In this document: in pieces, positions 1 to 64,000 of the stretch
Position numbering within the stretch: the first letter of the stretch is position 1
How the letters are laid out: every line of letters begins with the position of its first letter
NCBI GenBank assembly: GCA_029964075.1
Contig: CM057150.1
Span: forward strand, 992,001 to 1,056,000
Direction: 5' to 3'
DNA: 64,000 bases
Origin: Patiria pectinifera
Taxonomy: Eukaryota; Echinodermata; Asteroidea; Valvatida; Asterinidae
The notes under the pieces: model-generated
Database searches by the model: none
What the model saw: only the letters and a program-made list of their open reading frames with translations
Told to the model about the DNA's origin: nothing
Position numbers and translations under genes: made by a program

Positions 1-3000
1 TTCGTAATTGCCATTTTCCCAAAAATACAACAGTTGGAAAGAATGTACATGTTTTATCCAGATCACTTACTTGGTTGTGTACAAAGTCTGTGGAGGGTTG
101 AATGCATTTTCAAAGGAGTTTCTCACAAAAATGGGAATGTTTCTCAGTCACAGATTCACGTCTTTTTAACATTTTTGCAATGACTGACCTTCATTGAGAT
201 AATGTATGACGAACAAAAAGTTACGTCAGGATTAAACACTACAGTGTATTTTCCAGAAGTTATTCACTTTTGAGAAAGAACAAAAAATCAACCCACGTTT
301 AGTTGTGGAATTAACAAATGGAATTAAATTTGAAATTATTTATGGCCAGATATAAATATCAAGTTCTGGCAAGGTAGACTGGTTACACCCCCAACGGTCA
401 GTATTGATAATATCTGGTCTCCTCGCAGGGCAGATCGTTTTTGAGCACAGAAATTCTGAAAGACAAAATTATATTGAAGTTATTGAGGAACAAGGACAGT
501 ACATCCGTAATAACATGATCTGGATTAAAATACTCTGATATGCAAATCGACATCTTGATTACAATAACTCGTTTTTTAAAGAATGCACTTACTTTTTAAA
601 AAGGAACCACTTAAATTGCTTCATTTGCTCTTTACTGAGTACTGAAAATAAAAACACTGCGCACAAACTAATTGCAATATATGAAACTAAACCAAAATCT
701 GAATTCCAAAAAGTAAAACTGATAAGAGTTTAACACTGTTTTAAAACACGTACGAATATACATTAGTCTAAATTTTAAAGACGCATTTCCTATGTTCTTT
801 TTGAGTCTCAACTCAAAACATGTATTTGTTACTTTTCATCGCTATTTTTCTAGCAATATAAACGTTATTTACCTTTGAATGAGACATGGAACAGAAAAAT
901 CCAACGACGTTTATTTATTGACTTATTTCTTCTCAAATTCGAATTAACGCTTCCAGACAATAATTTGATTCTCGCAGGGTGGGTTCACTTGTACTTTTTT
1001 AAAAATCCGTTAGGAGAAAAACATCCAATTGTGTTTTTTTTTGAGAGCACCGGGATGCATCTTTAAAGATCGACTGCTACTATAAGCACAAAGACGTAAA
1101 ATATGTAAAAGATAAAGTCTCAATAAAATCTATAATATACAGTTTAATTAGTACAAAAAAATACATATTTTGGTTGATCATTTGCAGGAAGTTGTAAATA
1201 TCAGGATGGAAGAAAACACCATCAAGCACTAGCTGCAAGCTCACTGTATTAAAAATATATCATTTAGAAAAATCTGCATTTCTTTAATTACAAATATAAT
1301 CAGTACGGTGTATTGGCAATTTAAAGTACTTATCCCTCATACAAATTTGTTTATTCAATTTTAATGCCTTGTTCATTTGATATATAAAAAAATATTTGTC
1401 AGATTTCAAAATCGTGGTCGATGATACAAAAGCAATTTACAAGCCAGATACTCTCCATTAAACGGTGCATAAACTGATCTCAAATGCACAACAAAATACT
1501 GAGTATATTTCTGTTACACAAATTATCCAATCGGGAATATATTTAATATTTCCCTGCGTGTTGGATCAGGTGGTTTATAGCATAGTATAGGTCAATAAAA
1601 AATAGCTCCGAGTAACATGATTATATAACTTTCAAAATGCCTTGTCAAACTTAAACAATATTTCATTTTAAACAAAAAGTTGTCTTAAAAATTCATACCG
1701 GAAGGGGAATTTTAAGTTTTATGCCTATTAGAAAAAATATGATGACTTATATCAGCCCTTTCAACAAACCAGAGAGTTAAAACAAACCAATCAAATTTAG
1801 GGAAGAAGAGCGTTATTATGGTGTGAAATGATGTAAGATCCGCAATTGTACATGTAAAAAAAAAATACAAGTAAAAAATGGTCTCTCAAAACAGGAATAT
1901 TACTCTTATTTTGTCATCAAGCACAAAATCCGTAGGATTTTTCTGAGTCAAAGATGTTTTAAACAATTTTAAGTATAAACTTTATTGTCCATTTTTGCTT
2001 GTGAGTTGTCCCACAGTGATAAAAGTAGGCCTAAAGGGATTTTCATCCAAAAAATGCCTTTAACATATCCACAGTGTCAATTACACCTCATCACATGGAT
2101 TCTGATAAGGCACGTTATTCTGATGTGACAAAGCACAAAGGCATATCGGATTGTTCAGAAAAATAAACCCGGTCCATATTTTTGTGACCATTTACAGAAA
2201 AAAACCCATACTGAACTCCAACTTCAGAAAATTATGTTCACTTTAGGTGTGCAGGGAAAAAGAGACCACGCTGTTCCCAAATAATTTGATGACCACCCCC
2301 CCCCATAAAAAAGGGGGGAGGGGGGCACTTTCTGTACAAAATAATGCTTCTTTATGTTTTGGAGCACCGTATGCACTGATATTCTTTAAATTTTAGTTCC
2401 ACAACTTTTTTTCAACCCAACGCTTCCTCAAAATGGAATGATCACCTCTTGTACCTTTTCCCCCTTCCAGTTATCAATGGCGATGTGTGTCCATACTGAA
2501 AAAAACCTTAATGTAATGTGACGATTGTTAGTATATTAAAAATAATGGAAGGAACAAAGTCAAATATATTTACAAAAATTAAATGATATTACAACTCATA
2601 AAATGTCTGCATAAATTATTACCGTTTTGCATATTTCCATATATTATACAACTATGACAACCACGATTAATACAAAATTATTTTTGATATATATCATTAA
2701 AGTACACACTCAAAAACTAGTTAAAAACCAAACTGTAAACATTTTAAAAATAAACGGTCTTGGATAAATGTCTGCCTACTAAATAAAAATGATCAAATAA
2801 TTGAGCTAAAGAGAGAATTTTAAGAAAAGCTGCCAATTCTTAAAATGTGCACATTGCATTCAAGTGAAGAATTCATTTGAGCATGGGTGGAAGAAAAAAA
2901 CGATACAACAAACAACAGTATAAGTACTGTCTAATTCTCTCCCCTATGGACTACGCGCACGAACAGTGCATGGCGCTTAGTGACCCCTTTCAATAGCACC

Positions 3001-3341
3001 AGTGGGAGGGACATGCTGCATGCGCGTACTGACTTGTCGCGTACTGACTCGTATGCATTATATAGGGAAAAGTACCACGATTTTGTTTTGAATCTACACC
3101 AATTGGTAATAACTTGGCACGAGCGTCAGGTGCTCCTGTAATGTGCTCAAGATTCCCTCCCAGTGGCCCCCCAACTCTCCCTCTGTAACCGTTGAGGGGG
3201 TACTTGCGCACAGAGTCTATAAGAGCCCTGTATTTCTCAATTCACCGCTTCATGATGCTGTACAGCACAAACCAATTAAATTTTATGAAAAAAAAAAGAA
3301 ATTTGGTTTATATTATACTTTTAAAATCTTGGCAAGGAATG

Positions 3342-3347
3342 TTTATT
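3342..3347 (-). promoter_or_regulatory. candidate polyadenylation signal AATAAA
   Basis: TTTATT on the plus strand reads AATAAA on the minus strand, about 750 bases after the receptor stop codon. It is the first such hexamer I noted downstream, but others occur near 1,978, 1,348 and 908, so this is only a candidate. Confidence 0.2.
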
Positions 3348-3602
3348 TACAGCTTGTTCAGATGTTGAAAATTAGACACATTTTATAGGTTAAATCGTTT
3401 TTTTTTTCAAAGAAGGTTTTTGTGTTTAAACATATTCTTCTGCATCCTAGAATGTGATCATTTGGTTCAAGGAAAGATTTGGTTTATCATGAGATAAACC
3501 ATAACGAGAAACTAAGTACAAAACATAGGTGACATATTTCACAATCATGTGTTCTCTCTCTACTCATATCTTTGAGACTTTGTGACAACATTTTCTACGA
3601 TT

Positions 3603-3662
3603 AACTGGGTGGGACTCGAACCAACAACCCCCCGATTACTAGCACAGGTATCTTGTGATTCA
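3603..3662 (-). repeat. tRNA-like repeat core (minus)
   Basis: Read on the minus strand it contains a B-box-like GGTTCGAGTCC with a short T-arm (TGGGTGGGACTCGAACC on the plus strand), preceded by a D-arm-like and anticodon-arm-like stretch. It resembles the tRNA-like cores near 24.0, 24.4, 56.3, 60.6 and 60.9 kb, so it is a dispersed tRNA-derived repeat and not a functional tRNA gene. Confidence 0.45.
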
Positions 3663-4098
3663 CTATTTAAATGTACAACTTTAGTATGATGTACACATAC
3701 CGATCACATACAGGTATAACATGTATAAGGCTGCATCCGAATCAGCTGTCTACAGCTAGGTCTAGGTCTGCGCCTATTGTAAAATACGCCGGGACGCGCT
3801 GACAATACCAGCAGCCGTAGCTCTAGCTCTGGAAACCCGTTTCGGACACGGCCTAACATTGCATTAAGGCTTGCTCATAATTAATGTGAATGTCAGGAAC
3901 ATTGGACGTCACACAAATTTGCAGTAAAATTTGCAAGAATTGGAATGTTTTCAACAAGTGCGAATTTGCAGCATACGTGCACTTGCCATGACATCACACA
4001 TTCTCATTCAGTTTTGCACCGAGCATGAACATGCCTTAAGGAATGTCTTGGAACACGTTTCATATTTACGGCTGAGCGAAATCATTCCTTATCAGCGT

Positions 4099-4236
4099 CT
4101 ACTTATCCTCCGGTTTCATCCGTGCGAAGTCCAGCGAAGCGTACTCCGTTGATTCCTCTGTCTGGATGGGTGGTTGGTCTACAGGATGTTGCTTCATATG
4201 ACCCACCTCAGCATAGATCAAGCCGTCCTCGGTCAC
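4099..4236 (-). CDS. receptor exon 25: terminal exon with LIYAEV and TEYASL motifs
   Basis: Acceptor CTATTTTCCCAG, then 138 bp to the TAG stop (4099-4101). It codes VTEDGLIYAEVGHMK, then QHPVDQPPIQTEES, then TEYASLDFARMKPEDK. LIYAEV is a full ITIM match. TEYASL is TxYxxL, near the ITSM consensus TxYxx(V/I). The two tyrosines are about 27 residues apart, close to the ITIM-ITSM spacing seen in paired inhibitory tails. No PDZ-binding C-terminus is obvious. Confidence 0.9.
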   Translation of the reverse strand: MTEDGLIYAEVGHMKQHPVDQPPIQTEESTEYASLDFARMKPEDK

Positions 4237-7200
4237 CTGGGAAAATAGATTACAAGAAAGGATTATCATTATATTAGTTATCACCCAAGTGCGAGTGAAA
4301 AAGTGTACTGCGTCTGTGTCCCATATTCCACGAGGCCAAAGGCTGAGGGGCAAATGAAACACAGACACACTACATTTCCGTGAGTTTGTTACTGCATTCA
4401 ATAGGGGACGTTGAACAATAGAGGACAATAGGGTCCCCAATTCCTGAAGGTCCCAAATTTGGCGATGTGTAGAAATTATATGGGAGGTCTTCCTAAAAAG
4501 TTAAAAATACAACCAAAAGGGGGACAATAGAGGGACCCAATTGCAGGCAAATACACACTTCTGTGGGTGCAAATGGGTAAAGCAATTTTCTTCAAGTAAA
4601 TTTGATGTACAGTTATGATGGAACAAGCACGCTGTACACACACTTGTCAGCAGTTATCGTTCACGTGCATGCAGCAGGAATAGCATAGGCATCTTAGAAT
4701 AGCAGAATATGTGGAGTGTGACATGGATCGTGGTATTAAGTATAGGACCTACATTGTAGTGTTAGGTATATCACACTGTTGTTGCCATGGATTGACAAAT
4801 CAAAACTGCCCTGCCTGTTACTCCCAGTCCCGCCCAAGACTGCCCAGCACTTATCAGACTTATGGATTTGTCAGGGAATATTATAATGTATGTAACACAA
4901 TGCAATACAAGTGCTGGTCAATTTTATCTACATATACTAGTGTAAAGTAAAGTCTTTCAGGAGCAAAATATATGGCCCATCAGGCAGGAGTTTATGTCCG
5001 GATGAAACGACAGAGAATTGTTCCCCCTGGACGGGATGCCAGTCCATCGCAGGTTATTCCCCAGCTAATGCCGGTACCCATTTATACACCTGGGTGGAGA
5101 GGCAAGTGGGATAAAGTGGCCTGCCCTAGGACACAACATATTGCCAGCAGTTGGATTCGAACCCCTGGCTCTGATCATGAATCACAAGGCCCTAACCACT
5201 GGGCCAGACTCTGTTTTCCCATGTCCCTACCCTTAGTACACAAGGGCGGATCCAGAACACAATTTTTGGGGGGGCCAAAAAAAATTTTGGTACTCCAAAA
5301 AAGTGGGTCCAAAAATTACGGCGTGGGGTTCGGGGCCCGCTTAAGGGCCCCGAAAAAATTTTGGATTCTAGATGCTCCGTGGTGCGATCTGAGGCATTTT
5401 CTGACCACTTTAACCAATGTTTTTTTGAGGAAAAGATGGTGGTGTACTCATTGCCTGCCTTTTTTGCGATGTCACATATAAAAAAAAAAAAATTTGGTTT
5501 CGTTTTGGGGGGGGGCCATGGCCCCCTTTGGCCCCCCCCCTGGATCCGCCCTTGTTAGTACATTGTTATACTCTATTTCTAATACATGTATAAGGAAATA
5601 ATTTAATAAACAGCCCTAATGCTTTTGAATGAAGTACATGTACATAAAGTTCAAAGACTGGCCTCACTATGCTGCATGAGGGCTCCCTTCATGGACACCA
5701 TTAATTGCACGAAGAAGACATGACTGTTTGCCTATCGTTTTTATCTTTGGCAAATAAATATTGCGTGTGGGCTTAAGCGTGGTAAATCCATCACATTGTT
5801 GACACATCCGGGTTATGGTTCCGTCAAGCATGTCAAGTGTTTTGTTTTGGACTGTTATGCATGGACTTATGCCAAAATCACTTGAAATTCATTACGTGCT
5901 TATAAATTACAAACAAAATGACAGAATTTCCTTATTGTTGTTCTGGTTCATGCAACTTGCCATGAGGAAGTAAGTTGCAAAACTAAATTTTTGGGTCGAC
6001 AACCTTAATGACTAAAGCATGAATCATGTTTTCATGTACATGTAGTATTTAGACTGCCATTTGGTATAATGTTTGAAGATATGAAGATCTGATACCCATA
6101 CAACAGTATTATTGTTGCCAAGTTCTTCAGCAAAAAATAATAAAACCCTGAAAACGCAGCGTGAGAAGACGACCTTTAACACATCAAGCCCATCACCCCT
6201 CGCCCTTCATCTGTTTATTTTCTATTTTTATACTATCCAATCCATCTGTATATTTCACACGGATTCTACACAACATTTATCTTTTGTAATCAGACAGACT
6301 TTGCACTTTATCACTAAGTAAAGTCAGAAATCCCCTTCTAGAATTTTTCCTCTGTTTACTGACATTATTGAAACCGAAACCCTCTGTAGATATTTGCTTA
6401 ACAGTGCCCATTGACAAAGTTTCAAGTATTGAAACTAACGCCTGTAAGCAAACTGACAATATGGAGACAAACTCATTGTTAGCGAAAATGGCCTTTTTAT
6501 TTCTAGGTTTTGTTTCCAGGGAAAAGGGAGAGAGCCAAAATGGGGATTTTTAAATTAAAACCCCAATTTTTCTCTGTCAAACTATTTTTGGAAGGGGCAG
6601 TTGCTGCTGCACTTCTAAGAAAATATACAAATTTAAAAAGCAACAAGATGTCTCTATGACACTTTAATGCTTTATAATTGTAATGTCATTCCTGATAAAT
6701 GTTTATTTTTAAGACAGAACAAAGAAATGTATCATGGCTCTTGAACATGTTAAAGTGGGACACTTGGGGAAAAAAAGGTTGCTTATGAAAAAAGACTAAC
6801 AAATTTACGGGGGGGGGGGGGGCAATATTTTTATGAGGGGGCGTGTGCTCTCCACTTACTTACGCAGTTGATTCCAAAACTCAGCCAACTGAGCTATCCA
6901 GCCAATCCTACCGGTATGTTGCTAGTCCCCATTTTCCCCAATATTTTGTCCAGCAACAATTATTTGTTAAATTCTTTTTGTAGTAAAAAGAAAAGAAGAC
7001 TCACCACTCGTCCACTTGTGTCCTGTTGCCCCCCAACACTTGCATAAGTATCAGCAGAGTCTAAATGATCAAAACGAAAAATGTTCGTTTAAGGTAGAGT
7101 AAACCATTTGTAATTTTTGCATTTTTGAACAAAGGTGCTCAAAATCTAAAGACAGATGTTTAATAGCTAATCTGCTGAAGTTTTGGCTCTGTAAAATGCT

Positions 7201-10200
7201 GTGTATTTCGAGAAAACGGAACAAACATATACACCATCTCGAGACACAATCCCAAATCTGCATTCAGGACATGATTGTCATTCAGCGGGTCGTCACAGAT
7301 TCGCCAAATTGCAAACCAACTACAAATTTGATGGCACGGGGCATGATTTACCGAAATTTGCAAAAATGTGTCACTTGACACATATTTGAAAATGACCTTC
7401 TTTCATTGATTTCTTCAAAATGACAGCTTGACAGAACGAATAATTTTTACCGGGAGTTTATTACCATTACTTATCTTTAAACCAAGTAAGCATTCTCACA
7501 ATAATGTGGTCGGCTACTTTTTGGATAGCTGCAAATGATCTACTCTCCCTTTAAAATCTTTGCTTGCTTTCATCTGTTCCTATGCTCCCAATCATTCCTT
7601 CCTCCTTGCCCTGCTCCCCCTTTACACTCTCCTCAGCTTACGTATTATAATAATGATTTTCTCTTCACTGTTGCCGATAAACTGCAAGATTTCATAATAT
7701 AGTTGATTCGTGTACACCAGCACTTACAGGAAAGTTCTATCAGAACTTTTTGCTTTTTGTACCTTTCAATGTACGTGAAGCTACTTTTTGATTACGAGAC
7801 AACAAATGCGAGGAAAGCGATGCGGAATTCATCGGGGAAACGGGAGGGGGGGGGGGGGGTTTGGTACCCGATTGAAGGTACACCATAAATCGGTTGCTGA
7901 GTCAGACCGGAAGTCAGTGGTGTCCGACAATACCCAAGCCGCAGGACAAAGAATTCACTGGACTGGCACACACATCATTGACCAGGATGCACACTTCCTA
8001 TCACTTAAGATATGGGAGGCAATTCTGCCATCATAAGCTGTCAATGAACCATGGCTAAGGTTACCAGCTAGCGGCAGTTTACGAGGCAATCTTACAGCCT
8101 CATAATCAAACAGAGACAGGACAGTAGCGTCACGTACATCAGTGTTGTAGGACTCGAGTCCAGGACTCGGACTCGAGTCATATTTTTCGTGACTCGGACT
8201 CCACTTGAGTCACATTGGAAAATGACTCTGTCTCGGACTTGACCATGATGACTAGGACTCGAGCTGCGAGTCACGTATTTTCATCAAAAGAAAAAACATA
8301 ATGTTATGTATTTGTGCGACAAACGTAGCATTCTGTTTTACTCCATAGGCAAAACATGGCGCCGTGGAAAATCGTATCTAGTGGCCGTGCATGGACACAG
8401 CGCCTGCACGACGAGCACCAGGGCACAGTGCCATGCCAAAAAGTGTCCGGTACCAAAAAGTGTCTGCTTACAACAATGCTAATACTAGGCTGGGGATTTT
8501 TGAGCTAGGGATTTACTTAAAAGACAGAAGGGATGATTGAACAACAAATTTTTCAAAAATGATGAGTTTGGTGAACAACTAAGAACAAGTGACTCGTGAC
8601 TCAGACTTGTGACTCGAACTCGGGGCTTGTGACTTAGGACTCGGACTCGACGTTGGTGACTCGACTACAACACTGAAGTACATTGAGAAAGGCAGTCGGA
8701 CGGTTGCCGAAAGCTGTGATAGAATTTTCCCGTAAGTGCTGGTGTACAAGAATCAACTATATTATGACTGATCCTCAGCAAAGGAACCTTCATGTCATTA
8801 ACATTTTACTTTATTTTAGATATAATCACAAAAAAAGACAACCCGATATGAATTTACCTGCAGCTGGGGGGCTCTTTGCCTTGTCTTTGTCACTGATCTG
8901 CACCTCTTCATATGCTGACTCCTCAGCAGCTGAAATAAAATAAGTCGCACAGAGGAATGTCAAAACTCCTACAATGTCCAGTTTCATTCTTAAGTCATCA
9001 CTTTCTGTAAATGCCTGAGCATCATCAACTATTATAAAACAAGACTACACAGACCAGCTTGTACAAGCCTATTTTATTAAAGCTGGTCTACTTAGGGGTT
9101 TCGGTTTTGTAGGGGTCTATGTTGTGGGAGTCCTTAGGATCCAAAGAGACCTTTTGGGTCACAGTGAGGCTCAATCACAACTCATTGACAGTCAGTGAGT
9201 CAGTCAGATACAATGAGGACACGAGGCTGAACCACCAAAACTAGATTAAAAGTGTACTCCAATACTCATTAGTTCATTATTGTCGTGGCCTTATTGTTAA
9301 GGTTAACTCGAGTAGCTGATTTCACGAAACTTTACGCAATGGCGCAACTCCACTTGCACCACCATTTATTGCGTTAGCTGCGCAACATTTCACGTTGCGC
9401 AACATTTAACTTATGACACATTTCAAGAAAGTCTCACAGTGCACAAATCTGCTACTTGCGCAATATATTATGGCGTAACTTGCGCAATCGACTTACATAT
9501 AGGTGGCCGAAGTTGTGGCGTACGACTGAACATGACCTATTTTACCAGCAAATCGTGAGCGTCATGGAGCCTGTCATTGCACATTTTATTAAGGTTGATA
9601 CAAGACACTCACAGCTTCTTGTTTGAGGTTACTGAATTTCTATTTTACAAGTGACAATTTTTTTAGAGTTGCTGCACCATTCCAAAGAAAGTCCAAAAAA
9701 AATAATTTTCAGAATGGCGGGCTGGGGTGATTCAACCACTGTGTGTCTTGTCTATGGTTGTTCTGTTATCTGTCCGTTGTGTGTGTCTTTCCCAATGTTT
9801 GTGTAAGTCTTTTATAAGTCTCTTATCGTGGCCGTCTCGCTAGTTGCTCTACTGTGTCTGTCCGTCTTAACCTGCCTGTTTTAGACAACTTATTTCAATT
9901 GTTCACCTAGTTATTTTAAAGGTTTTTCTTGTATAAGTTTTAGTTTGTTCTTAAATTTTAACTGGTTCATTTTTATTTATGTGAAGTGCCTTGAGCGTAA
10001 ATTTTGACGGATTTGGCGCTTTACAAGAATTTGATATTTTATGTTTAGATTATTTAAAACAATGGGCCGCTATATGCCAAATTTGGTAAGTTGAATGCAC
10101 AGCTGCACAACAACTTTGCTCTGCAAGTCGTACGCATGGCACAAACTACGCACTTTTTCCTGAAATCGGCTGCTGGTCTTAATTACACACACAAAGCTTA

Positions 10201-13200
10201 GCTTCAGTTGGAATTCAAAATGCACATTACAAAGACTGGACTGGTCCTCTAGACTGGTCCTCTGGGCTAGCAAAAACCAATTCTTGGAAAACATGTTTAA
10301 AGCCGGTCATAAAAACTCATAAATTGCCATCTGTACCTCTGGATGACGGAGGAACGTATTTCTTGGGTTTCTTCTTTGCTGCGTAGTCATCTGATGGTAA
10401 GACAAAAAAATGGAATATCAATAAGATTAGAATCGTAGGTGGGCTTGGTTGGTGGCCTCAGGCTACGTCATAAAATGGAATTTGCGTCAATATCGAATTC
10501 TGCCCTTTGGTGGAGGGCAAAACCCAATGTTGAATTCTCGTCCTCTTTACTAGGCCATGGTTTGCAACTACACATGCGCCTATGCAAGGGCGCTGATAGC
10601 TTCTCAGAAACTGGGGAGATATACCTTGATCAGAACTACTGTGATAACCAAGTGTGAAACGCAAAGCCCTAATGGCGTGGGGTTCGGCTTAAGGGCCCCA
10701 GAAAACTTGTGGTGCGATCTGAGGCAATCTCTGACCACTTTAACAATCTTTTTTAGAAAAAGATCATCATTTAACCATATTTTCCGAGTTTGGAGTCGCT
10801 GAATCAGCAATTTTGAGATATAGAATCAAATAGGCTACAACTTTTATTCGGGGACGAAAACAGTGGGGGGCAAACGATATGAAATCCACCAACTTTAAAA
10901 GTGGGGGGGGGGGGGGGAAGTGGGAGGTGTACCTACCATGAGGTGGTTTGGGTTTCTTGTCCTTGTTGACTTCAGCATAGGTCACATCAGGCAGATCTGA
11001 AATGAAACAGACACAGATTAGTCCGATTACAAAATGAAAAATCAAACTAACTGCAGTGAGATGTGAACCTGCGACCCCCAGAATACCGTAGCAGACACAG
11101 TGGAGTTTTCCTTTTCCCACACTGCCAGTATGCCGGGCTCCACGCACAAGTGCCCCCACAAAGGTAAGAAAGGGAGAGGTATCAGTAGGGGAGACCACTG
11201 GATTGCAACTTCCAAGGCCATACTGTTAGAACCTGATGCCAATTGGTGGCAGTGGCGTAGCCACCAGGGGGGCGTGGGGCGGGACGACCGCCCCCCCCCC
11301 CATGAAACCTTGTCTCCCCCCCCCCCCCCCACTGAGATTTTGAGTTTCTAAAAATATTATCATTGATCTAAATCTAAATAGTCGCGAATGATCCACATGA
11401 TGACCACTGAGAAACGACCCTTCGACCGGCGACCGCGGACCAGTAAGCTGACAACCGGCGTGACATAGCGCATAATGATAATCTAAAATAATTATTGGTT
11501 AAAGTGGTAAGAAATTGCCTCAGATCACACCACAGAGCATCGACAATCCAATTTTTTCGGGGCTGATTCAATGACATAAAAAAAAATTACATAATCATTG
11601 CAAAGATTAACAACATAAAATGTTTTGTGTGTATTCTCCTTGCAGATGCCTAACAGTAGAAAAAACACTCAAATTCAGGAATATCTTAGAGGGTTAAAGT
11701 TTGGTTACGTTTGGGACATAGCGGGTGCGAATTGGACTTGCCCTCAAAGGATAGTCTGAAGTGAAATGAACTTACTTGTGGGAGCTGATCTGGCCGATTG
11801 AGGCTTAGGAGGCAATTTAGTCTTGTTGACCTGTGCGTAGGTGTCTGAAGGAATGGGGAGAAAAGTAAATAATAAATTGTAAAGGTTTTATCAAATACCA
11901 TGGTCCATCACTATTAGTAGCAAAACAAGGATCCCATAGCAACCAATGGTCACCTTACATTTTCTATGACACAGTGTCGTATCTAAATGGTGGTCACATG
12001 TCAAAGTACCAGGTCAACTGCCAAGATTTGAAATATGTCAGTACTCTAACTTCTACACTGGTTCCAACCTATCCTTCTCTAAATTTCGAGAATAGGGTCT
12101 GGGAACCAGCTTAAATTTGCTCCACTACATGTATCAATGCAATAAGGTTTAAATCTGTCCTATGACAATTAGTGATTTCCAACCGTAAATAAATAAACTT
12201 GACATAAAGCTTTGTATCAAGTACCCCCGGTACATGCACATAATGCTTTTAAAAATTCAACCAGAACATTAAACAAGTTCTACATCACATCACACTACAC
12301 ATAAATGTACAAATGTAGAACATTTACATGCAGCATGCAATCTACTTGTTTAACTTTTCGCTATCGAAGTGTTGTAATCGTGATGGATTAAGCCACACAC
12401 ATGTGCATGTGTATTCTAAGAAAAGTAAAATCATTCGGAAAATTGGTCAATAAATGCTGCCTCGCAATGGTCACAGTGTTACGCTGCAGACTGTAAACAA
12501 CGAAATAAAAGTCACGCCTGAAGATTCCCACTTTCTTAACCTTGGTGCCGGAGGCTGTGTACACGCAAAAGGTATGCGGTATTTGGAACAGATAACAGAT
12601 AAACATGCAGGAACCTGAGCGAGGTCGGAAATATCTGTCAGCGACCCGCTCGCAGCAAGCGAGGCCAAAAATATGAGTGTGCTGCCCAAGGTTGATGGCT
12701 TCTACCCGCCTGGCTTGAGGTCAGGTGGAAATATATCCCGCGCCTCGTTCCGTTCTTGTCAAAATAATCCCAGCGTGAACTGGTTAATGAGACAGCACAA
12801 CATGCTCGGAATAAACACCAGTCCGTAGTGAATGGTGGCCTTGAATCGGCATGATGCCGTTGCTGTGCCAACGACCGTTTTTAATGATCTTACGTAACAC
12901 TTCGATAGTGAATTGCACAAGACTATGCTAGAATCAAATTATCAGGCCCTTCCAACCATTACATCAACAAGCATTTTGCTACATGTACAATGTATTACAA
13001 CATCTAAATACTCACCCAACCTGCTAACTACCGTATGCTAGTGCAATGACAGGTGTTCATGTATGGTTTAGAAATGACTGATTACAAGTACTTCAGAGAC
13101 TTAACATAATTATTTCATTGAGACCAAAGCTGGCAGTATAACATGACCTTCAGATGTTAGTGTAAATCTTGATCCTCTGCCAAACCCTATTAGTATCACA

Positions 13201-16200
13201 CCTTGATTCATTAAGTTAATTTCTCAAGTTAAGCACATTATTTTGTTTCTGTGATCTGCAGTTAAAATAAGGACAGAACAAAACCCATGCACAGGACATT
13301 TTTTTTTAATGTGAATCATGAATTCACTTAGTACTGAAATATAGCCCCAAAAAGGGTTATAAGCCAAAGTATAACATAACATTTGTTCATATTGTGATTG
13401 ATTATTTTTTTTTTTAATATTTGACCTGTAATATTTCCATGCTAAGCCATGTTAGCATTTCTATTAACATTGCTTATTTTCTGTTTGAAGGGGAAGGGTA
13501 GGGTTTGACTATCTACAAAACCAGGCCACGCCCTTTTCCACCACACCCTTTTCTACCAGACACTACCTACTTGAGTCATGCTTGTTGTTTCAGTAATCAG
13601 TACATGTACACTCTAAACTCATGGAGTGATGACATCAGGGCCATCCACTGGATGCTGGCATAAGACATGTACATGTAAGCGAACACTACATCTATGTATG
13701 TATTGTCTGAACACTTAACTGGTTATTGGCTATATTATTGCCCGTTGCAAATTTATACCATATTAAAAACAGGACTGAAGCATGAACAGACTGTAAAATC
13801 CAGAAAGCAGGGAGGAACGATGTGACTACTAGACAAACAAATGGACAAACAAACAAACAAATGGGTAGGACAAACATGAAAAGTCTCAGGGTTTTTTTAA
13901 GTGAGGTTTTCAAGTGACTGATGGAAAAACATTGGATATGTTGGAAGACAGAAAATGATGGCAGAAGAACCAAAGAAGATACTGAAAGAAGAAGACAAGT
14001 ATGACAGGTTAAGATGGGTTATGATTAGCCGACCTCCACTGTCCACGGTGTATCTCTTGACAGGAATGGGTCCTTTCGTAGTGTCTGCTTCCAATCCATC
14101 TAAGGTTAATTAAACAAACAAAAGCATTCCCTCTCAGTGCTTGGGGGCAATCAATTCTGACAAGCAAAATATGGTAGAAAGCTGCAGATTTGTAATTTAT
14201 AAACACATTCATTAGCGATGTACGTTTTGCATTTTAGCAGAAAACTTGAGGTAAACAAGAAGTTAGTGTTATCAATGATTAAAACTGAAGCTGAGCAGAA
14301 AGTTTAGCTTTTTCAAGTTTATATTCTGAAAGAATAAGCCAAAAGACACATAAATAACGTGGCTTTTGGCTGGTAATTTGCTGAGAAATTATTTTCTGTC
14401 TAAGCATTAACAAATTTTTGACTTCAGTGTCCTAGCTTATGAACTAAAAATAATGACAAAACTGTCTATTCTTTTTTGGCAGGTATTGGTTTAGCATTAT
14501 GGTGTTAAAATCCTGCAGCAAAAACTGTAAACAACTTAATAATAATATGATTTTATCTTGTAAATGAAGGGCAGCCAAGGATGAACAAATATTGGGGGTG
14601 AACTTTGACCTCAACCTAGTCAATACACATTTTAGGTTCATTCTCAATAACCTTTTACAAGTTCTAGTCAGTGAAAGTTTTTTTTTTCTGTGAAATTTAC
14701 AACATACACGAAAATCAGGTTGTGGACTGCTTTCAAACCTTCAAAGTGGAAGTGAAAGTGAAAAATTAGAGAACAGGAAACCTGTAATATGACGCCATTT
14801 CCTCATTCCGGTGGCTCATGTACCCTACATGGAATGCCAGGCTATTCTCAAATTGAAAAGTCCTTGAGAGAGTACAGTGTACCTTTGTAACATAACATGC
14901 GGTTAGTACCGGTAGCAAGCAACAGTGTTGACAAGGCACATGATGCATTTCGATTACGTTTTAAAAACATCCATTGAACCAAATTGTAACACTGAACATG
15001 CACATTCATGCATAACATTTTGATAAGAGACTTACATGCAATCCATGCACTACGCTCACATTCAGCAACAGGCAACACACATAACAAGCCACTGACCCAA
15101 CACAACTTGATCACGTCATAATAGTAGCCAAAATGGTATTTCGTTCTAACACGACTAAATAATTCAGGTCAAAGGTCATTCCAAGTGACACAGTTCGCTG
15201 CTTACCTTGCAATGTGTTAAATGTGGCACTTTAAAATCAATTGCAGAAAATGCCACAAAAAAAACAATTCCACTGAATATATGGCTTTGTTGTCTTGGTG
15301 ATCGCTGTTTGTTTATCCTAAACACTGCTAAATATGATTTTTTGAAATATCTTTATATAAGAAAATTAATATTGTTTCCAGAAAATATTTCTTGTCTCAC
15401 TCCCTAGAAATATTTCTAGGGAATGAGACAAGCAAGGTTTTCTCGAAATAAGATGTTTTTCTACATGTGTGTAATTTAAGAATCTTTATTTTTTTATTTT
15501 TTTTTTTTTGGCAATGAATGACCCTTGACCTGCTATATTTAATGCATACAGTGTTTGAATACCAAATTAGCATATTAGAAAAAAATTGTCCATGAATGCC
15601 ACAATGTCATAATCAAAAACTCTACCAATCAAATGTCATACAATTTGCCCAATTATTCCCAAATTTGACCGTCTGCATTGTGATATACATGCACACCTTC
15701 TTCTGTTGGTTCAGCATCAGGCTCTTCATTTTTTTCTGGCTTCTTTTTAGGAATTTCTTCATCTACTGCAGCAAAATAGGATTCAATGTGTTGGTTAGTT
15801 CAGACTACATGCAGGTGCTGTTAAGAGATTGCTGACATGGCCAGAGATTTCTTGGGGCTGTTACAGGGGTCAGCGGAGCTGGGGGGGGGGGGGGGGACGA
15901 CGAAAAAATCATGTTGGAAGTTGCTACAGTTGTATACATTTGTGGGTGGACCCTATGTTATGTTCCCCACCTTCCACCTCTGTGAGCTGGGTTCCACTCT
16001 CACCCAGGCTGCTCTGTGGATTGGGTTTTCTATCCCAGCCAGATTCAATGGGTGCCCACCCCTAAAACTGAACAATTGTTTTAGCATCTTCTCTCGATAT
16101 ACTAGGTTTCTTCAGGCATCTGAGACATGTGGAGTGCCATGGCCTCGTGGTCTAGGGCATTGATTTCGTGGTCTGCGGGTAATTCTGCGGGTTGTGGGTT

Positions 16201-19200
16201 CGAGTCCAGCTTGGGGTTATGGTGCTTGTGCCCTTGGGCAAGGCACTTTGTCTCCACCCAGGAGTAAATGGGTACTTGTGAGGGCAGAGATGGTTATTGT
16301 GATTGATTGTAGCTGCTTTGTGCTGAAATGGCAGCATTCAGCTGCATACTCCCCAGGGAGCTGAGATTGTATTTGGAATGTTTCATTGGCCCAATGGGCA
16401 GGGGTAATAATGATGTAAACACTTTGATCTTAGTTAAAAGTGCTATCTAAGAACCAATTATCATTATTATTATTTGTGCCTTTTTGAAGAATCTTTGGGT
16501 TCAGTAAATATATCATATAAAAAGTGAAATCTTTTTTTTTTTGGGGGGGGGGGGGGGGGGGAGGAATAGGGGTAGGAAGGTTCAGTGAATTTCAAAAACG
16601 TATGAGATTAAAAATCTAAATCTGGCCATGTCACCAGAAATGTGCCTTTACATAAAAATAATTTTGCTTCAGCACTTCACAAGTGCTCATAAAATAAAAA
16701 TCTATGTAAGTAATTATAAGTTAGTTAACATCAATCATCATTCTGTGAGCATGTAAGCAAATACAAAACAGTTAACATGGATGAACACTCAGGCTTAAAT
16801 TGTACGGAGCTGCTAAACAATACGATATCACTGGGCAAATTTACTCGGCAAGTGCAGCTGACATCAGCTGAGAAAACAGCCATAAGCAATTCCAGCATTA
16901 GGTAATGTCTGTGACAGAGCTTTTAAGAGCTCAAATGATGAATAAACCTGAAAATGTAGTTTTCAAACTTGTACATCCATTATCTGGTAATGGTCAAGAA
17001 ATTACAGACTAGGAGTTTTGGGACAATTCTCTGAATCATTAATTAGATATTTGGTTAATTGGCTTTGTCAACGACATTACAATCCCCTTCATAATGCTGG
17101 TATTGCCCATAATCAATCCACAAGATATGCTTGTGGTAAGCAAAACTTTTCCATATTCAGTAAATTTGTCTGCTTAGCAACTCCATAAAACTGGCCTCTC
17201 ATCCGATAAAGTGGATTGAAGGTTGAAGTGCTACATGTAGGTGTAGAAAACTTACTGGATAAGAATGTTTGAAATCTTGGAAAATGCTTGAAAACTTGTG
17301 GAATGTTTAGCAGTAAGTCTTATCCACAAAAACACGGATAATACACAAAGTTAAAAAAAAAAGTAGAAAGAACTATGACAGACAGATAAAAAATATGCAC
17401 ACATGATAAAACAGAAACTCGACAAATACAGACATGAAAGCTACACATATAGACAGATGAGGACTGCACAACAAATACGAATAAAATGATAATTTTATGT
17501 CATGCTAGATCATGTAACGTTGTGTATGTGGTAAAGTGGCACATCAAATTTTGTGTTGATTTACATGTACAGTTAACCGTGTTGATACATGAGCTGATGG
17601 CCCGATGACAGAAAAGAAAACATAATAACTGAAAAGGAAACTCAGAGTGCTGTGGGAAAGAAAAACATTTGACATGAAAGACTGTAGAGAGAATATACAT
17701 GTACATGTATGCGGATTATTTCATTAAAAGATGCTTAAACAGATAAACTGCTGTCAAATAAAAAATAAGATGTTCATGCAGGTGTTCAAGTGGTTTTGCA
17801 GTGCAATTCAGCTGGGTTGGAGTCCATATTTAAGATGAATACATGTGGCCTGAAAAATGAAGGATTTCATAAATCATAATGAAGAAAGGCTGAGTAGTGG
17901 TAAAATATGAGGGGCGGATCCAGGAAGGATAAAAGAGGGGGATATTATATATACGTGTTCATGAAGCTGGCTGCACTACCTGTAGCTGCTTATACTTCTA
18001 TTATTTATATTTCTATAATTTACACTGATACACTTTGATATAATTTCATACATGTACAGAAGCAACTGTGGAAAGTGTTGGGGGGGTGGGAGCAAAAGAC
18101 AGTTATTCTGTTATCCTTCCTGGGTCCTTTCCTACTATTGTTTTAAAGCCTTTGACAATGATAAGGTAAAGATGCTGAAACTATAGCAGCTGCTTTCATC
18201 ACATGATGCATCTGTGAAGACAATCATGTTCAGTTCAGGAAGAAAAAGTGAAAATTAGAAATTGGTGATCTAAGGGCTCATGCCATTCTCATAAAAAAGA
18301 AAAACCAAAAAGAAAGGCTGCTGAGGAATGCTGCTTTTCATAAAACAAAAATCTTAAATAAACTGCTGCTATGGTACCGGTACATGTTTGGTGATATTAT
18401 ATTCATGTAATGGCCGGCGATATGCTGTGAAGATATTCTATGGTGGTCTGTGATAGTGTGTGATAGTCTGTGATAATCTTTGATAGGGTGTGATACTCCA
18501 TGATTATCAGTGATGATCTGTGATAGTCTGTGACAATCTTTGATAGGGTGTGATATTCCATGATGATCAGAGATGGTCTGTGATAGTCTGTGATAATCTT
18601 TGATAGGGTGTGATATTCCATGATGATCAGAGATGGTCTGTGATAGTCTGTGATAATCTTTGATAGGGTGTGATATTCCATGATGATCAGTGATGATCTG
18701 TGATAGTCTGTGACAGTGTTTAGGAACAGCCTATGATGACTCAATGCAGTTGTGATGATGTAGATCAGACCTTCAGTCTTGCTCGGTGCTTGGTATTTCT
18801 TGACGGCTTTGGGCTTCGGTCGAGTGACTGGTGGCTTGGAATCTCCTTCAATAAAAGCAAAGTGACTGTTATTTACAAAACGAAAAAATAACCCCCCAAA
18901 AACTACAAATTATTTACAAATGCTATGATTTATCTTTTTAAATCAAGTAATACTATCCATTCTGCCAGCAAAATCACCATTACAGTGCCTTACATACAAT
19001 GAATTTTAAATGGCAGACAAACTAGTAAATGAATGCTATAATAGAATTCCAACTTTGGAATTTTATTGCATTCAAACATGTTACATAATGCATTACATAC
19101 ATGACTGTACACCAGTAACTCACACATATTACATGTCATGTTTGTACTAGCCAATAGCTTATAAATTGAACTTGCAAAGTACTGTTTGTACAGTATTCAT

Positions 19201-22200
19201 ATGGCCTGGACAGAAATGAAAGTGTTAATTGACACTACGATCAAGAGCAATAAATACGGGAAATAAAAGTGAAACTTGTTATCTAATGTCTCAATGCCAA
19301 GATCATGAAGATAAAAAAAAAAAAAACAAAAAAAAAACCACCTATTCCTATCACACACATGACACAATGTCAATGTGAGCTATTTTTTTCTGTTTTTATT
19401 ATGTTTAGCTTTGATCTGAAAATAAAAGAAGAAACTTTTCAAAATCCCCGACTTTTCTGGATTGATTTTCAATTACACAATGTCAAAAGTCTGGTGATAC
19501 AAGCTTTCGGTTAGTTTTTGTTGTTAAGCTTTAAATTGAAAGTAAAATCGGAAGAGCAAGCTCCTCCTCCATGTGTTCAGAAATCCCCCCTCCTCCCCCA
19601 CAGCTCCTGGATTTTTAAACACACTATCAAGACTACATGTATGTCACTCTACATGTAATTTTGTAACAAAATTTTCTTTTCAAAATTTTCTGTTAGTTTT
19701 GTAGCTCAATGAAGTGAAGTAAAAACACGATTCATCTTGTTACGAGATCATAAGTTTGCAAAATCAGACCTCTGTTAGCATGTGTGTTAGTAGCCTCAGT
19801 CGCAGACTCTGCAGATGGGGAAGGTTTCTCAGAAATGCTCTCTGGTTTCTCTTGGACTGTGTAAAAGCAATACCATGGTTAATTCTAAGATCTGTTATGG
19901 AGACTAGGCTATCAAAAGTTTGGGTTTGTTAGTTTAGAGCTGTTTCGTCAAGATGCACTTGAAGACAGAGATTGTCTTGGGACTCTTCCATGAAATGTAA
20001 CTCAAGAAGAAACTGTCAGTGCCATTGACTTGGTCTGATTGGCTATCATGCATGGTCACATGAACTAACAGTCATGATCCAATTGGTCGAATTACACTAT
20101 TTGATTTACATGTAAAAGCTGATAAGGCCAAAAAAAAAAAGTCTCCGGTTTCTGGTATGGAGCTTGTCCAAAAAGTGGTGCGGCGACGCGGCTTTTTAAA
20201 AATTTTTTACCTGACTTTTTTTTTTTTTACCTGACTTTTTTGCTTCAAATGTCGGCTGGTGACTGCAAATGGTGCCCGACTAAACTTAGTGCAAATATAT
20301 GGGAGTCCAGAGAGGCCACATAAAGCTTATTCTCGATCATAACCCCATCTAAAAACACGTTGAAATTGCGCAGCAGCAGAATTCCAGTCAAACCAGTGAG
20401 TTTGGCGGTTTTGAGGCATCATCTTTCATTGAAAAAAAAAAGTTTTTCATTTTGCCGACGCGCATGGCTACGGCGACGCGCGCGCATACCAGAAACCGGA
20501 GACTTTTTTTTTTTGGCCTAAGGGTACATTTTTTGGGTCATATCTTGCCCAAAAAAGTTAATTTCACAGCAAACGAAATCAACTCTTAAAAACTACCGTA
20601 AATTTAAAAGCAGATAATAGTAAATTGTTAAATGTTAATTGCAGCAGACCTTTGTTAGTAGCCTCATCTCCAGTCATTTTGGGTGGAGACGATTTGACCA
20701 TCTCATCTAGGACTGTGTAAAAGGCATGTAAAAACTAGTTAATTCTAAGAGAAGTTATGAAGATCAGGCTATCAAAAGTGTGGGCTTGTTAGTTTAACCT
20801 TAACTCCACAGGGGATGTGCTAAATCATATTGAAATTGGAGGATTCAGGACTATTAGAGCTATTGCTACTTCATCAAGATACATTGGAAGACAGAGATTG
20901 TCATTGGATGATTACATCCAATGAGTGCTGTGGCCTCGTGGTCATGAGCATTGACTTTGTGGTCTGCGGGTAATTCTGCAGGTTGTGGGTTTGAGTCCAG
21001 CCTGGGGTCACGGTGCGTGTGCCCTTGAGCAAGGAACTTTGTCACTCATTGCCTCTCCCCACCCAGGAGTAGATGGGTACCTATGAGGGCAGAGTTGGTT
21101 ACTGTGAGAGGTTGATTACGGCCAAGAGCATCGAAATGGCTGCCTACCAGCCATGTTTGCTCCTCAGGGAGTTGAGAAAGTTTCAGGAGTGTTTGCCGGT
21201 TGAACAGGGTTAATAATAATTGTAAAGCGCTTTGATAAATGTGGTATTAAAAGCGCTATATAAACACCTGTTATCATGGTTATTATTACATGTGCCAGTA
21301 ACTCAAAAAACAGAAAATGACTTTCTGATAAAAGCTCCTTAATACAGCATTTGCATAAGCTCCACCGACCTCTGGAGCATTTCTCACAGTGACGGTGACT
21401 GAGTTTGACCGAGCTATTACTGTCACATGACCAAAAGTCATGATCTCATTGGTTGAAGTGCAGTATTTGATTTACATGTGCAAATGTGTCACATTTTGCC
21501 CCCCAAAAATTATACAACATGATTTTAAAAAAAAAATGGAAAAAAAAAAAAACAATTAAAGAAATAAGATCATTGTTAGTGTTAATACAGCAGACCTTTG
21601 TTAGTAGGCTCATCTCCAGCCGTTTTGGATGCAGCAGATTTCATTATCTCACCTTCAACTGTGTAATAATAATCATAATTACTATAAGATAAGAATTACA
21701 AGCAACATACATCAGGCTTCAATGCACAGAATCTAAAGCCATTTTTAGGGACTGAAAACCACACAATCGTGATCAAAATAGTTCAAGCACATGTAACACT
21801 TAATGAAATCAAGCTCATTCCCCCACTACACTTTTCTTTCTTTTTTCTTCAGGACTAAAATATGAAGTTGATTTGGTCATGTTGGATTTTCCTTTTTAAA
21901 AATTATATTTAATTCCGTTATTGCTTTTTTTTGCTAAGAGGTTGGGGGGGTGGGTGTGCGAGGAAACTTGGGTGGGATAAAACAACATTATTAAAGAAAA
22001 AAAAATTATAAACTACCAATTGTTCTTTATATGAGCTCCATGGACGGACAACAATGGTTTTTCGTACTGGTTCAAGCGTATACAAATGTACATGTCTAGA
22101 GTGAAATACGCATTACTACTTTTTTTGTGATGTGCACAAAGCAACAGTGTCTATTCGTGATCATAGGGCGTCTCAGCAAAGCGTCAAAATATCTCTCCCA

Positions 22201-25200
22201 GTACACTGTCTCCCCCAATTCTCCCTTTCCTGCCGATGAGGGAGCCCTATATAGACACTGCCATTATGCTGCAAAGCATTGATAAAGCTGATGACACATG
22301 TACATGTACATGTAGTTCATGTTTTGATATTTGCTAAAATGATGAGGAGATCCCTTACATGTCAACAAGAGCCTCTGCCTGAGTTGATTTATCATCCACT
22401 TATCAATACCGAGCATTCCTTCTAACACAGTATCAGGTACAGGTGTTTTCCGGACTTTGTCTTAATTGGTTTGTACTTTGAAGGTTTAATCACTGGGTGG
22501 GGTTGAAAACAGGTTAATGTACAAAATTGTACAATGTTCACCACTTCAGATTTCAAACTGTATTACTGGTATGTTCAAAAATAAAATAGTATCATGGGTG
22601 GTCGTAAATTTGTTTTATCTCTCGTCTTCCAAAGTACAGACTAATTACATAAAAACAAGTTTGACTTTTTTGTGCACGTTTTTTTAACCTAGGTTATTCT
22701 ATCTAGGTTATGCAGAGTTCACTGGTTGTTATGCACAACCCCGGATTTGCGTCATCATGATAATGTACATATTTGTTGTACGTGTATGTTCTGATACAGA
22801 TATGGAATATTTCAGTCCCTGTCTTCTCCCTGGGTTTCCCCCGCATGTTTATCCAGAGTTTTCTCCCCCATAAATTGAGCATTTTTTCATTATCTTCAGA
22901 GCTACAGGTTCCTCAAGCCTTGGAGCTGAGGTGCCATGGGTGCTGTTAAGAGACCTTGGTTCCATTACAGAAAATAAATGAAACAAAAAATCCAACGAGT
23001 TGCAGCCCCCCAAAAATAAATTTAAAAAAATATGGCTGAAAAAAATAATAATACCTAGATTCTTGATCACTAGCACGACTATTGCTACACAATGTGTCAA
23101 AAATTACCAATCTGTGCTGATAAAAGTATCAATATATAAATGGAATTATGAATTGAGTAGTTTGGCTGACGTGTGGTGGTGGGTGGGTGGGGCACAGCGT
23201 AGCAGGGGAGGCATATGAGGACAGTGTATCAGAATGGTATCGATCAAAGCACTCTAAATTATAAGGTTACTAAGTATGTATGTTCAGCGATGAAAAAACA
23301 AGATATTTTTTTTCAAATGAAATTTTAATTTTTGTTGGGGGGGGGGGGGGCGGTAATAAAGGTACATGTATGTGGCAGAAACTTTGATTTGTAAAAGCTG
23401 ATGCAGTATACGTACACATATGGTACAATTATTGTTTTCATTGTGTAGGGCCTACATGGGTAGGGTGGAGGGGGGTGGGTGGTACAAAATGCAAAGCTGT
23501 ATTTTTGCCCACAAAAAAATTAAGAGTTTTCATGGTATCAGTGCAAACCATCCAAAGCTTATCTCCCAGGAAAACCAGGCCATTTCCCCCCCTAATATAG
23601 TTCATATTTCACTACGATCAGAAATGAGGACAATGATGTGTCGGCACAAAAATCCACTTTCCATGAAATGACTAGTATGATAAGTCTGGCAGGATGTGTG
23701 TGACGGGATGTGGGAGCAGCGATTGACTGTTTTCCCTGACCTGTTTTTTGAGGGAGGGATGTTTCCCTCTTGGGGGGAACGGGGTACGCAACTTTTCTTT
23801 TGTTTTCCATGGTCATATAACCGTTGTCGCCTTCTGCATGAGCATAAACCAAAAGCAATTTCTACATTTTAACAAAAATTCTACAGCTGCATTATGATCA
23901 CTCTCTCGTAATATACTTTTTTCTTAATACTAGCTCACATATCAATTCAATATTATTATTTGCTTTTGCGACTGACTTGTTTATTTACACTGTATACTCG
24001 ATGTTGTCTGAGGGCTTGAGAAAAAAATTCACCAGCTTGTTCAGGTTGGACTTGAACCCACAACCACCTACTTAGAAGTGCAGGTGTCTTGCTAGGGTTG
24101 GCTGGCTAGTTCAAATCTGACTTACATGTATTACGAATACCACAACCAATCATTATCATTTGTACGATGGAATTATGAGCCAGAATCAAAGCAAATTTGG
24201 ACTCGTAAGAAGTCAATTAATTTTATACAGATTCTAACCCTCTCATCATGTGACCTGTCACTTTTGTAATTACCGGTACATGTAAAGGCCACTTTGGCAT
24301 GCGCATTTACAGTCGGTCTGTATTTCATGGAGTCTAACTTTCACACTACACCTGCCTCAGTGAACTTGGTTGTCATGGTAAGACCCCCGCACTAGTAAGC
24401 AGGAGGTCATGGGTTCGAGTCCCATCCCAGCGATCTAGTGACATTTTTCTGACAAGCCCTTAGAAAACATTGAGTATACAGTGTTAAATTTACGTCAGTG
24501 CAGGCAAAAACTCAAATTTAATTTACATCCCCCCTGATGTAAAAACAAAATTACAAAAAAAGTTGTCTTGACCACGTCTGGACCAAATGGTTAAACAAAA
24601 CATATCTCATGAGTGCTAAAAGAAATGTTGAAAAAAAGGATCACTTCTCTCTTTTTATTATTATTTTTTTCTCACATCTACGCTTTTGTCATGTTTGTAA
24701 ACAGAAAAGAAACAAAACTCTTTGACTGAAAGCATTTAAATCTTGCAGACCTTCCTCACGCAAGGACCTATATCCAGAAAAAGAGATGCGAGTTTCCTTC
24801 TCTGTGATAAATGTTTCCTCATCATCTATAGGACGGAAATGAACAAAAACTAGGCTAAACTTTAAAACAGGAATACAGTCAAAATGTACATGTACCATGG
24901 TGATATACATGTACATGTACATAAGGTCTTCATTTAGTCAAAATGTTAGATCTAAATAATCTCTGTTTATAGACCTTTCTTTCACTTGTAAACAATGTCT
25001 GCCATTTATTAATGAGCTGCAACAAGGCACAAACATTATTTTCCGTGACAAGCCCTAGCTTTCAATCCCACTGTTTGGATAGACATTGCAAAAGAAATTT
25101 TGATGAATATACAGCTGTGTACAGAAGTTACAGTTAAATGAGTAATAAAAATAACAATGAAAAATATTAAGAAAGATCAGGCATCTGATCTGCAGAAAAA

Positions 25201-28200
25201 AGCAAAACATACTACATGTTAACATGGTTAATATACATAGACATGAACGAACTGAATATAGTTTTATTGACAGTGACTGTCCATAGTTGGCCAAAACTAT
25301 GGCTATTACATAGCAAAAGACAGGTAAGGGGAATGAGTTCTAACAATGAAAATAGTTGGTGAAGGATCATGCATCTGAGAAATCTGTAGAAAAAAAGCAA
25401 AACATAAACATTAGATAGAGTACATTTGCAGCTGAGTCCTACATCATTTCATGCTCTTACATGCCTGATGTTGGAAGAGTTGGTTATTAAATTAAAGACA
25501 CACAGTATAGATGAAGATGCATCCCCACTGCACATGATTAAAAGGTGATAAGAGAGTAAAATAACAGAGAGGCAGTCAAGTGTAGATCTGTGTCCAAGGC
25601 TGAAACAGTGAAAGGCCTTGAAATCAACTTTGTTGCAAACATTCTTCTGTCTATTTTGGGTATGAGCAAGGGTTGAAATCAATCTCAACTTGAGAGTACC
25701 GTATTTTCGTATCCTTGTCCTAGAAAAGTTCATCACAAGTTTTCACAAGTCAATCAGTCACATTTTCAAATGGACTGATGGTCGTTAAGGCCGGTTCATA
25801 CTCGGTGTCAAAGCGAATGTGAATTTTGTGACGTGAATTTTGTGACAAGTTTTAGCACTGAAATTTAAAAAAAAATTAACCCCTCAAAAATTGAACCTTT
25901 TCCAAGCAAATGTTTTGTGGCGTCAAATTCGCTGTGTTTCTTTGATTTTGCTTAGAGTAGTCATTACTTGTGACTCAGCTTGTGATCAACTTGTGATTTA
26001 CTTGTGACCGGGCAGATGATGGACTTTTGAAGGATAAAGCTGGCCTCATGTCAACCTACAATTTGCCTGCACCATGACGGAACCATCCTTGGTCAAGGCG
26101 TTTCTCAATGTTGTCCATGAAAAATATAAACACTAGCCGTGCGCCAGCTATGTCCTGTAGAAGGAATGTTTGTTCTTTGCCATCTGATTTGCATATTGTA
26201 ATCTGATTTGCATATTGTAGTTTCAGGAGGTCGCTGTATGGGCTTCCCACAGTGCACCATGCAGCGAGTGTTTTTGTTTTTAGCAGTGAGATACCATCAC
26301 CTGATTATGGACACTATCGACAAACGGCTTGACCAATGAGTTCCCTCGCGGGGAAAGCAAATCACAGGTCGACCCAAGGCCAGCCTTAGGCTACAACACT
26401 TTCCCATCAGTTTTTCCAGCTTCTACTTCTTGCTGTTTCTGCCCGAGACACAGACCCACACTTGACTACAAGACTCTACATGCAAGAACAGAGGATGCAA
26501 TGTAGCTGAGGACCAGACCTGTTACATCAGCATCCTTCTTGGGTCTGAAGACCAAAGGTCCTGTGGCTTTCTTGTCTTTGTGTACTTGGGCATAAGTTGC
26601 TGAAATACAAATATTTATGGGGAAACATATGGGTACACTAAACTAACAATCTTGAGCAAAATGAATGAGTCTGACTGCAACTATCAGCAGACTATGAAAC
26701 ACTGAAGAGGTCGGGGAAAAACCTGAAAGCCTCAACTGAGTTTGCACAAAATGAAACCTGATGTACATGTTGTAAAGAGGTATCTACATGTACTTTTCAG
26801 TTTTGGTATTGATTACGAATCATTCAATGATCTGATGACCAAAATCAATTGACAACTATTCATGTGCAATTTCAGAAAAAAAAATCTTATCCTGTAACTC
26901 GGAAATTTGAAGGAAATGGCATTCCACAAACATTTTTTTTCTTCTGCCGAAACAGGAAGTTGCGTTTATTTTTGTAAAAACCACATGAATGTTGACAAAC
27001 TGCAATACAACTTGTATTCACCAGGAAACCAAGCTGCATAAACAGAAACTGATACCTCTTTACAACAATCTTCTAGTGGTTTTCAAAACCACAAACCAAG
27101 GTGATCACAATTCCAATTAAGGCCTTGGCCATCGGCAAAACGTTTCCAAAGAAACACTTATCCTGTCAAGGTACAGTTCTTCCTTGTCATTAATCAACAT
27201 GTCCAACCTAAAACAAAATAGGAATTCATGGTTGAAGAAGAAAGAAAAACATTACATTCAAGTCAACAAAATGTAAACAGCTCAACAAGGAAAGACATCT
27301 CAACACAGAAAGACACACAACACTTATTTGCATTAATCCAGAAGTTTTGAGTATTGAAGTTCAGATAGAAGTGGTTTTCAGGGTTTTGTTTATGAAAGGT
27401 TTACCGTTGTTCAGCAGGGCTTCATTTGTTATGCCATTGTTCTCCTCTGGCTGCACATCATGGCTGAAAAGATGGGGGAAAAATAAGAATATAAATCAAA
27501 TAAACTGATGAATGAAAGCTTTAAGAGGGACTTCATGTTTAAAGACTCATTCAGCGATAGCCATTTTCTGAAGGGGCACCAGGCTTGTAAACACACACTC
27601 CAGGCTCCTTCAACCAATAGTGTTATTTAAATGTGCATACAGTACACGTTGTCTTTAAGAATGTTTTCGGCATGAGCGCGGATAAAGAATGACTTCTAAT
27701 TTTGTTTGCCAAATTAGTTTAAAGCAAGTCAAAATCTGTTGATTAATTTCATAACCTCACGTTATCAAACTAGTGAGTCTCATGTGACCCGCCTGAGTGC
27801 CATGTTGCATTTCTTCATCACACCTTATTTTCCAGCTAATTTCTTTTGTATGTTTTGACTTATGTTAGAATTGTCTATGAACAAATGACATACCGGTATG
27901 CCATTCCTTGAAGTTACTAAGTTCTGAGGTAAAACAAATTTTCTCTGAGACAGAGGCATGTCACTGGAAACACAGGTACGTACATTTTCAAGGAAAACAA
28001 AAATGGCATTGATTTGCAGTAAATTTATAATAAATTATAAAATCCTTACACTAATAATTTATTTTCCTTGACTGTTTCAATAAATTCAAAATGGAAATTT
28101 AACCAAGTCATTATCTTTTTTCTACATGTTTTTAACAATGAGTCAATTTCATTATTTTTAAACAAAGTACAATTTGGTTAGTGATGTGAATAAACTGGAC

Positions 28201-31200
28201 ATAACATAATAAAAACCAAAAGCAACAATCAACAGATGACATAAAACACATCAAATAACTTTCAGTTTCACTTAGGAAACCACAAATGAGCCTTTGGGCA
28301 GGAATTATTGGTAGATTGGGAAGGATTTGGCCAAGGAAATTACGCTCTCAAACAAAGAATAGCAAGCTCAGGCACTGCCTGTTACTTGTACATGTACAAG
28401 TGGGGTTTTTCCAAGTCACAGACCCACTTTAATGTTAGTAACTTCCTGAATTCTGAACAAACAACAAAACTGAACTTTCAAAGACCTAGAAAGCTGATGC
28501 TTGGCAACTACATGTAAACTAATGATTAACAATACTACTAATGCTTGCAGTACCTGTATTTATTCACTTTATAGAAAAGCTATTTAATAAAACCTACTTA
28601 AGTGATCTCAAATAATTAAATCGTAAAAGTTACAAGGGTCTTATGTTTGTCTTTCACGAGAATATCTATTTTCTTAAGGAAGAATAACTGGCTCAAGTGG
28701 GTGAAGGGGGGGGTGTTGTTTGACATCCCTCCAGCAGACAATTTCTTAGGAGAACAACTGTACTCCCATGTGGTCCTAGCCAGGAATTGAACCTGGGCCA
28801 CATTGGTGAGAGGCAATCGCTTTAGCCTCCCATGCCACCCTCATGTATACATGGTAGCCATAACACCCCCCCCCCTTCCTATTTCAAACTTGACAAAATA
28901 ACAGCAGTCTGTGGGTTCCAATGTACACATGCAAACCAAAACTTGTATACAGTGAGTATACAGTGCTCATGACATACATGTACACATACCTGTATGTTAA
29001 TTGTTTGAAAGGCAAGACCAAAGTAAATAATTAACACATACCGGTACCCTAACAGCTTTATTTCATGAGGTTCTTCACAATTTTCCCCATGTAGTGAAAT
29101 TAATTATTATCAACTGACCTTTGCTCTTGTAGTTCAACGTCTCGAATATCATCAGCAGGGCTGAAGGAATCTACAAGAAATAGTACAAGAGAAAAGTACC
29201 CCTTTTAAAGAGAGTCCGTCAAAATGAGTTTTTGGATAGGGCACAATCAAGGTTATAAATACCAATTCCAGTCTTATAAATTAAAAATAGAGATGAAGCC
29301 AAAGACTTTTCATCTCTTTCGTTTACAAAAGATCGATCGACTCAGCTTTACCAACCTTCCTTGCTATTCCTCTTCTTGGGTGAGGTCCTGACCAAATAGA
29401 CAATCAGAACAACGATGATAGTGATGAGAACAAGGCCTCCTAATGTCGCTCCAACAATAAGGCCAATATCGGGTCTGAGGGGTGCATTAGTTGGCTTGAC
29501 TATCACTAAGGAGCAGTAAAAAGTATTAGAATCATTATTATTATTACCCTTTTCATCATGCCAAAGCAAACGTTCCAAAGATAATCTCAGCTAAACGGAG
29601 AAATACATCTAAATTCTTAATATGTGGTGTCAACAGGTCACTGCAACATTGTGGACTGCAATTTGAAAGTAAAGATTTCCCTGTACACATGCAAGATAAA
29701 CACAATTCACACAACCACAGCTTCTAACAAACTGGTCAGGAAGGGTTTTAGCAGTGCAATTTTTTGCATAATACACATTTGCTATAAGATTTGAGGCTTT
29801 GCATGGTCGAGACCAAAGACAAGGTAATGCAGGACTGTTCTTATCAGAACTAAAACTACTTAGCGAAAGTTGATAATAAGCAGGACAAGTTCTTTTAAGA
29901 ACTAAATATCTACTGAGTAGTAGTTATTACCACATGGTGTTACCGCAAACCAAAACACTACACATTTGCTTAAAGCACTTGATTTTAAAGCCTATTTAGC
30001 GTTTAAATCAGACTAAATCAAACGCTAAGGAAATATGTTACGAAAAAAATTAATTTGCTGACAACCAGTCAGGTGTACATCATATCTTATTTTGGCTTTA
30101 AAAAGGCTTTACTAAGCAAATTTTCACTTCTTACATGTAGTAATTTAAGTCTTAAGAAAATATACAATAAAACTGGATCAAATTTTTCAGAAGACAGAGT
30201 GCAACAGTTACCAATTTCAGGATCTGCTGGTTCACTACAAGTTCTGCCATTAGTGCCAAAGCAGTATTTAGATTGGACAGCAACAATGTCCCCTACAGCT
30301 CGTCTTCTTCGCTTCTGTGATGATGCACACCATTCAGAGAGGGTAACTGTCTGATCAGACTCAATGCAAGCTCCACACTTCTGCCAGGCATCGTTGCCTT
30401 CGTATTGGACTTCCAGCTGGATGCATCCATTCCCTTTATTCAACCCTTCAACTTCCACGGTTCCACTTTGCTTGTTATACTTAACAGTGATACCTGATAA
30501 TTGGATATTAAAAAAAGGTCATGAACAGGTACCGGTATGTATAATCTTACAAACCTAAATCATACATGTACGGTATGTATAAATCATTTCAATCCCTCAA
30601 TTTTCATGGAAACAGAATCCACTATACTGATCCTTAAAGATCAGTCAGGATTTTAGGGGAGGGACGAGATAGCCGTACCCATGAAGTAAGCAACAGGACT
30701 TTAATGTTTCCTGCCTCATTGATGCAATTTTCCATTCTGAGAACTCTAGTTTTTAGCACAAGGGTGGGACAGATTTTTTCCTTTCATTTTGTTTACGGCT
30801 GAAACTCTCCTTTATTTAATTTTTAATGTACAGTAAACTCCAGCTAAGTCGGCACTCTCGGGACCCGAAAATTTACACGAATGCCGACATCTGCTGTAAG
30901 TGTTCATTTTGCCAACTTACATGAATGGCCTTTTTTGCACATGATTCATTGCACTAATTGGTTTCAATTTACCCTGGTTTATCTCCTTAATGCTTGAGTT
31001 GAATCCAGCAAATTATAATCCTCGAATTTTAAAATCACGGGCTGGGTTATTGTTAGTGGAGATCTAGTATAGAAAATAGTAATACATGTACGTGTACAGT
31101 TACGAATTAAATGCGTGCGTGGTATTGATTGCATCATTCAATAAGACAACCCCCAAAATAGACAGAGCGCATGCGTACAGGACTAGAGGGAGTATTGGTA

Positions 31201-34200
31201 TTGATATATGTTCACGATGCATGCAGTAGTGAAAAATTTCTTGGCTTGGCTATGCAGCGACATTGCGATGCAGCGATCACGGGCTGTGCCAAACCACATT
31301 TCACTCGACACTTCTTGCCAACTGCAGTACAGGAAGACGATGCAATGCGTGATTCTTTGAATGTCGACTTACACAAAGGATTTTGTTGTGCTTTTTATGG
31401 AAAGGGGACTGAGAGTAACACGACGACTGAGTGAAATGGCGACTTATAAAAACCGACTTAGAAATAAAAAATTCAATGGAAATACATTAAAGATAATCGG
31501 GACTTTAGTCAGACGGCTGACTTAAGCAATTTGGCGAGTTGTATGATACTATTGGGCGAATCCACGCCGGAATCGAATAGAATCGACCCCAACCTCGGAA
31601 TCAGAATCGCGATTCCACTTTTTTGAGGAATCGATTCTCTGTTGTAGCCGATTCCAGTTCCCCGAGCGTCGATTCCAGTCTTCGAGCGACGATTTTGAAG
31701 ACCGGCCAACTCAAACGCGCCTTCAAAGAACATCCGATTCTTTAACAAAACGGCCCCTTTACAGTTTTAAAAGTATGCAGTGCGTCAAAGACAAACTGAT
31801 AGTACATCTCTCTGATGAAGCCGTCCTCTTACATAAAGCTTTAACAGCTCCGCGGCATATTAAATATCACAAAGTGAGCTATTTTGTTTGTGTAATACAA
31901 AGGCAGCCAGCACCGCGCGCCGAAACGACATTTGTCGACATGGCCGCGCCTGCCTGCCGCTACACATTTTCTCACGAAATGATTTTCTTTCATTGACGTA
32001 AACTTTTCATTTGTCTGAGCAAATCAGGTTTCCTATCATCACAGGAATTTTTCACAGCCACTGGAAACGGTATGCAGCTCCCGAAAATTTGAAAAGATTG
32101 TTGTAAAATCCATGAAAAAAAGTTTGTCTCGGATTATTTTGTCCTTTTCCGTCAAAAAACAATACAGTCCTGCACTAACGTTAATTGAAAGAACCAGCAA
32201 GTGGCTATGAATCGCCGGCTATTTTCGAAAAACAAATCCATGCATTATGGACTGCAAAGTTCCACATGCATACGAGGTGAAAAAATCATTCCCATATAAG
32301 CATTGCATACCTAAAAACCGCTGTGAATAAAACACCAGCCGAGCGTAAGTGAGGGGAAAATCTGGGGCGCCCATGTACTGTATAACGTGGAGCCATCGCG
32401 TGTTTTGACAACCAAGCTGTATTTCTCATCTCGGGAATTCCCCTTGCAGATGACCACATGCTGAGGGCCTGTGTATACTGTCATTTGATTGGCAAGTTGG
32501 TCTCGTTTTCCCCTTTCACGACCCAACCACGTGATGTTTTTATGTGCACATCGTGCCGCGAGGGCGTGGTTCGATTTGATAGATTTTGCTTGTGCAATCG
32601 CAATTCACATGCTATGATATGAGACACAATCATAGTCGGACCGGTGGATCTGCAAAGATCGGGGAAAATAAATTAAAACATTCAAAATATTCCTGTAAAT
32701 TTTGTAGGTACTTGTATGTATGGATTCATTGGCAATGTCCCAACTTCTGAAGCTACATTCAAAAGTCAAAGAGCGGCAAAGTCAAGTCGAATCGACATCA
32801 AAAGTTTCCAGGGTCCGTACGCGAATGAGAACTGCACAGTAGAAAATTGTGTTTTTATGAATGGTAGTGGCTGCATGGTACTTGGCGATCGATCGTGAAT
32901 GTAGTGTTGAATCAATTTACCAGCGATCCATGCTGCGATTATAACGTGACCATCAATAATGAAATCGTGCGGAGAAATTCTATGTATTCCAATATGATTA
33001 TCACGCTAACATACAGAAAACAACAATATTATGTTTGGCAACCATTTCGATGGAAAATGCCAGTTTTTCAGGGTGATTTCCACAATATTTTCAACTGTTT
33101 TGATTGATAGTGCCAAACTTAGGTGAGCTCTGATTTTGATCTTGCGTGTTTTCCGCAGGGGAAACAGAACTTGTTGTCGACAGTCGAACATTTATTTTAT
33201 TGTGTTTCCTGCCCAAAACGTGACTTTCCTTTTATAATTAAATGACTAGGCCTATAACTTAAGAAAGCCATTACACCCACAGTGACCTCATTATTTGCAT
33301 TTTGATTGTAATGTATTTGTTTGTTTTGTTGGGTTTTTCCGATTTTTAATTTTATGTGATGTTTTTGCTTTTTTGATATTATTTTTTTGCAAAAATTATG
33401 GAATCGATTCCGAATGGAATCGCGATTCTCAGACGGAATCGGAATCGATTCCAAAAATGCTGGATTCGCCCAAGCCTATTGTACGATGTCGACTTGGCCG
33501 GAGTTTACTGTATTAGATTGCGAACTTCAAAATTAGTCAATGTTTGCCACGTAAACATTTATGAATGATCTTTAGAAGTTGCCTACATGTATATCTACAT
33601 GTACATGAACATACCGGTACATGTACAAGTACATGTACCTCACAAGTGACAATATTAAGAAAGGAAAACAACTACTTTTTATCACCATGACCATGATGAC
33701 CTACCGGTACGTATACATGTATGCAAAGGGCATACAATTTGTGATGTTTGTTTTGGTGACAGGATAAAAAGATAATTGAACAAATCCATGTACATGTACA
33801 TACAGATTATCAAAGTTAACATACCTGAGTCTGGGCCTGGTGGATTAGCTACAAGAAAAACAAAGAAAATAACATTGAAAAGATTAATAAATGACAGGAA
33901 CATCTGAAAGATTTTGCATGTAGTTTATACCGGGGTATGCCCGAGTACAAAGTAAAATACATGTGGAACATGGTGCTGCCATTCTGCTGACAGTTTTCCA
34001 GACCTACAAGTACCGGGTGCATGTACATAATATTGTCTAGCTACGGTATATATTTACATTTGCACTTTTCTATACGAAGCTTGATGTTAATGATGTGCAT
34101 CGGGTCAGGTTGACCAGGCCAACCCGACCCGAAACATTAGAGATATACATGTAAACCGAATCTGAACCGAAACCGCTCTTAACTTCCTCACACCGACCCG

Positions 34201-37200
34201 ACCCGACCCGAAAAAAATAAGGTAAAATCGACCCGAACCGACCCGACCCGAAAAAACCCTGAATACCTTGCTTGGACAAAGTGATCACTTTTTTGTGACT
34301 GCCCTTACCCACGTGGCATGAATTCTTTTGCAAAACCATCGTCTCTCTCTCTGTCATACTTAGTGGGTTGATCGCAAGAGTACCTGTAACTCCGCTTATT
34401 GAACAAACGCATGGTATCATCACGCGGTATCATGAAAACTGTTGCAATGTATCTATTTCTCTGTAAGTCCCACCTGACTGGAGAAATTAATACCGTGGGA
34501 ACTTGATAGTGTGCTCGGTGGCCACACCACACTAGGGCTACAGTCACAGTGACTGTCAATAATATTGAATCACCTAAATTTCTAAACTGTTTCAGTTTAT
34601 TTTGGTTTATTTCTTCTTTTTTTTTCAAAAGATGGCTAAACTGACCCAACCCGACTCGAAAATGAAAATGAAAAACCAAAACCGACCCGAGGCGACCCGA
34701 CTTAAAAGATGGACAAACCGACCTGACCCGACTCGAAGTTGGTTTTGGGTTGGGTCCGTTTCGGGTCGGGTTTGCACATCATTACTTGACATCATAAGAT
34801 CTTTTCTGTTTGTTTTCTGTTCCCCCCTGTTTCTTCAGGCTTACAAATAAAGAGGGAAAAACAATTCTATTAAATGAACCCTTAAATTCTGTTCTGGACA
34901 TTATCTTTCACCATACATGTACCGTACTGGTACAGGTAGGTGTATCTGTATGGGGGGCTGAACACGTATGTATGAGGTATTATATTCCATGGTTTCCATC
35001 ATCCCCTTACTTTTGACTCAGGGGAGGGTGATTTGCCAAAGACAAAATTATAATACCCCCCCCCCCCCCGCCCCAATTATTCATTATTCTATTCACAAAT
35101 GGTCACAACTTTGTCTTTTTAGCATATATATACGTAAAGAAGTAAGCTCATGTACCGTAGGGGGCCTACAATGTACATTGTAGTATGTACCGTACATGTA
35201 CCGTATGTGTGTACATGTACATTTAAAATTATGAACACCAGTAAACTTCAGCTGTTTTGTTAGTTTTAACTGAAATAAAGTACACATGACAACATTTGTC
35301 TGAGTCCATTGTCCGACACCATAGTGCTAATTTCCACAAAAGCTACCGGGTAGGAAAAAAAAAGTGTTTGACAAATCATTTCTTTTTCAAATTATATATA
35401 TTTTTTTTCAGAATAAAAATCCACTTTATGATTTAATATTTTCTTATGCATACTGTTGAATTGTCAAAAATGTGTGAACATGTAGGCTATATACATGAAA
35501 CGGCCCATACACAATAAACAGCGCCCTCTACCATGCATACAGTATTATGGACCCCGACCCCTTCCTCAACCCATATTAGAATTTGCAAGGCTGGAACAAT
35601 TTCAGGTTTTTTCCCCACCATCATCCCCAGTCGGCAACACAAACCTTAACCGCAGGATAATTGAATGAATTTTATTTCCTCGTTCATTAATCACACTTAG
35701 TGTGAAACAATTTTTGACAGCTTGCAAATGTTTGTTCACTCTGCTTCTAAGATTTCAAAAGACTGGGAATTTCCCACAAAATACCAAGTTTTGTACCTTT
35801 CCTTTTGAATTTCAGTAGACCGAAGGCAAGTATTGTGCTTGTACTTTGGACCCTGGAGTTACATGTAAACTTGACAATACGGCCATGACATAATTACACC
35901 TTGTTACCTGAGCAAGTAATGTTGTTTGTTCATTGTGTCTTACTTTTTAAATGATTTTCCCACCCTTTTTAATTATGTTCAATTCTCAAATGGAATCTCA
36001 GATGGGACGACATGGATCTTTATAAAAAAAAAAAGAGGGGGGGGGTGGAAACACACAAAAAACATTGTACAATTTAAAAAATAAAGGAAAGAATGACAGA
36101 AATCCAAATGCACCAAATGTTTTATTTCAATGGCCTTATAATCAAAGTACAAGTCCTACAAATGAGGAACTACACATAATGGTTCCCACGGTGAAGTTGC
36201 ACAATAGTAAAATGATCAACAAAAGCCAGCCTTGACAGCCTGTGGCATTGTATGGGTTTCTTTTTATAGGCCAGGCTGAAAATGTTTATCGTTTCCTGTT
36301 TCCTCTTTGGCAGGTTTATTGTTTCAACATGCCCAAGAATCAAGGAAGTTTCAAGCACTATTGTGGCAAGCAGGGGTATTGCCATTATGCCTTTTTGGAC
36401 ATGTAAAATCACAATTTGGTCATCCTTTTGAGTTATTTAATGCATGAACCATAGAGGGAGACATTTTTGAATACCCATATTAAGGTTGAGTGAAGGCACT
36501 TCTTTGTGGAGTACTGTACATTACAATCTACATGAATTTTACAATGTACATTTAACACATGTACACGTGTACATGTACAAGTAGTTTTAAGGAATGCAAC
36601 ATTACTTTGCAAACACAGTTTGGAGCAGCCTTGCTCTTCTTCCATTAAAAATATCAAAACTGAAGGGGGAAAAAGGGCCATTTGAAATTTTTGCACTATT
36701 AAAAAAAATATGAATTGTTGCATAAAATTGTCCAAAAATAGAATAGGCCAGCATGTTTAGTACACAAATTTACCTTAAAAGGCCCATTTTAAAATCAAAG
36801 TTTTTTAGGAGAAACAAAATATTTTTGCTGGATGGGAGGTCATGATCCAGGAAAGAAATGTCCCAAAAAATAGTCTGCACTTGACAAGAAACCAGAGTTC
36901 ATATGGGTTATCAGACAATGAGCATGGCAAGGCAAATATGAAAGGGGATTTTTTATGCCATTACTCAGCTCTACCAGACAACAAAAGGTGTTTACTACTT
37001 ATTTTTTTACAAAGTTATTTCCGCATAATTGCTAGACCATGATTTACAGAAAACTGCATTACACAGCAGGTTTCAAAACTTTAAGGGTTTTGCCAATTGA
37101 TGTTTATTTTATCAAGTACTTCCTTGTTGGATCATGTATCTTGCATGTTCACAAGAAGTGAATTTTCCAGATGGTGAAGAAATCTGCCAAAAATAGTTAA

Positions 37201-40200
37201 AAATTTGAAGATTAAAAAAAAAAGAATTAAGTGTTCCACTTACTTTGCTTAATGATGTTCGTTAACTATTTGTCTGTGCTCTTCAACAAATATATGTTTG
37301 TTCTCTTGACACATTTGTCCTGATAACAACATTTTTTATAAGGTATTTAAAAAAAAAAATTCCCCCTTTCCTTTATATCTTTAACCCTCTGAAACAAAAG
37401 CCCAATTTTGGGTTGCCTAAGTTGCGCACACGCACATTTGCACTGCCTACATCACGGTCCCTTCATCATCAATCCTAATGGGCTCCGTGCGCAACAGGAG
37501 AGGGCGCTTTTTTACCACTTTTGAAAGCCCCGATAACGAGACACACCACATGTGCATACTGGTTCGCGCGCATATAGCGCAAAGTACGCACAATTGTTTT
37601 TTATTCCAAATGTGCTCAAAGCGTTGACTATGTGTCAGATCAATTGTCTCTCCCGATGGTTTCCCGCCGCTCTCCCTTTAATGCCATGCAGTGAGGGGTT
37701 ACTGTACTTGTGCACAGAGCCCTAGAGTCTTGAGGGTAGAGAACCATTCTACCCCGCAAGTACATGTACCGATAGATGTCAGGATCCAAAAAATTCAAAA
37801 TGTGTAAATATTCCCGTAAACCTGGACAATTTTTTTTTTAGGGGGGGGGGGGAGCAATTGGCTCAATCAACTGTAAATAACTATTGTAGTGCTACAAAAA
37901 GTCATTTGAAAACAAAAACCATTTTCAAGTTGAAACTTGAAAATAGCATGGTACCGGGGTAAGTACGGTATGTATGTATATATTTGAATAGCTTGTGTGT
38001 TTTGTATGCATTTACCGGTAGCCTACAACTTACACGTACATGTACATGTACATATACATGTACATATCAAGTATGTAATACACTCTACTGATTGTAAAAT
38101 TGGGTAATTACCTTAAATTTATTGCCCAATTTATTCTGCAGTCTGATTAGACATGTTTTTGATTTTCCAACTACACATCTACATGTAACTATCCATACCA
38201 TTCTCCTCTCTGACAGAGTAACTTGGACCATGGTAACTGACACAGCAACAGGAAAGAATACCTCAAATAAACTGAAGTCAGGAAGTAGAGATCACATCCT
38301 ATGCGTAATCTGGTCAGTTCATTCTTAGTATCCTTCATGAACATTTTGTTGCAGTCCGATGAAAAAAATGTACATTGTATAGTTCAAGCCTCAGTGACAA
38401 TAAAATACCCTGTCGCTCCCACAATGTAGTATTTTGTGCTACCGGTACATGTAAATTATTACCCCTCAACTATTTCACTTCATGTTACTCTGCTCAAGTG
38501 GGTACAGATAATATTTTACCTGTAATGGGAAGTTAATGTGTAATATATCACCTTCTTTACAAGTATCACTTTAGTAATGGTTTCACTAATTACTTAAATA
38601 CTGGTACATAGTATACGTGTATACATGTGCAATGGGTCAACAAAAAAAACAAAAAACTTACTTTTGATCCTGAATAACACTGTTATTTACCAATGGAATA
38701 AAACAAAATTTCAGATTCACTGAACAAGGCATGACAAATTTATGCAGCAAATTTCATCAGCTTTGTGCAAGAGGGTGAGATTTAAATGCCATATGAAAAA
38801 AAATACTCTGTCTTTCAGAAAGTCGATGCAGCGCTGGAGACTGTGGCGGAAGACGCGTGCTGCGGCCGAAAACTTCTGAAGGAATGCAGGATCACCCCTG
38901 ATGTCATTGCACACCTCCTCGATCGTGTGTTGTGCCAGAAAATCAATGAGGTGTGCAATGACATTGGGGTCGTCCTGTATATTCCTTCAGAAGCTTTCGG
39001 CAGGACGCGCCTTCCGCCACAGTCCCCAGCGCTGTAAAAACATTGGAGGACGCCCAGTCGAAAGTGGCAGATTCTGAATATGAGTAATTTTTTTGTATGG
39101 CGTTGAAACCTCTTGCACAAAATTGATGAAACTCACTCCATAAAATTTGTCAAATTTATGCCTTGTTTACATCATCTCAAATTTTGGTTTAATTCCATTT
39201 GTAAACAACAGGGTTATTTACAATCAAAAGTTGGACATTTTGTTTTTTTACACTTACATGTACATGTACACATGTATGTATACTTATACCGGTACATGTA
39301 TTTAAATGTATATGTACATGTACATGTACAATGCATGTACCGGTACACGTACATTGTTCACCCAGTGGTTCCACAAGGGTGGACATGCTCAGGTTACAGT
39401 ACAGTATCTCCAAATGACACACATTTTTCATACTTAAAAGAATATAAAAAATCCATATTTTCTTCATTTAGTGCTCAAGCGTTTCAGGGATTGAGGGATC
39501 AATCTGCCAATGGGTCAAATTAAAAGTGACTACACCGTATAAAAACAGAAGAACTTGAAAATGAAAGACACCACAAAACAAAAATACCCCCAAAGATCCC
39601 ATGCCACTAGTACCTTAGTGACACTCTTTAGAATGGAAGGACATTAGGTAAAGACCAGTAACAGTCTGCAACGTGTACTTCCTCTTCAAGATCAATTCAC
39701 TGTACTTCATGTACATGAAATACATGAGAACTACATGTAGCTTGTTAACTTTGAGAAAATAAAACCAAATCCATGTACATGTACATTTTTCCCTATCACT
39801 AACCCTGTACATTAAAATATCTAGTGCAGAAAATATTCATATTTCAACTTTTCCTTGCACATGTACATACAATGCTATTGTTCAATGGTGCACTAAGACT
39901 TCACAATTGATGTTATACATGTTTCGTACATTATGCATGAATTTCTGCCAAATGATGTAGAACTTAGTGATTTTTGTTGTGAATGTAATTTATATACACT
40001 GTACATTGTACATTGTGTACCGCATGTGCATTGTACAAATGTGTGTACGTACATGTATGTGTACACGAATAAAATAAATTATCACAAATTCAAATTTCTA
40101 CAAGTATATTTATTTGAAGAATTTATAAATGTGCAAGGGATCAATACATGTGTAATCTGGTATGTTAAACATTATTCACGTTTAAATACATAAATGTAAA

Positions 40201-43200
40201 TGTACTGTACATAGTAAATTATAAGTCTGCATGAATTTGTGCAAATACTATTCACTCAGTCTAAAAATCTGAAAACAAATACATGTATGCTTGTGGTCAA
40301 TGCTGGGACCACACACTAGTTTCACGATACAATTTTCAGGGCACACTGTACCTGTAGTCTCCATGACTTGGTTGAACTTTTCCTTATAAATGTCATGTTT
40401 GTAAACATGCACCTCTCCAAAACCATGAAAACACGGTTGCACCATGGGTAAAAACCACCTGTTGCACATGTACATGTGTATTAAAAATGTACATGTGCAT
40501 GTGTATTAAAAATGTGCACTTGTACAGTGTACTTGTACAAAATTTATACAGAAATGACACTTCTTGCCGGGGGGAGGGGGGGGGGGTTAGAAAGTTAAAA
40601 GTATTGCTTCTATTTCAAATATTTCTTTTCAACAAATTGAAACCAAAAATACAACAAAAACAGAAAAGCACAAACTAGCCACATAAAAAAATGACAAACA
40701 CTCACACAATTCAACATGCAAAAAAAAAATATATATTAATATTAGACAATACTTACGCAGTGTGTATCCTGTTGCGATGCCATATCCAATGCTTTCACCG
40801 ATGGCATTCTTGGCATATACCCTGATCTCATACTCTGTGTAGTCATCCAGACCCGTTGCTGTGGATGTTGTCTTCCCACCTGTCTCTTCAGTGAAGACAT
40901 CTGTGGACGAGTCCGAGGTCTTGAAGTAGCTGACACGGAATGACTGAGTCTCACCGCCATCATAGCCAGCAGTCCATGTCACAGTCAGAGATGCTGCTGT
41001 CTGCTCAGTTATCACAACACTAGTAGGCTTGTCTGGTCGTCCTGAGATACAAAACCAAGATCAAAAGCACGATTTAGAAAAGTTCACAATTTTTTATCCA
41101 GAAGGGTAAACACAACAAGCAATAAAACTTACATTGCATTTTTGGCCATTTGATTATTTCATCAGTTTGCTTGCTTAACATGTTTTCTTCACCGTTTTTT
41201 TACTGACATTTTGTTACAGATGATGAACTTTTGTTCAAAAATGCAAGCATCAAAACACAGAGATGTATTAACAGAACTTTTTAATGGGTTCGTGAACATT
41301 CAAACAGGAAAAAGAAATCACTGGGAACGTCCGGTTGATGTTATATTATTGATGGGATTACATGTATCTTACTTGTTCCAGTCAGGGTAATCTCCAGAGA
41401 GTCATTTCCCCCTATTCCATTTGAGCTGATGCAGGTGTACACGCCGTAATCCACCAGGGAGTTTACTGCTCTGATGGTCAAGTTGCTAGAGACGATGAGC
41501 CCGTACACGCTATCTCCACCAATAGTCTCAGTTGTCACATTCCTCCGGTCCTCTTCATTGTCATTCGTTATTTCTGTGTTGTTTGGACCATACCACATCA
41601 CGACTGGCACAGGATTACCCACAGCAATGCAGGTTAAGACGGCATTATCGCTGTTGTTGACTCCTACTTCATCCATTTCTTTATTGGTGATGTTAACCTC
41701 ATCTGTTGTAAAAAAAGGCATTTGTAAACAAGACAGGCCTAGTAAAGCTGGTCCCAGAGTGCACAGAACTCTATACTATAGATTCAGAATGCCTTTTCAC
41801 TAAAAGTCTCTTCATGCATGTGGCTTACCCCTACAAAGTGGGCTAGATTTAGCCCATTCATTAGTGTTACAGGTAAATTCTACATGCGTTTCAAATTTTT
41901 GGGCTAAGGTGAGACTTAAGCAGGTCTAATTGACAAGTGACGGTCAGTGAGTCAGTGGGTCACTCAGGTACAAAGTGTAATGTTGGCTGGACAGCTTGGA
42001 ACAGTAAAAACTTGGAATACGATGTGTAGTGTATGGTAAATGATAGCTGAAGAAATATGAACCCTCCTATGCAAAGACAGATGTACGGCATATTCTGTGC
42101 CAAGTTGTCCTTTCGGTCCACATTTAAAATCTGGATCAATTGTATTCAGCTCTGCTTTGACTGTAATTGGTAAGACAGCTGTGGTAACAATTTTTGTTGC
42201 TTTTGTCTGTTGACTGAATTTTACTAGTCAGAGTGCTTGCGTGAAATATGATCTGGCTGTTTGTGACTAGCCTGTGTAAAAGGCATGGCAGGGGAAGTGG
42301 ATGGAATTTTCGACTATTAATGTTTACAAATAGGAGGGTTAACTTAAAAAAAAGATGTCTGCATGTATTAATTTCCTTTTGAATTTATCAAAGTCAAGTC
42401 AACTGTCACTTGCTTTTAATCAAACTGTACTCGGGTTGTTTTTAAAAATGTGAGAGTTTAGAGTTTACTTTTTTGATATAGTGTGAGGATCTGTGAGGTT
42501 TTACGATTAAGTGACAGTGCTTACAGTGCACAATAACAGTAACCTCAGGCGAGACCACATCAAAGCCACCATCAGGGTTGGGTATTCCATTGTTTGCTGT
42601 ACATGAGTAGTTTCCTGCCTGGTCCCTTCCGATGATTCTCAGAGTCAGGTTACTTGTACCATCACCGTAGACTGACATGTCTGGTGTTGGTGCCATACCA
42701 GGTCCTTGCTTCTCCCAAATGATGTCACTAGTCGGCAATGGATTGGCATCTACTGAGCATGTCAGCATCACTTCACCTCCTTCTAGGATTGGATTAGGCG
42801 GTTGAACCAGTTGCTTAAATTCAGGATGATCTAAAGATGTCAAAAAGAAAGAAAGATGAACAGGTGACATTGATATTCAGCTCAAGAACATCAAACCAAA
42901 ACATGTAAATGAAAAAGTGTAAGAAAACAACCAAGGCAACTAAGATTTGAACTCAATATTCCAACCCTTAGGATGATCATTAAAATCATCAGGTAAAGCA
43001 ACCATTTTGAGGCTGGCAAAATAAAGACAATGCAAGTCTTAATTTCAATCACAATATATAAATCCCAAATTCACATGTGGTGATGGTGACTTGATACAAA
43101 ACCTCAGCGATTTACATCATGGTATTTGTTGGCCTAATCCTGTTATAAGGTGCATTCTAAATCTGAACTCCAATGTTAATGGGCATTATTCAATAAATTC

Positions 43201-44354
43201 AACATTTTTATGTACTTCACGTGATAGAACGTCAAACACTACACATGATCAATAACATTGATATTCAGTTTGTGCATTCATTAATATCAAGTCTTTACAC
43301 TGTAAAAGTAATGTTTACACACCACAGTATCTGCACTTACATCTGACATTCAGGACTGAAGTTGAACACAAATCTGCAGTGCACTGAGTAGTTTGATTAG
43401 CGCAGCATTTTAACACAACTCCATTGTCCATCTTGCTCAATGAACCTGTTGTAAACGTTGCCGTTGAAACTTGACCATTGTTAATACCATCAGTCAGCTC
43501 AATCTGGGCTGAAGAAGACTGTTCTACGTCATTAATTGACCATGTCCATTCAGTGGCTGGGTTGCTACTCTCTGCAATACACTTCCACGTTGCTCGGCTA
43601 CCTTCGTTGACTGCATCTGGAGGCTTGTTCACACTCACACCCAACGTGCAAACTTGAAAATCAATAGGAAATAAAATATATAATTCAAAACATTACTGCT
43701 GATATCAGAAAGCAAACCAACAGTTCTTTTTGTATATTGTCTTCATGAAACTTTCAATTGTACACGAAACCTAATGTTACAAAAAGCCTTTTTATTTTCT
43801 AACATTATAGTTCCGGTAATGTATTTTTCAAACTACACGACATGTACCAGGACCTGGCATACCAATGTTCCCTCTGATGTCTTCCACAAGCTATTGAGAA
43901 ATTTAAAATGTTTCTAACACATGCTCGCCCTGGATATATATTGATGCTTCTAAGCAGGTGAAATAATACAGATACCGGTAGAAGTGGTGACGGTGCACTG
44001 AATGCATAGATGCAAATCAATATCATTTCATCAACAGTTCTTCTTAAAGTCACTTACACTTCACGTCAATTGGACCAAGAGATCCAACTGGTCCTGAGAC
44101 CCAAGACATCTTGTTTGCTGTGCACGTGATGATGTTTCTATTATCCTGTCTCCTTGGTGTGTAGTCCAGCGTGCTGGTGAAGCTGAATCGATCACCTGAT
44201 GCTGGCGAGCTCGTAGTTGGACCTGGTGAGCCTCCATTGGACCAATCTAGTTTCCAGTCATCAGGATATCCCATGTCTGCTGTACACGTCAGTGTAGTTG
44301 AAACACCTTCAGTCATTGGAGAACTTGGAGTGATCACAGGTGTGTCAGGGGGAC
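4099..44354 (-). CDS. Ig/FN3 transmembrane receptor with a long multi-exon tyrosine-motif tail (5' partial, 25 exons)
   Basis: This entry spans the whole visible gene; the exons follow separately. Twenty-five exons with AG acceptors and GT donors join in phase into 1,071 codons ending at TAG (4099-4101). Domain order: four Ig domains (about residues 1-415), FN3 (about 416-510), a second cysteine-containing FN3-like domain (about 511-612), one transmembrane helix (about 628-652), then a tail of about 410 residues. The tail is rich in Lys and Pro and has YAxV-type tyrosine motifs in at least six exons, close to the ITIM/ITSM consensus that recruits SH2 phosphatases or adaptors, plus one YxxM. 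Ig domains followed by membrane-proximal FN3 recall nephrin, kirre and echinoid adhesion receptors, but a tail split into so many small symmetric exons is not typical of them. The signal peptide and any earlier Ig domains lie outside what I can see. The role, a surface adhesion or recognition receptor signalling through phosphotyrosine, is inferred from domains only. Confidence 0.9.
5009..5214 (-). repeat. tRNA-derived SINE (minus)
   Basis: On the minus strand it begins TGGCCCAGTGGTTAGGGC (A-box-like), then GGTTCGAATCC (B box), then a body containing CCACCCAGGTGTATAAATG and ending near GGACTGGCATCCCGTCC. This is the arrangement of a Pol III-transcribed tRNA-derived SINE in the intron between exons 24 and 25. 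Confidence 0.7.
5233..5562. mobile_element. hAT-type MITE with perfect 8-bp target duplication
   Basis: The element spans 5241-5554. Its ends are CAAGGGCGGATCCAG and CTGGATCCGCCCTTG, and both sides are flanked by TTAGTACA (5233-5240 and 5555-5562). An 8-bp duplication and CA...TG ends are typical of the hAT superfamily. It carries no transposase. Internal G-, C- and T-rich tracts make the sequence look coding in places, but it is not. Confidence 0.85.
7005..7060 (-). CDS. receptor exon 24: DTYASV tail segment
   Basis: 56 bp, acceptor ATCATTTAG, donor GTG|GTGAGT. It codes DSADTYASVGGQQDTSGRV, with the first residue split with exon 23. It enters in phase 1 and leaves in phase 0, matching the terminal exon, so it acts as the phase adapter between cassettes and the last exon. 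Confidence 0.82.
8132..8683. mobile_element. hAT-type non-autonomous element rich in GACTCGAGTC
   Basis: The element spans 8140-8675. It has 11-bp ends CAGTGTTGTAG and CTACAACACTG, flanked by ACGTACAT and AAGTACAT (7 of 8 match). Both subterminal regions are crowded with GACTCGGACTCGAGTC-like repeats in opposite orientation. No transposase frame is present. Confidence 0.75.
8858..8929 (-). CDS. receptor exon 23: SAYEEV tail cassette
   Basis: 72 bp, phase 1-1, acceptor TTTATTTCAG, donor GCAG|GTAAAT. It codes AEESAYEEVQISDKDK and then AKSPPAA. SAYEEV matches the ITIM pattern SxYxxV exactly. Confidence 0.84.
9980..10050 (+). repeat. 3' end of a LINE/SINE-type retroelement
   Basis: The stretch GAAGTGCCTTGAGCG ... 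GGATTTGGCGCTTTACAAG resembles the 3' tails of SINE/LINE pairs; compare the AAAGCGCTTTGATAA tail of the repeat at 20.9-21.3 kb. The upstream body is not recognisable. Confidence 0.35.
10337..10390 (-). CDS. receptor exon 22: DDYAAKKKPK tail cassette
   Basis: 54 bp, phase 1-1, acceptor TTACCATCAG, donor AGAG|GTACAG. It codes DDYAAKKKPKKYVPPSSR. It looks like a degenerate copy of the TYAxVNKxKKPK cassette in which the +3 hydrophobic residue is replaced by Lys, so the first tyrosine is no longer ITIM-like. Confidence 0.8.
10668..10770 (+). repeat. relic of the 5241-5554 MITE family
   Basis: It shares GGCGTGGGGTTCGG, TTAAGGGCCCC and GGTGCGATCTGAGGCA with the internal part of the MITE at 5.2 kb, but both termini are missing. 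Further fragments lie at 11495-11565 (minus) and 48905-49010. Confidence 0.6.
10937..10996 (-). CDS. receptor exon 21: VTYAEVNK tail cassette
   Basis: 60 bp, phase 1-1, acceptor TTCATTTCAG, donor CATG|GTAGGT. It codes LPDVTYAEVNKDKKPKPPH. VTYAEV fits the ITIM consensus (VxYxxV). It is paralogous to exon 20. Confidence 0.87.
11495..11565 (-). repeat. relic of the 5241-5554 MITE family (minus)
   Basis: GTTAAAGTGGTAAGAAAT followed by GCCTCAGATCACACCAC is the reverse complement of the internal segment of the MITE at 5.2 kb. Termini are absent. Confidence 0.55.
11776..11844 (-). CDS. receptor exon 20: DTYAQVNK tail cassette
   Basis: 69 bp, phase 1-1, acceptor CATTCCTTCAG, donor A|GTAAGT. It codes DTYAQVNKTKLPPKPQ and then SARSAPT. 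Same design as exon 21: TYAxVNKxK followed by a proline-rich KLPPKP stretch that could bind SH3 domains. Confidence 0.85.
12359..12910. repeat. inverted-repeat element, unclassified
   Basis: CGCTATCGAAGTGTTGT at the left end and its near reverse complement, ending CACTTCGATAGTG, at the right end bound about 550 bp with no clear coding potential. I could not find a convincing target duplication, so the class is open. Confidence 0.45.
14034..14099 (-). CDS. receptor exon 19: KRYTVD tail cassette
   Basis: 66 bp, phase 1-1, acceptor AACCTTAG, donor GGAG|GTCGGC. It codes DGLEADTTKGPIPVKRYTVD and then SG. The donor is poor and is the least certain exon end in the gene, although the phase fits both neighbours. 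The tyrosine context KRYTVD does not match the ITIM consensus. Confidence 0.55.
15391..15432. repeat. 42-base near-perfect palindrome
   Basis: CTTGTCTCACTCCCTAGAAA followed at once by its reverse complement with a single mismatch. It lies in the intron between exons 17 and 18, about 370 bases from exon 18. Confidence 0.8.
15697..15765 (-). CDS. receptor exon 18: charged tail cassette
   Basis: 69 bp, phase 1-1, acceptor TTTTGCTGCAG, donor GAAG|GTGTGC. It codes VDEEIPKKKPEKNEEP and then DAEPTEE, a Lys/Glu/Pro-rich linker with no tyrosine. Confidence 0.75.
16136..16476 (+). repeat. tRNA-derived SINE, copy A
   Basis: It starts TGGCCTCGTGGTCTAGGGC (A-box region), has GGTTCGAGTCC (B box) and a shared body (GCCCTTGGGCAAGGCACTTTG, CACCCAGGAGTAAATGGG). 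It ends in ATTATTATTATT. It is closely related to copy B at 20.9 kb. It lies antisense to the host receptor gene. Confidence 0.75.
17911..18133. mobile_element. short MITE with GGATCCAGGAAGGATAA ends
   Basis: GGGCGGATCCAGGAAGGATAA on the left pairs with TTATCCTTCCTGGGTCC on the right. The ends look related to the GGATCCAG-ended hAT MITE at 5.2 kb. The target duplication is not clear. Confidence 0.5.
18448..18716. repeat. 60-bp minisatellite, about 4.5 copies
   Basis: A unit of exactly 60 bases (TGATAGTCTGTGATAATC ... TGATAGGGTGTGATATTCC ... GATGATCAG) repeats in register with few changes. It is intronic, directly downstream of receptor exon 17, and open in that exon's frame because 60 is divisible by three. 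Confidence 0.92.
18771..18845 (-). CDS. receptor exon 17: KKYQAP tail cassette beside a coding-phase minisatellite
   Basis: 75 bp, phase 1-1, acceptor TTTTATTGAAG, donor GAAG|GTCTGA. It codes DSKPPVTRPKPKAVKKYQAP and then SKTE. Lys/Pro-rich with one tyrosine. The following intron stays open in the same frame for 122 more codons and contains a 60-bp tandem repeat (see findings), so a longer, terminal form of this exon is possible. Confidence 0.75.
19770..19856 (-). CDS. receptor exon 16: duplicated tail cassette, copy 3 (longer)
   Basis: 87 bp, phase 1-1, acceptor TTTTACACAG, donor AGAG|GTCTGA. It codes QEKPESISEKPSPSAES and then ATEATNTHANR. It shares the acceptor context and the EATN ending with exons 14 and 15 but is eight codons longer. 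Ser/Glu/Pro-rich, with no tyrosine. Confidence 0.8.
20123..20521. mobile_element. PIF/Harbinger-like MITE with TAA target duplication
   Basis: The element spans 20126-20518. GGCC plus an A-run plus GTCTCCGGTTTCTGGTATG on the left is mirrored by CATACCAGAAACCGGAGAC plus a T-run plus GGCC on the right, with TAA on both sides. A 3-bp TWA duplication fits PIF/Harbinger. No transposase. Confidence 0.7.
20650..20712 (-). CDS. receptor exon 15: duplicated tail cassette, copy 2
   Basis: 63 bp, phase 1-1, acceptor TTTTACACAG, donor AAAG|GTCTGC. It codes LDEMVKSSPPKMTGDEATNK. It has the same length and splice environment as exon 14, so the pair comes from tandem exon-plus-intron duplication. It has no tyrosine and is Ser/Pro/Lys-rich. 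Confidence 0.8.
20925..21290 (+). repeat. tRNA-derived SINE, copy B
   Basis: Same family as the repeat at 16.1-16.5 kb. It has TGGCCTCGTGGTCATGAGC, a B box with one change (GGTTTGAGTCC), and a body ending AAAGCGCTTTGATAAATG ... AAAGCGCTATATAAAC with a TTATTATT tail. It is inserted in the intron between duplicated exons 14 and 15. Confidence 0.78.
21596..21658 (-). CDS. receptor exon 14: duplicated tail cassette, copy 1
   Basis: 63 bp, phase 1-1, acceptor TATTACACAG, donor AAAG|GTCTGC. It codes EGEIMKSAASKTAGDEPTNK. It is a clear paralogue of exon 15 (the end GDExTNK is shared) and more distantly of exon 16. No tyrosine is present. Flanking intron sequence is duplicated as well. Confidence 0.8.
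23741..23833 (-). CDS. receptor exon 13: YMTM tail cassette
   Basis: 93 bp, phase 1-1, acceptor GCTCATGCAG, donor ACAG|GTCAGG. It codes EGDNGYMTMENKRK and then VAYPVPPKRETSLPQKT. GYMTM is a YxxM motif, the class bound by the PI3-kinase p85 SH2 domains. The PVPPKRE stretch resembles an SH3 ligand (PxxPxK/R-like). The exon was found by its flanking splice sites and its perfect phase. Confidence 0.72.
23987..24484. repeat. palindromic element carrying two divergent tRNA-like cores
   Basis: The ends are inverted: ACACTGTATACTC...GGGCTTG on the left and CAAGCCC...GAGTATACAGTGT on the right. Inside lie a minus-strand tRNA-like core (24042-24108, B box GGGTTCAAGTCC) and a plus-strand core (24369-24431, B box GGTTCGAGTCC). 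Both point outward. The same design is seen around 56.3 and 60.6 kb. Confidence 0.65.
24751..24825 (-). CDS. receptor exon 12: tail cassette with SGYRSL
   Basis: 75 bp, phase 1-1, acceptor CGTCCTATAG, donor GAAG|GTCTGC. It codes DDEETFITEKETRIS and then FSGYRSLREE. The tyrosine sits in SGYRSL (S-x-Y-x-x-L), which fits the ITIM consensus (S/I/V/L)xYxx(I/V/L). Confidence 0.75.
26519..26599 (-). CDS. receptor exon 11: ATYAQV tail cassette
   Basis: 81 bp, phase 1-1, acceptor TATTTCAG, donor ACAG|GTCTGG. It codes ATYAQVHKDKKATGP and then VFRPKKDADVT. The TYAQV tyrosine motif followed by lysines recurs in exons 20 and 21. The donor departs from GTAAGT at +3 and +4. Confidence 0.82.
27405..27463 (-). 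CDS. receptor exon 10: acidic tail segment
   Basis: 59 bp, phase 2 in and phase 1 out, acceptor CTTTTCAG, donor ACG|GTAAAC. It codes HDVQPEENNGITNEALLNN, with no tyrosine. From its 3' end onward nearly all tail exons are phase 1-1 and so can be skipped without shifting the frame. Confidence 0.78.
28772..28838 (-). repeat. tRNA-like SINE head (minus)
   Basis: On the minus strand GGTGGCATGGGAGGCTAAAG is followed by GGTTCAATTCC, an A-box/B-box pair about 45 bases apart. It looks like the head of a tRNA-derived repeat. I could not fold it into a complete tRNA with intact acceptor stem and anticodon arm. Confidence 0.45.
29119..29170 (-). CDS. receptor exon 9: acidic membrane-proximal tail
   Basis: 52 bp, entering in phase 1 and leaving in phase 2, donor AAAG|GTCAGT. 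It codes DSFSPADDIRDVELQEQ. Its odd phase is matched exactly by the next exon, so exons 9 and 10 form an obligatory pair. Confidence 0.8.
29356..29505 (-). CDS. receptor exon 8: transmembrane helix
   Basis: 150 bp, phase 1-1, donor G|GTTGGT. A short stalk (VKPTNAPLRPDI) is followed by a hydrophobic run from GLIVGATLGG to VVLIVYLV, then a stop-transfer RTSPKKRNSKE. The order extracellular Ig/FN3, helix, basic residues gives a type I topology with the tail inside the cell. Confidence 0.9.
30212..30493 (-). CDS. receptor exon 7: cysteine-bearing FN3-like juxtamembrane domain with RRRR site
   Basis: 282 bp, phase 1-1, donor G|GTAACT. It starts ITVKYNKQSG and includes LEVQYEGNDAWQKCGAC, then SSQKRRRRAVGDI, then VQSKYCFGTNGRTC. 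The strand pattern (LEVQY ... IVAVQSKY ... GRTCSEP) fits a divergent FN3 fold with three or more disulphide-capable cysteines. RRRR (codons 30300-30311) matches the basic consensus for furin-type convertases. Confidence 0.85.
30831..33510. mobile_element. pogo/Tigger-like inverted-repeat element split by a hAT insertion
   Basis: Ends CAGTAAACTCC and GGAGTTTACTG are flanked by TA on both sides, fitting Tc1/mariner-pogo. Without the inner insertion at 31547-33478 the element would be only about 740 bp and has no transposase, so it is a non-autonomous copy. It lies in the intron between exons 6 and 7. Confidence 0.72.
31539..33486. mobile_element. hAT-type element nested in the pogo-like element
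   Basis: The element spans 31547-33478. Its ends TACTATTGGGCGAATCCA and TGGATTCGCCCAAGCCTA are inverted with a few mismatches, and the flanks are TTGTATGA and TTGTACGA (7 of 8). Subterminal regions are full of GAATCGATTCC-like words. Open frames inside (for example 32716-32898) have no recognisable transposase motif. Confidence 0.75.
33825..33848 (-). CDS. receptor exon 6: 24-bp micro-exon, FN3 linker
   Basis: The minus strand reads TTTTTCTTGTAG, then 24 bases, then GTATGT. Phase 1-1, coding NPPGPDS. With the neighbours it gives TLPNPPGPDSGITVKYN, the PP-rich opening of a second FN3-like domain, so the micro-exon makes structural sense. It lies about 6.9 kb from exon 5. Confidence 0.72.
34080..34792. 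mobile_element. hAT-like element rich in CCCGACCCGA
   Basis: The element spans 34088-34784. Twelve-base ends TAATGATGTGCA and TGCACATCATTA are inverted. Flanks CTTGATGT and CTTGACAT match at 6 of 8 positions. Both subterminal regions are built of CCCGACCCGA-type repeats. No transposase. Confidence 0.6.
38829..39034. repeat. long imperfect inverted repeat (hairpin-forming)
   Basis: The left arm 38829-38917 and right arm 38948-39034 are reverse complements with roughly 88% identity by eye. The loop is 30 bases. Both arms are GC-richer than the surrounding intron and keep open frames (left arm: VAEDACCGRKLLKEC), as if a coding fragment had been copied head to head. Confidence 0.85.
40757..41041 (-). 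CDS. receptor exon 5: fibronectin type III domain
   Basis: 285 bp, phase 1-1, donor C|GTAAGT. Typical FN3 landmarks are PTSVVITEQTAASLTVTW near the start, the Trp in VTWTAGYDGG and the YEIRVYAKNAIGES strand near the end. The join with exon 4 reads LTGTRRPDKPTS, a natural Ig-to-FN3 linker. Confidence 0.92.
41373..41702 (-). CDS. receptor exon 4: Ig domain
   Basis: 330 bp, phase 1-1, donor A|GTAAGA. It has VLTCIAVGNPVP, the Trp in VVMWYGPN and the closing DYGVYTCISSNG. Several NxS/T sequons (NIT, NNS, NNT, NVT, NLT) suggest heavy N-glycosylation. The longer plus-strand frame over the same bases (41474-41803) is a shadow. Confidence 0.92.
42525..42830 (-). CDS. receptor exon 3: Ig domain
   Basis: 306 bp, phase 1-1, donor T|GTAAGC. 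I-set-like Ig domain with MLTCSVDANPLP, the Trp in IIWEKQ and the closing DQAGNYSCTANNG motif (D-x-G-x-Y-x-C). The junction with exon 2 gives VRYHPEF, a normal Ig-to-Ig linker, which supports the splice. Confidence 0.92.
43341..43652 (-). CDS. receptor exon 2: Ig domain with extra cysteines
   Basis: 312 bp, phase 1-1, donor T|GTAAGT. The first Ig cysteine is in TWKCIAES, the Trp in WTWSIND and the second cysteine in VLKCCANQ. Further cysteines follow in TTQCTADLC, so this domain has at least four more cysteines than a plain Ig fold, counting the first residue pair at the exon start. That suggests extra disulphides or an inter-domain bond. An NQT glycosylation sequon is present. Confidence 0.88.
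44058..44354 (-). CDS. receptor exon 1 of those visible: Ig domain
   Basis: 297 bp, phase 1-1. The acceptor follows TTTCTCTCAG and the donor is T|GTAAGT. The product has the Ig cysteines in LTCTAD and IITCTANK and the core Trp in LDWSNG. It starts GPPDTPVITPSS, a usual Ig-domain opening. The phase-1 acceptor means at least one more exon lies upstream; none was found between here and position 64,000. Confidence 0.88.
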
Positions 44355-44689
44355 CTGAGAGAAATCGAAATGGCCAAAGAAGTTACACCTGCAACCTGAC
44401 TGACTCTTAAACACAGTTTATCAGAGGTTAACACCCTCCTGTGATGTCACACTATTGTTTTTGTTTTTTTGTTCTCACCATGCTCACAATTATTTTGCAC
44501 GAATGGAGCATGGCGCGCCATTCAGCATCTGACGAAAGGCGTGATGCGCGCGTATTTTTTTCCCGTAGGTGGATGAAGCCATGTACATATGATTCAGTAA
44601 TTTCACAAAATCAGAGCAAGACATTTAGTTTTCATTCTCCTTTTTGCCTTCAATGAAAAAATTTATAGTCATTGGAAAAATGGACAAAC

Positions 44690-44758
44690 CAGGATTCGAA
44701 CCATGGACCTTTTCTTCCATAGCTCATCTTGTAACCACTAGGCTACTGTGGCAGCTCG
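44690..44758 (-). repeat. tRNA-like SINE head (minus)
   Basis: On the minus strand GTAGCCTAGTGGTTACAAG (A-box region) and GGTTCGAATCC (B box) are about 30 bases apart, the layout of a tRNA-derived repeat head. It lies about 340 bases upstream of receptor exon 1. Confidence 0.5.
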
Positions 44759-45503
44759 AAAATTGCCGTTCTTTAAAATTGCCGTTCTTTTAAATGTACG
44801 TAATTCACTAAAAAATAACAATGATATGACGTCATTGTTCTATTCTCATAAATAAGCAAAAATGATTTTCCTATTTTAACAAATTCAACAATGAAGATGC
44901 ACAAACGGCTTCGTTCAAGCAATAATATACACTCAGTCCACTTGTTTTTGAGAATGGCTCGAGAGCAACAAACAGCGCGCTTGTGTATTATCCTTAACAT
45001 AAATGTCAAAATGTTATGAGGTGTTGACCAAGCATTCAGAGTTGGACTTAACTTAATTCAACTCAGTGAACCCATTACCGACTCGGGATTCCCGGTCCAC
45101 CACACCGTTGTCTGTTCCGTCTTAAAACCTTTTTAAGTTCAGAAATGCCTGTACATCATTTTTTGGGGTACATGCTGTAACATTTCTGCTGTTTGAATTT
45201 GTTCACTTTATTTACAATGAATGAACAATTACTGTAATTAAAGGAAACCTCAATTTGTCCCCAAGGCAATACTGACCATGTTTCTGGTTTCCCTTCATGA
45301 TGTTGTGCATTAACATGTAGTTGTACGTATGCACAACTTAAAAGCTATAGTCCATCATTTGCAGCTATCCGAAAAGTAACTGGCATAATTATTGTTGAAA
45401 AACAAACTTAGTTGAAAGATAGTAAGGGAACTAAACTCCCTGTGAAATTATTCTTTCTGGGAAGCTGTCATTTTGAAGTAATCAACAAAAGAAGCCCTTT
45501 CCA

Positions 45504-45527
45504 ACGGTGCGTCTTAAGACGCACCGT
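45504..45527. repeat. 24-base perfect palindrome
   Basis: ACGGTGCGTCTT is followed directly by its exact reverse complement. It lies about 180 bases before the first recognisable LINE coding sequence and may be the remnant of an inverted-repeat element. Confidence 0.9.
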
Positions 45528-45682
45528 AGCAAAATTTAAATTAGTAGGTTTTTTTTTTATTCGCCGAAGCACGCGCAAGCATTGGCACGACGCACATGCG
45601 CTTACTATAATTCGTCGGATCAGTGCGGGACGTCGCATATAGCTGCAATTGAAAACAATTCAAAACATGATTAGTCAATATT

Positions 45683-48186
45683 ATGAAAGAGTTCGCATTA
45701 TGTCACCTGTGGGTCGGTCTGAATGCATCGTTATTATGGAGCCCAAAGTTCTATCACCCGTCACCTAATTGCACCAATATAAGGATAAATCGTCCAATGC
45801 CGGAGAGTGCGATAGCGTCTTTCGGGAGATGGCCCAGCTCATATGACTGGTTGGAAGTTACAGAGCCAGATGACGTCAACGCACAGTGCCAGGCTTTCTA
45901 CCACACACTGCACAAAGCTATAGATCTTCACTTCCCGACTCGGCAAAGTAAGTCACACTCGAAGGACAAGCCGTGGATAAATGGTGAAATAAAATCTGTT
46001 ATTCGAGAGAGACAGCGAGCGTTCGACCCAACCCACAGTGACAATTGGAAGCGACTCCGTAATAAAGTAAAGCGTCTAATTGCCAAAGCGATTCTCGAGT
46101 ATTACCCTACTCGCGTTCAACGCTTGAAGAAAAGCAACTCCTCGTCGTGGTATCGGGAAATTCGTGTGATGACCGGTGACAGACGGGAGCAACAGCCGAT
46201 CGCAGTACCGGGAATAGACCCGACCAATGACATAGACATTGCCAATGCAATAAATGACCATGTCATAGCGATATCACAGGATTTGAGCCCACTTAACGCT
46301 TCGGAACTACCTGCCTTTCTGCCAGCACCGAAGCCAACTCCAATGATATACCCGTAGGAGGTTGAAAAAGCTTTATCGAAGATCAGGCGAACCACTGCTG
46401 GAGGTCCGGACGGTGTTCCAACGAGAGTGATTCGTCAGTTCTCTTATGAACTGGCAACACCCCTTGCACACATCATTAACTCTTCGCTCCAACAAAATGT
46501 CGTACCGAATGAATGGAAACGTGCGATTGTAATACCTATTCCCAAACCACACCTCCCAACTATAGAAAAGTTGCGCCCGGTATCACTTACGGATCACTTC
46601 GCGAAAATAGCGGAAGGGTTCGTGGCGAAGTGGGTGTTACGTGACATAGAACCTCGATTGGACCCCAACCAGTTTGGCAACCGGAAAAACTTGTCGACTT
46701 CACACTGCATAATAAACATTCTACACAATGTATTTCTAAATGCAGAGAAGTCTAAATCTACATCAACTCTGCTTGTCACAGATTTCTCGAAGGCATTCGA
46801 CCGCACAGACTACTCCATTGCTGTTTCAAAGTTATTGAAATTAGGAGTGCGAGAAAGTCTGATCCCATGGATAACAAACTTCCTTGTATCGCGGCAACAA
46901 CGTGTAAGGTATAGATCGCATATGTCCAACTGGTCTGTGCTACATGCTGGAGTACCGCAGGGAACATGTTTGGGCCCTATTATTTTTCTCGCAATGATAA
47001 ACGATGCATGTGCACTAGACGGTATCAATGCCTATAAATACGTTGATGACATGACGCCAATTGAAACCCGGAGCACAGACCAGCCCTCTCGAATGGAAGA
47101 TGCGGTTACACATATTGTAAAGTGGTCGAGTGACAAGAACATGAAAGTGAATCCTGCTAAATGTTGTGTAATGCAAATTAATTTCTCACGGAATCTTGCA
47201 GTAATGAATGAAATTAACATTAATGGCCATACGTTGCAGGTGTTAATGTACTTAAATTACTCGGCATTCTAATTCAAAATGAACTGAAATGGGAATCACA
47301 CGTAGTTGATCTTGTTAAGAGAGCAAATAGAAAATTACATATGCTACGTGTCCTCAAACGACATCGTCTGCCCGACAATGACTTGTTGACGGTGTACTGT
47401 TCTTATATTCGCCCCATCTTGGAATATGGGGCTCCAGTCTGGAGTAGTGGTCTCACCAACAAGCAGTGCTTAGCTCTTGAGTCAATCCAAAAACGAGCTT
47501 TTCGAATCATTCTTGGCAGACGTTTTATAAGTTATGAGAACTCAAAAAATGTGCTAGGTATGGAAAACTTAGAAGAAAGGCGAGTATCATTGTGTACTTC
47601 GTTCATGCAAAAGACAATAACCCATTCAAAACAGTTTCAGAATTTTCTTCCACTGGAGAAAACGCAAGGCAGTTAAGACATACTAAAAAAATCCCAGAGC
47701 CTCGCTGTAGAACAACAAGAATGAGAAACAGCCCAATACCATCTTTGATAAGACTTTATAATACAAAGTAATATTTATCTTTATTGAGTAGCAACAGCAT
47801 ATTAATTGACCAGTCTCAATCTCTTGTATTTCACTATATACCGGTAACTCTTAACATTTTTAATGCATATGTCATGTTCCAACACAACTCTTTTACTCTT
47901 TCACTATATATTTACGGGTTATTACAAAACTGATTCTTTAAATTGAATTTTATCAAAGAAGTTGATAATTTTAGCTCAAGGGCTGACTTTGTATTTTTCC
48001 CTTAAAGGTAATATTTAATAAGTGTTTTTTACTGTTATGTGTCATACGGTAGTTTCGTGTTTCTTATTTGTATGTTGTCTTTTAACAATATTTGTAAATC
48101 ATGTAAAACATTGTGCAATTCGACCGCGAGGCTGTGATATGATGTTTTTTAAAATAAACCATTTAATAATATTAATAATAATAATG
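45683..48186 (+). mobile_element. 5'-truncated non-LTR retrotransposon (LINE A, CR1/jockey-like), inactive
   Basis: The first frame (45683-46357) ends at an in-frame amber stop and continues in the same frame at 46358-47272, giving the pre-RT region and reverse transcriptase. RT landmarks in order: GGPDGVP, WKRAIVIPIPK, LRPVSLTDHFAK, LVTDFSKAFDR, GVPQGTCLGP and the catalytic YVDD. A frameshift near 47,240 moves the C-terminal part to another frame (47341-47676: SYIRPILEYGAPVW). The apurinic endonuclease is largely missing, so the copy is 5'-truncated. The 3' end is probably the AATAAT-rich tail near 48,160-48,186. The clade call (CR1/jockey group) is by general resemblance; one stop and one frameshift show it is dead. 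Confidence 0.85.
46358..47272 (+). pseudogene. LINE A reverse transcriptase domain
   Basis: The main RT block of LINE A. YVDD supplies the two catalytic aspartates, and the upstream TDFSKAFDR supplies the third, so the active-site residues are intact. The domain is nonetheless cut off from its N-terminal part by an amber stop (46355-46357) and from its C-terminal part by the frameshift near 47,240. Confidence 0.85.
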
Positions 48187-48904
48187 ATTCAGTAAATTTT
48201 GATTTGAAATTGAGATCCTAGAATGCTGTTTTTCTCGGAATATACAGCTGAAGCTTAGCTGAAACTTCATCAGGTTAGTTGTTCAGTATCCTTCATTAGA
48301 TTGTGAACACTTTTGTTGCTTCAAACGAACAAAAGTCTGTCTGTAGGCTTGTAGTGGTGCGCCATACACGTACATGCCATGGGGACAGAATTTTGCATTT
48401 TGTAATAAAAGCATGAAACTTGGCATGTGAGGTCTTCATACCATGACAAAAAATTTCAGATATGGAGGCATTTCATATCTGACCCCTGGTGACCTTTGAG
48501 GGGTCAATGACCTTTGAATACTCTATTTATAGATTCCTATTGTTCTTGAAAACATCACTTTCCCATGTCCTAAGTCTATACTCATCTTACTAGGTAAATT
48601 ATAACGACCGAATGCGGGAAAATTTCACAACTGCAATGACCTTTGTATTAATTGCAATAATTCTATTTATAGTTATTTATATGCAGTGTTCGATTTCCTT
48701 AAAATGTTTGCATAGCAAACACTGCTATGCAATATTTTTTTTATAGCAATTCACATAATTTGTGTAGCAGTCACTAAATATCCATTCAATTTAACATGAG
48801 TACTGGTACATTTCCCTCCTGAATGCAGGGATGTGATTGGATGGTATCCAAAAACCTGAAAATGTTTGCAGAAAGTGCAACTCCAGCTAGCGCAGTTTAA
48901 AGCC

Positions 48905-49010
48905 ATTTACGGCGTGGGTTTCGGGGTCACTATTGGGCTTGGGAAAATGTTAGATTCTGGATGCTCCGTGGTGCAATCTAAGGTGATTCCTGGCCACTTT
49001 CCTCTGAAAT
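48905..49010 (+). repeat. relic of the 5241-5554 MITE family
   Basis: It contains ACGGCGTGGGTTTCGGGG, then GGATGCTCCGTGGTGCAATCT, matching the inside of the MITE at 5.2 kb with substitutions. Termini are lost. Confidence 0.5.
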
Positions 49011-50727
49011 TTTTGAGCAGAACCTTTTTTTAAATTTAATTATAATAAGTTGCATTCATTTGTTTCTAATACATGTACTCTTGCTTTTATAAAGTTTTTC
49101 TTTTACTCAAAGTTGAGAACCATGTATTTTCATCTGCTATCTTTGTCAAAGGATTGTAACAGTATTTACATGTGTGACAGAATGTGTACATTGTTGCTAG
49201 GATGCTTTCTGATGCTACCGGTACTTATTAGTTTCCTCAATGTTTTGTCAAAATCTAAGCTTTTTATATATCAACATTTAAAAAGCCAGAACAAATGCCT
49301 TGAGCATTTGTTTAACTATACACTGAATTCAAATTTGAACTCACTGTACATAACTTAATCAAAATTAAACTAAAACAGGGGAATAATTAGACATATTTTT
49401 AAGTACATTGCACCCTAACACAAATTAATCCATAGCTCACGAGTCATGACTACGAAAATGAAATCATGCTGTTCTCCAAGTTTTCTCTCCTTTTCTTGCA
49501 TGTACATGTAATTTGCAGTTTTTTTGGCCCTTACATTTTTCCAAAAGTTTTCTTGGTTTTAATTCAGTCCAGTTTCAATTTAAAAAAAAAGGTAAATCAG
49601 ATTTTAAATTTGTAAATAAAACATTGGCAGATGTACCTGTAGATTGCCGGCATAAAATAATCATAAGATTCATGACGTACATGTACATGTACCAGTACAT
49701 GGTTGCACAGATCTCTTACAGAAAAAAATCATCGGCTATTGCAATTTCCCACATGGTACTTTTGAAGGAGGAATTTTTGTAAAAAAATATTTGTAAAAAA
49801 TATTGTAAAATAATTGTACATGTACCGTAGATGATGACGTTGACAAATAAACATCGAGAATTGCTATCTATGTCTTCCTATCTTCGCGCAACCCCCGACC
49901 AACCCCGCCCGGCGCTCGGCCATCCCGCGCTTCCAGGCAGGGGGAGGCCCGGCAAACTACCATCAATTTTCCGTATGCAATGTCAGAGCACGCCCTAAGA
50001 ACAAACAGGTCTCTTTTAAGTTAAAAGATTAACTATACCAAACTTGTCAAATTGGTATTTTCAGCAATGACCTTGTAATGTCAAAAATACAATTTTCGAT
50101 CGCGACTTTATTTGGAAAAATTCAGCAAGTCACCATGATATTTCAGATCATCCATTGATACTGTAAGGGGTGTTTTACCCCCTTTTTTGGAGTTTAACAT
50201 CATTTCTCGAATAGATTCTTAAAAACAAATATACTGTGATGATGGAGAATTTATTTTCGAACAAGGAAATGTTTAGGACTTCATAAAGAGCATTATTTTT
50301 ACCTCTGAGATGGTGGAAATGCTGGTAATAACATGAATAATGTTCTTAAAAAAAAGAACATCGTACACCCCTAGACCGTAAATGGTGTGATCCACTTTCG
50401 TGACATTCTGTACGTTGTAAGTTGCATGTGTTGTGTTGGGACTACACACTGTACTTCCGGTAGCAGCTAAACACGTGCGTCAGGTGCTTGTTTTCATCAA
50501 AGAATGTTTACGGGCGTTGGGACAGCAAAAAGTTGTCTGTTTTTGGAGGATAAAAGGTGGTGAGATTTTTTTAGACGAAGTGTACACGAATTTGTGGGCA
50601 CAATTGCAGAATACCCCGCCACTCGATCTATCCACCTCGTAGCCGGCAACGAGGTCACGGTTGATTGACCTCAATAAACATTCTCAGCGCTACTTGAATG
50701 TACTATGCGTCATGCTCCATTGCACTC

Positions 50728-51015
50728 CCACTTTGTGACCGCGTAGCCGCCAACAGGGTAGTTGGTTTGGACTTTTTCAGCAACTCCCATTCCTTTTGTG
50801 TTGCTTCGTTCTCAAGCATATTCAAGGGGCCTCCCACTCCGTAGCCTCGTAGCCGCCAACAGGGTGGTTGGTCTGGAGTCTGGACTTAGAATTGTTTTCA
50901 GCAACTCCCATTCATTTTGTGTTGCTTTGTTCTCAAATAATGGACCCCCACTCAGTATCCGTGTAGCTGGCAATGGACTTGAATTGTTTCTTTTCCAGTG
51001 ATTCCAACCTCGTAG
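50728..51015. repeat. degenerate tandem repeat, about 110-bp unit, three copies
   Basis: CTCCCACT..GTAGCCGCCAACAGGGT..GTTGGTYTGGA....AGCAACTCCCATTC.TTTTGTGTTGCTT recurs twice in tandem, and a third, more decayed copy (GTAGCTGGCAATGGACTTG) follows. A half-copy (CTCGTAGCCGGCAACGAGG) precedes it near 50,637. Confidence 0.7.
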
Positions 51016-51662
51016 CCAGTGATTTTAGGGGTGTATTTCCGAGTGGCGAGGTATTCTGCAGTAACTCCAATTTGTGAAACTTTCAGTCACGCAACGGCCC
51101 TATCGACCAACAGAACACACTATTAATTTTGCACACTGTGCGATTTATTTCGGAAACTGCGTAGCACTTTTGTGTATTTTTTTGCGATACAGGGGAAATT
51201 GAACGCTGTTTATACGATTTACCCTTTCAACCCCAATTTTTTCAAGACCAAAGTCATAATGTTAAGTGGCTTACATGTACATGTATGCTATGAAAAGAAT
51301 TTCTTTCATATTTGACCTCTGATGGCCTTCAAGGGGTCAATGCGTATCCTTTCATAATAAGAGGATTAACTGTTCAAAACACCACTTTTTTATTACCCAT
51401 ATCTAAATATGTGGGTATTCTTGCCATGATATGAATTTTCAGATGTAGATATTTCATATTTGACCTCTGATTGTTGCGAGGTCAATGAATTTTGTATACT
51501 CTGATAAATTGCCGTTATCTTCCAAATGCCACTTTTTCATGACCGAAGTCTAAATAGTGCAAAAGGAGTGTAAAATTCCCCTCGTGAAATGGAACATTTC
51601 ATCTGTCACCTCATGAAATTATTCTTCCCATTGCACGAATGTGAAACATTCATTATTTGTTT

Positions 51663-52017
51663 TATACATGTAACACCTGAAAAAAATCCTTGTCATCTGA
51701 TTGGTTGACCTTTAATAGCCAATTTATTCAGGTTAAAAACTGTTTAAAAGTTCAACAAGTTCATCATATCTATATCAATGCAAACTAGTATTCAACAGGT
51801 TGAGAACTATCATATTAAATTTGTCTCGATTTAAATGGCGCCACCACCAGCAGCAGTGACACCGCGCAATGGAAGTTCTATTCAGCGTGCAATAGAACTT
51901 CCATTGCACTGTGCGCTGCGCACCACGCGCGCGCAGTGCGTTGGTACGAATAACTCAATGACATGTGATCAATGATCCACCAATCAGATGACAGGGATTT
52001 ATTCAGGTGTTGTATAA
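51663..52017. repeat. foldback element with central hairpin
   Basis: TAACACCTGAAAAAAATCC ... TGTCATCTGATTGGT on the left is mirrored by ACCAATCAGATGACAGGG ... TTCAGGTGTTG on the right, giving arms of about 40 bases. In the middle a separate 16-bp perfect inverted repeat, CAATGGAAGTTCTATT (51867-51882) with AATAGAACTTCCATTG (51891-51906), has an 8-base loop. No coding potential. Confidence 0.72.
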
Positions 52018-52100
52018 TAATAATTATTTTACAGCATGTCATGAAGTCAGACCCTAAACATGCCAAAATATTTTGTGTGTGCATTATATGACCTTTGACA

Positions 52101-52264
52101 GAGGCAGCGCAAGAGAATATAATCTTGAGGAACATCGGACAAGCATCACTCTCGAGTTTCGATGACGCAATGGTAGTGGACGGACGTGCTTCTATCAGTG
52201 GTGGGAAATTTGAAAAGTTGCCCAAACTTGTGCCTGATTTTGATCTTCTCAGCTTTCACTGGGA
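52101..52264 (+). CDS. exon-like open segment of unknown function
   Basis: ATGACCTTTGACAG precedes and GTAAGCAA follows an open stretch coding EAAQENIILRNIGQASLSSF, then DDAMVVDGRASISGGKFEK and LPKLVPDFDLLSFHWDL. Both splice-like borders and the unbiased, non-repetitive composition make it look like a real exon, or a captured one, on the strand opposite the receptor. I do not recognise the family. It sits between a foldback element and LINE B, so it may be part of a mobile element. Confidence 0.35.
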
Positions 52265-52299
52265 TCTGGGTAAGCAATAAGTTAAAAGCAAAAGAGGTA

Positions 52300-55200
52300 T
52301 TAAACCATTCCCCTTTCCTATAACCCTAAATCCAAGAATCGGCCAATATGGCCGAGGATTGGAAGCAGCACTTTTCTGATGATAATTGGGATTGTGTATC
52401 TACATGATCTAAGCAAAGTGAGTCCATGGATACTCATGATCAAGAAGTCGATCAACCACGCTCAACACTTGATGTCCTTATCAGTCAAGCAATCTCAAAC
52501 ACAATGCAGAAAACGACAAAATTCCCGCTTACAACTATAGCGACGTCTATTCTGATTCAGAAAGTGACAATGATCCGCCAATAAAATGCCGTTATGTACC
52601 AAGCACCAAAAGTCAGCCAACGCTTGTGATCATAAACTCACCCGACGTAAAATTATCCAAGATAAACCCAATAAAAATTGCCAATGCCCTCCAAAACTAT
52701 TTGGAATGAAATTAAACGAATTGAAAAAACACGTATTACCAATGGTATCCCCTGAACAACACAAATGCTATCACCGACGAGGAAAATGCAGAAGTGCTTG
52801 CTGATAATTTCACCAAAGTCAGCAGCAATAATAACTATCACGCTTCATTTATCCCTAGGAAAGACAAAGCCGAAAAAGAACTTATCATCGATAATTATAA
52901 CAACAATGTTATGAATGAACCCTTCAATATACAGGAATGACATCAAGCTATTCACTCCTCCAACAGTGTCCAAATGTACCTCTCCTGGAAAAGATGGCAT
53001 TTAGTAATATAGTCTTGAAACATCTCCCCATTAAAATTTGTCATTATCTACTCTTTATTTTCAACCTTATCTGGCAACCATCAGAATGTCCTAAACAATG
53101 GAAAGATGCTATCCTAGTTCCACTCCTCAAACCCGGAAAAGACTCAGCTAACCCCCAATCATACAGACCCATCGCATTAACCTCCACTCTCTGCAAAATC
53201 ATGGAATGAATGGTCAACTCTCGTCTCCTTTGGTACATGGAAAATCACAACTTTCTCTAGATATCTCAGAGTGGCTTCAGGAAAGGAAGAAGCACCAAAG
53301 ATCACCTTCTCCACCTGGAGTCCTCCATCAATAAAGCACGCTGCAACAAAGAAAGCACCTTGGCCGTCTTTCTCGATATGGAAAAAGCTTATGACATGTT
53401 ATGGCGGAAAGGTATCGTTATAAAACTACAATCCTTGGGCATTACTGGAAGAATCACAAAATGGATTAACAACTTTCTCAGCAATAGCAAAATACAAGTC
53501 CGTGTTAATAACATCCTCTCAAAAGAAAGAACCTTAGAAAATGGCGTGCCTCAAGGAAGTGTTATCAGTCCCCTCTTATTTACCATAGCTATTAACGACC
53601 TTGCTAATGAAATTACTGACATCAAAATGACACCAGTACGCAGACGATATCGCCATCTGGAAATCAAATCGAAATATTCCCTACTTACAAAAGAAAATTC
53701 AACAAAACCTAGATAACATCAGAAACTGATGCGGAAAGTGGGGTTTTAAACTATCTGCCCCCAAAACAATCGCAGTTCTCTTCACGAACAAATTGAAATA
53801 CCCACCCATTTCTCTACGGATTCAAAACCTAGCAATACAGACTAGTTCAGCTGCCAAATTCTTAGGATTAATTTTTGACAGTAAACTTACCTGGAAAAAT
53901 CACATTGACAGTGTTACAACCAAATGCAAAAAGAGACTCAAAATTTTACGATACATATGTGGTAATTCCTGGGGAGCTGAGTGCCAAACACTATACCAAA
54001 TACATGTATACTCAGCACTCATCAAACCCATATTAGAATACAGCTGTGAAGCTTGCGACTCTGCCTCTCAGACAACTAAAGAAAGTCTCGACAGCATTTT
54101 CAATTCCAAGCTCTAAAAATCTGCACAGGAGCCATTCAAAGTACTCCGCTCTACCGACTTCAAACTGAATGCGGTGATCCTCCGGTGGCACTACGGTGAC
54201 AGTTCATGAGCAACTTATACAGGAGAAATTCCCTCAATAATCACCCAAATGACCACTTTAACCTCGATAACTGGCAAAAACACTACTTCAAAGAAAAATG
54301 GCATTCCTCTACCCATAATACCCCATTCGAAGCAAGGACCTCAGCTAAATATTCTCTGACCGTTTTCCCCCTAAATGATCCTTTCCCTAAATTGGCATTA
54401 TATTTTAAAATCCTAACATCTCCACAGAAATTCAATCTCTCGTGGCATATACTGATAGCATACACATGTATGTACGACAAACGTAATATAGGCCTATAAG
54501 TCTGGAAATTATCAATACCAAATGGAACAATTGTCTACACATCTACACAGACGGATCAATTAACCCCTCCCACAATACTGTAGGATGTGGAATCTACATA
54601 CCACAACTGAATTACTCTAAAGCATCCCGGCTCAATAACGGAGTATCTACATGTATCTTCACTTCAGAACTCTTCGCCATCCTTCTCTTCCTGGAGTGGA
54701 TTGAAGACGTCAGACCGCTATATACATGTACATGTACATGTACGGTATCTTCAGTGATTGTCTCAGTACCCTTCAAGCCGTTTCCTCACCATTCCCACAA
54801 CATAAAATAGTTTGCGACATTCGACACATTCTCATCAATATCCGTAACCAAGGTAACATAGTTAATTTGGAATGGATCCCTGGCCATTGAAATATCCCTG
54901 GAAATGAAAGAGCTGATCAAATTGCTAAATCTGCCACTCGCAAGGTTAATGTAGACTATTGCATCCCTTTGCTTAACACAGAAGTTAAGCATATTCTCAA
55001 AGCACAGTTAAAGGATGAATGGGCTACCAAAATCCCCAATCTTGATCGCCAAAACAACTTGATATACGAGGCCTCCCTCTCTTTCACCAGCTGGGGCCTA
55101 CCGGTACAACGTTCCCAAGAGATCATCATGCACAGACTACGCTTTGGTACGTGCAAAGGCATGAAAACCTTCCTTCACAAAATTGGCAAACATCCCGATG

Positions 55201-55840
55201 ACTTAAATGCATGTGAATTGTGCGCATGTTCAGATGATGTCGCTCATTTCCTTCTCAAATGCCGTAAATACAATACCGAACGACAATCCCTTCAAAAATC
55301 ACTGGGCCTCTCAAATGACCAAATGGACCCAAACAAAACTGTCATCACATTCTTAAATATGTTAAAAAGTGTAAAGTCACGATTTAACTATCCTTTTTTA
55401 CCAGAATACCTCTCGAACTGAATTGATATTGTATAATGTTTGGGGGGGGGGGGGGATGGGGTGTGTGAATGATCGACTGGACATGGCATCGCGTTATCAT
55501 CACCCGGGGGCACGCAGACCTGCAAATGAACCGGCGGGGCCTGGGCCCGTTAATTGCAGGGGAAATGGTCGGGCCGGCCGGAAATCCTACCCCGTGGCAC
55601 TATGTCTAGAAGATTACAAACACATCTCCTCTCCCCTCCCCATTTTACCCCACTGAAATTCCTTCCCTCTCTCAAGTATCGATTCTTGTCCCGACTCCTG
55701 ACTGCTTCCGCTCAGCACCACTGTTAAGTTACCAGTATCGATTAATTTTCGAGCAGACGTATACCCACGCACAGCTGATAGCGCAAAAGGCACAACCTAT
55801 GATGTGACATAGGCGCCATCAACAACAACAACAACAGCAT
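52300..55840 (+). mobile_element. non-LTR retrotransposon with RNase H (LINE B, I-like group), inactive
   Basis: Decayed coding sequence spread over all three frames. The pre-RT part (52586-52950) leads to RT pieces: WKDAILVPLLKPGK and YRPIALTSTLCK (52937-53209), AVFLDMEKAYDMLW and ENGVPQGSVISPLL (53360-53640), a frameshifted QYADDIAIWK just after, then AAKFLGLIFDSKLTWKNHI (53793-54116). An RNase H-like start, IYTDGSINP, lies near 54,540. The last frame (54969-55421) ends with CELCACSDDVAHFLLKC, a Cys/His cluster common at the end of such elements. RT plus C-terminal RNase H points to the I group. The likely 3' tail is the CAA repeat at 55,818-55,835. Many frameshifts and stops show it is inactive. 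Confidence 0.82.
54722..54744. repeat. TACATG microsatellite inside LINE B
   Basis: A short TACATG repeat interrupts the RNase H region of LINE B, so the tract arose or expanded after the element was inserted, or was inserted into it. Confidence 0.6.
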
Positions 55841-56321
55841 CACTCTCTAACAGTCTGACAATGACCATTGGGCTTGGTAAAAGGGTTAAACACGTGGTTA
55901 TATTCAAGTCCATCTGGATACAACAGCGTGTAATACACAAGAGTGAATATTGCTTGACATACCGTATATTACAAAACAGACCAACAAATTTCTATACCAA
56001 TCTCATCATATTGCATCGTCTGCCAATAAAACAAGGAGAAATGAGGTCAGAGGTCACCTCGAAATTGTTTGCGGGATCTGCATCCATAACATGGCCATAA
56101 ACTAATAGGTGCAATGTCGTTCTTTGGCACTATTGAGGCTCAGGTCACGAAAAAAATGGCGTTTTGACGAATAAGTATAATAATAATGTATTATACACTG
56201 TACATGTTATAAGATGGAATTTTGCGTCGGGTGACATAAATCAAATTAGGTTTTGCCCTTCACCGACGTTTAAACACTGTATACTCAGTGTGTTACCTCC
56301 CGAGTGAAAGCTGGAAGAAAT

Positions 56322-56396
56322 CACTCGGGTGGGACTCTGACCCACGACCTCCTGCTTTCTAGTGCAGATGTCTTACCACCTCGTCCACCGAGCTAA
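56322..56396 (-). repeat. tRNA-like core (minus), transposon-flanking repeat unit
   Basis: The reverse complement carries GCTCGGTGG, a D-arm-like stretch, CTGCACTAGAAAGCAG and a T-arm (B box altered to GGTCAGAGTCC), ending CACCCGAGTGA. It matches the plus-strand cores at 60.6 and 60.9 kb. The B-box change argues against function. Confidence 0.6.
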
Positions 56397-57200
56397 CGGG
56401 ATCGGTTGGTTGGTTCGAATCTGATGTACATACATGACATAGCAGCGGGTACCGCATAAACTATTATAAGATGGAATTTTGCGTCAGGTGACATAAATTA
56501 AATTAGGTTTTGCCCTTCACCGACGTCTAAACACTGTATAGGGTAAACTGGGGTAAAAACGCCCGATTTTTAGGTTTTTGTTAAATATCTCAGTACTGCT
56601 TGGAGACACCAGGAAATAAATGTGTGGTTTTATGCAATACATGTCTCCCCTATCAGGTGCAAATATAATATCATGGTCATTATATTGATAAGGGGAAATT
56701 TTCCCCCCTTTTCGGGAGGAAATTTGGCGGGCGTTTTTACCCGGGCCTCGGGTAAAAACGCCCGCCCACATTTATAAAAAAAAAATTGCTATACCACAGG
56801 TTTCCCTGTAGTATAGTCATATTTTTGTAATTAATTTAATATGGAGGGATACTTCATCAAATACAAATAACTTTTCAAGCACAACTGGTTAATTATAACT
56901 ACAAACTTGATCATTTGAAACAGGTATTTTTATGTGGAAGGAAGTGGAACATTAGCGTACATAATTCGCCCATAACAAACTAGTAGGTTATGATAAGACC
57001 TGCCAATATTGAAAAATCTACTTCAATCTTGTTTAGCCAAATCATAGTTACATGTTATTAGGCATTTTTGTATGTGTGCTTCTAGTTCTAGCCTACTGCT
57101 GGTAACCTAAGGATTTATCAAAGGAGAACTACGGTACTAAGATACACGTACGCACATTTCTGTGACAACAAGACATACATGTATTTCTTAGAGAAAAGAA

Positions 57201-57545
57201 ATGCGTTCATGGAGAAACTTCTACTCTGTAACCACAAGAAAGAGGAAATTGCCAGTCATAAAAGACATACAATTTGAAATCTGTGAGCAATACATCATGA
57301 ATGAAACACGACCAAAAGGACCGTCTCTAGTCTTCAAGATAATCTACACACCACACATCAAAACCCAGCAGCTAACAAAAGTATTGCTGAAAGACTGGCA
57401 TTTAATTCCGGAACACCTGAAATTACATGTATGCACTCTGTTTCCCAGCGAACCAATTCCTGCCTATAAAAGGCCAAAAATCTTAAAGGCAGTGTTGGAG
57501 CAAAGGCTTAAACATTCAAGGCCAAGGCCATGGCCAAGGCTTTGA
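57201..57545 (+). pseudogene. fragment resembling the linker region of a Penelope-like or related retroelement
   Basis: A 114-codon frame with TTRKRKLPVIKDIQ, KIIYTPHIKTQQLTKVLL, KDWHLIPEHLK and PIPAYKRPKILKAVLEQ. The order 'hydrophobic strand, K-x-W-x-L, P-P-x-x-AY-x-RP-x-x-L' is what I associate with the region between reverse transcriptase and GIY-YIG nuclease in Penelope-like elements. The match is by eye only. The frame runs out in the AAGGCC repeat. No RT or nuclease motif accompanies it. Confidence 0.3.
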
Positions 57546-57645
57546 CCCTCAAGGCCAAGGCTTAGACCTTCAAGCCTCGAGGCCAAGGCCAAGGCTTAAC
57601 CCTCAAGGCTAAGGCCAAGGCCAAGGCCAAGGCCAAGGCCCTGTT
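57510..57645. repeat. AAGGCC-based degenerate satellite, array 1
   Basis: A run of CAAGGCCAAGGC hexamers interrupted by CTCAAGCCTCGAGG and GGCTTAACCCTC. Its relative lies at 58285-58430. Both are inside the 3.9-kb transposon. Confidence 0.85.
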
Positions 57646-58284
57646 TTATAAAATGACCACTGATATAGAACTAATTATAGTCACATGACACATCATCAGG
57701 AATCGCCCATTTTGAAGAACAACATGTCTTAAATTGCTATCAACATGCTCGCATACACCGTTTTATGACTGCATTAGATCTATTAAAGCATACGTTCAGG
57801 TCTTCAATATGGTTTAACTAAAACAAAATAAAGATTTACTTCTATATTGACACACAATTCTCTCGAGTGTAACAAAAGGGGGATCCAAGAAATTGATTTG
57901 GGAAAGTTTTATTTGCTGGGCCAACATGGTCAGAAATATCAGCATTATCTAAAACAGATCATGCAGATACCGGTACATGCAAATCTTTAGCACTTATCAG
58001 GGAGAAATACAACCAATCAGATCTATTCCATAATTGTATGCAATTTAAGTGATGATCTCATTAGCCCCATAAGTGTACAGAATATTTTTGCAGCAAATCT
58101 ACTACAATGGTAACAACATGTGATGCTATAAAAGTGGAAGTGTGCCCAACACACAAATCTACAAGGGGTTTCCCTCCTCCATGGTACCGGTAATACGATT
58201 AAAATGGTAACAGCAAAATTTCAAACAGATTTATCTGGAAAATGCAAAAATCTATGGGCCTTGAAGAGCCTCGACTCAAACTTG

Positions 58285-58430
58285 CAAGGCCCTGAACCCT
58301 CAAGGCCAAGGCTTTTTCCCTCAAGCCTCGAGGCCAAGCCAAGGCCCTAAAATCCAGCCCTAAAATCCAGCCTTAAGGCAGCCTTAAGGCCAAGGCCCAG
58401 CATCAAGGCACTACATCACTGCTTAAAGGT
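58285..58430. repeat. AAGGCC-based degenerate satellite, array 2
   Basis: It shares CCTCAAGGCCAAGGCTTT and CCTCAAGCCTCGAGGCCAAG with array 1, then a short CTAAAATCCAGC tandem. The two arrays lie about 650 bases apart. Confidence 0.8.
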
Positions 58431-58785
58431 GTACTTGTCAAATCAAGGTTTATCAATAACCGGGAATTGGACTCATTACAAGGTTCACACAAAATGTTAT
58501 TAGATGCACTTATGTGTATCTATGCACCCTAACATTTGACACAACTAATTTAGCCGAATATAAAACACTGGATTTGGCTTACTACTGATGAAGCTTTGCT
58601 ATTATAGCATGAGAGCAGAAACCGGTCTAGTTGGGTCTTAGAGCCATTTCTAGTTATTTTTACTTATTAAAAGTATACTCAAATCATCATAGAGGTGTTA
58701 TTTTTTTTCTTGAGAAAATGCCATGAGCTCATGATTTCTCGAGCATTCCCTAATAAAGACTAGTCTGTGTATTATACAAATATTG

Positions 58786-58935
58786 AATGCTTCGAGTGGT
58801 GTAGTAAAACTAGCCTCCCGAGGTGATCCATGGACCATTCTATTTTCCCGAGGCGAAGCCGAGGGAAAGTAGAATGCTCCATGGATCACCGAGGGAGGCT
58901 AGTTTTACTTCACCACGAGATAAAGCATTCAACAT
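58786..58935. repeat. foldback palindrome, arms about 65 bases
   Basis: GTAGTAAAACTAGCCTCCC ... TGATCCATGGACCATTCTA is mirrored by TAGAATGCTCCATGGATCAC ... GGGAGGCTAGTTTTACTTC around a small GC-rich centre (GAGGCGAAGCCGAG). The overlapping minus- and plus-strand frames over it give near-identical short peptides because of the palindrome. Neither is a gene. Confidence 0.85.
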
Positions 58936-58937
58936 TT

Positions 58938-59345
58938 GTTTTATAACACTTCACCCACAGATTCTGCTTGATTTTAATATTTTACATTATTTAAATCTGA
59001 ACACAGTTGAAATAAACTTTAATTTCAATACAAAATTGGTGGAAAATGTATTTCTCTCTTAAAAACTAACCCTTCACGAAATGTTTGAACCCAAGTCTGC
59101 GGCGCGCTCTCTTTGGAATAATACGCGCTACGCACAACGCACAACGCAAACACCAGCATGCATTTGCACACAAATACCGCGCCGTGGAAATAGTACTTTG
59201 GTTGCTAATGGTATAGTACTTTGGTTGCTATGCGCATAGTACTTTTGGCCGTGCACAGAAAGATAGCAAAATTAGAAAGTAACATGTGACTCGCTCTTGG
59301 CCAATCAAGACACAGAATCTGTGGGTGAGGTGTTATAACACCCAT
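58938..59345. repeat. inverted repeat pair CACCCACAGATTCTG
   Basis: TTATAACACTTCACCCACAG near 58,940 is mirrored by CTGTGGGTGAGGTGTTATAA near 59,315. This may be the same mobile unit as the adjacent foldback palindrome. Confidence 0.6.
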
Positions 59346-59785
59346 TATCCACGAAGCCCAGACTCCTGTCTGACGTCTGATATATCAAAGCATGCAGATT
59401 TATGCGATCTCGCGCCTCAGCCAATCAGAGTCGACTTTACTAATTCGTGACGTCATTTCATTCCCAAATCAGGACTTAACGTTTTGATTGGTCAATTTGA
59501 ATGCAGTGTTTTGTAATGCAACAACAGCCGGGCGCGTTATCGCGTGACGCGCAACGGTGAATGACCAAAGACTCGATATAGAAAGCGCCCGCTGATTGGT
59601 CAAAATCTAGGAGGTTAAGAGGCGGCGTCTTACCTAATTAATCAGCAAATCTGCTCACATATCATAGACCCATGGCATTCGCCACTAAACAAATGCCAGA
59701 TTCCTTGCCACTTCGTAACGTCAGTTACCGGTAGTGATACCGCCTACATGTACATGTACCTCCCCACTTCACGCAATACACTGTC

Positions 59786-60119
59786 AGGGTCGGATCCAGG
59801 AGTTTTCGCAGGGGGGGTTTCATCAGCAAAAAAATCTGAAAATGTACACAGGTTTTTTTTCTCCGGACACTTTGCCTCCGTAAAATCAAAAACTGGGGGG
59901 CTGTTCAAATTTGACGAATATTAACACTAGATTACAGAATGATGTACCGTATTTCGAACAGGTGGACATTATACATGTACCAGTATCATTTTTGGGTGTC
60001 ACAGCAGGGGGGGGGTCCACTTATTTTTTTAGGAATTTGTAAGATAATTTTTTTTTGACAGAGCTGGGGGGGGGGGGAGTTGACCCCCAAAACCCCCCCT
60101 CTGGATCCGCGCCTGACTG
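59786..60119. mobile_element. GGATCCAGG-ended MITE nested in the 3.9-kb transposon
   Basis: CAGGGTCGGATCCAG on the left and CTGGATCCGCGCCTG on the right are near inverted copies. ACTGT directly abuts both ends. Long poly-G and poly-C runs fill the subterminal regions, as in the MITE at 5.2 kb, so both probably belong to one superfamily. Confidence 0.62.
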
Positions 60120-60601
60120 TTTAAATTTATGTAGTGGGACTCTTATAGCTAATACTAACTCATACAACAAACATAATGCTGTAGAAAGTTCTAATAGTGA
60201 GGTTTTTGAAGATAAGTGAGGCTGCAACAGAGTTTGATATCAAGGAAAGTACTGGGCGTTTTTACCCCGAGACCCCTGATTTTGCCCGGGGTAAAAACGC
60301 CCACTCAGAAAAAAATTATTAAGTAAATATTAAAATAGATTTTAATATTGTAATCAGTTATAATTATGTTATTAACCCTTCTTAATATATATCAACTAAA
60401 GAATAATAAAGTCAAACAAGTCAAGTGGGCGTTTTTACCCCATGGGCGTTTTTACCCCAGTTTACCCTACTCAGTGTGTTACCTCCCGAGTGAAAAACCA
60501 AATTTGATTTATGTCACCCGACGCAAAATTCCATCTTATAATAGTTTATGTGGTACCCGCTGCTATGTACATCAGATTCGAACTAGCCAACCGATCTCGT
60601 T

Positions 60602-60673
60602 AGCTCGGTGGTCGAGTGGTAAGACATCTGCACTAGAAAGCAGGAGGTCGTGGGTTCGAGTCCCACCCGAGTG
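60602..60673 (+). repeat. tRNA-like core with T-run terminator, copy 1
   Basis: GCTCGGTGGTCGAGTGGTAAGAC can form an acceptor half and a D-arm. CTGCACTAGAAAGCAG can form an anticodon-like arm with an 8-base loop, and GTGGGTTCGAGTCCCAC is a perfect T-arm. ACCCGAGT closes the acceptor, followed by TTTTTT, a Pol III terminator. The odd anticodon loop and repetition suggest a tRNA-derived repeat. Confidence 0.62.
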
Positions 60674-60855
60674 ATTTTTTCCAGCTTTCACTCGGGAGGT
60701 AACACACTGAGAATACAAGTTTTTAAACGTTGGTGAAGGGCAAAACCTAATTTGATTTATGTCACCCGACGCAAAATTCCATCTTATAATAGTTTATGCG
60801 GTACCCGCTGCTATGTACCGGTACATCAGATTTGAACCAGCTAACCGATCCCATT

Positions 60856-60927
60856 AGCTCGGTGGTCGAGTGGTAAGACATCTGCACTAGAAAGCAGGAG
60901 GTCGTGGGTTTGAGTCCCACCCGAGTG
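60856..60927 (+). repeat. tRNA-like core with T-run terminator, copy 2
   Basis: Nearly identical to the copy 254 bases upstream, with one B-box change (GGTTTGAGTCC). The whole 254-base unit, including the GTCACCCGACGCAAAATTCC segment, is tandemly repeated here. Confidence 0.62.
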
Positions 60928-61258
60928 ATTTTTTCCAACTTTCACTCGGGAGGTAACACACTGAGTATACAGTGTTTAAACGTCGGTGAAGGGCAAAACC
61001 TAATTTGATTTATGATAATAATGGCAACTATATTCATTGACCTCTCCAAGGGTATCACTACGTCAACTATGATGTCCCCACATCTGAAATTCTTTTCATG
61101 TCACAAAAAGTAAAGTTTTAGACTGGGGTCATGAACAAAGAAGTGGCATTTATTACAACTGTGTACATGTAAATCTTGTTAATATCCATGGGTAGGCTAT
61201 GCTTTTACAATGGTCATGACCAGCTCTCGTAAGGTCACCAGAGGTTGAATATGAAAAA

Positions 61259-61552
61259 GGGTAAACTGGAATAAAAGCACCCGATTTTTAAGTTTTTGTT
61301 AAATATCCGAGACAGTGTGGTTTTATGCAATACATGTCTCCTCTATCGTGTGCAAATATAATATCATGGTCTTATATTGATAACGGGAAATGTTCCCCCC
61401 TTTTGGGGAGGAAGTTTGGCAGGTGTTTTTACCCGGGGTCTTGGGGTAAAAATGCCAGCCCACATTTTTTTTTTTTTAAAAGATGGCCATACCACAGGTT
61501 TCCTTATAGTATAAAGTCCTATTTTTTAATTGATTTAATATTGAGCGATACT
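61259..61552. mobile_element. second, one-ended copy of the 3.9-kb transposon's left end
   Basis: GGGTAAACTGGAATAAAAGC and the next 290 bases follow the left end of the element at 56,541 with substitutions, including its subterminal TTTTTACCCGGGGTCTTGGGG palindrome. No matching right end was found nearby. Confidence 0.7.
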
Positions 61553-61576
61553 ACATGTACATGTATCAAGTACTGT

Positions 61577-63262
61577 ACAAACTAGAGGTTGTAGGAACAA
61601 CCACACGGTATTGGGCCATGGACTACAGCAAACTTTTCCAAACACATCAAACACATCACGTGATTTTGCACTTACCGGTAATACCAAAAATGAAGACCCT
61701 GCAAAATTGTAGGCCCCTATCGATTGTCATAAAAAACAAAATCAAATCTGTAGCAGTTGATTTTATATAGCTTTTCAAAGATTAGACATGTTAGATATGG
61801 AAATCTTTATTTGCTTGTAATATGACACCTGATGACGTCATTGCCAGAAACCTCCAGAGCTGTATTTACCATTTTTACATGTGTACTGTGCTATATATAT
61901 CCACATCTTGATTATATCTCTCACGGTTGATTTTTTGGCAATCGTTTAAGGTTTAACGGTCTTTTCTTTATAAGTTCCGGTCGGATGACATTTTGCGCAC
62001 AGGTCTTTTCTGCATTAAGTTCATCTTGTATATTAAGTTTGAAGTGATTACCGCAAATCTTGCCACATATATCAAGTGATACCTGCCGCTAGAGGGCACT
62101 CTAACATTTTATGACGTCACCTGTAATATGTTTCTGAAGTACAGCCTAGGCAGACACTCACATCGTTGGAAGCAAGTTCGTATTAATTTTAAATAATAAG
62201 GCACTTCCGGTTTTGACCGGAAGGAAGGGTCACATGATTTTGTACTTAATACCGAAAATTACGACCCTGCAATATTGTTTCAATTGCCATAAAGAACAAA
62301 ATCAAATCTGTAACAGTTGATTTTACATTGATTTTCAAAGATTAAATTTAGAAATCTTTGATTGCTTGTAATATGATACTTGATGACGTCATTGTGACGT
62401 CATTACCAGAATTCTCCAGAGCTATATTTACTGTGCTATACATGTATATACCGGTAGCCACATCTTGATTACATCTCTCACAGTTGATTTTTTTAGCAAT
62501 TGTTTAAGGTTTAAAGATTGTTTTATTGTAACTTCTGGTCTGATGACGTAATCATTTTTTTCGCGCACAGGTGTTGTCTGCATTATGGTCATCATGTACA
62601 TTAATTTTGAAGCGATTACCGCAAACATCACCACAGACATCAAGTGAAATGCATTTTTTGACATTTTTTAACCTGCCGCTAGAGGGCGCTCCAACACTTC
62701 ATGGCGTCACCCATCATTTTTTTTGAAAGGTCAATCCAGGCAGACACTAACATCATTAAAAGCGAATTCATATCTTCTTCCACTTTCAAATTATTAGGCA
62801 CTTCCGGTTTCGACTGGAAGGAAGGGTCACATGATTTTACGCGCACAAGATAAAATGAAGAGCATGTATTATCATGTTGATTCCCGTGAAATTCAAGTTC
62901 CGGTCTGTCACGGTTGATTTTATATGGAATTTCAAAGATTAAATTTATTAAACTTTCAAGTGAAATCACGTGACACATGATGACGTCATAATGACGTAAT
63001 TTCAAAAATGCACATCTTCAGTGGATTGTGCATTCATGTATTGACAAATACATTCATGTATTGACAATTATTGGCAAATGAAGTTCATATATGTTTCCAT
63101 TTTTCCAAACAGTTCCGGAGAAGAATTGTGTCTTGGACATGTTGGAGAATAAAAAAAAAAAAAAAATAGAGAACTTTTACAGTAACAAAGTTGGGCTCAA
63201 GGCCCAACACCTAACTAGAGGTTGTACATGTAGGAACAACCGCACAGTGCTGGGCCATTGTT
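61577..63262. repeat. tandem duplication, unit about 590 bp, between two copies of a flank
   Basis: CTGCCGCTAGAGGGC occurs at about 62,081 and 62,672, and GGCACTTCCGGTTT..GAC at about 62,200 and 62,797. CAAAATCAAATCTGTA.CAGTTGATTTTA occurs at about 61,737 and 62,298. ACTAGAGGTTGTA...GGAACAACC borders the block at 61,577 and 63,213. This makes two full units and a partial third. It contains several TGACGTCA (CRE-like) palindromes. Short open frames here have no domain. Confidence 0.75.
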
Positions 63263-64000
63263 GATGTTGACGTTGATTGTTGATTTTGATGTTAATGTTG
63301 ACATGGTTGATTGTTGATGTTTATGCTGATGTTGAGGATTGAGGATTGAGAGTTGAAAAATAGCGTGTGTAGTAATTACATGTATACAGAGGATAGTTAA
63401 AAAGAGTCAGGTGAGGATCTGCACGCGCATATGTACATGTACACGTATGCTGCTGTACTGTAAACCATAGAGCAAGCACAATCGTTACTCAAACCCATTA
63501 AATAGCTCATATCTCTCAAAATAAAGGTCGCACACTATTGGTGCAATACAAAATATTGCTCGCCATACCCTCTTTACCCCAATGTGCATGTTTGTAGAAA
63601 AAAGCGCCCAATTTCAAAAAAGCGCCCAATTTCAAAAAAGCGCCAAATTTCAAAAAAGTGCCCAATTGGTGGGTGGTCACACCCCACCCTCAACCCCAAG
63701 CAATGCCCCAGGGGTAGGGGAAGGGAAGGCTGTGAAAAGGAAGTCTATGTTATTTCTAAAGTGTTCACTTGCATATTATTTATTTACATTTGTTTCGCTA
63801 TGCAACATACATACATGTACATGTTCAAAATTCGGTGGAACGGGGGAGTAGGCGGGGCCTAGCCAGGTGGGTGGGGGGGGGGGGGGGGTACACGACCTAC
63901 TATTCATCCACTGGTCTACAAATGATACACAGTCTGATTCTGTTTGTGAAAATGTGCTAAATTCATGAACAATACCAATTATACAAGTTATTACTCAAAA
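63262..64000. other. simple-sequence and unassigned DNA
   Basis: A GATGTTGA/GTTGATTG simple repeat (63,262-63,350), a short tandem of AAAAAAGCGCCCAATTTC units (63,598-63,665) and a long poly-G tract (63,872-63,888). The open frames over the CGCCCAATTTC repeat are repeat artefacts. Confidence 0.6.

What the first reader, a model, noticed from the sequence alone, without database searches (positions are those of the whole stretch)
4099..29170. Receptor tail assembled from a cassette of small, symmetric tyrosine-motif exons
Seen: 17 tail exons join in phase, and 13 of them (exons 11-23) are phase 1-1, so any can be skipped or repeated without breaking the frame. Motifs include ATYAQV, SGYRSL, GYMTM, DTYAQV, VTYAEV, SAYEEV, DTYASV, LIYAEV and TEYASL. 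Known: (S/I/V/L)xYxx(I/V/L) is the ITIM consensus and YxxM binds PI3K p85. Inferred: alternative splicing could produce many tails with different numbers and types of phosphotyrosine docking sites from one Ig/FN3 receptor. I know of no described receptor in this lineage with this layout, but could not search.
Basis: partly seen in the sequence, partly recalled or inferred. Interest (0 to 1): 0.82.

Follow-up and report, generated by a model that had tools for sequence, protein, structure and literature searches.

The report
Starfish receptor with swappable signalling-tail exons
A starfish cell-surface receptor gene carries a long inner tail cut into many small, frame-neutral exons with inhibitory-type tyrosine signals, and relatives on the same chromosome have gained, lost or multiplied these exons one by one, which suggests that the tail can be rewired like a kit of parts, although no RNA has yet been looked at.

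Summary
The minus strand carries 25 in-frame GT-AG exons; 17 encode the tail, and exons 11-23 are all phase 1-1.
The exons are real by comparison: three paralogues on the same chromosome keep many or all of them, and exons differ less than flanks (2.4 v 5.6%, 3.1 v 9.3%, 5.1 v 11.6%; indel events 1 v 78). Cassettes turn over singly: paralogue A has a stop at one motif tyrosine; paralogue B has at least 16 intact copies of the SAYEEV exon but has lost exon 24. The ITIM/ITSM-like end exon recurs at 43 further places on the chromosome.
Best reading: an inhibitory, SHP-2-type Ig receptor of a sea star, with a fixed ITIM pair at the end and optional cassettes before it. Alternative splicing is untested. 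Nearest precedents are PECAM-1 and Dscam tails; I found no description of this family.

The parts
44058..44354 (-). exon 1: Ig (CD80-like C2-set), phase 1-1
   Evidence: Pfam PF08205
43341..43652 (-). exon 2: Ig, phase 1-1
42525..42830 (-). exon 3: Ig (I-set/Ig_3), phase 1-1
41373..41702 (-). exon 4: Ig, phase 1-1
40757..41041 (-). exon 5: FN3, phase 1-1
   Evidence: PF00041 43.1 bits
33825..33848 (-). exon 6: 24-nt linker exon, phase 1-1
30212..30493 (-). exon 7: Cys-rich juxtamembrane beta domain with RRRR furin-type site, phase 1-1; family marker
29356..29505 (-). exon 8: transmembrane segment, phase 1-1
29119..29170 (-). exon 9: tail, phase 1-2
   Evidence: copy in gene B
27405..27463 (-). 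exon 10: tail, phase 2-1
26519..26599 (-). exon 11: cassette ATYAQV, phase 1-1, GTCTG donor
24751..24825 (-). exon 12: cassette SGYRSL (ITIM), phase 1-1, GTCTG donor; stop at the Tyr codon in gene A
23741..23833 (-). exon 13: cassette GYMTM (YxxM), phase 1-1
21596..21658 (-). exon 14: spacer cassette without Tyr, phase 1-1, GTCTG donor; duplicate of exon 15
20650..20712 (-). exon 15: spacer cassette without Tyr, phase 1-1, GTCTG donor
19770..19856 (-). exon 16: spacer cassette without Tyr, phase 1-1, GTCTG donor
18771..18845 (-). exon 17: proline-rich cassette (KKYQAP), phase 1-1, GTCTG donor; broken by a stop in gene B
15697..15765 (-). exon 18: acidic spacer cassette without Tyr, phase 1-1
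14034..14099 (-). exon 19: cassette (KRYTVD), phase 1-1
11776..11844 (-). exon 20: cassette DTYAQV, phase 1-1
10937..10996 (-). exon 21: cassette VTYAEV (ITIM), phase 1-1
10337..10390 (-). exon 22: cassette DDYAAK/YVPP, phase 1-1; present twice in gene A
8858..8929 (-). exon 23: cassette SAYEEV (ITIM), phase 1-1; at least 17 copies in gene B, 16 intact
7005..7060 (-). exon 24: DTYASV, phase 1-0; frame connector to exon 25; deleted in gene B
4099..4236 (-). exon 25: terminal exon LIYAEV (ITIM) + TEYASL (ITSM-like), 24 residues apart, stop TAG

Best explanation
This is the long-tailed kind of a sea-star family of Ig/FN3 surface receptors that very probably signal as inhibitory (ITIM/SHP-2-type) receptors. 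Shown: ectodomain, transmembrane segment, the 17-exon tail, its conservation, and cassette gain and loss between paralogues. Inferred: after ligand binding a Src-type kinase phosphorylates the tail; [quoted passage not shown] the cassettes before it, 13 frame-neutral exons, are included or skipped to set the number and kind of extra docking sites (SHP-type YAxV/YEEV, PI3K-type YMTM, proline-rich stretches) and their spacing. The same frame-neutral design lets evolution add, delete or multiply single cassettes without harming the rest.
For: 25 exons in one frame. Exons constrained against introns in three paralogue comparisons. Gene C keeps exons 10-25 one for one. Cassette turnover: A has exon 12 with a stop at the Tyr codon, exon 22 twice, and no hit for exons 11, 18, 23; B has 16 intact exon-23 copies and exon 17 with a stop. 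YxxPhi excess p 4e-6. The end exon recurs at 43 places in C22:22.65-24.26 Mb; in the 5 copies read it has LIYADV and TQYADI at the same spacing of 24, and the one upstream stretch read encodes Ig domains and a TM-like segment. A SHP-2 orthologue is encoded: five exon matches of 68-79% identity covering N-SH2, C-SH2 and the start of the phosphatase domain in C6:19.698-19.722 Mb, two of them with a stop inside the match (query recalled). Weak GTCTG donors kept in 12 of 12 paralogue copies.
Against: No RNA. All 8 ectodomain/TM exons are phase 1-1 as well, so phase gives no sign of skipping. Tail donors as a group are not weaker than those of exons 1-8 (p 0.27). dN/dS of the tail is only 0.41-0.54 with one-sided p 0.04-0.07, and the three comparisons share one gene. 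In gene B the variable sites of the exon-23 array are not under purifying selection (pairwise dN above dS), and exon 25 is out of frame after the loss of exon 24. Seven of 13 cassettes carry no YxxPhi. The second motif of the end exon, TEYASL, is not a full ITSM.
Confidence: 0.6

Rival explanations
1. Constitutive multivalent scaffold: all tail exons are always included, giving one long tail with 9 docking sites, as in nephrin- or IRS-like scaffolds; exon symmetry reflects only growth by exon duplication.
For: Phase 1-1 is the default of the whole gene; exons 11/20/21 and 14/15 (and weakly 16) resemble each other as duplicates would; in gene D all 17 and in gene C all 16 tail exons read are intact.
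Against: Broken single exons in genes A and B would truncate everything downstream, yet the downstream exons read in A are intact and, as a set, constrained; weak GTCTG donors in six exons. The breaks could be recent, so this is not decisive.
Confidence: 0.27
2. The tail is real but its function is adhesion or endocytosis rather than ITIM signalling: the YxxPhi motifs are sorting signals and the prolines bind SH3 proteins.
For: YxxPhi is also the AP-2 sorting signal (established knowledge); several cassettes are proline-rich; the ectodomain resembles adhesion proteins contactin-2, PTPRD and SYG-2.
Against: The end exon has two YxxPhi at a fixed spacing of 24, shared with a second Ig-type family whose second motif is a full ITSM, TQYADI; the upstream V/Ig region also matches CD22, Siglec-8 and NKp30.
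Confidence: 0.12
3. Genes C and D are haplotypes misplaced in tandem, so the cross-gene conservation is allelic and says little.
For: By substitutions, tail exons are 97.6% and flanks 94.4% identical.
Against: Same 36.4-Mb contig, 0.54 Mb apart; TM exon 76% in DNA and juxtamembrane exon 72% in protein differ far more than the tail; genes A and B give the same exon/intron contrast at larger distance.
Confidence: 0.08

Closest known systems
PECAM-1 (CD31)
   Same: Ig receptor whose cytoplasmic domain has eight exons subject to alternative splicing and two ITIM-type motifs; variants lacking exon 14 do not bind SHP-2 (PMC5664058, passages read)
   Different: Here 17 tail exons, 9 YxxPhi, plus spacers, a YxxM and multiplication of one ITIM exon in a paralogue; the ectodomain has FN3 and a furin-type site; alternative splicing not shown
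Arthropod Dscam tails (shrimp, Daphnia)
   Same: Ig/FN3 receptor with skippable tail exons: 7 in PmDscam, at least 384 tail isoforms; Daphnia can include or omit ITIM/ITAM (PMC6851185, passages read)
   Different: PmDscam has no ITIM; diversity there is mainly in alternative Ig exons; here I saw no arrays of alternative Ig exons and the repertoire comes from gene copies
CEACAM1 long/short tails
   Same: ITIM tail included or lost by splicing (PMC4113144, search listing and start of abstract only)
   Different: One switch rather than a row of cassettes (recalled)
PD-1 / Siglec ITIM-ITSM pair
   Same: ITIM at Y223 and ITSM at Y248, 25 residues apart, docking SHP-2 in PD-1 (PMC7078208, passages read); here the spacing is 24
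   Different: TEYASL ends in L, not V/I; no sequence orthology tested or claimed
Hydractinia Alr family
   Same: Clustered, diversified invertebrate V-set/I-set receptors, 41 members (review PMC11999971, passages read); ITIM/ITAM tails recalled, not read
   Different: No cassette tail known to me; a starfish allorecognition role is unproven

Membership tests
ITIM-bearing Ig receptor | Ig ectodomain, one TM, at least one (S/I/V/L)xYxx(I/V/L) in the tail | tested here: met
   4 motifs by this consensus
ITIM-bearing Ig receptor | motif is phosphorylated and recruits SHP-1/2 or SHIP | not testable with these tools
   only the presence of a SHP-2 orthologue was shown
PECAM-1-type spliced tail | tail exons alternatively spliced in RNA | not testable with these tools
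   no transcripts held
PECAM-1 (CD31) family | Ig-only ectodomain without FN3 | tested here: not met
   FN3 exon 5, PF00041 43.1 bits
Dscam | 10 Ig + 6 FN3 and arrays of alternative Ig exons | tested here: not met
   4 Ig + 1 FN3 + 1 beta domain in the window, 3 more Ig frames upstream, no Ig exon arrays seen there
Nephrin/SYG-2 | about 8 Ig + 1 FN3, nephrin orthology | tested here: inconclusive
   SYG-2 is the best PDB match of the three upstream Ig frames (7e-10), but contactin-2 and PTPRD lead for exons 1-7; no tree built
ITIM-ITSM pair (PD-1, Siglec) | ITIM then TxYxx[V/I] | tested here: not met
   second motif is TEYASL; the second starfish family does have TQYADI
Paired activating/inhibitory receptors | short-tailed partners with a basic residue in the TM | tested here: inconclusive
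   13 of 14 family loci without the cassette tail show a hydrophobic stretch of another type, without a charged residue in it; read from open frames within 1.5-kb flanks, their tails were not read

The most novel reading that the evidence does not exclude
One starfish chromosome carries two immune-type receptor complexes that share a fixed ITIM/ITSM end exon. In one of them signalling tails are built by a combinatorial splicing code of frame-neutral cassettes, whole tail blocks are exchanged between receptors with different ectodomains, and a paralogue has turned one ITIM cassette into a 16-copy array whose copies drift between YEEV, YEAV and YEEM, i.e. between SHP-type and PI3K-type docking. 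It would be an invertebrate counterpart of the mammalian leukocyte receptor complex, possibly serving self/non-self recognition.
Probability: 0.25. Interest if true: 0.88.

Novelty: new variant of a known kind. Interest (0 to 1): 0.64.

Why it matters
Receptor diversity in animals is usually sought outside the cell. Here, as far as I read, each ectodomain exon occurs once in the gene and the inside is modular. If cassettes are spliced in combination, the same recognition event could be read as different degrees of inhibition in different cells, which can be tested directly. The clustering of ITIM-type Ig genes on one chromosome also gives a candidate locus for starfish allorecognition, a behaviour reported for coelomocytes of Patiria pectinifera (PMC9763293, abstract and outline only); those parts name no receptor gene.

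Tried and rejected
Chance: rejected by the paralogue comparison. Extra undetected cassettes in the introns of this gene: none recognised; matches outside the model had E 0.06 or worse, the best being exon 22 itself read by a neighbouring query. Allelic duplicate of gene C: unlikely. A simple 'all 13 are tyrosine exons' reading: rejected. Weak donors as a hallmark of all cassettes: not significant. Fold of the juxtamembrane domain: AlphaFold mean pLDDT 77; Foldseek's best match had E 0.068 and none was significant, the more plausible ones being FN3/cytokine-receptor domains, so 'FN3-like' is only a lean. One search placed matches in minus-strand search loci wrongly because I had assumed another orientation; one search corrected this and only its placements are used for genes A and C. 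Topical paper searches listed no description of the family or its tail in the rows I saw; a review of immune diversification (PMC13428168, passages) and a Dscam study (PMC3364881, passages) gave nothing on it.
Full report
What was checked. I rebuilt the gene on the minus strand by hand from splice borders and frame. Twenty-five exons join without a stop from 44354 down to the TAG at 4099. Exons 1-4 are Ig domains and exon 5 is FN3 (Pfam), exon 6 a 24-nt linker, exon 7 a cysteine-rich domain with RRRR, exon 8 the transmembrane segment; exons 9-25, with the end of exon 8, encode a tail of 421 residues. Exons 11-23 are 54-93 nt and phase 1-1; exon 9 is 1-2, exon 10 is 2-1, exon 24 is 1-0, exon 25 is terminal. 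The gene probably goes on outside the window: three further Ig-coding frames on the same strand, one a V-set (27.8 bits, cut-off 26) and two C2-set-like (41.4 and 37.2 bits, cut-off 21), lie at window-numbered 69714-71916. I did not find the first coding exon.

Of the 13 symmetric exons, 9 contain a tyrosine and 6 a YxxPhi; exons 14, 15, 16 and 18 have none. Of 14 tail tyrosines 9 are followed by V/I/L/M at +3 (background 11.5%, p 4e-6). All eight ectodomain and TM exons are phase 1-1 as well, as is usual for Ig genes (recalled), so the phase pattern permits skipping but does not argue for it.

The family. The juxtamembrane exon 7 finds 18 further copies at E below 1e-11, all in C22:0.05-2.39 Mb, among 37 rows at E up to 1. 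I aligned 15 of the 19 sequences (left out: three with a stop inside the match, one without a locus); all 15 keep an R-R/K-R-R site. The V-set frame finds 22 matches, 21 of them in C22:0.16-2.50 Mb and one at 13.4 Mb, at 32-100% identity. In the tail search four loci carry the cassette tail: A (6-52 kb), B (634-721 kb, opposite strand), this gene, D, and C (1.53-1.57 Mb) (99 of 135 candidates scored). Of 14 other family loci read, 13 show a hydrophobic stretch of one of two other types downstream of exon 7.

Conservation. Gene C has exons 10-25 one for one; the stretch expected to hold its exon 9 was not fetched. Gene A has 8, 12, 13, 16, 17, 19, 20, 21, 22 (twice), 24 and 25; exons 14 and 15 were not found in a stretch read except for 101 bases; exons 11, 18 and 23 gave no hit. 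Gene B has 8-13, 17, 19-22, 25 and many copies of 23, and gave no hit for 14, 15, 16, 18 or 24. With 100-base flanks, exons plus splice borders against flanks differ by 2.4 v 5.6% (C, 15 of 16 exons), 3.1 v 9.3% (A, 9 exons) and 5.1 v 11.6% (B, 12 exons, one copy of exon 23); indel events 0 v 26, 0 v 20 and 1 v 32. One, one and two flanks over 35% divergence were dropped, which works against the contrast. Pooled dN/dS is 0.50, 0.41 and 0.54 (the length-changed exon 17 of B left out), one-sided p 0.067, 0.039 and 0.073; these share gene D and are not independent.

Cassette turnover. In gene A the tyrosine codon of exon 12 reads TAA. In gene B a 6-base insertion puts a TAG into exon 17. Gene B holds at least 17 copies of exon 23, of which 16 have intact borders, frame and tyrosine; the last has Tyr to Cys and a 2-base deletion. 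In the one 10-kb piece read as a whole, the repeats are mostly 1.563-1.566 kb apart and mostly 88-99% identical. Among the 16, the motif is YEEV in 8, YEAV in 4 and YEEM in 4; by my count the distinct changes are 9 non-synonymous and 2 synonymous, and pairwise dN is 0.075 against dS 0.050 (17 copies), so there is no purifying selection at those sites. YEEM would turn an ITIM into a YxxM. Against a rosy reading of gene B: a deletion between its last exon-23 copy and exon 25 took exon 24 with it (no exon-24 hit in B), and exon 23 joined straight to exon 25 meets a stop after nine codons. Gene B may be decaying at its 3' end or may use an end I have not found.

Tail exchange. From window 25022 to 27864 the tail region matches gene C at 90.1% over 2,910 bases, and tail exons of D are closest to C. 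Near exons 7 and 8 only patches of 110-363 bases match C at 79-85%, whereas genes A and B match there at 82-83% over 785 and 568 bases. Exon 8 of D is 85% identical to B and 76% to C; for exon 7, however, A, B and C are equally distant (73, 74 and 72% in protein). Recombination or conversion between about 27.9 and 29.3 kb would explain this, but the matching stretch of C was not read, so the point is suggestive only.

The end exon. LIYAEV and TEYASL are 24 residues apart. The exon is 98-100% identical in the four genes (protein) and recurs at 39-61% identity, E 5e-6 to 0.025, in 43 further places in C22:22.65-24.26 Mb and one on a small contig. In the 5 copies that I printed (of 10 cut out) the motifs are LIYADV and TQYADI, a true ITSM, at the same spacing. 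The DNA upstream of one copy encodes two Ig domains over the Pfam cut-off, a third weak one, and a TM-like segment. An ITIM-ITSM pair 25 residues apart is the docking site of SHP-2 on PD-1 (PMC7078208, passages). The genome encodes a SHP-2 orthologue.

How it probably works. A constant SHP-2 docking end and optional cassettes before it. Shown: sequence, frame, conservation, turnover, presence of a SHP-2 gene. Inferred: phosphorylation, SHP-2 recruitment, inhibition, alternative splicing. The best sequence hints for skipping are the dead single exons in A and B and the poor GTCTG donors of exons 11, 12 and 14-17, present in 12 of 12 paralogue copies read; as a group, tail donors are not significantly weaker.

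Relation to what is known. Spliced ITIM tails exist: PECAM-1 (PMC5664058, passages), CEACAM1 (PMC4113144, listing only) and Dscam, where shrimp has 7 skippable tail exons and at least 384 tail forms but no ITIM (PMC6851185, passages). The principle is therefore known. What I did not find in print is this family, a row of 13 frame-neutral cassettes with ITIM, YxxM and spacer pieces, or the multiplication of a single ITIM exon. The library holds open-licence papers only, and several of those searches were aimed at PECAM-1, Dscam or Hydractinia.

Lineage. No name is given for the genome. It encodes all 24 residues of a starfish relaxin-like gonad-stimulating peptide A chain that I recalled from memory, so it is very likely an asteroid, perhaps close to Patiria; the species is not established.

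Noticed in passing
C22:22.65-24.26 Mb (loci L077-L086, L087): Forty-three further places with the ITIM/ITSM-type end exon (LIYADV...TQYADI in the 5 printed): a second receptor cluster; the one upstream stretch read has Ig domains and a TM-like segment.
   Followed up: partly
window 30212-30493 and 14 paralogues (alignment A1): Juxtamembrane domain with a conserved R-R/K-R-R furin-type site between conserved cysteines: predicted cleavage of the receptor into two chains that disulphides may hold together.
   Followed up: partly
C22:662028-719524 (L053-L055, L067-L072, L034): Gene B: at least 17 copies of the SAYEEV exon, many in about 1.565-kb repeats, 16 intact, motif drifting between YEEV, YEAV and YEEM; exon 24 deleted.
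   Followed up: yes
window about 27.9-29.3 kb: Possible recombination point between tail and ectodomain: the tail is closest to gene C, the TM exon closest to gene B.
   Followed up: partly
window exons 11, 12, 14-17: Six tail exons share the poor 5' splice site AG|GTCTG, conserved in the paralogue copies read.
   Followed up: partly
window 45671-47673 and 52304-55418, + strand: Interrupted frames that look by eye like reverse-transcriptase (LINE-type) elements, in the large interval between the upstream Ig frames and exon 1; not searched.
   Followed up: no
window 18420-18720: Tandem repeat (TGATAGTCTGTGATAATCTT...) directly downstream of exon 17; the open frame holding exon 17 runs on through it, 168 codons in all.
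   Followed up: no
C2:12.06-12.29 Mb (L001-L008): Very dense array of FN3 exons, a large share of the 150 scored FN3 matches of the genome: probably a giant repeat protein.
   Followed up: no
L073 (C22:1534423-1538000): In gene C an intron near exon 24 holds a tandem array with a period of about 113 bases.
   Followed up: no
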